DNA from: Sulfuricella denitrificans skB26 | GTDB lineage: Bacteria; Pseudomonadota; Gammaproteobacteria; Burkholderiales; Sulfuricellaceae | Assembly: GCF_000297055.2 (NCBI RefSeq) | Contig: NC_022357.1 | Span: forward strand, 1,995,501 to 2,059,500 | Length of the DNA: 64,000 nucleotides | Direction: 5' to 3' | In this document: positions 1 through 64,000 of the stretch, piece by piece | Numbering within the stretch: the stretch's first letter is position 1 | How the letters are laid out: the number at the start of each line of letters is the position of its first letter | The notes under the pieces: model-generated | What the model saw: the letters and a program-made list of their open reading frames with translations, nothing else | Told to the model about the DNA's origin: nothing | The model's database searches: none | Made by a program: the position numbers and the translations under genes

Positions 1-1
1 G

Positions 2-2629
2 ACCGAAAGCGATGCCGCCGCGCTCGACCGGCTTCATGCAACCCTGTTCATCCCCTGGGATACAGCGACGATGCAGGCCATCCTCGACGACTGCGCGATC
101 GACGATGAAACATCGCTGAAGAAAGCTCTGCGCATTTTGCGCAAGCAGGTGATGCTGCGCCTGATCGTGCGTGACCTCGCCGGACTGGCCGACCTGCGCG
201 AAGTCATGAGCACGGCCACTTTGCTGGCCGAAGTCACCACCCGCTTCGCCCTCTCCTGGCTCGACAACTGGCTGCGTAGCCAATACGGGCCTCCAGTCGG
301 GGAAGAAAGCGGCAGCGAGCAAGATCTGGTTGTGGTCGGCATGGGCAAGCTCGGCGGCGGCGAGCTCAACGTCTCATCGGACATCGACCTGATCTTTGCT
401 TACCCGGAAGAAGGCGAAACCACCGGACCGCGCAAAACCAGCAACCATGAATACTTCGCCCTGCTCGGCAAAAAGCTGATCGGTGCACTCAACGAAACCA
501 CCCAGGACGGCTTTGTCTTCCGCGTCGACATGCGGTTAAGGCCTTATGGCGATTCCGGGCCGTTGGTCGGCAGTTTTTCCATGCTGGAAAACTACTATCT
601 CACCCAGGGCAGGGAATGGGAGCGTTACGCCTGGATCAAGGGGCGACCTCTCACCGGCAGCCTGTACCAGGAACTGGCCGACATCCTGCGCCCGTTCGTG
701 TTTCGCAAATACCTCGATTTCGGCGCCTTTGCCTCGATGCGCGGCCTGCACACCCAGATCCGCCAGGAAGTGAACCGGCGCGACATGCAGGACAACATCA
801 AACTGGGACCGGGCGGCATACGCGAAATCGAGTTCATTGCCCAGGTGTTCCAGCTCATCCGCGGCGGCAAGGAAACCGACCTGCAGACCCGCTCCACCCT
901 GGTGGCTCTCGACCTGATCGAACAGCGCAATCTGCTGCCGGCACAGGCCGTGACCGAACTGCGCAACGCCTACTTCTTCCTGCGCAACCTGGAGCACCGC
1001 CTGCAATACCTGGAGGACGCCCAGACCCAGACCCTGCCCGGCAGCGATGCCGACCGGCAGATTATTTCCTCCGCGATGGGCTACGCCGATTGGCCCGAAT
1101 TCCTGAAAACACTCGACACCCATCGCAACAAGGTAGAGCGCCATTTCGAACAAGTTTTCGCTGCGCCGCAAAGCGCTCAAGGCAATCACTCCCTGGCAGC
1201 CTTGTGGCAGGGCGCACCGGCCGATGAGGACGCAATCGCACTTCTCGCCGAACAGGGCTACCATCACCCCGCCGAGACTTGGCAACGACTCAGTCGGATC
1301 CGTGAAGGCAGCCGCTACAACCAGCTGCCGACCGAGAGCCGCACCCGCTTCGACTCACTCCTGCCGCCGCTGATCCAGGTCGCCTGCAATTTCTCCAACC
1401 CCGATGAAACCCTGGAGCGCATTCTCCATCTGGTGGAGAACATCAGCCGACGCGGCACCTACCTCGCCCTGCTGGTGGAATACCCACAGACCCTCAACCA
1501 GGTGGCCAAGCTGTGTAGCGCCAGCCCCTGGGTATCGGGCTACCTCACCCAGCACCCGATTTTGCTGGATGAACTGCTCGACACCCGCGAGCTTTACGCC
1601 AGGTACGACCGGGAAAAACTACGGAATGAGCTGAAAGATCTGCTGCACGCGGCTGAAGGCGACACCGAGCGGCAGATGGACATCATGCGCCACTTCAAGC
1701 AGGCACAAACATTCCGCCTCGTGGCACAGGATCTGGCCGGGGCGCTGCCGCTGGAAATCCTGTCCGACCAGCTCTCCGATCTGGCCGACATGATCCTGGA
1801 CGAAACCTTGCGCCTCGCCTGGGCCGGACTACGTGTCAAACACCGCGACACACCGCGCTTCGCCATCATCGCCTACGGCAAACTGGGCGGCAAGGAACTG
1901 GGCTATGCCTCCGACCTGGACATCATTTTTCTTTACGACGACGACTCCCCGGACGCTGCCGAGAACTACGCCAAATTGGCACAACGCATCAACAGCTGGA
2001 TTTCCAGCATGACGCCAGCCGGCATCCTCTACGAAACCGATCTGAGGCTACGGCCCAACGGCGCCAGCGGCCTGCTGGTCAGCTCGGTCGTGGCATTCGA
2101 GGACTACCAGAAGAATCAGGCCTGGGTGTGGGAGCACCAGGCACTGACCCGCGCCCGCTTCTGCGCTGGCGACACCGATATCGGCGTGGCCTTCGAGCGC
2201 ATCCGCATCGAGGTGCTGCGGCAGGAACGCAATACCGCGACTCTGCGCGAGGAAGTACTCAAGATGCGGCAGAAAATGCTGGATGCACACCCTAACCCTA
2301 GCGGCCTGTTCGACATCAAACATGATCGCGGCGGCATCATCGACGTCGAGTTCATCGTGCAGTATCTGGTGCTGAATTTTTCCGGCCTCCATCCAGAATT
2401 GACGCGAGATGCCGGCAATCTCGCCCTGCTCCGGCTCGCCGGCGAACTCAAGCTGATCCCCCTGGACTTGGCAGAACAGGTGCGCGACACCTACCGCGAA
2501 TACCGCCTGCTCCAGCACCAGTTGCGGCTGCAGGGCGGCGCCCATGCCCGCATTGACCCGCTGCAGGCGGAAGAACACGCGGAAGCCGTCAAGCGGCTGT
2601 GGCAGGTAGTGCTGAGTCCTGAGTCCTGA
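2..2629 (+). CDS. glnE: Glutamine synthetase adenylyltransferase/deadenylyltransferase, 5' partial
   Basis: Bifunctional enzyme that adds AMP to, or removes it from, glutamine synthetase in response to PII, so it controls nitrogen assimilation in the cytoplasm. The frame is open from the left edge with no start, so the N-terminus is missing; about 875 residues remain. Both nucleotidyltransferase cores are visible: GKLGGGELNVSSDIDLIF near the start (deadenylylase half) and GKLGGKELGYASDLDIIF near nt 1875-1930 (adenylylase half), each with the metal-binding DxD. The last codons (VVLSPES) are written by a heptamer repeat, so the native tail was probably replaced. Identity is firm. Confidence 0.96.
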   Translation, partial: TESDAAALDRLHATLFIPWDTATMQAILDDCAIDDETSLKKALRILRKQVMLRLIVRDLAGLADLREVMSTATLLAEVTTRFALSWLDNWLRSQYGPPVGEESGSEQDLVVVGMGKLGGGELNVSSDIDLIFAYPEEGETTGPRKTSNHEYFALLGKKLIGALNETTQDGFVFRVDMRLRPYGDSGPLVGSFSMLENYYLTQGREWERYAWIKGRPLTGSLYQELADILRPFVFRKYLDFGAFASMRGLHTQIRQEVNRRDMQDNIKLGPGGIREIEFIAQVFQLIRGGKETDLQTRSTLVALDLIEQRNLLPAQAVTELRNAYFFLRNLEHRLQYLEDAQTQTLPGSDADRQIISSAMGYADWPEFLKTLDTHRNKVERHFEQVFAAPQSAQGNHSLAALWQGAPADEDAIALLAEQGYHHPAETWQRLSRIREGSRYNQLPTESRTRFDSLLPPLIQVACNFSNPDETLERILHLVENISRRGTYLALLVEYPQTLNQVAKLCSASPWVSGYLTQHPILLDELLDTRELYARYDREKLRNELKDLLHAAEGDTERQMDIMRHFKQAQTFRLVAQDLAGALPLEILSDQLSDLADMILDETLRLAWAGLRVKHRDTPRFAIIAYGKLGGKELGYASDLDIIFLYDDDSPDAAENYAKLAQRINSWISSMTPAGILYETDLRLRPNGASGLLVSSVVAFEDYQKNQAWVWEHQALTRARFCAGDTDIGVAFERIRIEVLRQERNTATLREEVLKMRQKMLDAHPNPSGLFDIKHDRGGIIDVEFIVQYLVLNFSGLHPELTRDAGNLALLRLAGELKLIPLDLAEQVRDTYREYRLLQHQLRLQGGAHARIDPLQAEEHAEAVKRLWQVVLSPES

Positions 2630-2738
2630 GTCCTGAGTGCAGAGTGCAGAGTGCAGAGCCCAAAGAATCATCGCGCAGCGATACTACGCACTCAGCACTT
2701 TCTACTCAGGACTCAGCACTGCTCTGCACTCAGGACTT
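2611..2738. repeat. Heptamer tandem repeats with inverted copies
   Basis: GAGTCCT occurs three times and GAGTGCA three times in tandem across the glnE stop codon (about 2614-2656). Inverted heptamers (CTCAGCA, CTCAGGA and similar) follow at about 2690-2738, so the transcript could fold into a long hairpin. The downstream arm ends in a short T run (ACTTTTTG), so it may also work as a terminator before ilvE. This resembles the short tandem intergenic repeats of many proteobacteria; the class assignment is inference. Confidence 0.7.
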
Positions 2739-2791
2739 TTTGCGCTACAATTAGCCGATTCCCGACAATTTTTTCGATTTGGAGCACAAGC

Positions 2792-3712
2792 ATGTCTATG
2801 TCCGACCGCGACGGCCTGATCTGGTACGACGGCAAGATGGTGGATTGGCGCGACGCCACCACCCACGTCCTCACCCACACCCTGCACTACGGCATGGGCG
2901 TGTTCGAAGGCGTGCGCGCCTACAAGACCGACAAGGGCACGGCGATCTTCCGTTTGAAGGAGCACACCGACCGGCTATTTGCCTCGGCGCACATCTTCTG
3001 CATGAAAATGCCTTTCGATAAAGCCACGCTGATGCAGGCCCAACTGGACGTGGTGCGCGGCAACAAACTCGAATCCGGCTACATCCGCCCAATCGTGTTT
3101 TACGGTTCTGAAGCCATGGGCATCGCGGCGACCACGCTCTCCACCCATATCGCCGTGGCCGCCTGGTCGTGGGGCACCTATCTCGGGGCGGAAGCTCTGG
3201 AGAAGGGCATCCGCGTAAAAACCTCGTCGTTTACCCGCCACCACGTCAACGTCAACATGTGCCGAGCCAAGTCGGTATCTACCTACACCAACTCCATCCT
3301 CGCGCATCAGGAAGCCGCGCAAGACGGCTACGATGAAGCTCTGCTGCTGGATGTAGACGGCTATGTAGCGGAAGGCGCAGGAGAAAACCTCTTCATCGTC
3401 AAGAACGGCAAACTGTTCACGCCCGATCTGACCTCCTGCCTGGAAGGCATCACCCGCGCCTCGATCATCGAGCTTGCCGGTGAACTGAACATCCCGGTAA
3501 TCGAAAAACGCATTACCCGCGACGAGGTGTATTGCGCCGACGAAGCCTTCTTCACCGGCACAGCGGCTGAAGTGACGCCAATCCGCGAACTGGACAACCG
3601 CACCATCGGCGAAGGCAAACGTGGCCCGATCACGACCCAATTGCAGACAATGTTTTTTGACTGCGTCACCGGCAAAGCAACCCACCATCAGGATTGGTTG
3701 ACCCTGGTTTAA
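2792..3712 (+). CDS. ilvE: Branched-chain amino acid aminotransferase
   Basis: PLP-dependent transaminase for the last step of valine, leucine and isoleucine synthesis (2-oxoacid plus glutamate). From the chosen start it has 306 residues, the usual length. ATG 2792 follows GGAG at 2781-2784. The frame is open further upstream, but that part is translated repeat DNA. Family signatures are HYGMGVFEGVRAY near residues 34-46, a candidate PLP lysine K160 in RAKSVSTY (equivalent to E. coli K159), and GYVAEGAGENLF. The zinc-finger gene begins 10 nt downstream, so the two are probably cotranscribed. Confidence 0.95.
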   Translation: MSMSDRDGLIWYDGKMVDWRDATTHVLTHTLHYGMGVFEGVRAYKTDKGTAIFRLKEHTDRLFASAHIFCMKMPFDKATLMQAQLDVVRGNKLESGYIRPIVFYGSEAMGIAATTLSTHIAVAAWSWGTYLGAEALEKGIRVKTSSFTRHHVNVNMCRAKSVSTYTNSILAHQEAAQDGYDEALLLDVDGYVAEGAGENLFIVKNGKLFTPDLTSCLEGITRASIIELAGELNIPVIEKRITRDEVYCADEAFFTGTAAEVTPIRELDNRTIGEGKRGPITTQLQTMFFDCVTGKATHHQDWLTLV

Positions 3713-3722
3713 GGAGAGATCG

Positions 3723-3920
3723 ATGCAACCCGAATTCAAGGCACGTTATTACGAAGTCACGGCGAAGGATTTGCCGCTGCACTGCCCGACACCGGCGATG
3801 CAGAGCTGGAGCAGCCACCCACGGGTATTCCTGCCGATAGAAAAGACCGGCGAAGCACTGTGCCCCTATTGCGGAACGCTGTACAAGCTCAAGGGCGAAC
3901 TGCCCAAGGGGCATCACTAA
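3723..3920 (+). CDS. Small zinc-finger (CHCC-type) protein
   Basis: A 65-residue protein with a C/H and CPYC arrangement (LPLHCPTP, then a His in SSHPRVFLP, then ALCPYCGTLYKL). This matches the zf-CHCC domain related to the mitochondrial complex I accessory subunit NDUFS6. In betaproteobacteria such genes commonly sit between ilvE and waaF, as here. GGAGAG lies just before the ATG. The bacterial role is not established; zinc binding is inferred from the four ligands. Confidence 0.82.
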   Translation: MQPEFKARYYEVTAKDLPLHCPTPAMQSWSSHPRVFLPIEKTGEALCPYCGTLYKLKGELPKGHH

Positions 3921-3930
3921 AAACTGATTT

Positions 3931-4045
3931 ACCGCAGAGGACGCGGAGGGCGCAGAGGAAAACCTTAAGATCCTGCCCTGGCGTTTGTTGCGGTGAATTG
4001 CATTGCGCTTTTGATTTACTCCGCGTCCTCTGCGTCCTCTGCGGT
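3931..4045. repeat. Inverted repeat, CCGCAGAGGACGC family
   Basis: The left arm at 3931-3958 (ACCGCAGAGGACGCGGAGG and onward) is nearly complementary to the right arm at 4020-4045 (CCGCGTCCTCTGCGTCCTC and onward), with about 60 nt between. It fills the gap between the zinc-finger gene and waaF, and its right arm ends about 10 nt before the waaF ATG. It looks like a dispersed intergenic repeat; function unknown. Confidence 0.7.
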
Positions 4046-4055
4046 GAAAAGATTC

Positions 4056-5099
4056 ATGCTTAAAATTCTCATCATCGCCCCGTCCTGGGTCGGCGACGCC
4101 GTAATGGCGCAACCCCTGTTACGACGCCTGCGGGAACGCTATCCCGATGCCGTGATTGACGCCTTCGCGCCGGCCTGGGTAGCCCCAGTACTGGAACGCA
4201 TGCCGGAAATCCGGCGCGTCGCCATCAATCCGCTGGCCCATGGCGAGTTAAGCCTCAAGCTGCGCTGGAAGTTGGGGCGCGCGTTGAGGCAGGATCACTA
4301 TGATCACGCCATCATCCTGCCCAATTCGCTGAAATCGGCACTAATTCCTTTCTTTGCGGGCATTACACTGCGCACCGGTTTCAAAGGCGAAATGCGCTTT
4401 GGCCTGATCAATGACATGCGGCATCTGGACAAACAGGCTCTCCCCCTGATGGTGGAGCGTTTCGCCGCCCTGGCCGAATACCCCGGCATGCCGCTACACC
4501 ACCCGGTGACGAATCCGCGCCTGACAGCGAACAAAGAGCAGACACAAACCACGCTTGCCAAACTGGGCCTGACCCCGAAAAAAACGGTGGTCGCTTTCTG
4601 CGTCGGTGCCGAATACGGTCCGGCCAAGCGCTGGCCGGCTCGGCATTTCACCGAACTGGCGGGCATGCTGGCAAATGAAGGCCATGAAATCTGGCTATTG
4701 GGCTCGCACAAGGATACGGAAATCGGCGCCGAAATCGAAAGTTCAAGCAGCGGGGCCGCCCGCAACCTGTGCGGCCAAACCAACCTCGCCCAAGCCATCG
4801 ACCTGCTTGCCGCTGCGAACCTCGCCGTGGTCAACGATTCCGGCCTGATGCACATTGCCGCCGCACTCGACAAACCGATGATCGCCTTGTTCGGCTCGTC
4901 CAGCCCCGGCTTTACCCCGCCGATGTCGGACCAGGCCCGGATCATCAGCCTGAACCTGCCCTGCAGTCCCTGCTTCAAAAGGGAGTGTCCGCTTGGCCAT
5001 TTCGATTGCATGATCAAGCTTTCTCCGAAACAGGTTTTCGAGGAAGCCACCGCAATGCTCCTGCATGCCGGCCCACAAGATAAAAACCTGGCCAAATGA
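4056..5099 (+). CDS. waaF: ADP-heptose:LPS heptosyltransferase II
   Basis: GT9 glycosyltransferase that transfers the second heptose from ADP-heptose to the LPS inner core at the inner face of the cytoplasmic membrane. The 347 residues start MLKILIIAPSWVGDAVMAQP, the WaaF N-terminal signature. Further motifs are FCVGAEYGPAKRWP, VNDSGLMHIAAALDKP (nucleotide-sugar site) and a Cys-containing CSPCFKRECPLGHFDC region typical of WaaF. ATG 4056 is chosen because the upstream frame is translated repeat. No good Shine-Dalgarno is visible. It implies a Gram-negative host with heptose-containing LPS. Confidence 0.93.
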   Translation: MLKILIIAPSWVGDAVMAQPLLRRLRERYPDAVIDAFAPAWVAPVLERMPEIRRVAINPLAHGELSLKLRWKLGRALRQDHYDHAIILPNSLKSALIPFFAGITLRTGFKGEMRFGLINDMRHLDKQALPLMVERFAALAEYPGMPLHHPVTNPRLTANKEQTQTTLAKLGLTPKKTVVAFCVGAEYGPAKRWPARHFTELAGMLANEGHEIWLLGSHKDTEIGAEIESSSSGAARNLCGQTNLAQAIDLLAAANLAVVNDSGLMHIAAALDKPMIALFGSSSPGFTPPMSDQARIISLNLPCSPCFKRECPLGHFDCMIKLSPKQVFEEATAMLLHAGPQDKNLAK

Positions 5100-5157
5100 G
5101 AATTGACAAGCGCAGCAGCTTTCACCACGATATGCACTTAACCGGTTTGGAATCGTA

Positions 5158-6006
5158 ATGGCAACAGGAATACCCAAAGGATTTGAATTCATCGAAAGCC
5201 TGGCAAAGGAGCTTTCCTCCAAAAACCTGGTTTTCCCGACTTCACTCAATATCACGATGCGCATTCGCTCTGCGCTGAATGACCCCAACTCGTCTACCGA
5301 CAAAGTCGCTCACATCGTCGGGACTGAGCCGGTGCTTTCCGCACATCTGTTGCAACTTGCCAATTCGGTGGCGATGAAGGCCGGCGGCAAACCGATCGTC
5401 GACCTGCGCACGGCGATCACCCGGATAGGCTATGCAATGGTACGCAACGTCGCCATCTCGGTCGGAATGCGCCAGCTATCCCAGGCCTCACCGCAGGGCG
5501 TCATGCAGTCGTGGGTGGAAAAATTATGGAAGCACAGCATCCTGGTCGCATCCATCTCCTACATATTGGCAAAAAAACGGGCGCGAATTAACCCGGACGA
5601 AGCGATGCTGGCAGGGCTGCTGCATGATATCGGCGAGTTTTACATTCTGACCCGGGTGAAAGACTTCCCGGATCTCTTTGCCGACGAGGCGGCCATCAAG
5701 GAAATCATCCGTCTCTGGCACTCCGAAGTGGGGCGTGCAATCCTGGAAAGCTGGGAAATTCCCGAGGAAATTGCCACCGCGGTCCAGGATCATGAAACAT
5801 TCGATCGCATCCACGCCACGCCGGCCGACCTGACTGACGTAATCATGGTCGCCAACATCCTTAGCGGCGAGGGGATGCCGGAAAACATCGACTGGGAAAA
5901 AGCGCCGCAGGCCTTCGGCCATCTGAGGCTGGACTCGGAAACCTGCAATACAGTGCTGATGGAATCCGAAGACGAAATGAAACAGATAGCCTTGGCCCTG
6001 GGCTGA
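5158..6006 (+). CDS. HDOD-domain protein (copy 1)
   Basis: A 282-residue stand-alone HDOD protein. HDOD is an HD-superfamily domain of signalling proteins, usually without proven hydrolase activity. Visible are the helical N-terminal block with TEPVLSAHLLQLANS (about residues 58-72) and the HD-like LAGLLHDIGEFYIL (about 156-169). No receiver, GGDEF or EAL domain is attached. It is followed 98 nt later by a clear paralog (6105-6965) of the same architecture. Partner and signal are unknown. Confidence 0.85.
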   Translation: MATGIPKGFEFIESLAKELSSKNLVFPTSLNITMRIRSALNDPNSSTDKVAHIVGTEPVLSAHLLQLANSVAMKAGGKPIVDLRTAITRIGYAMVRNVAISVGMRQLSQASPQGVMQSWVEKLWKHSILVASISYILAKKRARINPDEAMLAGLLHDIGEFYILTRVKDFPDLFADEAAIKEIIRLWHSEVGRAILESWEIPEEIATAVQDHETFDRIHATPADLTDVIMVANILSGEGMPENIDWEKAPQAFGHLRLDSETCNTVLMESEDEMKQIALALG

Positions 6007-6104
6007 CCAGCCCTATCTACATAGGCAGTGGGGAAACGCGGCTTTTCTTCCGGACTAGTGTTGAATTTAGGATCCGCGACAATACTGTCAATCTGGAGAG
6101 CTCA

Positions 6105-6965
6105 ATGAGCACCGTACAAGCGAATATGGCCGATTTTATCGATGCCCTCGACAGGGATATATCGGCGAAGAACCTGATTTTTCCAAGCTTTCCAGACATC
6201 ACCATGCGGATTCGATCCGCGCTGAACAACCCCAATATTTCCGCCAGCAAAGTCGCCAAAATCGTCGGAGCAGAACCGGTTCTGTCAGCACAGCTATTAC
6301 GCCTGGCAAACAGTGCTGCCTTATGCGCCGGCGGCAGACCGGTTGACGACCTGCCCACGGCGATCAAACGTCTGGGCTATGCCCTGGTTCGCAACGCCGC
6401 GATTGCACTAGGGATACGTCAACTGGCCCAGGACACCCACCAAAGCATGATGCGTGCTCCCCTGGAAATATTGTGGCGACACAGTATCCAGGTTGCTGCG
6501 ATCAGCTACGTGCTGGCGAAAAGACTGACCCGCATCAACCCCGACACAGCGATGCTGGCGGGTCTGCTGCACGATATCGGCATGTTCTACATTCTGGCCC
6601 GCGCAAAGAAATACCCGGATCTGTTTACCGATGAGGCGATATTAAGAAACATCCCGCATCAAACGCATGCACAAATCAGTCCGGCTATTCTGGAAAGCTG
6701 GGACGTCCCGGAGGACATCATTGCTGCCGCAAGAGATCACGCCACATTTGACCGGATCCATTACGCACCGGCAGACCTGACCGATGTGGTAATAGTCGCC
6801 AACATCCTTGCCAAACGAGGCTGCCCCGGGGCTGTTGGAAGTACTGAATGCCCCGCGCCGCTCCCCTCATCCTTCGGCCGGCTTAACCTGGATGCGACAA
6901 CCTGCGCCGCTGTAATTCTCAGGTCCGAAGAGGAAATTGCGCTGATATCCCAAGCATTCTGCTGA
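6105..6965 (+). CDS. HDOD-domain protein (copy 2)
   Basis: A 286-residue paralog of the preceding gene: both share SAKNLxFPxxxxITMRIRSAL, the AEPVLSAQLLRLANS-type block and LAGLLHDIGMFYIL. GGAGAG lies upstream of ATG 6105. Divergence along the whole length, plus an insertion rich in Gly, Pro and Cys near residue 240, shows the duplication is not recent. The two genes have the same orientation and may be cotranscribed. The likely role is signalling, by family only. Confidence 0.85.
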   Translation: MSTVQANMADFIDALDRDISAKNLIFPSFPDITMRIRSALNNPNISASKVAKIVGAEPVLSAQLLRLANSAALCAGGRPVDDLPTAIKRLGYALVRNAAIALGIRQLAQDTHQSMMRAPLEILWRHSIQVAAISYVLAKRLTRINPDTAMLAGLLHDIGMFYILARAKKYPDLFTDEAILRNIPHQTHAQISPAILESWDVPEDIIAAARDHATFDRIHYAPADLTDVVIVANILAKRGCPGAVGSTECPAPLPSSFGRLNLDATTCAAVILRSEEEIALISQAFC

Positions 6966-6979
6966 ATTATCGAGCCCGG

Positions 6980-7010
6980 CCTTTTCCCCGGTTATAACGT
7001 CCGGGAAAAG
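6980..7010. terminator. Bidirectional terminator between HDOD copy 2 and hemN
   Basis: Stem CTTTTCCCCGG (6981-6991) pairs with CCGGGAAAAG (7001-7010) around a 9-nt loop that contains the hemN stop codon. Its location between convergent genes and the A/T ends of the arms suit termination in both directions. Confidence 0.65.
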
Positions 7011-8362
7011 CGCGGCTTATCCGCTGATTGCTGCTTGAGATACGCATCGAAGGGCATCGCGATGTTGCGCAGAAAAAATCGCCCGACCTGGGTTACCACC
7101 ACCTTTTCAGGCGATAGTGCAACCAGTCCGTCGACTTCCATTTCCTTCAATTCCACCAACGCATCGGCAAAGTATTTGTCGAAATCGATTCCCCATGCAC
7201 GCCCGAATGATGCCTTGTCGAGCTCAAGGTCACACATGATGCGTGTAATGGCATCGCGCCGCAGCTTGTCCTCATTCGTGACGCGCAGGCCGCGCTCTGT
7301 CGGCAACCGCCCCTCACCCACCAGTCGATAGTAGTCGGATAGCTTTTTCACATTCTGCACGAACACATCCTCGGTCTGGCTGATCGAAGAAGCGCCGAAA
7401 GCGTAAATATCGCAGTTCTTGTGAGTGGTGTAGCCCTGGAAGTTGCGGTACAGGGTCTTGCTCTGCTGCGCCTTGACGATCTCGTCGTCGGGCTTTGCAA
7501 AATGGTCCATACCAATGTAGACGTAGCCTGCCGCGCCAAGTTTGTCCAGAATCAGCTGCTGCAGTTCCAGGCGTGTAGCGAGGCTGGGCAGATCGGCTTC
7601 AACAATCAGTTTCTGGTTTTTTTTCATCCACGGCACGTGGGCATAATTGAACACTGCCAGCCGGTCCGGCCCCATGTCGATAATCTTGTCCAGCATTTCG
7701 CGATAGGTTTCCACGGTCTGATGCGGCAGGCCCACCATCAGGTCCATGTTGATGCTGTCAAAACCTTCTTCACGCATCCAGCCATAAACCTGCCGGATCA
7801 GGCTTTCCGGTTGCACCCGGTTAACCGCCTTCTGCACGGTGTCGTTCAAATCCTGCACACCCAGGCTGATGCGGTTGAAGCCGGCATCTTTCAGGGCTTT
7901 TACATGCTCGCGGGAAAGTTCGCGCGGATCGACCTCGCAGCCTTTTTCCGCATCAGCAGCGATGGCAAAACGGCTGGCGATATGGGCAAACAAGCGGCGG
8001 ATATCGTCGGGGGCCAAATAGGTCGGCGTGCCACCGCCCCAGTGCAACTGGCGCGCCACCCGGCCGGGATTGGTCAGTGCAGCCACCTGGTCAATTTCCT
8101 TGAACAGGTAATCCAGATATTCGGTAGCACGATTGTAGTTCCTCGTCGCCACCATGTTGCAGCCGCAGTAGTAGCACAGCGTGTCGCAGAATGGGATGTG
8201 CACATACAGCGACAGGTCGCGCCCCTTGTCCTGGGTCTGTTTGATTTCTTCCAGCCACTCCTTCTCGCCGAAGGCATCGGTAAAATAGGGTGCGGTCGGG
8301 TAAGAAGTGTAGCGTGGACCGGCCTTGCTGTATTTTTCGAGTAAAGAAGCGGCGAGTTGCAT
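6992..8362 (-). CDS. hemN: Oxygen-independent coproporphyrinogen III oxidase
   Basis: Radical SAM enzyme that decarboxylates coproporphyrinogen III to protoporphyrinogen IX without oxygen, in haem synthesis. The 456 residues match the family length. The 4Fe-4S/SAM motif HIPFCDTLCYYCGC carries C59, C63, C66 and C68, the true HemN spacing including the extra Cys that separates HemN from HemW. HWGGGTPTYL follows. It is divergent from the phosphomutase gene. I saw no FNR/ANR box in the intergenic region. It supports an anaerobic or microaerobic lifestyle. Confidence 0.95.
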   Translation of the reverse strand: MQLAASLLEKYSKAGPRYTSYPTAPYFTDAFGEKEWLEEIKQTQDKGRDLSLYVHIPFCDTLCYYCGCNMVATRNYNRATEYLDYLFKEIDQVAALTNPGRVARQLHWGGGTPTYLAPDDIRRLFAHIASRFAIAADAEKGCEVDPRELSREHVKALKDAGFNRISLGVQDLNDTVQKAVNRVQPESLIRQVYGWMREEGFDSINMDLMVGLPHQTVETYREMLDKIIDMGPDRLAVFNYAHVPWMKKNQKLIVEADLPSLATRLELQQLILDKLGAAGYVYIGMDHFAKPDDEIVKAQQSKTLYRNFQGYTTHKNCDIYAFGASSISQTEDVFVQNVKKLSDYYRLVGEGRLPTERGLRVTNEDKLRRDAITRIMCDLELDKASFGRAWGIDFDKYFADALVELKEMEVDGLVALSPEKVVVTQVGRFFLRNIAMPFDAYLKQQSADKPRFSRTL

Positions 8363-8482
8363 GGTGACGTGCTTTTCAGAATAGGTGAGGCGCTGATTAT
8401 ACTCCGGCTTGAAAGCGGGTGGAAAAAACGGCCGAAAACCGCGATAATCAAGGCAAGATCAAACAAAAAGAAAGTGCGCTAC

Positions 8483-9859
8483 ATGACCAGCCTGCCCAAA
8501 GAAATCTTCAAAGCCTACGACATCCGCGGCATCGTCGGAAAAACACTGACCCCGGAAATCGTCGAGGCCATCGGCCACGCCATCGGCTCGGAAGCGGTTG
8601 CACGCAAGCAGACCGCCATCGCCATCGGCCGCGACGGACGGCTGTCTGGCCCGGACCTGGCCGCAGCGCTGGCGCGCGGCATCCAGAAATCCGGCATCGA
8701 CGTGATCGATCTGGGCCTGGTTGCCACACCCATGACCTATTTCGCCGCCTACCAGCTCAACACCCATTCCGCGGTGATGCTCACCGGCAGCCACAACCCG
8801 CCCGACTACAACGGCCTGAAAATGGTGCTGGGCGGTGACACGCTGTCCGGCGACGCGATCCAGGCGCTGCGACTTCGGCTAGAAAAGGGCGACCTGATCA
8901 ACGGCAGCGGTAGCTACAGCACTCACGACATCGCCGACGAATACATCAACCGCATCACCTCCGACGTGAAGATGGCGCGCAAGATGAAGATTATCGTCGA
9001 CTGTGGCAACGGCGTACCCGGTGCATTCGCGCCCCAGCTCTATCGCGACATGGGCTGCGAGGTGGAAGAAATGTTCTGCGAAGTGGATGGCAACTTCCCC
9101 AACCACCACCCTGATCCCTCGGTCCCTGAGAACCTGCGCGACCTGATCGCCCGCCTCAAGATTTCGGACGCCGAAATCGGCTTCGCCTTCGACGGTGATG
9201 GCGACCGGTTAGGCGTCGTCACCAAGGACGGGCGGATCATCTATCCCGACCGCCAGCTGATGCTGTTCGCGCAGGACGTGCTTTCGCGCAATCCCGGCGC
9301 GGAAATCATCTTCGACGTCAAATCCACCCGCAACCTGTTTTCCTGGATCCGTAACCACGGCGGCAAACCACTGCTGTGGAAAACCGGCCACTCCTTCATC
9401 AAGGCCAAGATGAAGGAAACCGGCGCCCTGCTGGCCGGCGAGATGAGCGGCCACATCTTTTTCAAGGAGCGCTGGTTCGGCTTCGATGACGGCCTTTACG
9501 CGGGTGCGCGGATGCTCGAATTCCTCAGCAAACAGGCGGACATCAATGCCACTCTGCATGGCCTGCCGGACACTGTGAACACCCCGGAACTCCAGATCAA
9601 GATGGAAGAAGGCGCGCACTACGCCCTGATCGACCAGTTGCAAAAAACCGCCAAATTTCCGGATGCCACGGAAATCATCACCCTCGACGGCCTGCGCGTG
9701 GAATATGCCGACGGCTTCGGCCTGATGCGGCCGTCCAACACCACGCCGGTGATCGTGCTGCGCTTCGAAGCAGATAACGAAGTGGCGCTGAAGCGGATTC
9801 AGGAAGAGTTTCGGGCGGTGTTGCTAGGCGCGGAACCGAATGCGCAATTGCCTTTCTAA
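8483..9859 (+). CDS. algC: Phosphomannomutase/phosphoglucomutase
   Basis: Alpha-D-phosphohexomutase of the AlgC/ManB type, interconverting 1- and 6-phosphates of mannose and glucose for LPS, polysaccharide and glycogen precursors. The 458 residues from ATG 8483 begin SLPKEIFKAYDIRGIVGK. The phosphoserine loop is TGSHNPPDYNG with S103, the metal loop is FDGDGDRLGV, the sugar-binding loop is GEMSGH, and the phosphate site is RPSNTTPVIVLRFE. The frame is open upstream, but only this Met fits the family N-terminus. The symbol is a family-level call. Confidence 0.92.
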   Translation: MTSLPKEIFKAYDIRGIVGKTLTPEIVEAIGHAIGSEAVARKQTAIAIGRDGRLSGPDLAAALARGIQKSGIDVIDLGLVATPMTYFAAYQLNTHSAVMLTGSHNPPDYNGLKMVLGGDTLSGDAIQALRLRLEKGDLINGSGSYSTHDIADEYINRITSDVKMARKMKIIVDCGNGVPGAFAPQLYRDMGCEVEEMFCEVDGNFPNHHPDPSVPENLRDLIARLKISDAEIGFAFDGDGDRLGVVTKDGRIIYPDRQLMLFAQDVLSRNPGAEIIFDVKSTRNLFSWIRNHGGKPLLWKTGHSFIKAKMKETGALLAGEMSGHIFFKERWFGFDDGLYAGARMLEFLSKQADINATLHGLPDTVNTPELQIKMEEGAHYALIDQLQKTAKFPDATEIITLDGLRVEYADGFGLMRPSNTTPVIVLRFEADNEVALKRIQEEFRAVLLGAEPNAQLPF

Positions 9860-9944
9860 GACATGAGGATCCGAAACATTTAAAATTCAGTCGCAGGATA
9901 TTGCCAAGCAGAACGCAGTCGTCGTAACATTACGCCATCGGCAC

Positions 9945-9978
9945 TTGTTTTATATCTCTTATATAAGATATAAAACAA
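9945..9978. promoter_or_regulatory. AT-rich perfect inverted repeat upstream of the Rnf1 operon
   Basis: TTGTTTTATATCT (9945-9957) is exactly repeated in inverted form as AGATATAAAACAA (9966-9978), with an 8-nt spacer. A smaller palindrome CTTATATAAG spans the centre. It lies 52 nt before the apbE start. The pattern could be an operator for a dimeric regulator or a 5'-UTR hairpin. No specific regulator can be named from sequence. Confidence 0.6.
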
Positions 9979-10029
9979 AAAGGATTCGCCGCGTAAAAAC
10001 CACTAGGTTATTTGTCGAGGTCGCACATT

Positions 10030-11028
10030 ATGCCTGTCGTCATGTCTCGCCGCCGCTTCATCACCATCGCCGCCGCCGCTGTCGGCCTGCCGTTGCTGCT
10101 GAGAGCAGGGGGTTCCCAAGCCAGGCCGGTACGCTGGGAAGGCACTGCGCTGGGTGCGCCGGCCTCCATCCAGCTTTACCACAGCGACGAAGCACAGGCG
10201 CGCGCAGCCATCGCTGCCGGGCTGGACGAACTAAAGCGACTAGAGGCAATTTTCAGTGTCTACCGCGCCGATAGTGCCATCACCGCGCTCAACCGCGACG
10301 GCGTGCTGGAGAATGCACCAACTGACTTCATCGCCCTGCTGACCCACGCCCTGTCGCTGGCCAGGATCAGCGACGGCATTTACGACCCTACAGTGCAACC
10401 GCTGTGGCAAACCTATTTTCGCCATTTCACTGCATCGCACCCCGATCCCACCGGGCCGACTCCGCACGACATTGCCGCTGCGCTCGCCCTGGTGGATTGG
10501 CGCGCAGTCGAGGTGGACGCAAGCCGCCAACGCATCGCCTTCGCCCATCCCGGCATGGGCCTGACGCTCAACAGCGGCGCGCAGGGCTATATTACAGACC
10601 GCGTCACCGATGTGCTGCGCGCCCATGGCTTCGAGCACATGCTGGTGGACATGGGCGAGCCGCGTGCCTTATCGACCAAGCCTGATGGCTCGGCTTGGCG
10701 CATCGGCATCGCCAATCCTGCAAACCCCAACAGCTCGGTGACCACACTGGAAGTGGTGGACCAATGCGTATCCACTTCGGGTGGCTATGGCACCCTGTTC
10801 GACTCCGCTGGCGCCTTCACCCACCTGATCGACACCCGCACCGGACGCACTGCGCCCGCGCTACTGGGGGTCTCGGTCATCGCCAGCACCGGCACCATCG
10901 CCGACGGCCTCTCCGCCGCCATGCTGATGGCGCCGGTCGAGCGCCGACTATCCATCCTCCGGGCTGCTGGCGGCACGAAGGCCATCTATGTCACACCCGA
11001 AGGCGTGGTGTCCACCGTGGTGTCCTGA
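10030..11028 (+). CDS. apbE: FAD:protein FMN transferase
   Basis: ApbE flavinyltransferase, which attaches FMN from FAD to Thr (sometimes Ser) in target proteins such as RnfG and RnfD. The 332 residues start with a twin-arginine-like signal (SRRRFITIAAAAVGLPLLL), as expected for a periplasmic enzyme. The family landmarks LEAIFSVYRADSAITALNR, NSGAQGYITDRV and VSTSGGY are present. ATG 10030 follows GAGG at 10017-10020; Met 10042 is an alternative start. It opens the Rnf1 operon, so its likely clients are the Rnf subunits below. Confidence 0.93.
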   Translation: MPVVMSRRRFITIAAAAVGLPLLLRAGGSQARPVRWEGTALGAPASIQLYHSDEAQARAAIAAGLDELKRLEAIFSVYRADSAITALNRDGVLENAPTDFIALLTHALSLARISDGIYDPTVQPLWQTYFRHFTASHPDPTGPTPHDIAAALALVDWRAVEVDASRQRIAFAHPGMGLTLNSGAQGYITDRVTDVLRAHGFEHMLVDMGEPRALSTKPDGSAWRIGIANPANPNSSVTTLEVVDQCVSTSGGYGTLFDSAGAFTHLIDTRTGRTAPALLGVSVIASTGTIADGLSAAMLMAPVERRLSILRAAGGTKAIYVTPEGVVSTVVS

Positions 11029-11054
11029 CCGTGAACGCCACCGAGGAAAACACG

Positions 11055-11537
11055 ATGGAATTCAGCGCCCCCGACATGGTCGAGGGCATCGCTCACGTTG
11101 TTGCGGTGGAAGGCGCCATGGTCTGGCTGGAACCGGAGCAGACCACCAGCTGCGGCAGCTGCGCCTCATCCTCGGTCTGCGGCGCCAAGGGGGGCATCGG
11201 CACTACCGCCAACCGGCTCGAAGCCCGCCGCTTCTCGCTCGAAAATCATCCCGGCCTGGTTGTCGGCGAACGCGTGGTGGTCGGCATTCGCGAGAATACG
11301 CTGATCAAGGCTTCGCTCACCGCCTATGCCATTCCGCTTGGCACCATGCTGGGCGCAGGCATAATGGCGCAATGGGCTGCCGGTAGCGATGGCATTACCA
11401 TGGCCGCCATGGTCGCCGGACTGGCGCTCGGTCTTGGCATCTCGCGCCTGAGCGCTGGCCATCTAGCTTCCCGAGGCGACCTCGCCCCCCGCTTCATTCG
11501 TCGCGCCAATACGGGCGGCACCTGCAAAATAACCTAG
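11055..11537 (+). CDS. rseC: RseC-family (SoxR-reducing system) protein
   Basis: A 160-residue membrane protein of the RseC/MucC family, often encoded with Rnf/Rsx and linked to keeping SoxR reduced or to sigma-E control. It has the Cys cluster TSCGSCASSSVCG near residues 36-48 and two hydrophobic helices (about 85-130). ATG 11055 follows GAGG at 11043-11046; GTG 11031 is an in-frame alternative. It lies between apbE and rnfA1, so it is probably part of the Rnf1 transcript. Confidence 0.85.
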   Translation: MEFSAPDMVEGIAHVVAVEGAMVWLEPEQTTSCGSCASSSVCGAKGGIGTTANRLEARRFSLENHPGLVVGERVVVGIRENTLIKASLTAYAIPLGTMLGAGIMAQWAAGSDGITMAAMVAGLALGLGISRLSAGHLASRGDLAPRFIRRANTGGTCKIT

Positions 11538-11547
11538 AGGCCGAGGC

Positions 11548-12132
11548 ATGAAAGAATACATCCTTCTGATGGTGAGCGCGGCGCTGGTCAACAACGTCAT
11601 CCTGGCCCGCTTTCTCGGTCTGTGCTCGTTCATGGGCGTCACCACGCGCATCGACACCGCGGTCGGCATGGGCATGGCGACCACCTTCGTGATCACCGTC
11701 TCGTCGATGGCTGACTGGGCGGTCGCAACCTATTTGCTGGAGCCCTATAACCTGTGGTATCTGCGCACGGTGACTTTCATCATGGTGATCGCCGCCGCCG
11801 TGCAGTTCACCGAGTTAACAGTAAAAAAGGTATCTCCCCACCTGTTCCAGATGCTGGGCATCTACCTGCCGCTCATCACGACCAATTGCGCGGTGCTGGG
11901 TATTGCCATCCTGCTGGTCGAGCACAGGATGAATTTCATTAGCGCCACGCTATTTGGCTTTGCTTCTTCCATCGGCTATAGCCTGGTGATGGTTATTTTC
12001 GCCGGGCTGCGCGAACGAATGGCATTGGCCGATATCCCCCGCCTGTTCGCCGGCCCACCGATCGGATTTATCGTCGCCAGCCTGCTGGCGCTGGCCTTCA
12101 TGGGTTTTTCCGGAATGACCTCGACGGGGTGA
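11548..12132 (+). CDS. rnfA: Rnf1 electron transport complex subunit A
   Basis: Integral membrane subunit of the Rnf ferredoxin:NAD+ oxidoreductase, 194 residues with about six helices. RnfA and RnfE form a pseudo-symmetric pair that holds an intramembrane iron-sulfur cluster. The expected Cys are present in FLGLCSFMGV and [10 protein letters not shown]. It differs clearly from the second rnfA at 20155, which reads [13 protein letters not shown], so the copies are old paralogs. AGGCCGAGG precedes the ATG. Confidence 0.95.
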   Translation: MKEYILLMVSAALVNNVILARFLGLCSFMGVTTRIDTAVGMGMATTFVITVSSMADWAVATYLLEPYNLWYLRTVTFIMVIAAAVQFTELTVKKVSPHLFQMLGIYLPLITTNCAVLGIAILLVEHRMNFISATLFGFASSIGYSLVMVIFAGLRERMALADIPRLFAGPPIGFIVASLLALAFMGFSGMTSTG

Positions 12133-12193
12133 GATGTGAAGAATATATCCTTGGCACATCACTCATCACTTTCATTGGCTTAGGAGCCTGACT

Positions 12194-12733
12194 ATGTTAT
12201 TGGCGGTCGGCAGTCTCACTATAATGGGTGTCACACTCGGCAGCATACTCGGCGCGGCAGCCTATTTTCTCGCTGTGGAGGAAGATCCGCTGGAGGAGGA
12301 ATTGAAGGAGATGCTGCCCGGCTCGCAATGCGGCCAATGCGGCTATGTCGGCTGTGGCCAGTACGCAGCGGCGCTGGCGAAGGGTGAGGCACCGATAACC
12401 CTGTGCACGCCCGGAGGCAGAGCAGTAATCGAAGTGCTTGCCAAGAAACTGGGCGTCACCGCCGACCTGTCCGAGCATGAGGAAAAAGTACCGGAATACG
12501 CCTTCATCATCGAGGACCTCTGCATCGGCTGCACGCGCTGCATCAAGGAATGTTCTGTGGACGCCATCATGGGTGCCAACAAGCTGATGCACACGGTGAT
12601 CGCCGAAGCCTGCCACGGCTGCGAAAAATGCGTCAAGGTCTGCCCCACCGACGCGATCGAGATGCGCACTATCCCGATGACGCTGGGCAGCTGGCATTGG
12701 GCCAAGCCCGAAGACCAGCATGCCGTGCATTAA
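12194..12733 (+). CDS. rnfB: Rnf1 complex subunit B (Fe-S)
   Basis: Membrane-anchored polyferredoxin subunit of 179 residues. An N-terminal helix (about 5-27) precedes the Fe-S domain GSQCGQCGYVGCGQYA with LCTPGG, then two 4Fe-4S ferredoxin motifs, CIGCTRCIKECSVDAI and CHGCEKCVKVCPTDAI. In the first, the usual Pro after the fourth Cys is Ser (ECS instead of VCP). It takes electrons from ferredoxin or passes them on. A 61-nt gap separates it from rnfA1. Confidence 0.95.
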   Translation: MLLAVGSLTIMGVTLGSILGAAAYFLAVEEDPLEEELKEMLPGSQCGQCGYVGCGQYAAALAKGEAPITLCTPGGRAVIEVLAKKLGVTADLSEHEEKVPEYAFIIEDLCIGCTRCIKECSVDAIMGANKLMHTVIAEACHGCEKCVKVCPTDAIEMRTIPMTLGSWHWAKPEDQHAVH

Positions 12734-12748
12734 AGAGGGCGATTAAAG

Positions 12749-14224
12749 ATGAAACTTTTCCCCATCCGCGGCGGCATCCACCCCGACTACCGCAAGGAAT
12801 TATCCAGCGAGAAGGCCATCGTCGCATTACCCATGCCGGCCGCGCTTTACATCCCCCTGCAGCAGCACATCGGCGCGCCGGCCGAAGTACTGGTGAATGA
12901 GGGCGACCCAGTCAAAAAAGGGCAGATGATCGCGCGTAGCGGCGGCACGGTGTCCGCTCCCCAGCACGCACCCACCTCGGGACGCATCAAGGCCATCACC
13001 GCCATCGCTGCGCCTCACCCTTCCGGGCTGGCGCAAACCACCATCATCCTCGAACCCGATGGCAAGGACGAGTGGGGCGAGCTCCCCGAACCCATCGCTG
13101 ATCCCTTCACAGCGGACACACACACCATCAACGAGCGCGTCGCCGCTTCAGGCATCGTCGGCATGGGAGGGGCAGCCTTCCCCTCAGCAATCAAACTGAA
13201 CCTCGGCACCCAGAAAAAGCTGGAAATCCTGCTCCTCAACGGCGCTGAATGCGAACCCTACCTGACCTGCGACGACCGGGTGATGCGCGAGTACGCCGAC
13301 GAGATCATCGACGGCGCGCGCATCATGGCACATGCGCTGGGCGTACCCAGGGTGGTGATCGCCATCGAACAGAACAAGCCCCAGGCAATCGATGCCATGA
13401 CACGGGCCGCTTCCACCTTTTCCGAGGTTGAGGTAGTGGGCGTGCCGGTGCAATATCCGATGGGCTCCGAGCGCCATCTGGTGCAGGCCATCACCGGGCG
13501 CGAAACACCGGCAAAGAAACTCACCGCCGACATCGGCGTTGTGGTGCACAACGTCGCCACCGCCCGCGCCGTGCATCATGCCGTGCGCTTCGGCCGTCCG
13601 CTCATCTCCCGCGTAGTGACGGTGAGCGGTAACGCGGTGCGCGAACCGAATAATATCGAGGTGCCGATCGGCGCCCGGGTGGCCGACCTGATCGCCTTCT
13701 GCGGCGGATTCGCCGTCGAGCCCGAAAGCCTGATCAACGGCGGGCCGCTGATGGGCCAACCGCTGCCCGGACTGGACGTGCCTGTGATCAAGGGCATGTC
13801 GGGCATCCTGGCTCTCACCGCCGCAGAAATCAACCAGCAGCCGGCCAGCGCCTGCATCCGCTGTGGCAACTGCGTGACAATCTGCCCGTGCGGGCTGGTT
13901 CCGGTAGAAATGGCCGCCTTCATCCGCAAGGACAATTTTAAAGTCGCCGCCCAGCTCGGGGTAATGGACTGCGTTTCCTGCGGCAGTTGTTCCTGGCTGT
14001 GCCCGTCGCATATCCCGCTGGTGCACTATTTCAACTACGCCAAGGGCATGATCAACGCCCAGGATCGCGAACGGCGCAAGATCGAACAGACCCGGATTCT
14101 GGCCGAAGCGCACACCCTGCGCGTGGAAAAAGCAGCTGCGGACAAAGCCGCCACCCTTGCCGCCAAGAAAGCCCAGGCAGCCGCGGCAGCCGCTGCCAAA
14201 GAAAAGGACGAGACCCCCGCATGA
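12749..14224 (+). CDS. rnfC: Rnf1 complex subunit C (NADH/FMN-binding)
   Basis: Soluble subunit of 491 residues that carries the NAD(H)/FMN site and two 4Fe-4S clusters. The N-terminal GGIHP motif and GMGGAAFPS (about residues 136-144, nucleotide loop) are followed by [16 protein letters not shown]. The cluster motifs are CIRCGNCVTICPCGL and CVSCGSCSWLCPSHIPL. The tail after about residue 440 is a short Ala/Lys-rich helix, as in many RnfC. Its stop overlaps the rnfD1 start by ATGA. Confidence 0.95.
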   Translation: MKLFPIRGGIHPDYRKELSSEKAIVALPMPAALYIPLQQHIGAPAEVLVNEGDPVKKGQMIARSGGTVSAPQHAPTSGRIKAITAIAAPHPSGLAQTTIILEPDGKDEWGELPEPIADPFTADTHTINERVAASGIVGMGGAAFPSAIKLNLGTQKKLEILLLNGAECEPYLTCDDRVMREYADEIIDGARIMAHALGVPRVVIAIEQNKPQAIDAMTRAASTFSEVEVVGVPVQYPMGSERHLVQAITGRETPAKKLTADIGVVVHNVATARAVHHAVRFGRPLISRVVTVSGNAVREPNNIEVPIGARVADLIAFCGGFAVEPESLINGGPLMGQPLPGLDVPVIKGMSGILALTAAEINQQPASACIRCGNCVTICPCGLVPVEMAAFIRKDNFKVAAQLGVMDCVSCGSCSWLCPSHIPLVHYFNYAKGMINAQDRERRKIEQTRILAEAHTLRVEKAAADKAATLAAKKAQAAAAAAAKEKDETPA

Positions 14225-15300
14225 CCTTTCTATCCATCAAGAACAGCGCACCGTTTACCCACCAGGTCAGCAGCGTTCAAAAAATCATGTTCACGGTGTT
14301 GCTGGCGCTGATACCGGCTACCGCTTTCAACCTCTACCTGTTCGGCTGGCCTGCGATCCTGCTGTTCACCGTCACAGTCGGCGCCTGCGTAGTGGTAGAG
14401 GCAGGTTGTCTGATACTGGCTGGCCAGCCGGTGAAAGCGACACTCAACGACTACTCGGCAGTGCTTACCGGCTGGCTGCTGGCGATGAGCCTGCCGCCCT
14501 GGGCACCTTGGTGGATCGGCGTGCTGGGGGCGATTTTCGCCATCGCCCTGGCCAAACATCCCTTTGGCGGCATCGGCCAGAATGTGTTCAACCCCGCCAT
14601 GGTGGCACGCGTTGCCCTGCTGATATCGTTCCCCGTGGCGATGACCATCTGGGTCATGCCACATCCACTGTTCTCGGCTGGCGCACCGGGATTTTTCGAC
14701 GCTATTGCCATCACTTTCGGTGGCCAGATGCCCGATGCGGTAAGTGCGGCATCGGCACTTGGCCATGTCAAGACCGAGCTGACTCGCGGCATTCCGGTGT
14801 CGCAATCCATGGTGCAGGCGCCCGATCTGATGGACATGATGCTGGGCTACCGCGCCGGGAGTCTGGGCGAAACCTCGGCGATACTGATCCTTGCCGGCGG
14901 CCTGTTCCTGATGGCAAAGCGCATCATTTCGTGGCACATTCCGTTGAGCGTAATGGCTGGAGTGTTCCTGATGGGTGCGATATTCCATGCCGTCGATCCT
15001 GCCCGTTTTACCTCCGGCACCTTCCATCTGGTATCCGGTGCCACCTTTCTGGGGGCATTCTTCATTGCCACCGATTACGTCACTTCGCCGGTGTCGAAAA
15101 AAGGACAACTGATATTCGGCCTTGGCTGTGGTGTGCTGATCTGGCTCATCCGCACCTTCGCCGGCTACCCCGAAGGCGTGGCTTTCGCGGTGCTGCTGAT
15201 GAATGCGCTGGTTCCCATTATCGATCAATACACCCGTCCGCGCGCATTCGGGCGCAACCGCAAAGGTGAACCGCTGCCGCTGGGGAAAGAAAACCCATGA
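14221..15300 (+). CDS. rnfD: Rnf1 complex subunit D
   Basis: Polytopic membrane subunit of 359 residues that normally carries a covalent FMN and belongs to the ion-translocating core with RnfG. It starts at ATG 14221, overlapping rnfC1 by ATGA. LAKHPFGGIGQNVFNPAMV and FFIATDYVTSPV are RnfD/NqrB landmarks. The position that aligns with the flavinylated Thr is Ser178 (DAVSAASALG) here, whereas RnfD2 keeps Thr (DAVTMATPLD). The FMN may be attached to Ser or absent. Confidence 0.94.
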   Translation: MTFLSIKNSAPFTHQVSSVQKIMFTVLLALIPATAFNLYLFGWPAILLFTVTVGACVVVEAGCLILAGQPVKATLNDYSAVLTGWLLAMSLPPWAPWWIGVLGAIFAIALAKHPFGGIGQNVFNPAMVARVALLISFPVAMTIWVMPHPLFSAGAPGFFDAIAITFGGQMPDAVSAASALGHVKTELTRGIPVSQSMVQAPDLMDMMLGYRAGSLGETSAILILAGGLFLMAKRIISWHIPLSVMAGVFLMGAIFHAVDPARFTSGTFHLVSGATFLGAFFIATDYVTSPVSKKGQLIFGLGCGVLIWLIRTFAGYPEGVAFAVLLMNALVPIIDQYTRPRAFGRNRKGEPLPLGKENP

Positions 15301-15929
15301 AAGCACAGCGCATGCTACGCCACGGGGTGATTCTGGGCGCATTTTGCCTGGGTTTCGGGGTCGTGCTCGCCATTAGTGACAGCATTACCGTAGATGATAT
15401 TGCCGCTCGCGCACTGGAAGACCGGCTGAATTCGCTAAGCGAGGTGATCCCGGCCGGCATCCACGACAACAATCTGGTCGCGGATGCCATCACCATGAAG
15501 AACGAGCGGGACAAGGAAATCACGGTCTATCGCGCCACCAAGGAAGGCAAGGTAACCGGCATAGCCTACGAGATATTCGGCTCAGGCTATGCCGGCCAAA
15601 TGAAGCTGATGATGGGCCTGGATACCCAGGGCAAGATCCTTGGCGTGCGTGTTCTCGCTCATAAAGAGACCGCCGGCCTGGGCGACAAGATGGAAGTAAA
15701 GAAAAGTGACTGGATACTACGCTTCACCGATCTGAGCCTCGGCAACCCGCCACCCGACAAATGGAAGGTAAAGAAGGACGGGGGTCAGTTCGACCAGTTT
15801 ACCGGCGCCACCATTACACCTCGTGGCGTTATTGACGCCATCCGCAGAGGGCTTGAATTATTCGCCGCCCACAAGGAGCAAATGATGGACATCGCCACCA
15901 GCAAGGCAGCAATGAAGGAGGCACATTAA
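15297..15929 (+). CDS. rnfG: Rnf1 complex subunit G (FMN-binding)
   Basis: Subunit of 210 residues with one N-terminal membrane helix and a periplasmic FMN-binding domain. The flavinylation site is intact: DQFTGATITPRGV, with the acceptor Thr in GAT. AHKETAGLGDKM is a further family motif. ApbE, encoded upstream, should attach the FMN. It overlaps rnfD1 by ATGA and abuts rnfE1 directly. Confidence 0.94.
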   Translation: MKAQRMLRHGVILGAFCLGFGVVLAISDSITVDDIAARALEDRLNSLSEVIPAGIHDNNLVADAITMKNERDKEITVYRATKEGKVTGIAYEIFGSGYAGQMKLMMGLDTQGKILGVRVLAHKETAGLGDKMEVKKSDWILRFTDLSLGNPPPDKWKVKKDGGQFDQFTGATITPRGVIDAIRRGLELFAAHKEQMMDIATSKAAMKEAH

Positions 15930-16604
15930 ATGACGACCCAATACAAAACCATCGTCCGAGACGGCCTGTGGGATAACAACGGGGTGCTCGCCATGTTGTT
16001 GGGCCTGTGCCCGGCCATGGCCATGACCACCAGCGCCACCAACGCGCTGGGCATGGGATTGGCAACAGCGGTAGTGATGGCTGCATCCAGCATGCTGGTA
16101 GGCCTATTCCGCAACCAAATCACCCAGGAAGTGCGCATCCCGGTATTCATTCTGGTCATCGCCTCCATGGTTACGCTGGTGGATCTTTTCATGAACGCCT
16201 GGATGCACGAGCTTTACAAGGTGCTGGGCATGTTCATTCCGCTGATTGTGTCCAACTGCCTGCCACTTGCCCGCCTTGAAGCTTTTGCTGGTAAAAACTC
16301 GACGTTGCCATCGCTGGTGGACGGTCTCTTCATGGGTCTCGGTTTCACCATCGCGCTCACCCTGATCGGCGCGGTTCGCGAGATCATTGGCGTGGGCACC
16401 CTGTTCGCCGATGCATCGCTGCTGTTTGGGCCCGCTTTCAAATTCATGGAAATGCGCTTGTTACCCACTGACACAGGCATATTGATGATGGTTCTACCGC
16501 CGGGTGGATTCCTGGCGCTCGGACTGCTGGTAGTTGGAAAACGCATGCTGGACGTGCGCGCCGGCAAAGCCATCCAGATGGGCGGCGCGCACAGTGCCGC
16601 ATGA
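15930..16604 (+). CDS. rnfE: Rnf1 complex subunit E
   Basis: Integral membrane subunit of 224 residues, partner of RnfA. Conserved Cys sit in LLGLCPAMAM and LIVSNCLPLARLEAFA. The rest is about six hydrophobic helices. It starts immediately after the rnfG1 stop, which implies translational coupling. The second copy (24687-25388) reads [14 protein letters not shown] at the same place, so the two are distinct but both complete. Confidence 0.94.
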   Translation: MTTQYKTIVRDGLWDNNGVLAMLLGLCPAMAMTTSATNALGMGLATAVVMAASSMLVGLFRNQITQEVRIPVFILVIASMVTLVDLFMNAWMHELYKVLGMFIPLIVSNCLPLARLEAFAGKNSTLPSLVDGLFMGLGFTIALTLIGAVREIIGVGTLFADASLLFGPAFKFMEMRLLPTDTGILMMVLPPGGFLALGLLVVGKRMLDVRAGKAIQMGGAHSAA

Positions 16605-16614
16605 GGAAGGTGCA

Positions 16615-16905
16615 ATGAAAATCAGCGTCGCCTACGCCTCACCAACCCGCCAAGCATGGCTTAGTGTCGAAGTACCCGATGGCGCGACTATCAGTGATGC
16701 CATAGCGCGTTCGGGTGTCCTCCAGCAGTTTCCAGAAATCGACCTCGAGCAGCAAAAAGTCGGCATCTTCGGCAAGCTCACCAAGCTCGACGCTGCACTC
16801 GCGGATGGCGACCGCATCGAAATCTACCGCCCCATCACTTGCGACCCGAAAATGGTGAAGCGCAAGGCCAAAACCGAGGGTGAAGAAGCGCCATCTGAAG
16901 GCTGA
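16615..16905 (+). CDS. rnfH: RnfH-family protein
   Basis: A 96-residue ubiquitin-like beta-grasp protein of the RnfH family (related to YfjF). The pattern VAYASPTRQAWLSVEVP, then GIFGKLTKLDAALADGDRIE and IYRPITCDPK is typical. The AGGAAGG before ATG 16615 supports the start. RnfH is found beside Rnf in Azotobacter-type operons, but its job is not established. It is the last gene of the Rnf1 operon and has no counterpart in Rnf2. Confidence 0.88.
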   Translation: MKISVAYASPTRQAWLSVEVPDGATISDAIARSGVLQQFPEIDLEQQKVGIFGKLTKLDAALADGDRIEIYRPITCDPKMVKRKAKTEGEEAPSEG

Positions 16906-16970
16906 ACGGGAAAGCCTGTTGCCTGGGGTGACAGCAAAAGCAGCTTGATCGCATCGCCTTCGCACTCCAC

Positions 16971-17834
16971 CTAACGCCCTTCCTCCACCTTGAGTCTCAC
17001 CGTCCGGCGCTCGCCGGACTGGGTGGAGGCAGTTTCAAGAATGGCGCGACTGACCTCATCCCGACCCGACGTCATTCCACCCAACTCCACCCATTCTCCC
17101 AGTTTGGCACTGACGGTAGTTCGCAACTCCTGAAACCGCACATCCTGAATGCCCCCGTTGCCGACGAACGACAAGCGCGGCGCGATTTCCAACTCCACCC
17201 GATCGCCGTTCAGGCGAGGCAAAACATCGAAGCCGGTGGTGACATTCAGGAACTGCGTGTCCTGTCCATAGGCAACACGATTGCCGGCGAACACCAGGAA
17301 GCGCTGCACATAGGGCAGAGACTGACCGACACGGATAAAGGCAGGCGCACCTTCCAGCACGTTGATGAACTGGCTGTTGTTGTCCCGGCTGGAACCGGTG
17401 CTGCGCGTGATCCTGTAGCGCAGGCTATCTTCCTCCGCACCCCCGATCACCAAGCCGCCGCGGCTGCCGGATTCCCCACGCGACGACGCAATCACGCGCA
17501 TATCGCCCACCCGCCCCTCGCCGGAAACGCCCTGTGAAGTAGCGCCACCGCTGCGCGTCACATCCTGTTGCAAAGTGATTTTCAGATTCTTCCGTGCCCG
17601 GTCGAGTTCGGCCAGCAGCAGTTCGATGTCGCGCATCCCCTTATCCGAAGCGCGCACGAAAAGCTGGTAATTCATGCCGCCGATGTTCTCCCCATCCCCC
17701 AGCATGGGACGGATCACCGGGATCAATTCCTCGGCGGAGTGGTGCTTGAGCGGGATGATTTTGAGCGGATAATCTGCCTGTGCCGCCATGGCCAGCATCG
17801 ATAGCAACAGCGTCACGATCAGCTTCTTCAACAT
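16971..17834 (-). CDS. Secretin-like protein (N-domain plus beta region)
   Basis: A 287-residue exported protein with a signal peptide (KKLIVTLLLSMLAMAAQA). The N-terminal half has a secretin N-domain pattern (IIPLKHHSAEELIPVIRPML, ending ELDRARKNLKITLQQ). The rest resembles the C-terminal part of type II/III secretins (FDVLPRLNGDRVELEIAPRLSF, GEWVELGGMTSG). It is much shorter than a true secretin and has no secretion genes beside it, so it probably does not form a normal outer-membrane gate. It is divergent from pyrD. Function unknown. Confidence 0.75.
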   Translation of the reverse strand: MLKKLIVTLLLSMLAMAAQADYPLKIIPLKHHSAEELIPVIRPMLGDGENIGGMNYQLFVRASDKGMRDIELLLAELDRARKNLKITLQQDVTRSGGATSQGVSGEGRVGDMRVIASSRGESGSRGGLVIGGAEEDSLRYRITRSTGSSRDNNSQFINVLEGAPAFIRVGQSLPYVQRFLVFAGNRVAYGQDTQFLNVTTGFDVLPRLNGDRVELEIAPRLSFVGNGGIQDVRFQELRTTVSAKLGEWVELGGMTSGRDEVSRAILETASTQSGERRTVRLKVEEGR

Positions 17835-17909
17835 CGTTTTCTCCTTGCAGAATCCCTATTCTAGCGCCTTGCTTGCCCCTTGTTACAGGTTAGGAGGTAA
17901 AATGCCGGG

Positions 17910-18950
17910 ATGTACTCATTCATCCGCTCCATATTTTTCAGCCTCGACGCTGAAACCGCTCACGGCCTCGGCATGCGTGCTATCAGGGATGCCCACCGGG
18001 TAGGGCTGTTGTGCCTGCTCGCGCCGCGCATCAAATCCACGCCCCGCACCGTGATGGGATTGACCTTCCCTAACCCGGTCGGCCTGGCCGCCGGACTGGA
18101 CAAGGACGGCGACTATATCGATGCGCTCGGCGCGCTGGGCTTCGGTTTTATCGAAATCGGCACAGTCACACCCCGCCCCCAGCCCGGCAACCCCAAGCCG
18201 CGCCTGTTCCGGCTGCCGAAGGCGGAAGCAATCATCAACCGCATGGGCTTCAACAACAAGGGCGTCGACTACCTGGTCAGCAGCGTCAAACGCAGCCGCT
18301 ACAAGGGCATACTCGGCATCAACATCGGCAAGAACTTCGACACGCCGATCGAAAAAGCCGTCGATGACTACCTGATCTGTTTGCGCAAGGTCTACCCCTA
18401 CGCCAGCTATGTCACCGTCAACATTTCCTCGCCCAACACCAAGAACCTGCGCCAGCTGCAGCAGTCGGACGAACTGGAAAACCTGCTTGCCGCACTCAAG
18501 GCCGAACAGAAGACGCTCGCCGAGCAACACGGCAAATATGTGCCGCTGGCGCTCAAGATCGCGCCCGACCTCGACACCGAGCAGATCATCATGATCGCCG
18601 ACTTGCTGCTCAAGTATCAGATCGACGGCGTGATTGCCACCAACACCACCATCGGCCGCGAAGGTGTTGAAAACCTGCCGCATGCGGAAGAAACCGGCGG
18701 CCTCTCCGGTGCGCCGGTGCGCCAGAAATCCAATGCGGTGATCAAGCAGCTCTCCATCGCCCTGCAGGGAAAAATCCCGATTATTGGAGTCGGCGGCATC
18801 ATGAACGGGCTTGATGCTGCGGAAAAGATCCAGGTTGGCGCCAGTCTGGTGCAGTTCTACTCCGGCTTTATCTACCGTGGCCCGGAACTGATAGCCGAGG
18901 CCGTGCGCGAGATCGACAGCGCTGAGCGCATGGCTTTCAAACAGAAGTAA
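17910..18950 (+). CDS. pyrD: Dihydroorotate dehydrogenase (quinone), class 2
   Basis: Membrane-associated flavoenzyme that oxidises dihydroorotate to orotate with quinone in pyrimidine synthesis. The 346 residues include the N-terminal membrane-contact helices of class 2. Motifs are [35 protein letters not shown] (catalytic Ser region) and [24 protein letters not shown] at about 17891-17895 lies 13 nt before this ATG; a closer ATG at 17901 is out of frame. It sits between the two Rnf clusters, upstream of ald. Confidence 0.96.
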
Positions 18951-18957
18951 TTACCGT

Positions 18958-20070
18958 ATGCTGATCGGCGTCCCTAAAGAAATCAAAGACCACGAATACC
19001 GTGTCGGCATCACCCCGGCCGGGGTGCGCGCCCTGACCGACGCCGGCCACGAAGTACTGGTGGAAACCCGCGCCGGCGAGCGCATCGGGTTTAGCGACGA
19101 ACTCTACCTGGCTGCCGGCGCCAGGATAGCCGACTCGGCATCCGAGGCCTACGCCTGCCCGCTGATCGTCAAGGTCAAGGAACCCCAATCCGGCGAGATT
19201 CCACTGCTCCGGGAAGGGCAGGTGCTGTTTACCTACTTGCATCTGGCCGCCGACCCGACGCTAACCCGCCTCCTGCTGGAAAGCAGGATCGTCGCCATCG
19301 CCTATGAAACCGTCTCCGATGCGGCAGGTGCCTTACCCCTGCTCACGCCGATGTCGGAAGTGGCCGGAAGAATATCCATCCAGGCCGGCGCCACCGCGCT
19401 GCAACTGGCCAACGGAGGTCGCGGCGTGCTGCTCGGCGGCGTCCCCGGCGTCGTGCCCGGAAAGGTGCTGATCCTCGGCGGCGGCACAGTCGGCACTCAT
19501 GCTGCGATGATGGCGCTGGGGCTGGGCGCAGACGTCACCCTCATGGACATCAGCCTGCCACGACTGCGTTATCTCGACGAAGTATTCGGCACCCGCCTCA
19601 AGACCCGCTATTCCGATGCGTATGCCCTCGAGGAACTGGCGCGCGAGGCCGATCTGCTCGTCGGCTCGGTGCTGCTTCCCGGCAAGCGCGCGCCGAAACT
19701 GATCAGCCGCGCCCTCGTCAAACAGATGCAACCGGGCTCGGTGCTGGTTGATGTAGCTATCGATCAGGGCGGCTGCGCGGAAACCTCCCGCCCCACGACG
19801 CATTCCAGCCCCACTTACATCGAGGAAGGCGTGGTGCATTATTGCGTTGCCAACATGCCGGCGGCCTGCGCGCGCAGCGCCACTCAGGCGCTGACCAATG
19901 CCACTCTGCCCTACGTGCTGGCGATTGCTGACAAGGGATGGAAGGTGGCGCTGAAAGCGGATGCCGGTCTGCGCAAGGGTCTCAACCTTCACCTTGGCCA
20001 GGTGACTCACGCCGGCCTGGCTTCCGACCTTGAACTTCCCTGCATCAGCCCAGATATAGCCTTGGAGTAG
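18958..20070 (+). CDS. ald: Alanine dehydrogenase
   Basis: NAD-dependent enzyme that interconverts alanine and pyruvate plus ammonia. The 370 residues match the family. The N-terminus MLIGVPKEIKDHEYRVG, the catalytic Lys in VKVKEPQ, the His in FTYLHLAAD and the Rossmann GGGTVGTHAA are all present. It begins 7 nt after pyrD. It produces NADH, which could feed Rnf or the respiratory chain, but no direct link can be shown. Confidence 0.95.
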   Translation: MLIGVPKEIKDHEYRVGITPAGVRALTDAGHEVLVETRAGERIGFSDELYLAAGARIADSASEAYACPLIVKVKEPQSGEIPLLREGQVLFTYLHLAADPTLTRLLLESRIVAIAYETVSDAAGALPLLTPMSEVAGRISIQAGATALQLANGGRGVLLGGVPGVVPGKVLILGGGTVGTHAAMMALGLGADVTLMDISLPRLRYLDEVFGTRLKTRYSDAYALEELAREADLLVGSVLLPGKRAPKLISRALVKQMQPGSVLVDVAIDQGGCAETSRPTTHSSPTYIEEGVVHYCVANMPAACARSATQALTNATLPYVLAIADKGWKVALKADAGLRKGLNLHLGQVTHAGLASDLELPCISPDIALE

Positions 20071-20107
20071 AGCCCAAGCTTTGTGCGACTTGCAAGTAGG
20101 GGATTTA

Positions 20108-20149
20108 ATGGCTGACAATCCCACCATAGCGAACATTGAGGCGGCCTGA
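20108..20149 (+). CDS. Possible 13-residue leader ORF before rnfA2
   Basis: A strong ribosome site (AGGGG) stands 6-7 nt before ATG 20108, which opens a 13-codon frame ([13 protein letters not shown]) ending 5 nt before the rnfA2 start. rnfA2 itself lacks a well-spaced Shine-Dalgarno. The small frame could couple translation to rnfA2. It is too short to test by coding statistics and may be chance. Confidence 0.3.
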
Positions 20150-20154
20150 CGACG

Positions 20155-20733
20155 ATGGAACATTACTTTTTCATTCTGATCGGCACGGTATTGGTCAACA
20201 ACATCGTGCTGGTCAAAATACTTGGCCTGTGCCCCTTCATGGGGGTATCCAAGAAGTTGAGCGCTGCCGTCGGCATGGGCGCGGCGACCGCCTTCGTCCT
20301 CACCCTGGCTTCCGGCCTGAGCTATCTGGTGGATCACCACCTGTTGATCCCCAACGACCTCAGCTATCTGCGCACCCTGTCCTTTATCGTGGTGATCGCC
20401 GCCATCGTCCAGTTCACCGAAATGTTCATTCGAAAATCCAGCCCGATGCTGTACCAGACGCTAGGCATCTACCTGCCGCTGATTACCACCAACTGCGCGG
20501 TGCTCGGCATTCCCCTGTTGAATGTGCAACAAAACCACAATTTCATCGAATCCCTGGTCTTCGGCTTCGGCGGTGCCCTTGGTTTCGGCATGGTGCTGGC
20601 GTTATTCGCCGCCATGCGTGAACGCCTTGAAGGCGCAGCCATTCCAGCGCCGTTCCGCGGCTCGGCCATCGCGATGGTGACTGCAGGATTGCTGAGTTTG
20701 GCGTTCATGGGTTTTGCCGGACTGGTGAAATAA
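20155..20733 (+). CDS. rnfA: Rnf2 electron transport complex subunit A
   Basis: Second RnfA, 192 residues and about six helices. It is closer to the enterobacterial RsxA pattern ([23 protein letters not shown]) than copy 1 is. The Cys of the RnfA/RnfE cluster are in LGLCPF and [10 protein letters not shown]. It opens the Rnf2 set 84 nt after ald, so it may share a promoter with pyrD-ald. Confidence 0.95.
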
Positions 20734-20740
20734 TGGCACT

Positions 20741-20780
20741 TACCCCCTCTCCCCAACCCTCTCCCACGAGGGGAGAGGGA
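20741..20780. repeat. Palindromic CCCTCTCCC/GGGAGAGGG element, copy 1
   Basis: CCCTCTCCCACGAGGGGAGAGGG forms a perfect GC-rich hairpin preceded by a second C-rich block. It fills the rnfA2-rnfB2 gap. Two related elements are embedded in the 3' end of rnfC2. Such REP-like hairpins are common in proteobacterial genomes and could stabilise or punctuate the mRNA. Confidence 0.75.
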
Positions 20781-20802
20781 GCAAACGAGAAGGGCGCTTG
20801 TT

Positions 20803-21357
20803 TTGATTAGCGCCATATTAGTCATGATTCTCCTCGGCGTCGTTCTGGGCGCCGTACTGGGTTATGCCTCGATCAAGTTCAGGGTCGAAGGCAACCCACT
20901 GGTCGAAAAAGTCGAGGCCACTCTGCCGCAGACCCAGTGCGGACAATGCGGCTTTGCCGGCTGCCGCCCTTACGCCGAAGCGGTTGCTGCCGGTGAGGCA
21001 GAAATCAATCAATGCGTCCCCGGCGGCAATAATGTGGCCAAACACCTGGCCGAGCTGCTCGGCGTGGAGTACAAGCCCGTCGGTGGCGAAGAGGATTTCG
21101 GCCACAAGCCCAAGATGGTCGCTTTCATCGACGAAAATACCTGCATCGGCTGCACCGCCTGCATCAAGGTCTGCCCGGTAGATGCCATCATCGGCGCAAC
21201 GAAGCTGATGCACACTATCCTGGCCGATCCATGCACCGGCTGCGAGCTATGCGTACCGGCCTGCCCGGTAGACTGCATCACGATGATCCCGGTGAAGGAA
21301 AATGTCTCCACCTGGAAACGGCAGTTCCCAATTTTTGAATTGAAGAAAGTGGCATGA
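20803..21357 (+). CDS. rnfB: Rnf2 complex subunit B (Fe-S)
   Basis: Second RnfB, 184 residues if it starts at TTG 20803 (AGAAGGG lies about 9 nt upstream); ATG 20824 is the alternative but would cut into the anchor helix. Motifs are [15 protein letters not shown], then QCVPGG, then [16 protein letters not shown] and [16 protein letters not shown], all with canonical Cys and Pro. It is separated from rnfA2 by the hairpin element, and it overlaps rnfC2 by ATGA. Confidence 0.94.
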
Positions 21358-23018
21358 GAACGCTCCACAAATTCCACGGCGGCGTGCATCCTCCGGATCA
21401 CAAGACAGAATCGAATCGCCTGCCTATCGCCGCCGCGCCGCTGCCACAGCGCCTGATCGTGCCGCTGCGCCAGCACATCGGCACCCCGGCCACGCCGATC
21501 GTCAAAGTCGGCGACCCTGTCCTGAAAGGACAGATGATCGGCGCTGCCGACGATTTCATCTCTGCTGCCGTTCATGCGCCGACATCAGGTATCGTCAGTG
21601 CCATAGAAATCCATGCCGTACCCCACCCTTCCTCCCTGCCGGACCTGTGCATCACCATCGAGCCGGATGGCGAGGAGCGCTGGATAGAGCGCCAGCCACT
21701 GGATTACCAGACTGCCGACCCCGATGCGGTGCGCGCCCGGCTACGCGATGCCGGCATCGTCGGGCTGGGTGGCGCGGTGTTTCCCACCCATGTCAAACTC
21801 AGCCCCGGCCAGCAGAAGATCAAGACCCTGATCCTGAACGGTGCGGAGTGCGAACCCTGGATCACCTCCGACGACCTGCTGATGCGAGAGCGCGCAGCCG
21901 AAATCGTGGCAGGCATCAAAATCATGGCGCACCTGATACAGCCGAAAGAAGTCCTGATCGGCATCGAGGACAACAAACCCGAGGCCATCGTGGCGATGAA
22001 GGCGGCGTGCCAGGGAACAGGCTTTGAAGTGGTCACGGTACCCGTCCTTTACCCCAGCGGCGGCGAGAAACAGCTGATCAAGATGCTGACGGGCAAGGAA
22101 GTACCGAGCGGCCAGCGCACGGTCAATACCGGCGTTTTGTGCTCCAACACCGGCACTGCCTATACCATGCACCGCGCCGTCGACCACGGCGAACCGGTTA
22201 TTTCGCGCATTGTCACGATCACCGGCAATGTTGCCAAACCGCAGAATTTCGAGGCGTTGCTCGGCACCCCGCTCAGCGAACTAGTTCAACTGGCGGGCGG
22301 CGCCAGGCCCGAAACCAGCCACTACCTCATCGGCGGGCCGATGATGGGCTTCGGCATGAACAATCTCGATGCCCCTCTGACCAAGGCAACCAACTGCCTG
22401 ATCGCCGTTTCGCCCGCGCTGTTCCCTCCAAAACCTGCAGCCATGCCATGCATACGCTGCACCCAGTGCGCCCAAGCCTGCCCATGCAACCTCCAGCCAC
22501 AGGAACTCTTCTGGTTTTCGCAAAGCAAGAATTTCGACAAGGCGCGCGCCTACAACCTGTTTGACTGCATCGAATGCGGCTGCTGCGATTACGTCTGCCC
22601 CAGCCATATCCCTCTGGTCTCCTTTTTCCGCTTTGCCAAGAGTGAAATTGCCACGCAAGACCGGGAAATAATGGCGGCAGAGCAGGCCAAACAACGCTTC
22701 GAGTTCAAGCAGATGAGGGAAGAACGCGAGAAAGCAGAAAAAGCGGCCCGCATGGCCGAGAAAACGGCTGCCGCCAGGGCAGCGGCCGCCGCAAACCCGG
22801 ACGATCCCGTAGCGGCAGCGAAAAAGGCAGCGATCCAGGCCGCCGTGGAACGTGCCAAGGCAAAAAAGGCCGAGGCAGTTGCTGCTGCTGACCTTCCCCC
22901 TCTCCCCTTGCGGGAGAGGGCTGGGGAGAGGGGTGAAAATATCGATGTCCCTTCGCCCTCCCCCCAACTCTCCCCCGTCGAGGGGGAGGGAGTAAAAAAC
23001 AACACGGAACCCTCATGA
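21354..23018 (+). CDS. rnfC: Rnf2 complex subunit C, long C-terminal tail
   Basis: Second RnfC, 554 residues. [32 protein letters not shown] and the cluster motifs [15 protein letters not shown] and [17 protein letters not shown] are intact. After the clusters comes a long Ala/Lys/Glu helix (about residues 435-510). The last ~40 residues ([14 protein letters not shown] and on) are the translation of two palindromic repeat elements, not family sequence. The insert kept the frame and the ATGA overlap with rnfD2. Confidence 0.94.
22893..22995. repeat. Two palindromic CCCTCTCCC-type elements inside rnfC2
   Basis: The first element (about 22893-22937) and the second (about 22951-22993) are relatives of the hairpin at 20741-20780, placed in opposite orientation. 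Both are translated as part of RnfC2, and they account for its Pro/Arg/Gly-rich tail. Their insertion or expansion happened in frame. Confidence 0.7.
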
Positions 23019-24043
23019 GCTCACCCCACGTCCTCACCCCCGGCAGCAGCGTCAGCACCATCATGCTGCTGGTGCTGGCCGCCCTGCTGCCGGCGATCGC
23101 CGTCTATTACTTCTACTTCGGCCCCGGCATCCTGATCAGCCTCGTCCTGGCAAGCGTCACAGCCCTGGTGGCCGAAGCGGCGATGCTGCGATTGCGCAAC
23201 TATCCAATAAAATATTTCCTGACCGACGGCAGCGCTGTGCTCACTGCCTGGCTGCTGGCGCTGTCCATCCCGCCGCTGGCGCCATGGTGGCTGATCGTGG
23301 TCGGCACCGCCTTCGCCATCATCGTCGCCAAGCACCTATACGGCGGCCTCGGCAATAACCTGTTCAATCCGGCGATGGTGGGATTTGCCGTACTGATGAT
23401 CTCCTTCCCCTCCACCATGACGCAATGGACAGCACCTTTACTGCTGTCGCATCACCCGGTCGGATTTTCCGAAACACTGCAGTACTACTTCAGCGGCACG
23501 CTGCAAGGTGTCAAGCTTGACGCGGTGACCATGGCCACCCCGCTCGACGCCATGAAGACCCGCCTCAATCTCCAGCACACCATGAGCGAAGTGACGAACA
23601 TGCCGATCTTTGGTATGTTCGGTGGCAAAGGGACCGAGGCGATCGCTGCCATGTACCTGCTCGGCGGCCTGTTCCTGTGGCAAAGACGCATCATCACCTG
23701 GCACACCCCGGTCTCCTTCCTGGTCACCCTGGCTCTGGTCGCCACGCTGTTCAACGGCATCGACCCCAACCGCTATGCACCACCGATGTTCCACCTCTTC
23801 ACCGGCGGAGCCATGCTGGGCGCATTCTTCATTGCCACCGACTACGTCACCAGCCCGACCACGCCGCTCGGCAAGCTGATCTTCGGCGCCAGCGCCGGCT
23901 TCCTCGTATACGTCATTCGGGTATTCGGCGGCTACCCGGACGGCATCGCCTTCGCTATCCTGATCATGAATGCCGCCGTGCCGCTGATCGATGCCTATAC
24001 ACAGCCACGGGTATTCGGCCACGACTCCAGGACGAAACCATGA
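23015..24043 (+). CDS. rnfD: Rnf2 complex subunit D
   Basis: Second RnfD, 342 residues and polytopic. The flavinylation site is the standard one (DAVTMATPLD, Thr175), in contrast to RnfD1. VAKHLYGGLGNNLFNPAMVG and FFIATDYVTSPTTP are the family landmarks. It overlaps rnfC2 and rnfG2 by ATGA at each end, so the set is translated as a coupled unit. Confidence 0.95.
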   Translation: MSSPHVLTPGSSVSTIMLLVLAALLPAIAVYYFYFGPGILISLVLASVTALVAEAAMLRLRNYPIKYFLTDGSAVLTAWLLALSIPPLAPWWLIVVGTAFAIIVAKHLYGGLGNNLFNPAMVGFAVLMISFPSTMTQWTAPLLLSHHPVGFSETLQYYFSGTLQGVKLDAVTMATPLDAMKTRLNLQHTMSEVTNMPIFGMFGGKGTEAIAAMYLLGGLFLWQRRIITWHTPVSFLVTLALVATLFNGIDPNRYAPPMFHLFTGGAMLGAFFIATDYVTSPTTPLGKLIFGASAGFLVYVIRVFGGYPDGIAFAILIMNAAVPLIDAYTQPRVFGHDSRTKP

Positions 24044-24690
24044 CCACCAGCATCCTTCGCCACGCCTCCGCCTCCGCCGGCATCCTCACCGCCTTCGCGG
24101 TCGTTGGCACGGCGCTGCTTGCTGCAACCTACCTGGTCACCAGTCCGATCATTGCCGAAACCGAGAAACAGGCCAAGCTCGCCCAGATCGGCCAGATCCT
24201 GCCGGCCGCACTGCACGACAATGATTTATTCAAGGACTCGGCACTGCTTCCGCCTGCCATGGAACTCGGCAACAGTGAACCCACTCCGGTCTATCGCGCC
24301 TTAAAGGAAGGCAAACCCTCCGCCGCGGTGCTGGAAGTGATTGCCCCTGATGGCTACAGCGGCAAAATCCGGCTGATTGTCGCAATCAAGACAGATGGCG
24401 AAGTTTCCGGCGTGCGAGTAGTGACTCACAATGAAACCCCCGGCCTGGGAGACTATATCGAAATCGCAAAAAACAGCTGGATCCGGATATTCGAGGGAAA
24501 ATCGCTGTCGAAATTTGCAGATCAGGACTGGAAAGTAAAGAAAGATGGTGGCAAGTTCGAGCACATGGCCGGCGCCACCGTCACTCCGCGCGCAGTAGTG
24601 AAGGCGGTACACGAATCGCTGAAATACTTCGCCACCAACCAGGACAGGATTTTCTCCCTGCCGGCCAATACTCAGGAGCAAGCGAAATGA
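24040..24690 (+). CDS. rnfG: Rnf2 complex subunit G (FMN-binding)
   Basis: Second RnfG, 216 residues. One N-terminal helix ([20 protein letters not shown]) anchors a periplasmic domain with [11 protein letters not shown] and the flavinylation site [13 protein letters not shown]. There is no second apbE in this window, so the apbE at 10030 could serve both complexes. The start at ATG 24040 overlaps the rnfD2 stop; the open frame upstream is antisense-free shadow of rnfD2. Confidence 0.94.
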
Positions 24691-25388
24691 GTGACGACAC
24701 CATCAGCTACAAGGAAATTATCTGGAACGGCATCTGGAAGAACAACGCCGGCATCGTTACCCTGCTCGGCCTGTGTCCCCTGCTGGCAGTCAGCTCCACC
24801 GTAGTCAACGGCCTCAGCCTGGGGCTTGCCACGGCGCTGGTGATGGCCTGCAGCAACGGCGCGGTGTCGGTGGTACGGAGTTGGGTGCCGAACGAAATCC
24901 GCATTCCTGTTTTCATCCTGATTATCGCCGTGCTGGTGACCATCATCCAACTGTTGATGAATGCCTACATGCAGCCACTGTACCTGGTGCTGGGCATTTT
25001 CGTGCCGCTGATCGTGGTCAACTGCAACGTGCTAGGCCGCGCCGAAGCCTTCGCCTCGAAAAACCCGGTGATGCCTTCGGTAGTGGACGGTTTCATGGTC
25101 GGCTTCGGCCTTACCCTCACCCTCGGCGTACTGGGCGCGATGCGCGAGATAATCGGCAAGGGCACGCTATTTTCCGGCATCGATCTGGCGTTGGGCGAAT
25201 CGGCCAAGGGGCTGATCATCACTGTGTTCCCAGACTACCATGGCTTCCTGCTCGCCATCCTGCCGCCTGGCGCCTTTCTCGGCTTGGGCCTGTTGATTGC
25301 CGGAAAAAACTGGATCGATCAGCGCGCCAGCAAGAATGTGCAAAGACAACCTGCCGCAAGCCTCCCGCCTTCCCACGTAACCGCGTAG
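24687..25388 (+). CDS. rnfE: Rnf2 complex subunit E
   Basis: Second RnfE, 233 residues and about six helices. Cys are in [10 protein letters not shown] and [16 protein letters not shown], matching RsxE. It closes the Rnf2 set, with no RnfH or Nth behind it (nth is 4.5 kb away). I saw no clear Rho-independent terminator after its stop. Confidence 0.94.
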
Positions 25389-25676
25389 GATTGAACTGAC
25401 CCAAAACGATTGTCCAGGTAAATATTTTGAGCCGCGGAGAATGCGGAAGAATTCAAATGGTTGTCGTGAAGCGCACGCACCTGGCGGGTGACTCAACAGA
25501 ACTTTCCCATAACCTGTTTCGCGACTTGGCCGAGCTTGTTGCTGATTGATATTCGGCAAGTTAGCATACCGCATTCATGGGATGATGTACCGCACGCGCC
25601 AAATCCACACAACAATCATGTCGCGCCAGCATTCGATTAATCAAAATTTCATTACCTTGGTATAAATAGGCCCACC
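25389..25676. other. Intergenic region rnfE2-prsT
   Basis: These 288 nt have no gene I can support. A GG/GC pair that looks like a sigma-54 promoter (25528-25542) has 11 nt between the dinucleotides instead of 10, so I do not call it. TATAAAT near 25661 is a possible -10-like sequence, but no good -35 fits. Confidence 0.4.
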
Positions 25677-28532
25677 ATGCGAAGCCACAGTGTCCAGATC
25701 GTTAAAACGAACCGAATTTTCCATTTCAGCGTTATGGCGCTCTTCGCTTTACTAATTGGTTTTTCTGGCAGTATCAAAGCGGCAAACAAGAATGAACAGG
25801 CATCCAAGTTCTATGAAGATGCGTTGGTGCGCTATGAAAAGAAAGACTTTGCTGGTGCCATTATTCAGCTAAAGAACGCTCTGCAACAGGATGCAAACAT
25901 GCTGGCAGCACACGTTTTGCTGGGCCGGTCCTTCCTCGAAAAAGGCCAACCCAACAGCGCCGAAGTAGAATTCGACAAATCCCTGGCATTAGGCGTTGAC
26001 CGCGCTGTGATCGCTATATCTCGCGCCCAAGCCTACGCCTATCAGGGAAAGTACCGTCGCTTGCTGGATGCTGTTGCCCTGGATGGTCTGACACCGATTG
26101 TCCGTCAGGCAGTATTGTCCATCCGGGCCAATGCGCAAATAGAACTCGGCGACCTTAAGGCTGCAAGGCAGACCCTTGAACAGGCTTATGCCATCACTGG
26201 CACCAAACCGCCCCACCTGATCCTGATCGATGCAAATTTGTCATTTCGCGAAGGCAAGCCACAAGTTGCCCGGAGCCTGATCGATCAAGCCATCAATCTA
26301 GATCCGAAAAGTGCTCCTTACTGGAATTTCCGCGCCACGATTTCGCATAGTGAAAACAATTTCAAAGCCGCACTCTCCGATTACGATAAAGCACTGGCTC
26401 TCGAACCGAAATATCTCGCAGCACGCCTGGCACGTGTTTCGCTTTTGATGGATATGGCACAAGACAAGAAAGCGGAACTGGATTTGCAGTACCTGCGGCA
26501 CGAGTTTCCTAATGATCCGCGGAGTCTATATCTGGGGGCGCTATTATCCGATAGGCGGCATGACAGTGCGGCTGCCAAAAAAACTTTAACTGATCTCACC
26601 AAGGTACTTGACCCAATATCCCCGGAGGTCCTGGACCAGTCTTCTCAACTGCTTCTGCTGGGCGGGTTGGCCCACTTTAGTCTGGGTCAGATGGAGCAGG
26701 CCGCCAGCTATCTGAAGCGGTTGTTGACGCTGGCTCCCGAGCATATTGCCGGACGCAAGTTGATGGGGGTATTGCGACTCAGAGAAGGCAATAGTAATGC
26801 GGCTATTGAAGTTCTGACTCCTGTTGTCAGTGCTACCCCTGATGACGCAAATGCGCTTTCATTGCTGGCTAGCGCCTATATGGCCCAGAAGGATTTTCGC
26901 AAGGCCAGCTCGCTGCTTGAGCGCGCCACACAGGTTACAGGTGGCGCGCCGCAGTTTGAAAGCTCCCTTGGCTTCAGTCTGCTGGGCGGCGGCCAAGTAA
27001 ATCAGGGGTTGGAGCATCTGACCCAGGCTTTCCTGAAGGATCCTGGACAACCCCAGGTAGGGGCTACACTTGCCATACTGCATATCAAACGCGGCCAGCC
27101 GCGCCAAGCCGTCCAAGTCGCCGAGGCAATGACGCGGCTAGAACCCAATAGCCCCCTGGCTCTCAATCTGCTCGGCGTGGCTCGTGTTGCCGCCAACGAC
27201 CGGGCTGGGGGCCGCGCCGCTTACGATAAAGCCGTGACAGCGGATCATCATTTCATTCCGGCCCGGCTCAATCTGGCCAAACTGGATGTGATGGAAGGCA
27301 AGCATGATGCGGCGCGAGAAAGACTTGCCGTGATCCTCAAGGAACAACCCATCAACACGCAGGCAATGTCCGAACTTGCCAATGTGGAAGAAAGTCTCGG
27401 CCGGCTGGATGCGGCGATCCAGCAACTGCAAAAAATTCACTCATTGGAACCGAAGAATATTGGTCCCGGTGTGCATCTGGCGGAAATTTACCTGCGCAGA
27501 GGCGAAACCGAGAAAGCCTTGAACCTTGCCAAGGATCTTGAAAATGCGAACAGCGCAGACTTGGAGGTTCTCGCTATTGAGGGGCGCGCCTACGTGGCTG
27601 TGGGCAATCCTGGGCTGGCGCGGGTGATCTACAAACGCATGACCCTGATGGCAGGGTTTGATAGTGCGTGGCAGTGCCGTATCGCGCAACTGCAGCTTGG
27701 TGCCGGCGATCAGAATGCCGCCCAATACAATCTGGATAAGTCCCTCTCTGGCAATCCCGAATACCTGCCAGCTTTGGCGCTGCAGACCGAACTTGAGTTA
27801 AAAGCGGGCAAGCTGTCCGAAGCCGAAGCACGAGCCCGCCGGATTGTGAGTCGTTACCCGGGACAAGGCGAGGGCTACCGTTTGCTGGGTAATATTGCCG
27901 TGGCCCGTGGGCGGTTCGATGAGGCAATGACCCACTTCCGTACAGCACTGGACAAGGAACCCGGAACCGACGCGGCAATCCGGCTGTATCAGGCCAGTAT
28001 TCAGGCTGGTCGCCAAGCCCACGCGACCGGGGTCATGACCAGTTGGCTCAAGGCGCACCCAAACGATGATGCGGCCAGGTTGGCGCTTGCTGAAGGTCAT
28101 TTACGTGTCGGCAATATTGTGGCCGCGCGCGCGGTGTATGAAACCATCTTGAAGCGTCGCGGGGAAACTGTCGGAATTCTTAACAACCTTGCCGGTATTT
28201 TATTGCAGCAAGGAGAAGCTGCGGCGCTGAACTATGCGGAAAGGGCTTATCGCCTCGCCCCGTCGGATGCCGCTGTTGCTGACACCCTGGGCTGGGTACT
28301 GGTAAGGCAGGGCCAAGCCGAGAAGGGGCTGCGCTACCTGCGTGAAGCCAAGCTGCGCAATTCGTCCAATGCTGAGATCCGCTATCATCTCGCTGCGGCG
28401 CTGGAACAACTGGGGCGCCCTGCCGAGGCACGGCAAGAATTGGATCAGGCGCTTACAGGCAATGCCAGCTTTCCGGGCATCGAGGATGCCAAAAAACTTC
28501 GTCAGCGCCTTCCTTCCCCAGCTATTCAATAA
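25677..28532 (+). CDS. prsT: PEP-CTERM system TPR protein (PrsT-like)
   Basis: A 951-residue exported protein made of about 20 tetratricopeptide repeats after an N-terminal hydrophobic segment (VMALFALLIGFSGSIKAA). Proteins of this size and repeat pattern (FYEDALVRYEKKDFAGAIIQ, ending ALTGNASFPGIEDAKKL) are the PrsT family of exosortase/PEP-CTERM loci, thought to aid export or assembly of exopolysaccharide or PEP-CTERM proteins. The next gene is a PEP-CTERM protein, which fits. No exosortase gene is in the window. Composition is less GC-rich than the Rnf genes. Confidence 0.82.
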   Translation: MRSHSVQIVKTNRIFHFSVMALFALLIGFSGSIKAANKNEQASKFYEDALVRYEKKDFAGAIIQLKNALQQDANMLAAHVLLGRSFLEKGQPNSAEVEFDKSLALGVDRAVIAISRAQAYAYQGKYRRLLDAVALDGLTPIVRQAVLSIRANAQIELGDLKAARQTLEQAYAITGTKPPHLILIDANLSFREGKPQVARSLIDQAINLDPKSAPYWNFRATISHSENNFKAALSDYDKALALEPKYLAARLARVSLLMDMAQDKKAELDLQYLRHEFPNDPRSLYLGALLSDRRHDSAAAKKTLTDLTKVLDPISPEVLDQSSQLLLLGGLAHFSLGQMEQAASYLKRLLTLAPEHIAGRKLMGVLRLREGNSNAAIEVLTPVVSATPDDANALSLLASAYMAQKDFRKASSLLERATQVTGGAPQFESSLGFSLLGGGQVNQGLEHLTQAFLKDPGQPQVGATLAILHIKRGQPRQAVQVAEAMTRLEPNSPLALNLLGVARVAANDRAGGRAAYDKAVTADHHFIPARLNLAKLDVMEGKHDAARERLAVILKEQPINTQAMSELANVEESLGRLDAAIQQLQKIHSLEPKNIGPGVHLAEIYLRRGETEKALNLAKDLENANSADLEVLAIEGRAYVAVGNPGLARVIYKRMTLMAGFDSAWQCRIAQLQLGAGDQNAAQYNLDKSLSGNPEYLPALALQTELELKAGKLSEAEARARRIVSRYPGQGEGYRLLGNIAVARGRFDEAMTHFRTALDKEPGTDAAIRLYQASIQAGRQAHATGVMTSWLKAHPNDDAARLALAEGHLRVGNIVAARAVYETILKRRGETVGILNNLAGILLQQGEAAALNYAERAYRLAPSDAAVADTLGWVLVRQGQAEKGLRYLREAKLRNSSNAEIRYHLAAALEQLGRPAEARQELDQALTGNASFPGIEDAKKLRQRLPSPAIQ

Positions 28533-28600
28533 CCATTTTTACGACTGTCGGAATTTTTTACACCCGTACCCTGAGATTGAGCTGCTTTAGTTGCTAATGT

Positions 28601-28620
28601 TTGTAACGATATGATTACAA
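28601..28620 (+). promoter_or_regulatory. Inverted repeat TTGTAA-N8-TTACAA, possible activator site
   Basis: A perfect 6-bp inverted repeat (28601-28606 and 28615-28620) lies 30-36 nt upstream of the -24 element below. A related TGTAAC occurs at a similar distance before the sigma-54 promoter at 50191. It could be an enhancer site for a PrsR-like activator; this is inference. Confidence 0.35.
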
Positions 28621-28634
28621 TCAACCGAATTGCA

Positions 28635-28651
28635 ACGGCATGAAATTTGCT
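28635..28651 (+). promoter_or_regulatory. Candidate sigma-54 promoter of the PEP-CTERM gene
   Basis: GGCATGAAATTTGCT has GG at 28637-28638 and GC at 28649-28650 with exactly 10 nt between, the spacing required by sigma-54 holoenzyme. It is 66 nt before the ATG. PEP-CTERM genes of other betaproteobacteria are known to be activated through RpoN and the PrsK/PrsR pair. Confidence 0.65.
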
Positions 28652-28716
28652 AGTACTCAATTAGAGGTCTGAAAAAAAAACGTTTCGCGTAAAGGTTAGG
28701 CCAGAGGGAGTACGAC

Positions 28717-29571
28717 ATGAAACCAAATACACTTATTGCGGCAATTCTTGCTTTAGCCGGGATCGCGCTGGCCTTGCCAGTTCAGGCCACGACTACATAT
28801 TCATATTCTTGGGACCTTGGCGCGAGCGGGATAGAAACTGGCGCCGGGACCTATGGAAATACACGGACTTACGCCGCTACCGGAACCCCGTCTCCAGCAC
28901 CCGCCAATAACGTAGTCGCCAGCGCTTGGGCCGACACCACTTCCGGCACATCCACCACAGCTGCTACCGCGTCCAACAGCACGCTAAACAGTGCTTACCT
29001 GGGATCTTACACAGGCGGACTGGGTGTATCGAATCGGCTTGAGGGGATTGGCGTTTCAGCGCCTAACCACGCCTTGGACAATGCGACAAATTATGACAGC
29101 ATCGAGTTTAAATTCGGTACCGCCACGACTCTCAGCGCAGTAACGATTGGCTACCCATCCGCCACCTCTACTTATGATTCCGATATTAGCGTTTTGGCCT
29201 GGATCGGCGCAGGCAGCCCTACATTGCTTGGAAACAAGTATGGCTCTCTGGTGGGATCAGGTTGGTCAGTGATCGGCAACTATTCCAATGTGGCAACGCT
29301 ACCAAACCAAACGATCAATCTTTCCACCGGCGTGTCGTCCAGCTACTGGATAGTAGCCGCCTACAACAGCGTTTTTGGCTCTACCTGCCTTGACGCCGTA
29401 ACTGGGCAGTCTGTCGCCTGTAATACTCCGACAACTAGTTACGATTACGTTAAGGTGCAAATGCTGGCGGGATCCACCACTACCACGCCCCCTCCCGGCG
29501 TTCCTGAACCGGCCACACTGCTTCTGTTTGGCGCCGGTCTGTTGGGCCTGGTCAGGATGCGTCGGCAGTAA
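28717..29571 (+). CDS. PEP-CTERM sorting-domain protein
   Basis: A 284-residue exported protein. It has a signal peptide (LIAAILALAGIALALPVQA), a Ser/Thr/Ala-rich low-complexity body with few charges, and a C-terminal sorting signal: VPEPATLLLFGAGLLGL followed by RMRR. An exosortase would recognise the PEP motif and process the protein at the inner membrane on its way to the surface. AGAGGGAG precedes the ATG. The body matches no enzyme that I recognise; an extracellular matrix or surface role is inferred from the family. Confidence 0.9.
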   Translation: MKPNTLIAAILALAGIALALPVQATTTYSYSWDLGASGIETGAGTYGNTRTYAATGTPSPAPANNVVASAWADTTSGTSTTAATASNSTLNSAYLGSYTGGLGVSNRLEGIGVSAPNHALDNATNYDSIEFKFGTATTLSAVTIGYPSATSTYDSDISVLAWIGAGSPTLLGNKYGSLVGSGWSVIGNYSNVATLPNQTINLSTGVSSSYWIVAAYNSVFGSTCLDAVTGQSVACNTPTTSYDYVKVQMLAGSTTTTPPPGVPEPATLLLFGAGLLGLVRMRRQ

Positions 29572-29608
29572 GCTCTGACGGGTTTGCCGAAGACATAAAT
29601 ATTTATCC

Positions 29609-29642
29609 AAAATGGAGTCCCTGAGTGGACTCCATTTTTATT
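29609..29642 (+). terminator. Rho-independent terminator after the PEP-CTERM gene
   Basis: ATGGAGTCC (29612-29620) pairs with GGACTCCAT (29627-29635) around a 6-nt loop, and TTTTTATTT follows. It lies 38 nt after the stop codon. Confidence 0.85.
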
Positions 29643-29893
29643 TGCGCACCTTAAATAATAGATTATTCATGCCCTGACGGCATCCATCCGAATCTGATCG
29701 TCTCCTTTACTCCAATGTCTCTTGTGGGGCGGGTACTGAGCTTAGATTTTCCCGATAACCGACTCTGGAACTGATCCATCAGCCGTGCTGCGGATTTCGA
29801 GAACGGCTACTTTGAGGGCTGTTTTAATCACGGCATCCAGATGCCCGAATTTGCTTTTGGCATTCGTGCTTTTTGTCGTGTTAAACTTTTCAC
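29643..29893. other. Intergenic region before nth
   Basis: There is no clear gene. On the minus strand, 29747-29893 stays open as about 45 codons ending at a TAA near 29747 (…AVIKTALKVAVLEIRST…), but it has no start and would run into the nth promoter. It may be a decayed 3' fragment or chance. Confidence 0.3.
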
Positions 29894-30532
29894 ATGAATA
29901 CCGCTAAACGTCGCGAAATCTTCACCCGCTTTCGCGCCGCCAACCCCAAACCCACCACTGAACTGGTCTACCGCACCCCATTCGAACTGCTAGTGGCGGT
30001 GGTGCTATCGGCCCAAGCCACGGACAAGAGTGTCAACCTCGCCACCGCCAAGCTGTTTCCGGTGGCCAATACGCCGCAAAAGATGCTCACCCTCGGCCAG
30101 GAAGGGCTGGAGTCCTACATCAAGTCCATCGGCCTGTACAAGAGCAAGGCCAGGCACCTGATCGCAACCTGCCGCCTGCTGCTGGAACAGCACGACAGCG
30201 AAGTACCGCAAAACCGGGAGCAACTGGAAAAACTGCCCGGCGTCGGACGCAAAACTGCGAATGTAATTTTGAACACCGCCTTCGGCCAGCCTACCATCGC
30301 AGTAGACACCCACATCTTCCGTGTCGCCAACCGTATCGGTATCGCGCCGGGCACGACCGTACTGGAAGTGGAAAAGAAGCTGCTCAAGTTCATCGCGCCG
30401 GAGTTCCGTCACGATGCACACCACTGGCTGATCCTGCACGGACGCTACATCTGCAAGGCGCGCAAGCCGGACTGCCCGCACTGCTTAATCAACGACCTGT
30501 GCGAATACAAAGAGAAAATCTTACCCTTATGA
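29894..30532 (+). CDS. nth: Endonuclease III
   Basis: DNA glycosylase/AP lyase that removes oxidised pyrimidines in base-excision repair. The 212 residues are the usual size. It has the helix-hairpin-helix LPGVGRKTANVILN with the catalytic Lys, the catalytic Asp in AVDTHIFRVANR, and the 4Fe-4S cluster C-x6-C-x2-C-x5-C in CKARKPDCPHCLINDLC. nth often neighbours rnf operons in other bacteria; here it lies 4.5 kb away in the same orientation. It overlaps the next gene by ATGA. Confidence 0.96.
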   Translation: MNTAKRREIFTRFRAANPKPTTELVYRTPFELLVAVVLSAQATDKSVNLATAKLFPVANTPQKMLTLGQEGLESYIKSIGLYKSKARHLIATCRLLLEQHDSEVPQNREQLEKLPGVGRKTANVILNTAFGQPTIAVDTHIFRVANRIGIAPGTTVLEVEKKLLKFIAPEFRHDAHHWLILHGRYICKARKPDCPHCLINDLCEYKEKILPL

Positions 30533-31629
30533 GCATCGCCACCGGACTTGCCACTGCCCCCATCGCCGAACCACAGCTTGCCGGTCTGGCTGTTACGGCC
30601 GCCATGGAGAAGGCTGGACTGACTATCGCCAACAGCGTACTGCTGTTCCTCACCCCGGAGTTCGCTCGCGACCCCAAGCCCGCCCTTCTGGCCGCTTCCC
30701 GGGCCAGCAACTGCACCCGCATTATCGGCTGTTCGGCAGCCGGCATTTTTACCGATCAGGACTGGGTGCTGGACGCGCCCGCCGCAGCCGCAATGGTGTT
30801 TGGCGGCGACATCAGCTTGGCCCCGGCGCCACAACCGCTGGCGGACGACCTGATCCTGTCTCTGGCCGCCCCGAATGCGCTCAACTCCGCCTGGATCAGC
30901 GAACCGGGACGGCGATTCGGCGGGGTGTCGGGAGATGCGACCGGTCAGGGTCCGTTCAAGGTTTGGTGCGGCGGTAGGACGGCCGAAAACGGCCGCTGCG
31001 AAACCCGGATCGCCAGTGCAAGCGGTGTCATCGGCGTTTCCCAGGGCATCCGCGCCCTGAGCGAACCACTAGAAATTACCCAGGCCAGCGGCTACGATGT
31101 AATCTCGCTCGGGCAGCAACCTGCCATGAACGTGCTGACGCGCGAACTGCCTCTCGACCTCCGCAGCGAAAACGGACTTCCCCTGCACCTGCTGATGGCC
31201 GGGATCATCCACGGCGATCCGGCGACGGCTATCGCCGATGGCCGCTTCCGCCTCGCACCGATCATTTCCGCCAATGCTGAGGATCGCTCGGTTACCCTGT
31301 CCGCGCGGCTTGCGCCCGGCGAGCAGATGTTCTGGGCGGTGCGCCAGCCGCTAGCCGCCGAGCGTGACATGCGCCTGACGATAGACCGCTTGCAGCAGGA
31401 ACTCGATGCCCCGCCCGATTTCGGCCTGCTGTTCCCCTGCATGGGACGCGGCCCCTATTTCTACGGCGGGGTGGACCGTGACCTCGACCTGGTCAAGCAG
31501 CGCTTCCCGGGCATGCCGCTGATCGGCTTCTATGGCAATGGCGAAATCGGGCCGCTGGATGGCGCCAACCAGTTGCTGCAGTACGCTGCCGTTCTCGGTC
31601 TGTTCGCTCGGATGAGCGCTCATGTTTAG
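30529..31629 (+). CDS. FIST-domain sensory protein
   Basis: A 366-residue soluble protein with FIST N and FIST C regions, a sensory module proposed to bind small ligands such as amino acids. Typical features are RIIGCSAAGIFT near residue 65, PLHLLMAGIIHGDP, and the C-terminal GLLFPCMGRGPYFYGG with PLIGFYGNGEIGPL. ATG 30529 overlaps the nth stop, so the two are cotranscribed. No output domain is fused. The ligand is unknown. Confidence 0.85.
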   Translation: MSIATGLATAPIAEPQLAGLAVTAAMEKAGLTIANSVLLFLTPEFARDPKPALLAASRASNCTRIIGCSAAGIFTDQDWVLDAPAAAAMVFGGDISLAPAPQPLADDLILSLAAPNALNSAWISEPGRRFGGVSGDATGQGPFKVWCGGRTAENGRCETRIASASGVIGVSQGIRALSEPLEITQASGYDVISLGQQPAMNVLTRELPLDLRSENGLPLHLLMAGIIHGDPATAIADGRFRLAPIISANAEDRSVTLSARLAPGEQMFWAVRQPLAAERDMRLTIDRLQQELDAPPDFGLLFPCMGRGPYFYGGVDRDLDLVKQRFPGMPLIGFYGNGEIGPLDGANQLLQYAAVLGLFARMSAHV

Positions 31630-32044
31630 CCCCAGTCGCGACCAGGCACGCCGTTTCTTCTTCGAGTCCTGGCAAAAATTCCACGCCAGGCAGCCGCTAT
31701 CCGGCCTCGAAACTATCGCCCTGGAACTGATGCAGCAACACCCGGAATACCACGCCATCTTCGACAACCCGGAACGCTACGTCGAGCGCGATTATTTGCC
31801 TGAGTCGGGAGAAACCAACCCCTTCCTTCACTTGGGCCTGCATCTGGCAATCCGCGAGCAAGTGCCGATCGACCAGCCTCGCGGCATCGCCGCCCACTAC
31901 CGGCGCCTTCTGGAAAAGATGGGTAGCACGCACGACGCCGAGCATTTGATCATGGACTGCCTGGCAGAAATGATCTGGCAGGCGCAACGAAACCACACGG
32001 CGCCGGACGCCGAAATTTATCTTGCCTGCCTGTCCAGATGTTAA
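31622..32044 (+). CDS. DUF1841 family protein
   Basis: A 140-residue protein of unknown function with the family features [34 protein letters not shown] and a conserved [16 protein letters not shown]. It overlaps the FIST gene by 8 nt, so it belongs to the nth-FIST transcript. The family is largely restricted to beta- and gammaproteobacteria, which supports the host assignment. Confidence 0.85.
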
Positions 32045-32142
32045 AATCCATTTCATGCTTGATTGACAAAAATCGTAGCGCTTCAAAACATTTCCAATTA
32101 CCCTCTCCTTTTTTTAACTTCTACGAGACCAAGGATCAACCG

Positions 32143-32718
32143 ATGAAAAAACAATTGCTTGCCTCAGCCACCCTGCTGCTCGCCACAACCACCTTCCAGG
32201 CCGTAGCCGACGACATGGCCCAGTATCAGGAAGAAAGCCGCAAGATCGTCAAGGAATTCGCCTCGCAACTGGGCGGCGAAATGCAAAAAGAAATGAAGGC
32301 CAACGGGCCGGTCGGCGCCATCAAGGTGTGCCGCGACGTAGCGCCCACCATCGCCTCCGAAGTTTCGCGCAAGAACGGCTGGAACGTTAGTCGTAAGTCC
32401 CTGAAGGTGCGAAATGCTGCGCTGGGCATGCCGGATGCCTGGGAACAAAAAGTGTTGTCCGACTTTGAAAAACGCATGGAAAAAGAAAACCCGGCCAACA
32501 TGGAATTCGCCGAGGTCGTCACCGAACCACAGGGCAAATTCTACCGCTACATGAAAGCCATCCCGGTGCAGGATGTCTGCCTGAAATGTCATGGTGGAGA
32601 TGACACCGTCGCCCCCAACGTGAAGGAAGCACTGAAGGCCGAATACCCCCACGACAAGGCCACCGGCTACACCCTGGGCCAGATCCGCGGCGGCTTCAGC
32701 ATCAAGCGCCCCCTGTAA
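32143..32718 (+). CDS. Periplasmic DUF3365 haem-binding protein
   Basis: A 191-residue secreted protein with a signal peptide ([20 protein letters not shown]). It has one c-type haem motif, CLKCH, near residue 149, and a Tll0287/DUF3365 pattern ([17 protein letters not shown], ending [11 protein letters not shown]). In this family the domain binds haem and is used for sensing or electron transfer. It is isolated, with its own terminator. The redox partner is unknown. Confidence 0.83.
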
Positions 32719-32730
32719 CTTTCGCTCACC

Positions 32731-32760
32731 GAACGCCCCGCCCAAAGCGGGGCGTTTTCA
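32731..32760 (+). terminator. Rho-independent terminator after the DUF3365 gene
   Basis: AACGCCCCG (32732-32740) pairs with CGGGGCGTT (32748-32756) around a 7-nt loop, followed by TTCATTT. It is 14 nt after the stop codon. Confidence 0.85.
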
Positions 32761-32790
32761 TTTCACCCGACCACCCGGCAGGACTCGCAC

Positions 32791-34506
32791 ATGCACACAG
32801 AAAGCTTTATCGCAGGCAAGGATGCCTCGCTGGAATCGTCGATCGGCACCATGCAATCCAGACTGGACAATCTGGGTTTCCATATTGAAGAGCGCTCCTG
32901 GCTGAACCCGATAGACGGTGTCTGGTCGGTGCATATCCGCGATCGCGACTGCCCTATGCTATTCACCAACGGCAAGGGCGCATCCAAACCGGCGGCGCTA
33001 GCGAGCGCACTGGGCGAGTTTTTCGAGCGCCTTTCCTGCAACTATTTCTGGTCGCATTATTATCTGGGCGAAACGATTGCCAATCGCTCATTCACCCATT
33101 ATCCGCAAGAACAATGGTTCAAGCCGGGAGACGATGGCGACTGGCCAGAAGAGCTGCTCACACCGGAACTGCGCGCGTTTTACAACCCGGAAGGCAGCAT
33201 CGATGCCGACACCCTGGTCGATCACAATTCCGGCAATATCGAGCGCGGCATCTGCGCCCTGCCTTACATCCGCAGCCGCGACGGCATCCGCGTCTGGTTC
33301 CCGGTCAACATCATCGGCAACTTGTACGTCAGCAATGGCATGTCGGCCGGCAACACCCCCGCCGAGGCACGCACCCAGGCGCTGTCGGAAATTTTCGAAC
33401 GCCACGTCAAATTCCGCATTATCAGCGAAGGGCTGTGCCTGCCGGAAGTGCCGGACGAGGTGATCGCCCGCTTTCCCGCCATAGAGGCAGGCATCCGCGC
33501 ACTGCGCGCGGCGGGCTTCGGCATCCTGGTCAAGGACGCCTCGCTGGGCGGGCAATACCCGGTCATGAACGTGACCCTGCTCAACCCGCACGACCAGGGC
33601 TGCTTCTCCAGTTTCGGCGCCCATCCGCGCTTCGAAATCGCTTTGGAGCGCTCCCTCACCGAACTGCTGCAAGGCCGTGCGCTGGATGCGTTGGGTGGCT
33701 TCCCCGAGCCGGGCTTCGACCTGGACGAAATCGCCAGCTCGCCGAATATCGAAATCCATTTCGTCGATTCCAGCGGCATCATCAGCTGGAACTTCCTCGG
33801 CGACTCGCCTGATTTCGAATTCAGTGACTGGAATTTCAGCACCACCACCGAAGAAGACTATGCCTGGCTGACCGAGCGCATCCACGCCGAAGGCCGCGAT
33901 ATCTATATCGCCGACTTCGCCCATCTGGGCGTCTACGCCTGCCGCATCATAGTGCCAGGCATGTCGGAGATTTACCCGATCGACGATCTGGAATGGGAAA
34001 ACAACAGCGTCGGCAACGCCATCCGCCCCGCCATCCTGCGCCTGACGGAGTTGAGCGACGACGAATGCGCCGATCTGCTCAACACGCTGAACGAACTCGG
34101 CCTGGACGACCAGCGACCGGTTGCGGCACTGATCGGCCTGGCCGCCGATGCCGGCTCATTCTGGAAAGACTTGCGCGTAGGCGAGCTAAAAACCCTGCTG
34201 GCGCTGGCGATCGGGGATGAAGAAGCGATCCGTGAAGGCTGCGATTGGGTACGCCATTTCGAGCAACTGAACGAACAGCGCCGCAAGGTTTACCGCTGTA
34301 TCGAAAGCCTGCTCAACCTGGACGATGCCGCTCCGTACAGCGACTCCCTGAAGCACCTTTACGGCGCAGATACGCTGCAACAGGCGCAAGCCCTGCTCAG
34401 CGGGGAGCAGCGCTTTTTCGGCCTGCACTCACCGGGGATGGCGCTGGAAGGGTGTGATATGCACCAACGCTTGCTTGCCGCTTATGGAAAACTGCACGTA
34501 ATATAG
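32791..34506 (+). CDS. ycaO: YcaO-type cyclodehydratase-fold protein
   Basis: A 571-residue YcaO with the E. coli YcaO architecture: an ATP-binding YcaO domain (about 1-400) and a C-terminal helical domain (about 430-571). The ATP-binding motifs are ALGEFFER (73-80) and SEIFER (199-204). YcaO enzymes activate peptide backbones with ATP; the E. coli protein supports RimO-dependent methylthiolation of ribosomal protein S12. No precursor peptide, E1-like partner or dehydrogenase lies nearby, so a RiPP role is unlikely. It is a single gene flanked by hairpins. Confidence 0.88.
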   Translation: MHTESFIAGKDASLESSIGTMQSRLDNLGFHIEERSWLNPIDGVWSVHIRDRDCPMLFTNGKGASKPAALASALGEFFERLSCNYFWSHYYLGETIANRSFTHYPQEQWFKPGDDGDWPEELLTPELRAFYNPEGSIDADTLVDHNSGNIERGICALPYIRSRDGIRVWFPVNIIGNLYVSNGMSAGNTPAEARTQALSEIFERHVKFRIISEGLCLPEVPDEVIARFPAIEAGIRALRAAGFGILVKDASLGGQYPVMNVTLLNPHDQGCFSSFGAHPRFEIALERSLTELLQGRALDALGGFPEPGFDLDEIASSPNIEIHFVDSSGIISWNFLGDSPDFEFSDWNFSTTTEEDYAWLTERIHAEGRDIYIADFAHLGVYACRIIVPGMSEIYPIDDLEWENNSVGNAIRPAILRLTELSDDECADLLNTLNELGLDDQRPVAALIGLAADAGSFWKDLRVGELKTLLALAIGDEEAIREGCDWVRHFEQLNEQRRKVYRCIESLLNLDDAAPYSDSLKHLYGADTLQQAQALLSGEQRFFGLHSPGMALEGCDMHQRLLAAYGKLHVI

Positions 34507-34541
34507 GCGGTTACCACTGCCTATTATTCCGTATAAAACAT

Positions 34542-34569
34542 AGCCCGAGCAGGGGGCTCTGCGCGGGCT
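34542..34569. terminator. Hairpin between convergent ycaO and OB-fold genes
   Basis: AGCCCGAGCAG (34542-34552) pairs with CTGCGCGGGCT (34559-34569) with one mismatch. It sits between convergent stops, and on the minus strand it is followed by ATGTTTTAT, so it more likely ends the minus-strand gene. Confidence 0.55.
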
Positions 34570-34580
34570 GTCTCAACCGA

Positions 34581-35291
34581 TTACTGCTGCAGCGTCGCCT
34601 CTTCGATGAGCACTTTATACGCATAGCCTGCACCGAAATCCTTGTCAGTACGAACGACGCCCTTCACCGTCACGACATCCCCGACCTTCGCCTGGCTCAT
34701 GGTTGTCACGAGTACGTCGTTCGAACCGGTCACAGCAGAACCCGAACCATCGCGCAGATGAATCCAGTTTTTCCCCATGATCTGCGAGTTGTACTTCACG
34801 ACCTTGCCGCGAACCAGAACAGGCTTGTCCTTCAGTTCGGCGCCTTTGGTCATGATTTCCGCAACGGTCCGAGCGTTCGCGCCGCTGGCCCTGGGGACAT
34901 GGACATCACCGACATCCACCGTCTTGGCGACGCCGGAGTGAGCCGTAGCCATATCATGGCCCGCAGCCTGCACGACCCCTCCCGCACCACTCAAGGTGCC
35001 GAAAACTATCGTCGGAAAAGTCTTCTTCAGCGACTTGCTCTCGAAGTTCTTCATGACCATCACGTTTTCGATCGTGACTTCGGTGCCTTTCTTAACTGGC
35101 GACTTGTTGACCGCAGCCCAGGTCTCGCCGTCCCTAGTCTTGAGGCGGAGGTAAGTATAGCTCTCGACATCCTTGACATCGAGAACCTCGCCCTTGACGA
35201 CAGTGGGCACAGGTGGGATGGCGTCAGGATTTTCACCTGCCAAAACGAATGGGGCAGCAACAATCATGCAGAACGCCAACAGGGCTTTCAT
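34581..35291 (-). CDS. Periplasmic protein with two OB-fold-like repeats
   Basis: A 236-residue exported protein with a signal peptide (MKALLAFCMIVAAPFVLA). Two repeated beta-rich modules are visible: VVKGEVLDVKDVESYTYLRL and, about 100 residues later, VLVRGKVVKYNSQIMGKNWI with HLRDGSG. Both resemble the NrfJ/OB-fold group found next to cytochromes. No haem motif or catalytic residues are apparent. It may bind a partner or small ligand in the periplasm; function not established. Confidence 0.7.
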   Translation of the reverse strand: MKALLAFCMIVAAPFVLAGENPDAIPPVPTVVKGEVLDVKDVESYTYLRLKTRDGETWAAVNKSPVKKGTEVTIENVMVMKNFESKSLKKTFPTIVFGTLSGAGGVVQAAGHDMATAHSGVAKTVDVGDVHVPRASGANARTVAEIMTKGAELKDKPVLVRGKVVKYNSQIMGKNWIHLRDGSGSAVTGSNDVLVTTMSQAKVGDVVTVKGVVRTDKDFGAGYAYKVLIEEATLQQ

Positions 35292-35365
35292 GGTCTGGAA
35301 TACTCCTTCGAAACAGGGCCTGTGAGTATAGCAGAAGGCCAGTCAGCGGCGCCGACTCAGGCTCT

Positions 35366-36691
35366 TCATCGCACCCTGTGGACGGTCTGCCCGAGCATTT
35401 CCGGCGTGATCAGCGTGATGCCGCGCTCGGTGACGTGGAAACACTGTTTGTCACGCTCCGGGACGATACCGGCCGAGAAACCGTCGGGAATCTTGCAGTG
35501 CTTGTCCACTACCACGCGCTTCAGTGTCACATGGCGACCGATCTCGACGTTGGGCAGGATGACCGAGTCCTGTATCAGGCTGTAGTCGCCCACGTACACT
35601 TTCAGGAACAACAGGGAGCGTTCGATGGTCGCGCCGCTGATGATGCAACCGCTGGAGATCAGCGAATCCATCGCATGGCCGCGCCTGCGGTCATTGTTGA
35701 AAATAAACTTCGCCGGCGGCAACTGCTTCTGATGGGTCCAGATCGGCCAGGCATCATCGTACAGATTAAGCTCGGGTGTCACCTGCACCAGATCCATGTT
35801 GGCTTCCCAGTAGGCGTCCACCGTACCGACATCGCGCCAGTACGGCACATCGCCCACCATGTTGACGCAGCTGTCCGCGAAGCGATGGGCAATAACACGG
35901 TTGCGCGTCACGAGGTAGGGAATGAGGTCCTTGCCGAAATCGTGGCCTGACTCCGGGTCGTCGTGATCGCGGATGAGTTGCTCGTAGAGGAAGCGCGCGC
36001 CGAATACGTAAATACCCATGCTCGCCAGTGCGCTATCCGGTCTGCCGGGCATCGCTGCCGGGTGTTCCGGCTTTTCGTGGAAGTAGGTTACCCGCCCTTC
36101 CTCGTCCACGCCTATGATACCGAACTCCCGCCCCTCAGCGCGCGGCACCTCGATGCAGGCGACGGTAACATCCGCCGCTTTCGCGACATGATCGGCAAGT
36201 ATGCGACTGTAATCCATCTTGTAGACATGGTCGCCGCAGAGGATCAGCACATATTCCGGCGCGCAACTGCGCAAAATGTCCAGATTCTGAAAGACGGCGT
36301 TTGCCGTGCCCTCATACCACCCCTCCTTGACGCGTTGCTGGGCCGGCAAAACATCGATGAACTCGTTGAACTGGTCATCGAGAAAGCTCCAGCCCCGCTG
36401 GATGTGGTGAATCAGGCTGTGCGCCATGTACTGGGTCGCCACCCCGATGCGCCGAATGCCGGAATTGATGCAGTTGCTGAGCGGAAAATCGATGATGCGC
36501 AGCTTGCCGCCGAATGGAACGGCCGGCTTGGCGCGCCAGTCGGTCATCTGCTGCAGCCGGCTGCCGCGTCCGCCGGCAAGCACCATGGCGTAAGTCTTCT
36601 TCGTCAGGGCGCCGATGAAGCGTGGCGCCAGCTCCGCCCTGTACGGACAGTAACTAGTATGAGCACAGGTTTCGTCGTCATGTTCTTTCAT
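35366..36691 (-). CDS. glgC: Glucose-1-phosphate adenylyltransferase
   Basis: Makes ADP-glucose from ATP and glucose-1-phosphate, the committed step of glycogen synthesis. The 441 residues include [24 protein letters not shown] (read as two motifs: the nucleotide loop and the activator region), [14 protein letters not shown] and the GREFGI substrate site, then a left-handed beta-helix tail with hexapeptide repeats. ATG 36691 follows GGAGG with 9-nt spacing; an in-frame GTG eight codons upstream is less well placed. It uses glucose-1-phosphate, which the phosphomutase at 8483 could supply. Confidence 0.95.
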
Positions 36692-36734
36692 CAGGCCGCA
36701 CCTCCAATTCTCCACGTGCCTCGGGATTTCGCCG

Positions 36735-36980
36735 TCATTTCACCAACGTCACGGAAATCTTTGCCAAATGGATAATTTTGGTCGCCCCCTGGCCGAGCAC
36801 CAGGTTCGCAACCATTCACATCCCACGCGTGCCCATGATGATCATGTCGCACTTTTCCCGCTCGGCGGATTGAACCAGGGTTTCCGCTACTTCTCCCTTC
36901 AACTTATTTTAAGCAAAACACGGGCTGCCTTGACCTCCTGCGTTACTGGCGTCCTCTCAATGCTTGCTCCGGCTATTTTT
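36735..36980 (-). pseudogene. Decayed universal stress protein (uspA) remnant
   Basis: Read on the minus strand, fragments of a UspA C-terminus appear in order: ERTPVTQEVKAARVLLK, then after a frame disruption EVAETLVQSAEREKCDMIIM, then GTRGM, an in-frame TGA, and MVANLVLGQGATKIIHLAK ending SVTLVK and a stop at 36735-36737. The ATP-binding motif GTRG-x9-G is recognisable across the TGA. At least one frameshift and one nonsense mutation are present and the N-terminal half is gone. It adjoins the intact universal stress gene. Confidence 0.8.
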
Positions 36981-37869
36981 ACAGACTGACCACCAGCACG
37001 TCGCAGCCGGCTTCGCTCAGCACATGCTTGGTGACGCTGCCAAACAGCATGTCTTCCCATTCCGACTGGCCATGCTTGCCCATGACGATCAGGTCGGGGG
37101 CGATGGTTTCCGCCTTTTCCCTGATCACGCCAGGTGCATTGCCGAACTCTACCGTGTGTGAGACCCGGTCATCATCAGATTCCAGTTCAAAAACAAATTG
37201 CCGCATGGCACTGTTCGCCTGTTCGCGTGCCAGGATACGGTAGGACCGGATGTTTTCGTCGCTCACGCCGGCAAAATGCAGATTGCCCTCGAACGGCACT
37301 TCGAACACATGCAGCAGGGTGATATCGGCTTGGGGGGCGATGCGCAAGGCCATCTGTACAGCGCGTCGGGAAGGTTCGGAAAAATCCACCGGCACCAGTA
37401 CGTTACGGTACGGGCCGCGCGGCTCGCGCCTGACGATCAGCACCGGGCAGGACAGCTTGCGTAGCGATCTCTCGGCGGTGGAGCCGAGAAACAGCTTGCG
37501 CACGAAGCTGCCGCCGTGAGCGCCCAGCACTACCAGGCCGGCGCCTATGGCTTCGGCGTGGCGCACGATCTCTTCATGGGCGTGGCCGATTTCGATGACA
37601 GGCATGACTGGAATATGATGCTTATCAGCAAGCTCGCAAGTCAGTTTTGTAAGTTGTTCCCTGGCTGTATCAATCAGCCGCCGCTCGGTTTGCTCGGGGG
37701 ACTGGGTGAGCAGATGGCGCAGCGATTCCAGCGCCAGGCTGCCGATGACATGCACCAGGTCCAACTCCGCGCCGCCCATCTCGCGCGCCAGCATCGCCGC
37801 ACGGACTTCGGCACGGCCAGCGTACCAGGACAGGTCGGTGCCCGCTGCGATCCGCTTTATTGTGGTCAT
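36979..37869 (-). CDS. Tandem-domain universal stress protein
   Basis: A 296-residue cytoplasmic protein with two UspA domains (about 1-145 and 150-296). Domain 1 has VVLGAHGGSFVRKLFLGSTA and domain 2 has VMGKHGQSEWEDMLFGSVTK, both variants of the G-x2-G-x9-G(S/T) nucleotide site. AAAGGAA precedes the ATG. A related two-domain protein is at 52259 and a single-domain one at 61940. The role is stress survival by family; the trigger is unknown. Confidence 0.9.
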   Translation of the reverse strand: MTTIKRIAAGTDLSWYAGRAEVRAAMLAREMGGAELDLVHVIGSLALESLRHLLTQSPEQTERRLIDTAREQLTKLTCELADKHHIPVMPVIEIGHAHEEIVRHAEAIGAGLVVLGAHGGSFVRKLFLGSTAERSLRKLSCPVLIVRREPRGPYRNVLVPVDFSEPSRRAVQMALRIAPQADITLLHVFEVPFEGNLHFAGVSDENIRSYRILAREQANSAMRQFVFELESDDDRVSHTVEFGNAPGVIREKAETIAPDLIVMGKHGQSEWEDMLFGSVTKHVLSEAGCDVLVVSL

Positions 37870-37972
37870 GATTCAGTTTCCTTTTTCAGGTTTTCCTTTT
37901 CAATGCTGCCAGCCGCAAAGTCCACCGCGTCATCGAACTGAAACCGCGCCGGCGTGGGCCAGACGACTGCCG

Positions 37973-38620
37973 TCACGCCCACAAACTCAGGGGCGGGTCG
38001 GCAATGACCGCGCGCAGGATATCGCCGCGCGAGAGGAAGCCCACCATCTCTCCCGCCTCGTTCACTACCGGCACGCCGGTAAAGCCGGTATCCAGCAGCA
38101 CGCGTGCCACGCGGCGGATATCGGCGATCGGGTCGGTACTCACCACGGGGCTGACCATCACTTCGGCCACGGTGCGGGCCAGAACATCGCGCACCGCGCC
38201 GTCTTCCACGTTGAGCACGGTGAGCAGGTCGCGCTCGGAGACGATGCCCACCAGGCGATACGCACTATCCAGCACCGGGGCCTGGCGAATTCGCCCTGTC
38301 ACAAGGGTGCGCCAGGCGTTCTCGATCCGCGACTCCGCCTGCACCGCCGTCACTTCCCGGCTCATGATCTGGTAGGCGTGATAAAGTGGCCCGCGTTCAG
38401 TCTCTTGATAGCTCATCCCCTGATAAGCACGGGCGGCAGATTCAAAATTTGCGCCGTTTTGATCCGAGTCCAGGCCGACCACCGGCATCTCCGCACCCAG
38501 TCTCTCATCCTCGCGATCAAGGCCGCGAGCATGCCGGGCGCGCATCACCCCCGGTACCTGAATCAACTGCTCCAGTGGTCCGTGGAAAATTGGGCCGGTG
38601 ACACCATAGATAGAGAACAA
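37973..38620 (-). CDS. CBS-domain-pair protein
   Basis: A 215-residue protein whose C-terminal half is a Bateman module of two CBS motifs (IMSREVTAVQAESRIENAW and VMVSPVVSTDPIADIRRVA), each ending in a VGIVSERDLL or VGFLSRGDIL segment. Such modules bind adenine nucleotides or related ligands and regulate partners. The N-terminal ~80 residues are not recognisable. The start is TTG 38620 with AAAGG about 9 nt upstream; a shorter ATG start would remove about 25 residues. It sits upstream of the universal stress gene. Confidence 0.82.
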   Translation of the reverse strand: MFSIYGVTGPIFHGPLEQLIQVPGVMRARHARGLDREDERLGAEMPVVGLDSDQNGANFESAARAYQGMSYQETERGPLYHAYQIMSREVTAVQAESRIENAWRTLVTGRIRQAPVLDSAYRLVGIVSERDLLTVLNVEDGAVRDVLARTVAEVMVSPVVSTDPIADIRRVARVLLDTGFTGVPVVNEAGEMVGFLSRGDILRAVIADPPLSLWA

Positions 38621-38795
38621 TTATCGCGACCTTTCATTTACATCCCGGCTAGGACATCAATTTTATTGGATGCTGTTCTCCAGGAAGGATGGCGCTGACG
38701 AACTACCCGATGAGCGCGGTTGTCTGGAGAAACAACAATAACCGGCGGTAATCCAGTTGCCACCGGCATTTTTTAAAAACCCCTGGCTTTGGGAC
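38621..38795. other. Intergenic region before the katA remnant
   Basis: No gene is visible. An imperfect hairpin (CCGGCGG at about 38742 with CCACCGG at about 38760) is followed by CATTTTTT and could end a plus-strand transcript, although no plus-strand gene precedes it. Confidence 0.3.
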
Positions 38796-39095
38796 TTACT
38801 TATTGATGCCCAGCGCCTTGGCTACGCCAGCACCGTAAGCGGAGTTGGCCTTGGTGCAGTTTTCGATATGACGGGTTGTATTGGGTGATGTCGTGCGTCA
38901 CCGTGAAACTGCCATAGGCAGCCGAGCCCTTGGCATGCATGCGTCGCTCGGAGATCACCTCGCGATCGAAGTGGCCCGCTTCTCCAAAAACCAGACATCC
39001 TGAAGCAGCATGGGCTCACGCGGGCCGGCAGTCATCACATTCTGGTTGTCGGGTACCGGCGCGCCGCCGGTGGTGGTGAGTTTTTTCTTGCTCAT
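38796..39095 (-). pseudogene. Internally deleted catalase (katA) remnant
   Basis: The first ~60 codons are recognisable Kat[34 protein letters not shown] and, after a one-base frameshift, [18 protein letters not shown] and [12 protein letters not shown]. The reading then jumps straight to the catalase C-terminus [18 protein letters not shown] and a stop. About 420 codons, including the haem site and catalytic Asn, are missing. The gene keeps an AAGGAG ribosome site and a TATAAT box upstream, so it was once a normal gene. Confidence 0.88.
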
Positions 39096-39288
39096 GGAGA
39101 TCTCCTTGGGCTATTGAACAATTCATGACTTTCATTATAGAGAGCGTGTAGTCAATACCACCAATTGATTAAACCAATCCCTTTGATTGCCAAAGATTAT
39201 CAATAAATGGCGAAAGCATGTTCAGTCACCCATTCCGGATTCCAGATACCCGCAAAAAAGTTGATTAAATTCCCTACCATAGCGCTTT
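39096..39288. promoter_or_regulatory. Old catalase promoter region
   Basis: On the minus strand, CTCTATAATG (near 39135-39145) is a good -10 sequence before the katA ribosome site. A TTGACT lies only 10 nt upstream of it, so no correct -35 is visible; a normal catalase promoter would often rely on OxyR. No gene lies in this stretch. Confidence 0.4.
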
Positions 39289-39693
39289 TCAGTTTCGGAT
39301 GACCGGGTTGTTATCGCTCATCCAGCGGTTGATGCCGTTACGCACGTTGTAAACCTGCGTATAGCCCATCTTCGCCAGTTCACGCGCCGCGGCGTCGGTG
39401 CGGTTGCCGCTGCGGCAGATCAGGACGACCGGCGCATTCTTGTCCACCTCGGCGCTGAAGCGCGGCAAAAATTCCGGGTTCGTCCGTCCGGCTGCGTCAA
39501 AGAAGGTCAGTTTGCGGCTGCCTTCCACCACGCCGGTCTGGCGCCATTCCTCCGGCAGGCGGATGTCGTACAGAGGCACGCCCTGCGCCAGCAGCTCTTT
39601 CAACTTGGCGTTATCGACGTTGGTGTAGGGCGGCTCTGCGCAAGCGCCGAGACTGAGTGCAAAAAGAACGACAGCGAAGAGGCGAGCGATCAT
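39289..39693 (-). CDS. Rhodanese-domain lipoprotein
   Basis: A 134-residue lipoprotein (LFALSLGAC lipobox) with a single rhodanese domain. The active-site loop is CRSGNR with the catalytic Cys. The chosen ATG 39693 follows AGGA with 8-nt spacing and gives the proper signal peptide; the frame is open for 18 codons upstream inside the terC end. It probably acts in the periplasm, perhaps in sulfur transfer. It is adjacent to terC on the same strand. Confidence 0.83.
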   Translation of the reverse strand: MIARLFAVVLFALSLGACAEPPYTNVDNAKLKELLAQGVPLYDIRLPEEWRQTGVVEGSRKLTFFDAAGRTNPEFLPRFSAEVDKNAPVVLICRSGNRTDAAARELAKMGYTQVYNVRNGINRWMSDNNPVIRN

Positions 39694-39718
39694 GGGATCA
39701 TTCCTTTCATAAAGGGAT

Positions 39719-40690
39719 TCAATGGGAGGGCTTGTTGCGCGTGGCAATCAAGCTGGCGACGACGCTCGCCCCGATCAGGACGGCGACGATGGCCAGCGAG
39801 GCTGCCACCGGCACGTGATACCAGGGTGCGATCAACATCTTGGCACCGATGAAGGTGAGCACCATGGCCAGGCCGTATTTCAGCAGATGGAAGCGGTCCG
39901 CCACGTCGGCGAGCAGGAAATACAGCGCCCGCAAGCCCATGATGGCGAAGATGTTGGAGGTAAAGACGATGAAGGGGTCAGTGGTGATGGCGAAGATGGC
40001 CGGGATGGAGTCCACTGCGAACACCACGTCGGAAGTCTCGATCAGGATCAACACCAGAAACAGCGGCGTGAAATAGCGCACGCCGTCCTTCATCACGGTG
40101 AATTCCTCGCCGTGATGGCTCTCGGAGATGCGCAGATGCCGGCGCGCGAATTTCAGCACCGGGTTCTTGTTCAGGTCAGGTTCCTTCTCCGCCATGACCA
40201 GCATGCGCATACCGGTCACCACCAGAAAGAAACCGAAGATATACAGCACCCAACTGAACTCCTGCACCAGCCAGGCCCCGGCCAGAATCATGACGGCGCG
40301 CAGGACGATCGCACCCAGCACGCCGTAGATAAGCACCCGACGCTGAAATTCAGCGGAGACGTGGAAGGACGAGAAAATCAGCAGGAAGATAAACACGTTG
40401 TCCACCGACAGCGACTTCTCGATCAGATAGCCGGTGAGGAATTCCAGCGCCTTGCGGTCGGCGATCTCCTGCCCGGCCGTGCCGTTCAGATACCACCACA
40501 GGCCGGCGTTGAATAACAGCGCGAGGCTGACCCAGACCAGCGACCAGGCGGTCGCCTCCCGGCCGCTGACCTTGTGCGCCTTCCTGCCGCCGAAGACGAA
40601 CAGGTCCAGCGCCAGCATGACCAGCACGAAAGCGATGAAGGCAGCCCACATCCAGGGTTCGCCAATGGAGACTGCGCTATTCGTATTCAT
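39719..40690 (-). CDS. TerC/Alx-family membrane protein
   Basis: A 323-residue protein with about nine helices. It has the TerC signature EFLTGYLIEKSLSVDNVFIF and ETSDVVFAVDSIPAIFAIT, with acidic residues in helices that fit divalent-metal (Mn2+) transport described for the Alx/TerC family. No Shine-Dalgarno is visible before the ATG. The upstream divergent region holds two palindromes. No yybP-ykoY-like structure was recognised. Tellurite resistance or metal export is a family inference. Confidence 0.88.
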   Translation of the reverse strand: MNTNSAVSIGEPWMWAAFIAFVLVMLALDLFVFGGRKAHKVSGREATAWSLVWVSLALLFNAGLWWYLNGTAGQEIADRKALEFLTGYLIEKSLSVDNVFIFLLIFSSFHVSAEFQRRVLIYGVLGAIVLRAVMILAGAWLVQEFSWVLYIFGFFLVVTGMRMLVMAEKEPDLNKNPVLKFARRHLRISESHHGEEFTVMKDGVRYFTPLFLVLILIETSDVVFAVDSIPAIFAITTDPFIVFTSNIFAIMGLRALYFLLADVADRFHLLKYGLAMVLTFIGAKMLIAPWYHVPVAASLAIVAVLIGASVVASLIATRNKPSH

Positions 40691-40749
40691 ATATACAGGA
40701 GAGTGGAATTAGACAGCGTCATGATACCGACCCTGTTTCATCAAGAAAA

Positions 40750-40786
40750 TTCGTATATTATTTACGAAGTGTTCGTTATTTACGAA
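40750..40786. promoter_or_regulatory. Two adjacent palindromic operator-like sites
   Basis: TTCGTATATTATTTACGAA (40750-40768) has arms TTCGTA and TACGAA; TTCGTTATTTACGAA (40772-40786) has arms TTCGT and ACGAA. They lie 60-96 nt before the terC start and 87-120 nt before the divergent membrane gene, so a dimeric regulator could control both. No regulator gene is adjacent. Confidence 0.6.
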
Positions 40787-40872
40787 GGAGTTATTGAGGC
40801 GCTCCCTGCACTGATGCCGACTTTTTCCACCGGATACGCCCCCCATGACCCACTCCGCTTCGCTACGCCGTG

Positions 40873-41667
40873 ATGACGGCTGATTCCCGCCGGATACGCC
40901 TGCTGCTGCTTGTCCTGCTCACCGGAGTGGTCGCGGCGATTATTGCGGCTCTCCCGTCTTTTCCGCAGCCAGCGGCCTATCACGACTTCGCTGACCAGCG
41001 CGCCTTCCTGGGCCTGCCCAACTTCCTTAATGTGGCTTCCAACGGCCTGTTCGTGCTGGTGAGTGCGGCCGGCCTACGCTGGCTTACCGCAGCGGGAGGC
41101 GATACGGCCTTCCGGGATCGCCGCGAACGCTGGATTTATCTGATATTTTTTCTCGGCTTGGCGCTGACCGGCATCGCTTCGGCCTGGTACCATCTGAACC
41201 CGGACAATGGGCGACTGCTGTGGGATCGACTGGCGATGACCGTTGCCCTGATGTCCTGGCTGGCGGCAATTATCGCCGAGCGCATCAGCGTCGCAGCGGG
41301 GCTGGCGCTGTTACCGGTGCTGCTGGCCGCGGGCGCGGCCTCCGTGCTCTACTGGGGCGCCACCGAGGCATTGGGGGCAGGAGATCTACGTCCTTATGGC
41401 ATGGTGCATTTCTATCCGGCGCTGCTGATTCCGCTGCTTATCCTGCTGTTTCCGCCCCGCTACACTCGCGGCGGCGATGTGCTGATAGTGCTCGGGTGGT
41501 ATGCCGCGGCGCTCGGCGCCGAACTCCTCGACCGGCAGATTTTCGCCCTCGGCGGAATCGTCGGCGGCCATACCGTCAAGCACGTCTTTGCTGCCCTGGC
41601 CGCCTGCTGGGTGCTGCGCATGCTCAGGCTGCGGCGGCCCTGTGGGCCAAACCCGACAAGCCCTTAG
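40873..41667 (+). CDS. Ceramidase-like (CREST superfamily) membrane protein
   Basis: A roughly 264-residue protein with seven or so helices. Conserved His and Asp of the alkaline ceramidase/CREST group are present: SAWYHLNPDN, RLLWDRLAMT and GGHTVKHVFAAL. Bacterial members are mostly uncharacterised membrane hydrolases. GTG 40870 directly precedes ATG 40873; either could be the start. It is the first plus-strand gene before the mrp operon, 88 nt away, and may be cotranscribed. Confidence 0.75.
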   Translation: MTADSRRIRLLLLVLLTGVVAAIIAALPSFPQPAAYHDFADQRAFLGLPNFLNVASNGLFVLVSAAGLRWLTAAGGDTAFRDRRERWIYLIFFLGLALTGIASAWYHLNPDNGRLLWDRLAMTVALMSWLAAIIAERISVAAGLALLPVLLAAGAASVLYWGATEALGAGDLRPYGMVHFYPALLIPLLILLFPPRYTRGGDVLIVLGWYAAALGAELLDRQIFALGGIVGGHTVKHVFAALAACWVLRMLRLRRPCGPNPTSP

Positions 41668-41755
41668 ACCTGGATTATCTGGTTCCAAATCCTGTTTTTG
41701 CCTTTCTGCTTCGATGTTACCATAGCCATCACACACCCGTTTTCCACGTCCCCCC

Positions 41756-44566
41756 ATGTCCGGAACTTCATTGCTGCCTCTGATCGTCGCAACCGCCTTC
41801 ATCGGCTGTCTCCTTCCCGCACTGCTGGCCCGCTTCGGCAGGAGAGTGGCCGCCCTGGGCGCGGCCGGGGTCATGGCGGGCTGCCTGGCATTGCTCGCCC
41901 CCCTGGTGCCGACCGTGCTGGCGGGGGAAACGCTGGTAACGGCCTACCCCTGGCTGCCCGCCTACGGCCTCGACCTTTCCTTCCGGCTCGACGGGCTGGG
42001 GCTGCTTTTCAACTTGCTGATACTCGGCATCGGCCTGCTGGTGGTGCTCTACGCCTACTACTATCTGCCGGAAAGCGATCACCTGGGGCGTTTCTATTCC
42101 TACCTGCTGCTGTTCATGGCGGCCATGCTCGGCGTCGTACTGTCCGAGAACCTGTTGTTGCTGGTCGTGTTCTGGGAGATCACCAGCATTTCGTCCTTCC
42201 TGCTCATCGCCTACAAGCGCGAGCATCGCGACTCGCGCATCGCCGCCCGCATGGCGCTAGCCGTCACTGGCGGCGGCGGGTTGGCGCTGCTCGCCGGGGT
42301 ACTGCTGCTCGGCTACATCGCCGGCAGTTTCGAGTTTTCGACCGTGCTGGCCGAAGGAGAGCGTATTCGCGGCCACAGCCTGTATGCGCCGATGCTGATC
42401 CTGGTCCTGCTCGGCGCTTTCACCAAATCGGCCCAGTTCCCGTTCCATTTCTGGCTGCCCAACGCCATGGCGGCGCCAACGCCGGTGTCGGCCTACCTGC
42501 ATTCGGCAACCATGGTGAAAGCCGGCGTTTTTCTGCTGGCGCGGCTGCATCCGGCGCTGGCCGGCAGCGAGCTGTGGTTCTGGCTGGTCAGCGGAGTCGG
42601 TGCAACCACGCTGGTGTATGCGGCTTACATGGCCTTTCACCGCTACGACTTCAAGGGGCTGCTGGCCTATTCCACCATCAGCCACCTCGGCCTGATCACG
42701 CTGCTGTTCGGACTCGACACGCCGCTATCGGTGGTGGCCGGCGTGTTTCACATCATCAACCATGCCATTTTCAAGGCCTCCCTGTTCATGGCCGCCGGCA
42801 TCGTCGATCATGAATGCGGCACGCGCGACATGCGGCGGGTGAACGGGCTGTTCAAGTTCATGCCGATCACCGCCACGCTGGCCATCGTCGCCGCCGGTTC
42901 CATGGCTGGCGTGCCGTTGCTGAACGGTTTTCTCAGCAAGGAGATGTTCTTTACCGAGACGGTCGGCCATCCGGTGTTCGAGGAGATACGCTGGCTGCTG
43001 CCATTATTCGCCACGGTGGCAGGCATTCTCGCTGTGGCCTATTCGTCGCGCTTCATCCACGACGTATTCTTCAACGGCGACCCCATTGACCTGCCGCGCC
43101 AGCCCCACGAGCCGCCGCGCTGGATGCGTGCGCCGGTGGAGGTGCTGGTAGTGCTGTGCCTGCTGGTCGGCATCTTCCCGCAATGGAGCGTCGCCCCTCT
43201 GCTCGCAGCTGCGGCTGGCGCAACGCTGCTAGCGCCTCTGCCTGCCTTCGAGCTGGCGGTGTGGCACGGCTTCAACCTGCCATTTATCATGAGTCTGGTG
43301 GCGCTGGCGGGCGGCGTCACCGTCTACGCCCTGCGCAAGCCGCTTTTCGCCCTCCACGATCGACTACCGTCGATCCATGCCCACATCGCCTTCGAGCGCC
43401 TTTATGAAAGCCTGAAGGCCCTCGCGTGCAGCATCGTGAGCTGGCTGGACAATAGATCGCTGCAACGTTACCTGGCGCTCTTCATCGCCTTCGTGCTCAG
43501 CCTTGGCGGCTGGGCCTGGTTCTCGGGGCCACCGACGCTTGCCGCCGCGGCATACCAGCCGGCCGATAGCGCTGCTTTCGCGGCCCTGGCTACCCTGATC
43601 GTGGGCGCACTGGGTGCAACCCTGCTGCACCGGCACCGCCTCACCGCCATCGTGTTCACCAGCGTCGTTGGTCTGGTCGTGGCGCTCACCTTCGTGCGCT
43701 TCTCGGCACCGGATCTGGCACTGACCCAGCTGGCGGTGGAAGTGGTCACCATCGTGCTCCTGTTGCTGGTTCTCCATTACCTTCCCCAAGCCTCCCCCGC
43801 CGAGGATTCCGGCCTGCGACTGACGCGCGATGCCGCGCTGGCCGTTGGCGCCGGCGCGGGTCTGGGGGCGGCAGCCTTCGCCATGATGACCTCGCCATTC
43901 GAGACGATTTCCGGCTTCTACCTCGACCAGTCGGTGACGGGGGGTGGCGGGGCCAACGTGGTCAACGTGATCCTGGTGGATTTCCGCGGCTTCGACACCC
44001 TGGGTGAAATCACCGTACTGGCCATGGTGGGCCTGGCTGCCCATGCCATGCTGAATCGGCTGGTGCTCACCGTGCCCGAGCGCGATATCGACGGCCGGCC
44101 TTGGGCAACGGAACGTCACCCGCTGTTCCTGTCCATGCTGATGCGCCCGCTGCTGCCCCTGGCACTGGCGGTATCGATCTTCATTCTGCTGCGCGGCCAC
44201 AACCTGCCGGGGGGTGGTTTCGTCGCCGGCCTGGTCACCGGCGTGGCCCTGGTCCTGCAATATCTGGCCAGCGGCATCGATTTCGCCCAGCCGCGCCTGC
44301 CCCGCCACAAAACCAGGCTACTGGCGCTGGGACTGCTGCTTGCGGGCGGCACCGGCGCGGCGAGCTGGCTGTTCGGCCGACCCTTCCTTACCAGCGCCCA
44401 CGGCCATTTCACCCTGCCGCTGATTGGAGAGATCGAACTGGCCTCGGCCATGGTGTTCGACCTGGGCGTGTACATCGTGGTCGTGACCGTGGTGCTGATG
44501 GTGCTGGCACAGTTGGGCCGTCTGTCGCGCCACGGCTGTCCTGAAAATTTTGGAGAAGCCGCCTGA
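41756..44566 (+). CDS. mrpA: Mrp Na+/H+ antiporter subunit A (MrpA-MrpB fusion)
   Basis: A 936-residue giant membrane subunit related to respiratory complex I NuoL. The NuoL-like core (about 100-550) includes FYSYLLLFMAAMLGVVLSEN and HFWLPNAMAAPTPVSAYLHS, with conserved Lys and Glu for ion transfer. The C-terminal part (about 770-930) is an MrpB domain, the fused form typical of proteobacteria. It starts a tightly packed operon and overlaps mrpC by 1 nt. Confidence 0.94.
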   Translation: MSGTSLLPLIVATAFIGCLLPALLARFGRRVAALGAAGVMAGCLALLAPLVPTVLAGETLVTAYPWLPAYGLDLSFRLDGLGLLFNLLILGIGLLVVLYAYYYLPESDHLGRFYSYLLLFMAAMLGVVLSENLLLLVVFWEITSISSFLLIAYKREHRDSRIAARMALAVTGGGGLALLAGVLLLGYIAGSFEFSTVLAEGERIRGHSLYAPMLILVLLGAFTKSAQFPFHFWLPNAMAAPTPVSAYLHSATMVKAGVFLLARLHPALAGSELWFWLVSGVGATTLVYAAYMAFHRYDFKGLLAYSTISHLGLITLLFGLDTPLSVVAGVFHIINHAIFKASLFMAAGIVDHECGTRDMRRVNGLFKFMPITATLAIVAAGSMAGVPLLNGFLSKEMFFTETVGHPVFEEIRWLLPLFATVAGILAVAYSSRFIHDVFFNGDPIDLPRQPHEPPRWMRAPVEVLVVLCLLVGIFPQWSVAPLLAAAAGATLLAPLPAFELAVWHGFNLPFIMSLVALAGGVTVYALRKPLFALHDRLPSIHAHIAFERLYESLKALACSIVSWLDNRSLQRYLALFIAFVLSLGGWAWFSGPPTLAAAAYQPADSAAFAALATLIVGALGATLLHRHRLTAIVFTSVVGLVVALTFVRFSAPDLALTQLAVEVVTIVLLLLVLHYLPQASPAEDSGLRLTRDAALAVGAGAGLGAAAFAMMTSPFETISGFYLDQSVTGGGGANVVNVILVDFRGFDTLGEITVLAMVGLAAHAMLNRLVLTVPERDIDGRPWATERHPLFLSMLMRPLLPLALAVSIFILLRGHNLPGGGFVAGLVTGVALVLQYLASGIDFAQPRLPRHKTRLLALGLLLAGGTGAASWLFGRPFLTSAHGHFTLPLIGEIELASAMVFDLGVYIVVVTVVLMVLAQLGRLSRHGCPENFGEAA

Positions 44567-44892
44567 TGGAAACCGTTGTCGCCATTGCCATCGGCGTACT
44601 CACCGCCTGCGGGGTGTTCCTGATTCTGCGTGCACGCACCTTCCCGGTCGTACTGGGCCTGACCTTGCTGTCCTACGCGGTGAATCTGTTTCTCTTCGCC
44701 AGCGGACGGCTGAGGCTGGATGCACCGCCCCTGATAAGGGCCGGCGCCGCCTACACCGACCCGCTACCCCAGGCTCTGGTGCTGACCGCCATCGTTATCG
44801 GTTTCGGCATGACCGCCTACCTGCTGATGCTGGCGCTGCGCGCGCTGGCTGAAACCGGCGATGACCATGTGGATGGACGGTTGAAACCATGA
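44566..44892 (+). CDS. mrpC: Mrp antiporter subunit C
   Basis: A 108-residue NuoK-like subunit with three helices (GVFLILRARTFPVVLGLTLL, YAVNLFLF, and ALVLTAIVIGFGMTAYLLML). It overlaps mrpA by TGATG and mrpD by ATGA. It forms part of the membrane channel with the A and D subunits. Confidence 0.93.
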   Translation: METVVAIAIGVLTACGVFLILRARTFPVVLGLTLLSYAVNLFLFASGRLRLDAPPLIRAGAAYTDPLPQALVLTAIVIGFGMTAYLLMLALRALAETGDDHVDGRLKP

Positions 44893-46415
44893 ACGCTCAT
44901 GCCGCCATCCTCCCCATCCTGATTCCCTTTGCTGCCGCGCTGCTGCAACTGGCGGGCGGCCGCCGCGGGCTGCCTTTCCAGCGCAACGTCGGGCTGGGCG
45001 CGGCACTGCTCGGCATCATCGCAACCGCCTGGCTGGTGCAACTGGCCGATGCTGGCGCCATGCTGGTTTATGCCCTGGGAAACTGGACGGCACCTTTCGG
45101 CATCGTGCTGGCGGTAGACCGCCTAGCCGCCGGCATGTCCCTGCTCACCGCGCTGCTGGCAGGCGCATCCCTGCTCTATGCCAGCGGTGGTTTCGACAGC
45201 CGGGGCCGCCACTTCCATCCGCTGTTCCAGTTGCAGATCATGGGTATCCAGGGCGCCTTCCTGACCGGCGACCTGTTCAACCTGTTTGTCTTTTTCGAGG
45301 TAATGCTGCTTGCCTCCTATGCGCTGTTGGCCCACGGCGAAGGACTGGCGCGCACCCGCGCAGGCCTGGCCTATGTGGTGCTGAACCTGGCTGGATCGGC
45401 CCTGTTCCTGATCGCACTGGGTCTGCTCTACGGGACACTGGGCACCCTCAACCTGGCCGATGTGGCGCTACGCCTGCAAAACCCGGATCACAATATCGCC
45501 CTGGCAAGGCTGGCGGGCGCGCTGCTGATTGCCGTATTCGCCCTCAAGGCGGCGCTGCTGCCCCTGTCTTTCTGGCTGCCCCACGCCTATGCTTCCGCCG
45601 GTGCGCCCGTGGCGGCGCTATTCGTCATCATGACCAAGGTCGGTATCGTCGCCATCCTGCGGGTACAGGCCGTGGCCTTCGCCCCGGCTGCGACGATGGC
45701 TGACCTGCTTGACTGGCTGGTTCCGCTGGCGCTGGCGACACTCCTGTTCGCCGCCCTGGGCGCTCTCGCCGCCACCCGGCTGCGATATTTCGCCGCCTGG
45801 CTGGTGCTGGTTTCCGCCGGTACGCTGCTGGTGGTTCCCTCCTATGCGCAGGCCGGTATCACCGCCGCGGCCCTGTATTACCTGTTCCAGTCCACCTTCG
45901 TCGTTGCTGCCTTCTTCCTGCTGGCGGAATTGATCGCCGAGCGACGCGGGAAGGTTTCCGATGCCATTAAACCCGGGCCGGCATTCCATGCTCCCTGGCT
46001 GGCACTGGGCTTTTTTCTGGCTGCCATCAGCGTTGCCGGATTACCCCCCCTTTCCGGCTTTCTCGGCAAACTCATGCTGCTTTCCGCAGTGCGGGAAACG
46101 CCGGCGGGCCCGGCAATCTGGATTATTTCGCTGACAGCAGGTTTTCTGATCATGGCCGCCTTGGCAAGGGCCGGCAGCCGCCTGTTCTGGAAGCACAAGT
46201 CGGATACTCAGCCCCATGCAACCCCAACCATCGCATGGCAGCCTGCGGCGGCCGTCCTGCTGCTGGTCGCCGCCGGCCCACTGCTGGCGCTCTTCGCCCG
46301 ACCGGTGTCGGATTACGCTGCCCGTGCCGCGGTCCAGCTGCATACCCCCGGCGCCTATGTCAACGCGGTATTGGGCACGAACAGGCATACCATCATCCGG
46401 GAGACACGACCGTGA
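44889..46415 (+). CDS. mrpD: Mrp antiporter subunit D
   Basis: A 508-residue NuoN/NuoM-like ion-translocating subunit with about fourteen helices. LTGDLFNLFVFFEVMLLASY (conserved Glu) and LPLSFWLPHAYASAGAPVAA (conserved Lys region) are typical. It works with MrpA to exchange Na+ or K+ for protons. It overlaps mrpC and mrpE. Confidence 0.94.
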   Translation: MNAHAAILPILIPFAAALLQLAGGRRGLPFQRNVGLGAALLGIIATAWLVQLADAGAMLVYALGNWTAPFGIVLAVDRLAAGMSLLTALLAGASLLYASGGFDSRGRHFHPLFQLQIMGIQGAFLTGDLFNLFVFFEVMLLASYALLAHGEGLARTRAGLAYVVLNLAGSALFLIALGLLYGTLGTLNLADVALRLQNPDHNIALARLAGALLIAVFALKAALLPLSFWLPHAYASAGAPVAALFVIMTKVGIVAILRVQAVAFAPAATMADLLDWLVPLALATLLFAALGALAATRLRYFAAWLVLVSAGTLLVVPSYAQAGITAAALYYLFQSTFVVAAFFLLAELIAERRGKVSDAIKPGPAFHAPWLALGFFLAAISVAGLPPLSGFLGKLMLLSAVRETPAGPAIWIISLTAGFLIMAALARAGSRLFWKHKSDTQPHATPTIAWQPAAAVLLLVAAGPLLALFARPVSDYAARAAVQLHTPGAYVNAVLGTNRHTIIRETRP

Positions 46416-46903
46416 TGCGCCGCCTCTTTCCCCGCCCCGCCCTGTCCGTGGCCATTTTCCTGCTCTGGGCCGCGCTTACCAATGCGGCCTCGCTAGGCAT
46501 GCTGTTGCTGGGCGCCGTACTGGCGCTGGCGCTTCCTTTCGTCACGCGGCCCTTCTGGCCCGACGCACCGCGCCTCGCTCGCCCCGGCACGATGTTGACA
46601 CTCGCGGCACGGGTAGTCATGGATATCGTTATCGCCAACTGGGCCGTGGCACGCCGTGTGATCGGCCCGATTGCCCGCCTCGAACCGGCCTTCGTCGAGG
46701 TGCCGCTGGATTTGCGCGACCCCTTCGTCGCCACGATCCTCGCCAGTATCGTGTCGCTCACGCCGGGCACCGTGTCCATCGACGTGGATCAGGAGAGCTG
46801 GGTACTCTGCCTGCATGCGCTTGACGCACCCGATCCCGCTGCCCTGATCCGGGAAATCAAGCAGCGCTACGAGGCGCCGCTCAAGGAGATATTCGCATGT
46901 TGA
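46412..46903 (+). CDS. mrpE: Mrp antiporter subunit E
   Basis: A 163-residue subunit with two N-terminal helices and a conserved soluble part (SLTPGTVSIDVDQ then LCLHALD). GTG 46412 overlaps the mrpD stop by GTGA and has GGGAG 8 nt upstream; ATG 46415 is the other option. It overlaps mrpF by 7 nt. Confidence 0.9.
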   Translation: MMRRLFPRPALSVAIFLLWAALTNAASLGMLLLGAVLALALPFVTRPFWPDAPRLARPGTMLTLAARVVMDIVIANWAVARRVIGPIARLEPAFVEVPLDLRDPFVATILASIVSLTPGTVSIDVDQESWVLCLHALDAPDPAALIREIKQRYEAPLKEIFAC

Positions 46904-47166
46904 CGCTCGCCGTTGAGGTCGGTTTCGTGCTCATCGGGCTGGCTATGACCCTCAATCTCTGGCGCCTGGTGCGCGGACCGGACGCCACCGATCGCATTCT
47001 GGCGCTGGATACGCTGACCATCAACGCCATCGCGCTGCTGGTGCTGTTCGGCATCCGCGCCGGCAGCAGCGCCTATTTTGAAGCGGCGCTGGTACTGGCC
47101 GCCATGAGCTTCGTCGGCACCATGGCGCTATGCAAATATCTGCTGCGCGGAGACATTATCGAATGA
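46897..47166 (+). CDS. mrpF: Mrp antiporter subunit F
   Basis: An 89-residue, three-helix subunit. LWRLVRGPDATDRILALDTL is the family motif. It overlaps mrpE by 7 nt and mrpG by 4 nt, so all subunits are translated in a coupled way. Confidence 0.92.
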   Translation: MLTLAVEVGFVLIGLAMTLNLWRLVRGPDATDRILALDTLTINAIALLVLFGIRAGSSAYFEAALVLAAMSFVGTMALCKYLLRGDIIE

Positions 47167-47489
47167 ACGTCATCATCGAATTCACCGTCTCTGCCCTGAT
47201 CCTGCTGGGTGCCGTGTTCGCTCTGCTGGGTTCGATAGGGCTCGTCCGCCTGCCGGATTTTTTCACTCGTCTGCACGGCCCCACCAAGGCCACCACCCTG
47301 GGTGTGGGCGCCATGGTGCTGGCCTCAGCCATCTACTTCACCGCCACCCAGCCCGGCGTCAGCCTGCATGAGATCGCCGTGATGGTCTTCCTCTTTATCA
47401 CCGCGCCAGTGACCGCCCACCTGCTGGCCAAGGCGGCCTTGCACCGGCGTGGGAATCACGTTGCGAAACACCAGGAAAAAGTGAAATGA
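47163..47489 (+). CDS. mrpG: Mrp antiporter subunit G
   Basis: A 108-residue, three-helix subunit. GSIGLVRLPDFFTRLHGPTK is the family motif. It is the last Mrp subunit; the complete set A(B)CDEFG is present, so the complex is likely functional. It overlaps the next gene by 4 nt. Confidence 0.93.
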   Translation: MNVIIEFTVSALILLGAVFALLGSIGLVRLPDFFTRLHGPTKATTLGVGAMVLASAIYFTATQPGVSLHEIAVMVFLFITAPVTAHLLAKAALHRRGNHVAKHQEKVK

Positions 47490-49096
47490 GCACCTGGACG
47501 ACAGCCGGCGGCCTGCTCGGCGGCATCGGCCTGTTCCTGCTCGGCATGGGACTGATGACCGACGGCCTCAAGCTCGCCGCCGGCCCGGCGCTGGAGCGCA
47601 TCCTCGCCCATTCCACCAAAACCCGCTTGCGCGGGCTGGCTTCAGGTGTACTGGTCACCGCGCTGGTGCAGTCTTCCAGCGCCGTGACAGTGGCTGCCAT
47701 CGGCTTCGTGAATGCCGGACTGCTCACGCTGGGGCAATCGATGTGGGTGCTGTTCGGCGCCAACGTCGGCACCACCATGACCGGCTGGCTGGTGGCGCTG
47801 GTCGGGCTGAAGTTCAAGATCGAGGTGCTGGCGCTGCCGCTGATCGGCATCGGCATGGCGCTGCGCCTTTCCGGCGACGGCAAACGGCGCGGCGCACTGG
47901 GACAGGCGCTGGCAGGATTCGGCGTGCTGTTCCTGGGCATCGACATGCTCAAGGAATCCTTTTCCGGGCTATCCGCGGATTTCAGCATGCCGGAAGGCGA
48001 GGGGATCAGGGACACGCTGATGCAGGTGCTGATCGGCATCGCGCTTACCGTGCTGATGCAATCCTCCAGCGCCTCCCTGACCATCGCGCTGACTGCCGCC
48101 CAGGGCGGACTGCTCACGGCCCAGGGTGCCGCCGCCGTGGTGATAGGCGCCAATATCGGCACCACGGTCACCGCGCTGATCGCCTCCATCGGCGCCACGC
48201 CCAACGCAAAACGGGCCGCCGCCGCCCATATCCTGTTCAATCTCCTGACCGGCGCCGTGGCGCTGGCGCTGCTACCCTGGCTGGTATCGGCCATTGGCAC
48301 GGCGGGCGAAGCGCTGGAACTCGGTTCGTCGCCGGCGGCCAAACTGGCCCTGTTTCACACTACCTTCAACCTGCTCGGCGTGATCCTGATCTGGCCTATC
48401 GCCGAACGCATGGTTCTGTTTCTCGGAAAACGTTTCCATGCCGCCGAAGAAGATGAAGCCCGGCCACGCTATCTGGACGCCAACATCGCAACGGTACCGG
48501 CGCTGGCGCTGAACGCCCTGGAGCAGGAAGTGCGACGCATGGGCGGCATTGCCCTGCGCATGATGCGTGAGGCCATGGCGGGCGCCGCCTACGACAAACT
48601 GGCGCGGGATCAGCAAATCGTGGCCAAGCTGAATCAAGCGGTGGCAGATTTCATTTCACGCATCAACCAGGCCGGCATGTCGCAAGACAGCGCCCAGCGC
48701 CTGCCGCATATTCTGCGCGTGGCGCGCTACTATGAGGCGGTGGCCGAACTGGCCATGGAGGCCGCTGCTGCAGCACGCGAAACGCCCCTGCCGACGCTGA
48801 TCGAAACGGGTAGCAGCTTTCTCGATCAGGTAACCCGGCTTTTTTCCCGCATTGACCCAGAGGGATATCAGGAATATGCCGCCGACGTCGATACCGGCTT
48901 GCAGAGCCTGGAAGGGGACTATCAGATGTTGAAAGCGGAACTCCTGGAGGCCGGCGCCCTGAGCCGCCTGCCCGTGGCAGATATGGATGCTCGCTTGCGC
49001 GCCGCGAGCGCCATCCATCGCGCGGTGCAGCAGGCCGCCAAGGCAGCGCGCCTGCTTGTCGCCAAGGCATCTGCACGTGAGGCAGCACAGGAATAA
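47486..49096 (+). CDS. Na/Pi cotransporter family protein with PhoU domain
   Basis: A 536-residue membrane protein. Two inverted QSSSA repeats (LVQSSSAVTVAAIGFVNAG and LMQSSSASLTIALTAAQGG) mark the NptA/PNaS transport core (about 1-310). A PhoU-like helical domain follows (about 330-530). The family imports phosphate with Na+. It overlaps mrpG by 4 nt, so it shares the Mrp transcript; Mrp could supply the Na+ gradient it needs. Confidence 0.9.
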   Translation: MSTWTTAGGLLGGIGLFLLGMGLMTDGLKLAAGPALERILAHSTKTRLRGLASGVLVTALVQSSSAVTVAAIGFVNAGLLTLGQSMWVLFGANVGTTMTGWLVALVGLKFKIEVLALPLIGIGMALRLSGDGKRRGALGQALAGFGVLFLGIDMLKESFSGLSADFSMPEGEGIRDTLMQVLIGIALTVLMQSSSASLTIALTAAQGGLLTAQGAAAVVIGANIGTTVTALIASIGATPNAKRAAAAHILFNLLTGAVALALLPWLVSAIGTAGEALELGSSPAAKLALFHTTFNLLGVILIWPIAERMVLFLGKRFHAAEEDEARPRYLDANIATVPALALNALEQEVRRMGGIALRMMREAMAGAAYDKLARDQQIVAKLNQAVADFISRINQAGMSQDSAQRLPHILRVARYYEAVAELAMEAAAAARETPLPTLIETGSSFLDQVTRLFSRIDPEGYQEYAADVDTGLQSLEGDYQMLKAELLEAGALSRLPVADMDARLRAASAIHRAVQQAAKAARLLVAKASAREAAQE

Positions 49097-49098
49097 CC

Positions 49099-49680
49099 AT
49101 GAGCAATATAATTGACCGCCTGAAACGCCTGCTGCCCGACCCGGAAACGGTGCGCAAGAGCCGCTGGCTGCGCTGGATCGGGCCGGCCCTGCACCATCCC
49201 CGACTATGGCGGCCCACCCGGCGCGGTATTGCCCTGGGCATCGCACTTGGAGTATTTTTCGGGCTGCTCGTTCCCCTCGCCCAGATTCCTCTTTCCGCAG
49301 GCATGGCCGTGCTGTTGCGTGCCAGCGTGCCCACCGCCATCGCCAGCACGCTGGTCACCAATCCGGTCACCTTCGGCCCGATCTACTATGCGGCCTACCG
49401 CATCGGCGTCACGCTGATCGGTGAGGACGAAGCACGCGCGACAAAAAAACCGCCGATACCCCGTGGAGAAGGCGCTGCCGCATGGCTGGCATCCGCCTGG
49501 GATCGCATCACCACAGTAGGCAAACCGCTACTGCTGGGCTTGGCGATCATGGCCAGCACCCTGGGTCTGCTCGCCTATCTGATAGTGACCTTGTTGTGGC
49601 GGCTAAAAATCAGTCTGTCCTGGCGGCGGCGCCGTCGCAAACCTGCTCCGCCCCGCGAGGACACAGAGCAAAAGGATTGA
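49099..49680 (+). CDS. DUF2062 membrane protein
   Basis: A 193-residue protein with a conserved N-terminal part (FDRLKRLLP-like start, then HHPRLWRPTRRGIALGIALG) and about three helices, including TLVTNPVTFGPIYYAAYRIG, the DUF2062 core. The C-terminus is basic. It starts 2 nt after the Na/Pi gene and ends the operon. Function unknown. Confidence 0.85.
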   Translation: MSNIIDRLKRLLPDPETVRKSRWLRWIGPALHHPRLWRPTRRGIALGIALGVFFGLLVPLAQIPLSAGMAVLLRASVPTAIASTLVTNPVTFGPIYYAAYRIGVTLIGEDEARATKKPPIPRGEGAAAWLASAWDRITTVGKPLLLGLAIMASTLGLLAYLIVTLLWRLKISLSWRRRRRKPAPPREDTEQKD

Positions 49681-50190
49681 TCTACGCTTACCCTGTCCGA
49701 GCCATGAATGTCCCAGTTGAGCCAATTAAGAGACCTCCATAAAGATTCCAGATAGCGGACGCTTAACGCCAAATTGGTTGAACTCAATTTATCAGCGCCA
49801 CGTCACCGATGTGCCGCTTCGTTTCCAGTCCATAGGCGAGCAGTTCCTGAGCAGGACACTGCCGAATGTGCATGCGAAAAGCCGTGGGTAAGCATATAGA
49901 ACGTTCCAAGCTGCTACACCCAAAGCTAATATCACCTTGGGCGAACTGTTTCATTGGATGCCCGAATTTTGTAACGGTTTACCTTACTCTGAAAGCCACC
50001 AATAGCTGAGCATTTTTAATGCATGCCGATGCTAATGGGATAGCAAAGCAACAATTTTGATCAATCACTTGCAAACAATCCGGAGCAAGATGCAGTTTGT
50101 CGGATTTTTTTACACTTGATGAGCAAATAATGCTGCAAATCCCCAAATAAAATGTGTAACAGATTGTTTTTGCATAATATATAATATATT
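49681..50190. other. AT-rich intergenic region with weak small frame
   Basis: About 510 nt without a supported gene. On the minus strand, 49784-49954 is an open frame of 56 codons (MKQFAQGDISFG start, ending ETKRHIGDVALIN), but no ribosome site precedes it and I do not recognise it. The sequence is clearly more AT-rich than its neighbours, which fits a regulatory region or decayed DNA. Confidence 0.3.
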
Positions 50191-50206
50191 TGGCACGGTT
50201 TGTGCT
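50155..50206 (+). promoter_or_regulatory. Sigma-54 promoter of the second PEP-CTERM-type gene
   Basis: TGGCACGGTTTGTGCT (50191-50206) is close to the sigma-54 consensus TGGCACG-N4-TTGCW, with GG at 50192-50193 and GC at 50204-50205, exactly 10 nt apart. It is 57 nt before the ATG. TGTAAC at 50155-50160 lies about 36 nt upstream of the GG, as at 28602 before the other PEP-CTERM gene. Confidence 0.75.
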
Positions 50207-50262
50207 TTAATTCCATAGGAATATCAGCATCCGCCGATTAAGCAAAAAAAGGGGAAACCATA

Positions 50263-51072
50263 ATGAAAACATCCGTCCATTTCTATGACGTTAATCTATC
50301 AAGGCTCACGATAGCTATAATTAGCTGCGGGTTTTGGGCTCACCCCCTTGCGGCGTCCGCAAGCATTTTGCCTGACGCATTCCTGAGCACCGGATCGTGC
50401 ACAACCAGCACCACGTCGGATACCAAGACCTGTAGCCAATCTAACTCCAGCGTCAGTATTTTTTCACAGGCGCGGCTGAGCGATCTGACCGCCACCGCAA
50501 ACATTGACCAGAACGCCCCATACTCATCTACTGCCCAGGCTAGTGTGCGCTATTACATGGAACTCGCCTCCAGCAGTGGTTTCCCTAGCGACTATTTCTT
50601 TACTGTGCCTATCTTGGTACTTGCAAACGGATATACGGATGTAGGTGGCAGTCCATCGCCTATCGGTTCTAGCTACAGTATGAACACGGCGTCCGCCAGC
50701 GTCAAAATTGGTGGTGACGGTTGGTATGCTTGTGCGGGCTATGGTTGCTGGGCCGGTTCCACAACCAGTTTTAGCGGTGGTCTCACAAACCTCAAACCCG
50801 GCTCTTCAGCTTCTGGGTACGGTGGCAACATATTTGAAATTATCGTATCGGCAAGCGTCACTACCAACTCAAATTATCCGAGCTCTTATGCCCATGCATG
50901 GGCTGATCCCACCATACAGATCGACCCGACCTTTCTCGCAACTAATCCGCAGTATTCGCTGAGCTTCAGCAGCAATTTACCCGCGGCTGTTGTTCCTGTG
51001 CCCGCCGCAGCTTGGCTTCTCGGCTCTGGTTTGATTGGCTTGGTTGGGGTGGCACGTCGCAAGGCAACTTAA
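50263..51072 (+). CDS. PEP-CTERM (VPxPA variant) sorting-domain protein
   Basis: A 269-residue exported protein with an N-terminal hydrophobic segment ending in PLAASAS and a Ser/Thr/Asn-rich body. The C-terminal signal VPVPAAAWLLGSGLIGL followed by ARRK is the VPLPA-type variant of the PEP-CTERM sorting signal. It likely needs an exosortase encoded elsewhere. It shows no enzyme motif. It has its own sigma-54 promoter and terminator. Confidence 0.85.
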   Translation: MKTSVHFYDVNLSRLTIAIISCGFWAHPLAASASILPDAFLSTGSCTTSTTSDTKTCSQSNSSVSIFSQARLSDLTATANIDQNAPYSSTAQASVRYYMELASSSGFPSDYFFTVPILVLANGYTDVGGSPSPIGSSYSMNTASASVKIGGDGWYACAGYGCWAGSTTSFSGGLTNLKPGSSASGYGGNIFEIIVSASVTTNSNYPSSYAHAWADPTIQIDPTFLATNPQYSLSFSSNLPAAVVPVPAAAWLLGSGLIGLVGVARRKAT

Positions 51073-51090
51073 TAGACTTTTGCTCACGAT

Positions 51091-51118
51091 AACGGCGGCC
51101 AATTGGTCGCCGTTTTTA
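51091..51118 (+). terminator. Rho-independent terminator after the VPxPA protein
   Basis: AACGGCGGCC (51091-51100) pairs with GGTCGCCGTT (51105-51114, one G-T pair) around a 4-nt loop, followed by TTTA. It lies 18 nt after the stop. Confidence 0.85.
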
Positions 51119-51293
51119 CTTCTGGAGTTGTTCGCAGATCGTCTGCTTCCAACCAGTTTGGAGGACCGAAAAGAGTCGCGAAGGGAAGACTGCCTTTCCC
51201 GATGATTATCCAAATCATATCGGCGTCAGGGCAGGTTTGCTATGATTAAGCCGGTTGTTTCAAAAACAGGCACTCATTTACAAGGCAATCCTC

Positions 51294-52232
51294 GTGGCAC
51301 GTTCGCCGCTTCCGGCTTCTTTTTTTGGTATGGTTTTGGGACTCGCTGGCCTCGGTCAGGCTTGGCGCATTGCCGTTCTTCTTTGGGGCATGCCGGCGGC
51401 TATCGGGGAAGGTTTGCTGCTGTTGGCAGCACTGGTCTGGGCTGGGTTGCTAGTGGTGTATGGTTGGCAAGCAATAAGGTATCCAGCCGTTGTCAAAAGC
51501 GAATTCCAGCATCCGGTGCAAGGGAGTACACCGGCGCTGCTGGCTGTTTCTACCCTGCTGATTGTGCTGGCGGTTTTACCCTATTCGCGGGCATTGGCAT
51601 GGGTTCTCGCCGCCGCTGGAATTGCCTGGCATTTAGCTTTTTCCCTCTGGCATACCGGTGCGCTCTGGCAAGGGGGACGTGATTCACTCGATACGGCACC
51701 GACCCTTTATTTGCCCACTGTGGCCGGCAATTTTACGAGCGCTGCCGCACTCGGCGGGCTCGGCCATCCAGACTGGGGCTGGTTGTTTCTGGGTGCGGGT
51801 GTCTTTTCGTGGCTGGCGCTTGAATCGCTTATCATCCAGCGCCTCTGGCTTTCCAAAGCCTTACCCACCGCTCAGCGCCCACTGCTTGGCATCCAGTTTG
51901 CCCCACCGGTGGTTTGCGCCATGGCTTGGTTAATGCTCGACCCGGGCTCTACTGATCATTGGCTGCTGATGTTGTGGGGCTACGGTTTGTTCCAGCTTTT
52001 GCTGGGCATTCGTCTGGGTTCATGGCTCGGTGCTCAACCCTTTTCCCCATCCTATTGGGCCTATACCTTCGGCATTGCCGCTGCAACAATCTGTGGTCTC
52101 AAATTGGCATTGGCGGGTGTCAGTGCTGCGCAGATTCTTGCGATACCTGTTTTTGTGGGCGCCAATCTGTTTATCGGCTATCTCTCCCTGCGCACTGCAT
52201 GGCGTGCTGTCCACAGTCGGCTGTCCAGCTAA
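51294..52232 (+). CDS. TehA/SLAC1-family transporter
   Basis: A 312-residue membrane protein with about ten helices. The TehA-like N-terminus PASFFGMVLGLAGLGQAWR and LPTVAGNFTSAAALG in mid-protein support this. Family members are anion channels or C4-dicarboxylate/tellurite-resistance exporters. The start is uncertain: GTG 51294 has AAGG 8 nt upstream and matches the family N-terminus; TTG 51255 gives 13 more residues. An ATG at 51242 lies in another frame. Confidence 0.8.
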   Translation: MARSPLPASFFGMVLGLAGLGQAWRIAVLLWGMPAAIGEGLLLLAALVWAGLLVVYGWQAIRYPAVVKSEFQHPVQGSTPALLAVSTLLIVLAVLPYSRALAWVLAAAGIAWHLAFSLWHTGALWQGGRDSLDTAPTLYLPTVAGNFTSAAALGGLGHPDWGWLFLGAGVFSWLALESLIIQRLWLSKALPTAQRPLLGIQFAPPVVCAMAWLMLDPGSTDHWLLMLWGYGLFQLLLGIRLGSWLGAQPFSPSYWAYTFGIAAATICGLKLALAGVSAAQILAIPVFVGANLFIGYLSLRTAWRAVHSRLSS

Positions 52233-52258
52233 TTAGGTCTGTATCTCTTCACGCAGGT

Positions 52259-53137
52259 TCAGTAGCATAACAGCACGTCGCAGTCCGCCACATGGGCCAC
52301 GTCCTTGCTGACGCTGCCCAGCAGCAATTCCTGCATGCCGCTCTTGCCGTGTCGGCCAAGGACGACCAAGTCGGCGCGCAGAGCCTTGGCGCGATCGCAG
52401 ATGGCGGTGGGAGGATTGGCCGCCATGACGTTCCGCGTAAATTTTCCCTCGTTCGCCCCCGCCAACTCGATATCCAGCCGATTTTCCGCATCCTTCAGGA
52501 CGCGTGCCTGACGATCCAGGATGAACGCCCCGTCCATCCCCGCCTGTTGCATCCGGTCAGCATGCTCGGTATCGTAAACATGCAGCACCTCGATCCGCGC
52601 ACCCGATGCGACGGTGCGGACGAGTTCCAGCGCATTGATCGATCCCGGCGAGAAATCCACTGCGGCGATAGCACTTTGGTAGGGTTCCACCTTCGCGTTC
52701 TTGACGATCAACACCGGGAAGGTGGCCAGCCGCAACAGACGGGAGGCGGTGGAACCAATCAGCAAATCGAGCAGCGTGTTCTCACCGCGCGCGCCGGCCA
52801 CCACCAGGCCAGCCCCTTTTTCCGCAGCATAGTCGGCGATCTCCGTGTGAGCGCGGCCGATGCGTGTGACGGGCACAACTGGGATGCCGTAATCCTTGCG
52901 CAGGCTGGCAGCCAGGATATCGAGCCGATTTTTGCCAGCCGCTTGCAATGCCTGCTCATGTATTAGCCAGAAATCGGCAGCGGGGTCCGGGCCCGGATAC
53001 AGATCCAGAGGATGCACCACGTGCAGCAAGTGCATTTCCGCACCCAGCTGTTTCGCGATCAGCGCACCGCGCCGCACCGCCCGGCCGGCATTAGCGGAAA
53101 AGTCGGTGGCGACGACGATAGGGGTAAGGGGTTGCAT
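52259..53137 (-). CDS. Tandem-domain universal stress protein
   Basis: A 292-residue protein with two UspA domains. Nucleotide-site variants are VVAGARGENTLLDLLIGSTA in domain 1 and VLGRHGKSGMQELLLGSVSK in domain 2. It shares the starting pattern VVATDFSANAGRAVRRGAL with the protein at 36979. It is single, convergent with the TehA-like gene, and has an upstream region of about 500 nt. Confidence 0.9.
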   Translation of the reverse strand: MQPLTPIVVATDFSANAGRAVRRGALIAKQLGAEMHLLHVVHPLDLYPGPDPAADFWLIHEQALQAAGKNRLDILAASLRKDYGIPVVPVTRIGRAHTEIADYAAEKGAGLVVAGARGENTLLDLLIGSTASRLLRLATFPVLIVKNAKVEPYQSAIAAVDFSPGSINALELVRTVASGARIEVLHVYDTEHADRMQQAGMDGAFILDRQARVLKDAENRLDIELAGANEGKFTRNVMAANPPTAICDRAKALRADLVVLGRHGKSGMQELLLGSVSKDVAHVADCDVLLCY

Positions 53138-53650
53138 GGCGTTCTCCTTCGTGGCAACTCATTAAAATGCATGCCAGGCTTTGCTGACACCACATGGGGG
53201 CGCCAAAAGAAGCTGTTGTAGCGCGGTCTGGCAATGGGTGGAAAGAGTCACCACCGTAACCATCTGCATCAAGATCGAGGCCACCCTCATCCGGGCGCAT
53301 GCAGTCGCGCCGGTGCCAGGCAAAGTTTAGCCTCGCGTGCCCCTGTTTCCATGCCCTGGAGGCACTAGCCGTTATGAGCAACAAGATGCCGGAATCGCGC
53401 ATCGCCTTCAGTTCAGTCTAGTCCAAATTCAGCTGCGTGAACTGGTGCAATGCAAGCCTCGCCACGGGCAGCTCCCCTTCAGCGTGTACTATACTTTTAT
53501 GAGCACTTATTTTTGCACATGCCCCACGACTGAAGAGTCTACGGTTATCGCGCCATTGCCGCTATGGCGAGAGCGCCTCGGCTGCGCTCTCCGGCGCAGG
53601 TTCGAGTTTCAACTTAGCTTTTCCATTGCCCGCAGACAAGGAGACAGACC
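53138..53650. other. Intergenic region with a 5' hairpin
   Basis: About 510 nt with no supported gene. GAGAGCGC (53569-53576) and GCGCTCTC (53584-53591) form a perfect 8-bp hairpin in the leader of the zinc-ribbon gene, with no T run. GTACTATACTTTT near 53490 is a possible -10-like sequence. Confidence 0.35.
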
Positions 53651-54196
53651 ATGAACACGACCGAATCCGAACACAAGCCCGATTCCGAATCCGCTACGGG
53701 GAAAGGAGAGCAGACTCAACACGAAGCGCTTTACGACCGTTATGCAGAGCGAGCGCGCGAGCTATTCGAGGCCGGCCAGGAAAAAGGCAAGGATGCCATG
53801 GAAAAGGCCATGGAGGTGGCACGCCAGCAACTATCCGACGCCGGAGAGTTTTCCGCAGAACAGGGCGAGGCATTCAAGAAATTCATGCGTCGCGACCTGG
53901 AGCAGACCTCGCAAGATATGCGGGCGCTGAGCCAGGAAGCCAAGGAACATTTGAATCCAGCTCGGTTGGGCGCCGGCGCCTTATCCTCGATAGCCAGGCT
54001 GCTCGAGGCGACTGGCTCGGCGTTGCAATCTCTCTCGCGCAAGGCAGAGGATGCCCTGCACTACAATACCGGCGACATCACGGCGGCCGGGACGTTAAAC
54101 TGCACGAAATGCGGCCAGAAGGTGCACCTTAAGCGCACCACCAAAATTCCGCCCTGCCCGAGCTGCCACGGCACCGAGTTCCGCAAGGGATACTGA
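53651..54196 (+). CDS. Zinc-ribbon protein (DUF1451/YbeL-like)
   Basis: A 181-residue hydrophilic protein. Residues about 20-130 form charged helices (coiled-coil-like), and the C-terminus is a zinc ribbon with CTKCGQ and CPSCHGTEFRKG (four Cys). E. coli YbeL has this layout. AAGGAG precedes the ATG. The job is unknown. Confidence 0.8.
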   Translation: MNTTESEHKPDSESATGKGEQTQHEALYDRYAERARELFEAGQEKGKDAMEKAMEVARQQLSDAGEFSAEQGEAFKKFMRRDLEQTSQDMRALSQEAKEHLNPARLGAGALSSIARLLEATGSALQSLSRKAEDALHYNTGDITAAGTLNCTKCGQKVHLKRTTKIPPCPSCHGTEFRKGY

Positions 54197-54283
54197 GCGA
54201 TACGGCGGCGGTTGTGTCTCGCTTGAGCCGCTGGCACGAGCGTGGCCTTTTCGTGCGCCTGCGAGTGCAGCCGCCCCACTCAG

Positions 54284-55483
54284 TTACCCTTCTCGCTCCT
54301 CCGGCGGCTTGAGACCGCGGAACGCCCGATACAGCATCACGTCGTAGGCGATCTTCATCCCCGCCCCGATAAACAGCGGGGTAGAAAGCGTCAGAAACTG
54401 CATCAGAAATCCCGCAAAAGAAGGTGCGACCGCCCAGCCTCCCAGCCGAACCAGGTGGGTGACGCCGGAAGCAAACGTGCGTTCCTCCGGCCGCACCATC
54501 GCCATCACGTAGGACTGCCGCGTCGGCACGTCCATCTCCACCAGTCCCTCGCGCAGCAGGAACAACACGGCCGCCACCCAGAAATTCGGCGCGAAGGCGA
54601 CAGTCATCAATAACAAGCTTGAAGGAATATGCGTGAACACCATGGTGTTCACCAACCCGATCCGTTTGGCCAGCCAGGCCGCACCCAGGTGCGAGACGGC
54701 ATTCATGCCGCGAGCGCCGAAAAATAGCACGGCGATCACCGATTCGGAGACACCGAAGCGCTGGTAAAAGAAGTACGACAGCAGCGCCGTGCCAACAAAG
54801 CCACCGGCCACACTGTCGAGTCCAAAGAGCAGGGAAATGCGCCACAACACCTTGCGGCTTTGTGGCGAGACAATTAAACGGGGTTGCTTCAGCGGCGCTT
54901 CCGCCTGGGAAGAAAGACGCAGGTAGAGCACGGCGGTAGCAAGCAACAGCAAGGCGTACAACATCACCGCAGTCTGGAACGATGCCAGCTCGCCCACCCC
55001 AGCCAGACGCAAAATACTGGGGATCGCCGCCAGCAGGCCGCCGAGGCCGTGACCGACATCCTGCAACACGTTGTACCAGGCAAAGGCGCGGGTACGCTCC
55101 TGATCGGTGGCGGTAGCGGGGATAATCGCCTGCTCCAGCACCAGTGCGGCGCCGCGATCCCGCCCCATGCCGTTAAGCATGCCGACGAAAGCGGCGATGC
55201 CGACCGCGACTGGACTGGAATACCACGCCGCCGCGGCGCCACCCAACGCACTCAGTAACGCCAGCCAGAACAGCAGGCGGCGCCTGCCCAGGCGGTCGCC
55301 GGCGAAGGTCACCAGCAAGGCAGCCAGCGTTGCACCCGCCAGGCCGGCACTGATCACCAGGCCAATTTGCGAGGGCGTGAACGCCATGCGGGCGAGGTAA
55401 ATGCCGAGCAGCACCCCCATCATGCCGGTGGCCAGTGCCCGCAGGAAGGCGGTGGTATAGAGAATGTGGCGGTCGCGAACCAT
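54284..55483 (-). CDS. MFS transporter of the chromate operon
   Basis: A 399-residue major facilitator with twelve helices. The A-motif variant AGDRLGRRRLLFW lies after helix 2, and HILYTTAFLRALATGMMGV is the first helix. ATG 55483 follows 9 nt after the stop of the ChrB-like gene, so it is the last gene of the chr operon; the frame is open upstream but overlaps that gene. An exporter role in chromate resistance is inferred from context only. Confidence 0.82.
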   Translation of the reverse strand: MVRDRHILYTTAFLRALATGMMGVLLGIYLARMAFTPSQIGLVISAGLAGATLAALLVTFAGDRLGRRRLLFWLALLSALGGAAAAWYSSPVAVGIAAFVGMLNGMGRDRGAALVLEQAIIPATATDQERTRAFAWYNVLQDVGHGLGGLLAAIPSILRLAGVGELASFQTAVMLYALLLLATAVLYLRLSSQAEAPLKQPRLIVSPQSRKVLWRISLLFGLDSVAGGFVGTALLSYFFYQRFGVSESVIAVLFFGARGMNAVSHLGAAWLAKRIGLVNTMVFTHIPSSLLLMTVAFAPNFWVAAVLFLLREGLVEMDVPTRQSYVMAMVRPEERTFASGVTHLVRLGGWAVAPSFAGFLMQFLTLSTPLFIGAGMKIAYDVMLYRAFRGLKPPEEREG

Positions 55484-55491
55484 GTTTCTGT

Positions 55492-55953
55492 CTAGCTCAC
55501 CGCGCGGCGCAGCAACCCCACCATTTTCTGCAGCGGCGCTTCCGCACACCAGGCATAGAGCGCATCGTAGATGACCATGCCGTGTTTGAGCATTTCGTGG
55601 TCATCCTCGAAGTTGAGAGACAGTCCTTTCGAGATTGCCAGCAACCCCGCCGCCTCCTTCGCCAGCTCGGGAGTGCCGGTATCGGCTGCACGCACGATGC
55701 GCGCGAGCCTGGCCAGCGCCGGGTCGGTGAGCTGGTACCTGGCAATGAAAGCGTCGAAGCTGCACTGGTCGCCATGATGACCCAGTTCAACACCGGGCAC
55801 GTCGTAGGGAACGGCGCCGGTGTCAGCGGCAATTTTCATCACGTCGCCGCCGGGGACATACAGAAACTCCGACGCTTCGTCGATGAAGCGCGCAATCAGC
55901 CAGGGGCAGGCGATGCGGTCGATTTTGGGACGTTCTCGGGTGATCCATTTCAT
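55492..55953 (-). CDS. Stand-alone ChrB C-terminal domain protein
   Basis: A 153-residue protein equal to the C-terminal half of ChrB (DRIACPWLIARFIDEASEF, then DDHEMLKHGMVIYDALYAW). The N-terminal ChrB domain is absent, and the protein begins at its own ATG, so it is not a truncation of the full chrB at 57660. Such C-domain proteins occur in chr operons. It may help chromate resistance or bind metal; the exact role is unknown. Confidence 0.85.
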   Translation of the reverse strand: MKWITRERPKIDRIACPWLIARFIDEASEFLYVPGGDVMKIAADTGAVPYDVPGVELGHHGDQCSFDAFIARYQLTDPALARLARIVRAADTGTPELAKEAAGLLAISKGLSLNFEDDHEMLKHGMVIYDALYAWCAEAPLQKMVGLLRRAVS

Positions 55954-55980
55954 GGTTTTCTCCTGAAGCAGGAAAAGGAT

Positions 55981-56301
55981 TTACTTGCTCACCGTGTCGC
56001 CACCTGCCGCTTTCCAGCCTTCGATGCCGCCCTCGATGAAGCGGGCCTGAACGCCTACAGCCTGCAAGACATCCACCACGGCATTGCTGACCGAACCACC
56101 GCGCACGCAGTAGAGCACCACATCCCGGTTCTTGGGTATCTTGTCGGCCCATTCATCAATCGCGTCCGGGTCGCACCAGGTCGCTCCCAGGATTTTTTCC
56201 TTGGAGGCATCAAGATCGGTTTTTCGGCGCACATCGAGTAATGCAAAGGGCGATGAATTCCTCAGTTTCTTGAGGTCGTTGGGGGAAATGGTGCGGTCCA
56301 T
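55981..56301 (-). CDS. Rhodanese-like protein in the chromate operon
   Basis: A 106-residue single rhodanese domain (FALLDVRRKTDLDASKEK, CVRGGSVSNAV active loop with Cys, FIEGGIEGWKAAGG). It lies 12 nt after chrA and 27 nt before the ChrB C-domain gene, so it belongs to the operon. It could transfer sulfur or act as a chromate-related reductase; inference only. Confidence 0.85.
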   Translation of the reverse strand: MDRTISPNDLKKLRNSSPFALLDVRRKTDLDASKEKILGATWCDPDAIDEWADKIPKNRDVVLYCVRGGSVSNAVVDVLQAVGVQARFIEGGIEGWKAAGGDTVSK

Positions 56302-56313
56302 GCTCAGACTCCT

Positions 56314-57663
56314 TCAGGAAATGGCAAAAGTGTAAATCAATCCCAGCGCTGCGCAGGCGCCGATCACGCGCATGATGTCCTGCTTGTACTTCCACAGGGC
56401 GAAGAAGGCGGCGATGGAAATCAGGGCGTAGAACCATTCGAAGCCGCCGCTGAATGGCGCAGACTCGGTGGCTTTGGGCCATAAAACGTGCCAGCCGAAG
56501 AAAATTGCGAGGTTCAGTATTACGCCCACCACGGCGGCGGTAATGCCGGTCAACGGTGCGGTGAACTTGAGGTCGCCATGCGTCGCTTCCACCAGCGGGC
56601 CACCGGCCAGAATGAAAAGATAGCCCGGCAGGAAGGTGAAGAAAGTGGCAACACAGGCACCGGCGAACCCGGCCAGCAGCAGGCTCTCCGGACCAAAGAT
56701 TTCCTTGGTCCAGCCACCGATGAAGCCAACGAAAGCCACCACCATGATGAGCGGGCCGGGAGTGGTCTCGCCCAGAGCCAGACCATCGATCATCTGCAGG
56801 CCGGTGAGCCACTGGTAGTGCTCGACACCGCCCTGATAGACATAGGGCAGCACGGCATATGCGCCGCCGAAGGTGACCAGCGCGGCCTTGGTGAAGAATT
56901 CACCCATATCCAGCAGCACTGGGCTACCCATCAACACCCACATTACCGCCGCCCAGATGGCGAGGAAAACGATGGTCATGATGAACAGGTGCGACAGTTT
57001 GAATTTCGCGTGTTCGGGCGTCGGCGTGTCGTCGTCGATCAGGGCCGGGCCATATGACTTGTTGGACGCGCCATGACCACCGCCGACCTTGAACTTTTCC
57101 GGTGCGATCTTGCTGCCGATGAATCCCAGCACACCCGCAGCCAGCACGATGGCCGGGAAAGGGATCTTTAGCGCAAAGATGGCGACAAATGAGGCTGCAG
57201 CGAATCCCCACAACACCTTGTTTTTCAACGCTCTCGAGCCGATGCGCCAGGCGGCAAAAACAACAATCGCCACTACCGCCGGTTTGATACCGGAAAATAC
57301 GCCCTGGACAAATTGCAGATCGCCGTAAGCCATATAGACATAGGATAACGCCGAAAGAATGAACAACGAAGGCAGCAAAAACAGCGTGCCGGCGACGATA
57401 CCACCCCAGGTGCGGTGCATCAGCCAGCCAATGTAGATGGCGAGCTGCTGTGCCTCCGGTCCCGGCAGTACCATGGCGTAGTTGAGGGCATGCAGGAAGC
57501 GGCGTTCGGAGATCCAGCGGCGTTTCTCCACCAGATCCTGATGCATCATGGAAATCTGCCCGGCAGGACCGCCGAAGCTGATGAATCCCAACTTGAGCCA
57601 GTAGCGAAACGCCTCCCAGAACGTGGGTTGGGCGGGACGCGCCAGATCCTTCGTCTCGCTCAT
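56314..57663 (-). CDS. chrA: Chromate transporter ChrA
   Basis: A 449-residue CHR-family exporter with two homologous halves (long-chain ChrA). The N-terminal half has LGFISFGGPAGQISMMH and MVLPGPEAQQLAIYIGWLMH; the C-terminal half has ALVTFGGAYAVLPYVYQGGV and ALGETTPGPLIMVVAFVGFI. It pumps chromate out of the cytoplasm. It overlaps chrB by ATGA. Confidence 0.95.
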   Translation of the reverse strand: MSETKDLARPAQPTFWEAFRYWLKLGFISFGGPAGQISMMHQDLVEKRRWISERRFLHALNYAMVLPGPEAQQLAIYIGWLMHRTWGGIVAGTLFLLPSLFILSALSYVYMAYGDLQFVQGVFSGIKPAVVAIVVFAAWRIGSRALKNKVLWGFAAASFVAIFALKIPFPAIVLAAGVLGFIGSKIAPEKFKVGGGHGASNKSYGPALIDDDTPTPEHAKFKLSHLFIMTIVFLAIWAAVMWVLMGSPVLLDMGEFFTKAALVTFGGAYAVLPYVYQGGVEHYQWLTGLQMIDGLALGETTPGPLIMVVAFVGFIGGWTKEIFGPESLLLAGFAGACVATFFTFLPGYLFILAGGPLVEATHGDLKFTAPLTGITAAVVGVILNLAIFFGWHVLWPKATESAPFSGGFEWFYALISIAAFFALWKYKQDIMRVIGACAALGLIYTFAIS

Positions 57664-58628
57664 CTTGATTCTCCTGTTTTAAAATTTAGATATATCCCGT
57701 CGAAAACACCCCCTGCAGCTGAGAGCAGCGCATCATCATCCTGCTGGCTGACGCGCAACCCACCCAGCACCATTTCCAGCCCCGCCGCTTCCGCCATCGG
57801 CATGCCGCCCACATCGAGACAGTGAACCAGCGTACCCAGCTTCATCAGCGCTTGGTCGGCTTCCAGCCCGAAACTCGCCAGCAGCACCTCGAACGTCACC
57901 TGCTGGCCGACATGGGTGAACTCGGCGCCGTCAAAGTCAAAACCCAGGGCATCCTCAGGGCAGTCTTCCGGCTGTTCCAGCCACAGGAAGCGCGCTTCCG
58001 GATCGATAAAGCGGCGAATCAACCAGGCGCTGGCCATGCGATCCACCCACAAATGCCGGCGGGTTGCCCAGAAGCGCCCCTGATAGTCCGCCGCGTCGCG
58101 CAGGGTGACGCTGCCCGGCACTGCTTTGGGCTCGTCGGCAGACAAACTGGCCAGAAACAGGGATTCTGCTTCAGTCAGCAGGGCATCAGCTTCGACCTTG
58201 CCCCGGCTGGAAAAATAATCCAGCGCCACCAGCGCCTCGAAATCCCGCCACAATGCCTTGATCTGACGCCGCCCGGCGGCAGCATCGATGCTGCCAATGG
58301 CGGCTTTGAATTTAGTCACCTGCCCCATCAGTTTGAAATAGTCTTCGCTGCGGTCGAACAGCCCCTGAAAATCGCTCTTCTCCTCGGCAGAGGGATTAGA
58401 GACATTCAACAGATAGGCACTACCGCCGCCCTGCTTGATGTCTTCGGCATGCATGCGAAGTGCCTGCCGCAGCCCCCGTCCAGCCGGGAGCAGATAAACG
58501 CCATCGCGCAGCACGGCGCAGCCCAGCCCCTTCATGGCGCGCCACACCCGCATGCGCAGGGTGGCATTGGCTGTCGGCAGGCTGACCACCAGGGCCAACC
58601 ATTTCTCTGAGTTAAACGCAGATTTCAC
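57660..58628 (-). CDS. chrB: Chromate resistance regulator ChrB
   Basis: A 322-residue full-length ChrB. The N-terminal domain (LALVVSLPTANATLRMRVWR, then GVYLLPAG) and the C-terminal domain (WVDRMASAWLIRRFIDPEA) are both present. In other bacteria ChrB senses chromate and controls the operon. The start is GTG 58628. A perfect palindrome lies 13-29 nt upstream. Confidence 0.92.
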   Translation of the reverse strand: MKSAFNSEKWLALVVSLPTANATLRMRVWRAMKGLGCAVLRDGVYLLPAGRGLRQALRMHAEDIKQGGGSAYLLNVSNPSAEEKSDFQGLFDRSEDYFKLMGQVTKFKAAIGSIDAAAGRRQIKALWRDFEALVALDYFSSRGKVEADALLTEAESLFLASLSADEPKAVPGSVTLRDAADYQGRFWATRRHLWVDRMASAWLIRRFIDPEARFLWLEQPEDCPEDALGFDFDGAEFTHVGQQVTFEVLLASFGLEADQALMKLGTLVHCLDVGGMPMAEAAGLEMVLGGLRVSQQDDDALLSAAGGVFDGIYLNFKTGESR

Positions 58629-58640
58629 AATTCTTTACCG

Positions 58641-58657
58641 GAACATAAATTATGTTC
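58641..58657 (-). promoter_or_regulatory. Palindrome at the chrB promoter
   Basis: GAACATAAATTATGTTC (58641-58657) has perfect 7-bp arms (GAACATA/TATGTTC) and a 3-nt spacer. TTATAAAT (complement of 58658-58666) beside it is a possible -10 sequence. The location fits an operator for ChrB or another repressor. Confidence 0.6.
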
Positions 58658-58805
58658 TATTTATAACATGATTCAGTAACGAAATGAACAATTGTTTATA
58701 TCAACGATCTATCAGGAATGGTGAAAATCAAGTAAAATCAAACAATATTAGAAAAACACAAACATTGACCGACTATCCCTTTCCAAGACCGACTCCAAAA
58801 TTAAG

Positions 58806-60611
58806 ATGAGCCTCTCACTAGACAACTGCCCCTCCTGCAAACTCTGGCTGTACCGCGTATTCCCCTTCCTGCGCTGGTGGCCCATGGTCAACAAGGACTC
58901 CAACAAGGCCGACATAATTGCCGGCATTACCGGCGCCATGATCGTGCTGCCGCAGGGCGTGGCCTTCGCCACTATCGCTGGCATGCCGCCCGAATACGGC
59001 CTCTACGCCGCCATGGTGCCGGCCATCATCGCCGCCCTGTTCGGATCGAGCTGGCATCTGGTTTCAGGGCCAACCACTGCCATCTCGATCGCGGTATTTG
59101 CCGCCATGAGCCCTTTTGCCGACCCAGGATCACCCCAGTTTGTCAGCATGGTGCTCACCCTCACCTTCCTCACCGGCGTATTCCAGCTTGCGCTGGGTCT
59201 GGCACGCATGGGGGTACTGGTCAACTTCATTTCCCACACCGTGGTGATCGGCTTTACCGCAGGTGCAGCATTGCTGATCGCGGCGAGCCAGGTGAAGAGC
59301 TTTTTTGGAATTGCCATCGAGCGCGGCGCACACTTCCATGTTGTGCTCGAACAGCTGATTATGCAGTTTGACCACCTCAACCCCTATGTCACAACAGTCG
59401 GCGCGGTCACGCTGGCAACCGGCATTCTGGCCAGGAAATTTATCCCCAAAGTCCCCTATATGATCGTCGCCATGGTGGTAGGTAGCATCGTAGCTTTTCT
59501 TATCAACTTGGAATTCGGCGTCGAACTCACCAAGATCAAGACGGTGGGCGCGCTGCCGGCCCATCTGCCGCCGCTGTCGCTACCCGATTTTTCCTATGCA
59601 ACCATCCACAAGGTGGTGTTCCCGGCGCTGGTGGTCACCATGCTGGCGCTAACTGAAGCGGTTTCCATTTCCCGCGCTATTGCCACCAAATCAGAACAGC
59701 GCATCGATGGCAACCAGGAATTTGTCGGCCAGGGACTGGCTAACTTGATCGGCAGCTTTTTCTCCGGCTATGCTTCTGCCGGCTCCTTCAACCGCAGCGG
59801 CGTCAACTACGCTTCTGGCGCGCAGACCCCGCTGGCAACGGTTTACGCCGCAATTTTCCTGGTACTGATCCTGCTGCTGGTCGCGCCGCTCGCCTCTTAC
59901 CTGCCAAACGCTGCCATGGCCGGCATCCTGTTTCTGGTTGCATGGAGCCTGATCGATTTTCACCACATCCGCTCCATCGGCAAAACCAGCAAGGCTGAAA
60001 CCGTGGTGTTGTGGGTGACCCTGATCGGCACCCTGGTTGACCTGGAAAAGGGCATTTTCTTCGGCATCCTGCTCTCACTTACGCTCTACCTGTATCGCGT
60101 TTCGCGCCCTTCTCTTATCCCAGAGGTACCGGCCAAGGAAGAAGGCGCCTACCACCTCATGGATGCCCACGGCCATCACGAATGCCCCCAGTTCCGCATT
60201 GTGCGCATCAACGGATCCATCTTCTTCGGCGCGGTGGACTATGTGCAGAATGGCTTGACCCAGATCGACGAAGCTAACCCGGATCAAAAATCGGTGATGA
60301 TCATCGCCAGCGGCATCAATTTCATCGACGTGGCGGGCGCGGAAATGCTGGCCCAGGAAGCGCGCCGCCGGCGCAAACTGGGTGGCGGCCTGTATTTCTA
60401 TCGCTGCAAGGATTCCATCTACAAATTCCTGCGCAAATCCGACAAGCTGGATGACATCGGCGCGGGCGCCTTCTTCCCCGCCATGTCGAACTGGATCAAG
60501 CCGATCTACAGCACCCTCAACCCGGAAATATGCCGCAACTGCAAATACCGCATTTTCCCTGAGTGCCAAACCTATTTGCCCGACGGGGAGCCGAGAACGA
60601 CAGACGCTTAA
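58806..60611 (+). CDS. SulP-family anion transporter with STAS domain
   Basis: A 601-residue membrane protein: SulP core with IAGITGAMIVLPQGVAFATI and VSGPTTAIS (about 35-420), then a STAS domain (about 460-570). It imports sulfate, bicarbonate or related anions. The N-terminus has CPSC and the C-terminus CRNCKYRIFPEC, which is unusual for the family. The stop overlaps the convergent nhaD stop by 4 nt. Another SulP gene starts at 63838. Confidence 0.92.
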   Translation: MSLSLDNCPSCKLWLYRVFPFLRWWPMVNKDSNKADIIAGITGAMIVLPQGVAFATIAGMPPEYGLYAAMVPAIIAALFGSSWHLVSGPTTAISIAVFAAMSPFADPGSPQFVSMVLTLTFLTGVFQLALGLARMGVLVNFISHTVVIGFTAGAALLIAASQVKSFFGIAIERGAHFHVVLEQLIMQFDHLNPYVTTVGAVTLATGILARKFIPKVPYMIVAMVVGSIVAFLINLEFGVELTKIKTVGALPAHLPPLSLPDFSYATIHKVVFPALVVTMLALTEAVSISRAIATKSEQRIDGNQEFVGQGLANLIGSFFSGYASAGSFNRSGVNYASGAQTPLATVYAAIFLVLILLLVAPLASYLPNAAMAGILFLVAWSLIDFHHIRSIGKTSKAETVVLWVTLIGTLVDLEKGIFFGILLSLTLYLYRVSRPSLIPEVPAKEEGAYHLMDAHGHHECPQFRIVRINGSIFFGAVDYVQNGLTQIDEANPDQKSVMIIASGINFIDVAGAEMLAQEARRRRKLGGGLYFYRCKDSIYKFLRKSDKLDDIGAGAFFPAMSNWIKPIYSTLNPEICRNCKYRIFPECQTYLPDGEPRTTDA

Positions 60612-61924
60612 TGCACCTGCGTGCCACTCTGAATGGTGGGCACGGACGCCTTGTGCGGCGCGTGTGGATGCCAGCCTGCCAGGGCGAGCATGATGAAGAA
60701 GCCGATGATATAACCCAGCGCGATGTGCCAGCCATTTTTTAGCCAGGAGCCAACCGACCTGACCTCGGGAAACAGGTTAGAAAGGGCTACGCCAGCCGAC
60801 GAGCCAAACCAGATCATCGACCCCCCGAAACCCACCGCATAGGCCAGCACTCCCCAGTCATATCCCCCCTGCTTCAGCGCCAGGGCAGTGAGGGGAATAT
60901 TGTCAAATACTGAAGAAACGAAGCCCAGACCGAAAGCGGATTCCCACGAGGCAACAGGCAGCTTTTCCACCGGCATCATCGAAGCGCAGACCACCAGTGA
61001 GAGCAGGAACACGCTGCCCTTGGTCGCATCCGGCAGCAGACTCCATTCGGGTTTGCGCAATGGTATTGCCAGCAGAATCGCCACCCACACCGCTGCGCCA
61101 ATGAACGGGAAAGCATCAGAGGATTCCGGGAACCGGGTGTTGATCATGACATTGGTAGCAATCGCAGCGACCAGTATCCAGACTACGATGCCTAGCCGTG
61201 CCCAGTCCACTTTAACCCCCGCGCTGGCGTCCTTCTGGATCGGCTGGTAGGCATGTTGCTGGCGTGCGGCGAAGAAGCCGAACAGGATCAATGCAGGAAT
61301 GGCCGCCGCATAGGCGTGTATGACATCGAAAGGAGCCACGCCGTCGATCCACATCATGGTGGTAGTGGTGTCGCCCACCACGCTGCCGGAACCCCCGGCG
61401 TTGGAGGCGGCGACGATGGCGGCGAGGTAGCCGATGTGTACGCGGCGATTGAATACGCTGGCTGCCACAGTACCACCGATCAGTGCGGCGGCGATGTTAT
61501 CGAGAAATGCGGACATCACGAACACCATCACCAGCAGCACAAAGGCGCCTTTCCAGTCGTCCGGCAGAAAGCGCGGCAGAACGTGTGGCACACTACTGTC
61601 CTCGAAATGACGGGCAAGAATCGCAAATCCGAGGAGCAGGCCGAGCAGGTTGGTCAGCACCACCCATTCATGTTGCATATGCACTAGCCAACCCAGCACA
61701 CCCGCGCCCTCGTTGAAGCCGGTAAAACCGATTTTGTACAGCGAAATCACGAAAAGGCCGGTGAGAGCCACACTCAGCGTGTGATGGTGGAATAGAGCCA
61801 CACCGAGAAGAGTGGCTGCAAACAGGATAAAGTCCAGCGGAATGCCCAGTATGACTGGCCCTTCAGCGGCGTGGGCCAGGGCCGGGAGCAGGCCGAGGAT
61901 GACCCAGGTCCAGCGTTTGTCCAT
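60608..61924 (-). CDS. NhaD-type Na+/H+ antiporter (ArsB/CitM superfamily)
   Basis: A 438-residue protein with about twelve helices. The N-terminal region (signal-like WVILGLLPALAHA), SAFLDNIAAALIGGTVAA and SNAGGSGSVVGDTTTTMMW are NhaD motifs with the acidic and Thr residues for ion exchange. It is convergent with the SulP gene. It adds to the Na+ handling set of this window. Substrate is by family. Confidence 0.85.
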   Translation of the reverse strand: MDKRWTWVILGLLPALAHAAEGPVILGIPLDFILFAATLLGVALFHHHTLSVALTGLFVISLYKIGFTGFNEGAGVLGWLVHMQHEWVVLTNLLGLLLGFAILARHFEDSSVPHVLPRFLPDDWKGAFVLLVMVFVMSAFLDNIAAALIGGTVAASVFNRRVHIGYLAAIVAASNAGGSGSVVGDTTTTMMWIDGVAPFDVIHAYAAAIPALILFGFFAARQQHAYQPIQKDASAGVKVDWARLGIVVWILVAAIATNVMINTRFPESSDAFPFIGAAVWVAILLAIPLRKPEWSLLPDATKGSVFLLSLVVCASMMPVEKLPVASWESAFGLGFVSSVFDNIPLTALALKQGGYDWGVLAYAVGFGGSMIWFGSSAGVALSNLFPEVRSVGSWLKNGWHIALGYIIGFFIMLALAGWHPHAPHKASVPTIQSGTQVH

Positions 61925-61939
61925 AAGAACCTCTTGTTA

Positions 61940-62368
61940 TTATTTGACCAAAGTGACCGGCATACTGGAAAGATGCAACACCTTGATGGCAACCGAGCCA
62001 AGGAACAGATCGCCCAGCGCGGAGCGGCCCCGTGTGCCCATCATGATCTGGTCGCAGCCAAGTTCCTGGGCGAGGCGCGCAATGGTCGTAGCCACTTCGC
62101 CCTGCACGATGTGGGCTTGGCAAGAAATACCAGCAGCATTCAGGATGCTGCGAGCTGGAGCGATGGCCGCTTCGCCCCACTCTTTTTCCAACGTAGCAAG
62201 TTCCTCTGTCTTAATCATGCGCCGTACCATCCAATCGTCGCCGGGGGGTTGTACATTCAGCAAATGCACTTCGGCACCCTGTAACATACTGGCGATGTGA
62301 GCAAGATGGCGCGCGGCATTCGACGATCCTTCCGAGCCGTCGATGGGAAGCAGTATCTTGTAGCCCAT
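61940..62368 (-). CDS. Single-domain universal stress protein
   Basis: A 142-residue UspA. ILLPIDGSEGSSNAARHLA and the full nucleotide-binding motif MGTRGRSALGDLFLGSVA (G-x2-G-x9-G-S) suggest it binds ATP. It is 15 nt upstream of nhaD on the same strand, so the two may be cotranscribed. The uspA remnant at 36735 was of this single-domain type. Confidence 0.92.
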   Translation of the reverse strand: MGYKILLPIDGSEGSSNAARHLAHIASMLQGAEVHLLNVQPPGDDWMVRRMIKTEELATLEKEWGEAAIAPARSILNAAGISCQAHIVQGEVATTIARLAQELGCDQIMMGTRGRSALGDLFLGSVAIKVLHLSSMPVTLVK

Positions 62369-62384
62369 GAAGATTTCCTTTGGT

Positions 62385-62471
62385 TTATTGATTGACCCAG
62401 ATCAGCATGCCCAGCAGCGACCAGAGAGTAACTATGACGAGGCCGAGCATGACTAGCAGTATGATACTCAT
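62385..62471 (-). CDS. Possible 28-residue single-helix membrane peptide
   Basis: The frame encodes MSIILLVMLGLVIVTLWSLL and a short GMLIWVNQ tail, almost one hydrophobic helix. It lies 16 nt upstream of the universal stress gene on the same strand. No good ribosome site precedes the ATG, and the frame is open further upstream without membrane features. It may be a genuine small protein or chance. Confidence 0.35.
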   Translation of the reverse strand: MSIILLVMLGLVIVTLWSLLGMLIWVNQ

Positions 62472-62777
62472 CGAAATGCCATGAAGGAAGATTAACTGGG
62501 TGTGAACAGCATGGAGACGACCCCTTCGGGTGTGTCGGCCATCCATGACTTCCCATATGGACAACACCGTTCCCATGCAGCAAGATATCGTACAAGCTGG
62601 ATAATTGGACAACAACTTAATCTGTTTTCATCCTTAACATTCAACCTTGTTGCCTGCTGACAAGTGTATTGCCTGTCATCACCTAATAACGTATTTCTCC
62701 GCCGCAAAATCAGGAAGGACCCCACACACGGTACAGGCGATCCATCTATCAAGACTCTAACAAGGCAAGTACAAAAA

Positions 62778-63668
62778 ATGCATTTTCTCCTGGCCACACT
62801 ACTGACACTATCGGTGTTTTTTCCCTCTCCGTCCCATGCCATGACACCGGCAGAAACCATCCTGATTACCAACGCCGCCGAACGTGGAAGCGATGGCGCT
62901 CAATTACTGCTCGGAATCGAGTATCTATACGGTGATGGCGGCAAACCCAAAGATGCAAAACTCGCAGCCCACTGGCTGGAACTCGCCGGGGAACAAAACA
63001 ATGCGGCCGCCCAGCAAATGCTTGGCGACCTTTACGAACGCGGTCTTGGCGTCCCCAGGAACCTGACATTGAGCGCAGCGTGGCGGAAGAAGGCTGCCAC
63101 CCGCGGCAGCACCGACGCTCAATTTGCCCTCGGGAAAATGTATCTTTCCGGCGAGGGTGTTGAAATGAACCCGGAACAAGCCGAACGCTGGCTCAAACGC
63201 GCGGCTAAAAAAGGCAACTTCGAGGCTCGGATTCTTCTTATCAAAATTTACCAATCACGCACCTCCCATCTGCTTGAGTCGCGCGAATACGAATTGGAGG
63301 AAAATTTATTGGCGGACGCCGCACTAGAGAGTTACCAATCCGGCGTTGAATTCATGCAATTCATGGAAAAAACCATCAACGAATTTATCGAGGTTTTCCA
63401 TGAACCATCGATCAATCTGCAAAAACTGGCCGAGGCAGGCGATGTCAAAAGCCAATATCGGCTAGCTACCCAATATGAAAGTGGCCATGGCGAAAAGCTG
63501 GACTATGGCAAAGCGTTATACTGGTTTCAAAAAGCAGCGAAAAATGGGAACATTATGGCCATGAAAAGCCTCGCTCACATCTATGAAAAGGGAATCGATG
63601 GCGTGACACCAGATCGAAAAACCGCTGAATATTGGACCGAAAAAGCCAAAGCAGCACAAAATCAATAA
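62778..63668 (+). CDS. Sel1-repeat (TPR-like) exported protein
   Basis: A 296-residue protein with a signal peptide (LLATLLTLSVFFPSPSHA). Sel1-like repeats appear at about residues 40-75, 76-111, 112-147 and 225-290 (for example GLGVPRNLTLSAAWRKKAA and KLDYGKALYWFQKAAKNGN). The stretch between the third and fourth blocks is less regular. Such proteins are scaffolds for envelope or signalling assemblies. The start is ATG 62778 with AAGG 12 nt upstream. Confidence 0.85.
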   Translation: MHFLLATLLTLSVFFPSPSHAMTPAETILITNAAERGSDGAQLLLGIEYLYGDGGKPKDAKLAAHWLELAGEQNNAAAQQMLGDLYERGLGVPRNLTLSAAWRKKAATRGSTDAQFALGKMYLSGEGVEMNPEQAERWLKRAAKKGNFEARILLIKIYQSRTSHLLESREYELEENLLADAALESYQSGVEFMQFMEKTINEFIEVFHEPSINLQKLAEAGDVKSQYRLATQYESGHGEKLDYGKALYWFQKAAKNGNIMAMKSLAHIYEKGIDGVTPDRKTAEYWTEKAKAAQNQ

Positions 63669-63837
63669 ACTCGCTCCGCGATACAAGACTTCTCACATTC
63701 GGGACAAATGGGTCCATAAAGTGTTTTTATACCTTGAGCCGATTTACACTGGTATCATCTGAGGTAGTCAATAAACCATAAAAAATAAGTACGCGCCGCC
63801 TTAACACTCGGCTTTCTGCTCGATACGGGGATTCGTT

Positions 63838-64000
63838 ATGCATCAGCTAGCACGCTTTCTTCCATTCCTGCGCTGGTTTCCTCTGCGCGGTGAAAATATC
63901 AAGGCCGACCTGATCGCCGGCATCACTGTCGCCCTGGTACTGATTCCCCAGTCCATGGCCTACGCCCAGCTTGCCGGCCTGCCACCCTACTACGGACTTT
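63838..64000 (+). CDS. SulP-family transporter, 3' truncated by window
   Basis: The first 54 codons of a second SulP transporter: [16 protein letters not shown], then [20 protein letters not shown] and [10 protein letters not shown]. The N-terminus lacks the CPSC of the neighbour at 58806, so the two are distinct. The gene runs out of the window. Substrate probably sulfate or a related anion. Confidence 0.88.

Follow-up and report, generated by a model that had tools for sequence, protein, structure and literature searches.

Shared PrsR/sigma-54-type promoter modules before two surface-protein genes of Sulfuricella denitrificans skB26 and a premature stop codon in the only rpoN found

Two surface-protein genes of Sulfuricella denitrificans skB26 are probably each driven by an enhancer-dependent promoter of a known type, and their sites point to one PrsR/sigma-54 regulon with two exosortase outlets, possibly silent in this strain. 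Both genes lie in a window of 64,000 nucleotides, the whole stretch of DNA analyzed here (contig NC_022357.1, positions 1,995,501 to 2,059,500). The relevant features, in window coordinates, are:

25677..28532, plus strand, prsT, encoding a PEP-CTERM-system protein with TPR repeats, located immediately before gene 1 (TIGR02917, 611.5 bits, cut-off 312.2)
28546..28562, plus strand, PrsR-type enhancer of gene 1 (motif 1 of Haft et al., 2006), TGTCGGAATTTTTTACA, 25.1 bits
28636..28651, plus strand, sigma-54 -24/-12 site of gene 1, CGGCATGAAATTTGCT, 17.2 bits, the window's best
28717..29571, plus strand, gene 1, exosortase-dependent surface protein XDP1 with a PEP-CTERM tail (NF041927, 173.8 bits, cut-off 125)
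50098..50114, plus strand, PrsR-type enhancer of gene 2, TGTCGGATTTTTTTACA, 23.5 bits
50191..50206, plus strand, sigma-54 -24/-12 site of gene 2, TGGCACGGTTTGTGCT, 15.4 bits, the window's second best
50263..51072, plus strand, gene 2, surface protein with a VPLPA-CTERM tail (TIGR03370, 32.4 bits, cut-off 25.35)

The two sigma-54 sites quoted by the initial annotation lie where it had placed them. With both strands scanned, they take the top two places in the window under an independent matrix, built from eight sigma-54 sites of PEP-CTERM genes that all lie outside the window. In a background set of 680,000 positions from this genome, 2 score at least as high as the site of gene 1 and 3 at least as high as that of gene 2. 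The strict GG-N10-GC spacing, to which the initial annotation had pointed, is present at both sites. However, taken alone it is uninformative and was rejected as evidence, since its 1114 matches in the window are at chance level (1101.7 expected, sd 28.3; 31 of 100 shuffles reached or exceeded the observed count). The pattern TGGCAC-N5-TTGCW with up to two mismatches was discarded as too loose (2143 matches in the genome vs. 1341 in the control). The distance of 21 kb between the sites, which had also been noted, was rejected as uninformative because the genome holds many more such genes and modules.

The reading of both sites as shared promoters thus holds for the sigma-54 sites themselves, but the decisive shared element had been missed, namely the enhancer. 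Motif 1 was first noticed by eye from Haft et al. (2006) and then tested with a matrix built from other genes (nine other sites). The two enhancers, each 17 bases long, are near-identical, differ at one base and are both of the TTTTACA type, while nothing in the 680,000-position background scores as high as either. The module described by Haft et al. (2006) consists of motif 1, a spacer of 32-92 bases and the sigma-54 motif 2, which stands 23-221 bases before the start codon (PMC1569441). The same order is found here: at both genes motif 1 ends in TTTACA, the spacers measure 73 bases (gene 1) and 76 bases (gene 2), the sigma-54 sites lie 65 and 56 bases before the ATG codons at 28717 and 50263, and prsK, prsR and prsT are present in the genome. 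Strong modules of enhancer and sigma-54 site occur twice in the window and not once in 340 kb of background. In a relative, G010, the enhancer of gene 1 is retained with two changes and its sigma-54 site reads TGGCATGAAATTTGCT. Judged from these sequences, the paired enhancer, rather than GG-N10-GC, is needed to call such promoters. We propose that RNA polymerase with sigma-54 would rest closed at the -24/-12 site until the promoter is opened by a phosphorylated AAA+ activator of the PrsR type that occupies the 17-base site, 73-76 bases upstream. The window's third best enhancer match lies further upstream:

28169..28185, plus strand, PrsR-type site within the 3' end of prsT, TGTCGGAATTCTTAACA, 20.6 bits

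This site is unaltered in G010, but the stretch is coding and conserved anyway. Consequently, it may be a second enhancer or a chance product of the coding sequence.

The arrangement at gene 1 recurs widely. Among the best 80 of 96 XDP1 relatives, 74 of 80 loci have a PrsT-like gene upstream in the same orientation (control: the genome's own PEP-CTERM loci, with 1.5 kb of flanking sequence on either side of the tail), and the module precedes 61 of 79 homologues as opposed to 0 and 0 in two controls, although these counts are not independent because several Roseateles/Mitsuaria loci, and likewise L216/L217, nearly duplicate one another. One locus (L257) was left out of the module count as its upstream sequence is lacking; 18 of the 79 homologues have no module at the threshold used. 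That the two promoters are chance matches would fit the chance-level frequency of GG-N10-GC alone, but this explanation is ruled out for all practical purposes by the matrix scores, the paired enhancers, the conservation in G010 and the modules before XDP1 homologues. A related case is Aquincola tertiaricarbonis RN12, in which pepA, a neighbour of prsT, has a mapped -24/-12 start and requires rpoN1 (Xia et al., 2023; PMC9850573). There, too, a PEP-CTERM gene adjoins prsT and possesses a -24/-12 promoter with a predicted enhancer. However, pepA lies upstream of prsT whereas XDP1 lies downstream, RN12 harbors four rpoN paralogues whereas one rpoN was found here, and in RN12 start and RpoN1 dependence were measured (PMC9850573), while the promoters here are predicted from sequence.

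Gene 2 is of a different kind. Both genes had been called PEP-CTERM genes, which is correct for gene 1 (TIGR02595, 25.2 bits, cut-off 16), while gene 2 belongs to the VPLPA-CTERM class and reaches TIGR02595 only marginally (15.8 bits, or 16.2 with neighbours, against the same cut-off). No full-length relative of gene 2 was found, and a search of genome contigs gave no relative; among 30 related genomes, G010 and G011 matched, mostly in the tail, the widest match covering residues 49-268 at 28%. The VPLPA-CTERM tail class is named for the exosortase XrtD. Since the tails of genes 1 and 2 belong to different classes, both proteins probably go to different exosortases, which the family names suggest to be XrtA for the PEP tail of gene 1 and XrtD for the VPLPA tail of gene 2. 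Both exosortases are encoded in the genome, XrtD with 595.6 bits against a cut-off of 400 (TIGR04152). As in the known XrtD/VPLPA-CTERM sorting system (TIGR04152, TIGR03370), XrtD and VPLPA-type tails exceed their cut-offs; different from that system, they occur here alongside XrtA and a second PrsK/PrsR pair.

A genome scan for the same promoters, as the initial annotation had suggested, supports a wider set of target genes. It gave 17 modules vs. 1 in the reversed control, and the module precedes roughly half of the PEP-CTERM/VPLPA-CTERM genes in the genome (2 of 23 TIGR02595 hits, C1:2704515 and C1:1981193, were dropped as not credible) as well as some other surface genes, which argues for one regulon. 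For some genes, such as C1:1309843, an incorrect start codon had been assigned, and their spacings were disregarded. Besides the two classes of exosortase substrates, the proposed regulon includes an adhesin-like protein and a YcgR-like protein. The start of the second contig gave only matches of 1% coverage in a plasmid collection. Compared to the system of Haft et al. (2006), this genome differs in that the module also precedes VPLPA-CTERM and other surface genes, in its two PrsK/PrsR pairs and in its truncated rpoN, the only one found (PMC1569441). Over 41 genomes, in part of which survey at most 31 first-look candidates were scored per genome, the module tracks PrsR: 90 modules (control 9) were counted in the 12 genomes with PrsR and 33 (control 12) in the 29 without. 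Yet G020, with 7 modules and XrtA, and G026, with 9 modules, gave no PrsR hit.

The genome encodes two PrsR, two PrsK and three PrsT, all over cut-off, and due to its two PrsK/PrsR pairs the name PrsR stands for more than one regulator. Among the 41 genomes, two PrsR occur in exactly those three in which XrtD exceeds its cut-off, the subfamily having been tested for 10 of 21 exosortases, all from genomes other than G026. The genes might answer to different pairs, gene 1 to PrsR1 and gene 2, as an XrtD-type substrate, to PrsR2, and hence be made at different times. PrsR indeed falls into two clades, there are two exosortases, and enhancers ending in CTTTACA are commoner in two-PrsR genomes (16 of 41 vs. 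4 of 48, counts that are not independent because the three genomes belong to one genus); a split of enhancers by regulator along this ending is suggestive only. While PrsR1 of G010 and G011 differs from PrsR2 in the recognition helix, PrsR1 and PrsR2 of this genome have the same helix, and its two window enhancers share the TTTTACA type and are one base apart. Separate control of the two genes therefore appears improbable to us. Under the single-regulon reading, both pairs would probably feed one enhancer type, with the second pair accompanying XrtD.

The initial annotation had further assumed control by RpoN and PrsK/PrsR and predicted that both proteins are made together. Enhancer, spacing, conservation and the presence of prsK, prsR and prsT support such control well at the sequence level, but there are two pairs, and RpoN is not complete in the assembled genome. 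In the single rpoN that was found, an in-frame TAG falls directly ahead of the RpoN box, at a position that is Gln in 29 of 29 relatives read (those of 40 with loci given), and a second rpoN was not found in this genome. In Sulfuricella sp. T08, rpoN reads intact. The RpoN box binds the -24 element (PMC7057263). Because the premature TAG removes this box, it is uncertain whether this strain makes the two proteins through sigma-54; joint production seems designed into the promoters, yet is doubtful here.

One reading, which we consider possible but somewhat short of an even chance, is that sigma-54 is dead in this strain, as its RpoN lacks the RpoN box. Neither gene would then be made from these promoters, and expression, if any, would reach gene 1 by read-through from prsT, behind which no terminator-like site was found before gene 1, and gene 2 via sigma-70 from the following element:

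50156..50185, plus strand, sigma-70-like hexamer pair GTAACA-18-TATAAT upstream of gene 2, 10/12 matches

However, this pair is at chance level (1 found vs. 1.2 expected from shuffles) and may be a chance match, and none was found upstream of gene 1. Furthermore, the promoters, both PrsR, both PrsK and the remainder of rpoN appear intact, and the stop might be an artefact of the assembly or of culture. A precedent exists in Neisseria, where a sigma-54-type promoter is likewise kept beside an rpoN product without a DNA-binding element (PMC6755734). Across the Neisseria isolates, rpoN is frameshifted or truncated or has lost the HTH, in contrast to a single stop in one genome here, and 269 of 290 meningococci keep the RpoN box while the HTH is absent, the reverse of the present case with its HTH kept and RpoN box lost.

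Alternatively, the TAG may be an assembly error or a minority variant, so that sigma-54 works and both genes are made together; we give this tentative reading slightly less than even weight. It fits the frame downstream of the stop, which is intact and conserved, the single base that separates the Gln codon from the stop, and the retention of the entire regulon. In addition, over 480 codons rpoN of the nearest relative, G011, shows 45 silent changes and 9 changed residues, the stop included. On the other hand, the genome is assembled in two contigs, is 99.99% complete and most likely derives, as we infer, from a pure-culture type strain. It is also conceivable, though again a little less than probable, that a natural amber mutation in the only rpoN removed the RpoN box and switched off at once an otherwise intact PrsR/sigma-54 surface regulon. 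The strain would then have lost its ability to build matrix or flocs recently, in culture or in nature, or leaky read-through would act as a dimmer switch. Seven tRNA genes were found in the window and 641 kb scanned, none of them with the CTA anticodon of a suppressor, and since this is about a fifth of the genome, a suppressor tRNA may lie elsewhere. Under our preferred reading of one PrsR/sigma-54 regulon, the regulon may be silent in this strain, because the only RpoN found ends just before the RpoN box, the reader of the -24 element, except if the stop is erroneous or ribosomes read past it.

Taken together, the PEP-CTERM module predicted in 2006 is borne out in a sulfur oxidizer, in many Beta- and Gammaproteobacteria XDP1 genes follow prsT with an intervening module, and in this genus XrtD is accompanied by a second PrsK/PrsR pair. 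While the promoter type was already known, its control in this genome may be off, because the one sigma-54 gene found is interrupted by a stop codon directly ahead of its DNA-reading end. A full regulon beside a truncated RpoN would thus represent a natural test of the sigma-54 dependence of these surface proteins.

The initial annotation had assigned sigma-54 promoters to both PEP-CTERM genes of the window, gene 1 (28717..29571, +) and gene 2 (50263..51072, +), and both sequences were found at the positions it gave. The GG-N10-GC spacing is, as a promoter test, powerless: the window contains 1114 matches against 1101.7 expected, and 31 of 100 shuffles reach at least that number. The sites stand out by other means: a matrix trained on eight PEP-CTERM-gene sites outside the window scores them at 17.2 (gene 1) and 15.4 bits (gene 2), values reached by 2 and 3 of 680,000 positions in 340 kb elsewhere in the same genome, and they rank first and second in the window on both strands.

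According to Haft et al. (2006; PMC1569441), 99 of 167 proteobacterial PEP-CTERM genes are preceded by a module in which 32-92 bases separate a 17-base motif 1, ending in TTTACA, from the sigma-54 motif 2; PrsR is the predicted binder of motif 1. Guided by this source, motif 1 was first spotted by eye before both genes:

28546-28562, motif 1 of gene 1, TGTCGGAATTTTTTACA, 73 bases before the sigma-54 site, 25.1 bits
50098-50114, motif 1 of gene 2, TGTCGGATTTTTTTACA, 76 bases before the sigma-54 site, 23.5 bits

Scored with a matrix derived from nine other sites, they are the top two motif 1 sites in the window, and no background position of the genome reaches either value. A pattern written from both has only these two exact matches in the genome, while up to three mismatches yield 46 sites (control 23). 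Strong pairs of motif 1 and sigma-54 site number two in the window, none in the 340 kb background and 14 in 20 fetched regions around PEP-CTERM genes, regulators and other motif 1 sites, which were partly selected for motif 1 and some of whose sites trained the matrix. Taken together, matrix ranks and paired motif 1 bear out the promoters more strongly than the sequence-only reading could show, and they work by a mechanism of a type already described.

The 3' end of prsT contains a third PrsR-type site (28169-28185, 20.6 bits), which is identical in the relative G010; it may be either a second enhancer or coding chance. Elsewhere, three motif 1 sites about 100 bases apart (C1:1197844-1198061, -; C1 being contig 1 of the genome) precede a single VPxPA-tail gene. 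Between gene 1 and gene 2 lies a multisubunit cation/proton antiporter operon (41756-46903; subunits A, D and E matched). The window also holds two rnf clusters less than 13 kb apart, at 12749-16604 (rnfC, rnfG, rnfE) and 20155-25388 (rnfA, rnfC, rnfD, rnfG, rnfE). The skB26 genome is reported as complete (PMC4440963); its second contig (86.6 kb) encodes an ArrA-like molybdoprotein scoring under the ArrA cut-off, and an excerpt of PMC6397845 describes arxAB as plasmid-borne in this strain.

Genome-wide, the exact module pattern occurs 17 times, against once in a reversed control. On inspection, 10 of the 21 TIGR02595 genes judged credible have a strong module immediately upstream; an eleventh (C1:1309843) has a strong module with a short ORF intervening, and a twelfth gene behind a strong module (C1:776791), with a VPVPAAAW tail, is absent from the TIGR02595 matches. 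Further genes behind the module are:

C1:554829 (fetched locus L078:1799-2533), -, YcgR-like PilZ protein (Pfam PilZN and PilZ; under the NCBIfam YcgR cut-off), strong module
C1:3078545, transglycosylase with Sel1 repeats, strong module
C1:436261, TPS/nidogen-like protein, strong module
C1:2392634, 218-residue family-less protein, then HprK-related kinase A, strong module
C1:1312740, protein whose Slam-type TPR match is below threshold, exact pattern, weak sigma-54 score
C1:1313946, protein without family, exact pattern, weak sigma-54 score

The module before the YcgR-like gene is also present in G010 and a second relative, G011, a hint that c-di-GMP and motility might be linked to the PrsR regulon through this gene.

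Gene 1 encodes XDP1 (NF041927, 173.8 bits, cut-off 125). Among 60 relatives, G010 has an orthologue at 84%, and G041 and G049 give weaker matches. Apart from two changes, motif 1 is conserved in G010, where the sigma-54 site is also retained and begins with a better base. Within the best 80 of 96 XDP1 loci from genome_contigs, XDP1 stands directly behind a PrsT-like gene of the same strand in 74; in 2 the PrsT-like gene is on the opposite strand, and in 4 a search of the stretch at the locus (E 1e-20) did not find one. The module is upstream of XDP1 in 61 of the 79 loci with enough upstream sequence; none was seen on the reverse strand, nor within or downstream of the gene. As controls, 23 PEP-CTERM loci of the skB26 genome gave a PrsT-like gene only at the XDP1 locus, and 29 rpoN loci and 17 background stretches gave none. 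Because both associations are this frequent and the controls near zero, prsT, enhancer, sigma-54 site and XDP1 are, judged by sequence comparison, a conserved unit. A partial literature search on exosortase, PrsT, XDP1, PrsK and VPLPA-CTERM found no published description of it.

Gene 2 ends in a VPLPA-CTERM tail (TIGR03370, 32.4 bits, cut-off 25.35), and its TIGR02595 score is marginal. Two exosortases are encoded, XrtA (TIGR03109, 360.6 bits, cut-off 208) and the VPLPA-specific XrtD (TIGR04152, 595.6 bits, cut-off 400). Since both are present and the tails differ in class, the two proteins probably reach the surface by two routes, as the family names suggest.

The regulator is duplicated as well:

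C1:3071074, PrsR1, over cut-off, adjoining a PrsK
C1:1307255, PrsR2, over cut-off, adjoining PrsK2 (full frame 711 residues)

Of 41 genomes, only S. denitrificans, G010 and G011 have two PrsR, and all three have XrtD over cut-off. XrtB is the second exosortase in G035 and G036 and the exosortase of G025; G009 has an XrtD-like exosortase under cut-off and a negative PrsR search. PrsR2 branches off as a fully supported clade of its own. It is marked by 29 diagnostic columns among 450, one of them (S for R) in the DNA-binding region, where a two-residue C-terminal extension lies too. In the recognition helix, both PrsR of skB26 read SRPTLYDLMNRHG, and PrsR1 of G010 and G011 reads SRPALYDLMKRHG. 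Sites ending in CTTTACA are commoner in two-PrsR genomes (16/41 vs 4/48), but the two-PrsR genomes belong to a single genus; neither of the two window sites ends this way. Across 41 genomes, the 12 with PrsR over cut-off contain 90 modules (control 9) and the 29 others 33 (control 12), a difference with a Mann-Whitney p of 2e-6 if related genomes are treated as independent. Exceptions are G020 (7 modules, XrtA) and G026 (9 modules), both negative in the PrsR search.

The single rpoN copy found lies outside the window:

C1:575334-576743 (fetched locus L059), -, rpoN with an in-frame TAG

The TAG falls four residues upstream of the RpoN box (...SDSQIADILAK-stop-GIVVARRTVAKYRES...). TAG ends 50 of 238 ORFs of at least 200 residues in sampled regions and is thus an ordinary stop in this genome. 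The codon at this position is CAA or CAG (Gln) in all 29 relatives read, and the rpoN matches of 40 relatives, some of them fragments, contain no internal stop. Because 45 codons differ silently from G011 against 9 residue changes, including the stop, of 480, rpoN looks to have been constrained until a recent change or error. Loss of the RpoN box abolishes promoter binding. This box binds the -24 element (excerpt of PMC7057263), and Neisseria offers a precedent, in that rpoN genes without DNA-binding parts coexist with a retained sigma-54-type promoter (excerpt of PMC6755734). In Aquincola, according to an excerpt of PMC9850573, rpoN1 is required for high pepA transcription and rpoN1 mutants are planktonic. 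The joint production of both proteins predicted in the initial annotation is sound as a design, but doubtful in the strain, whose only rpoN found carries the TAG. If this stop is real, gene 1 and gene 2 should be silent from their sigma-54 promoters in skB26, contrary to that prediction.
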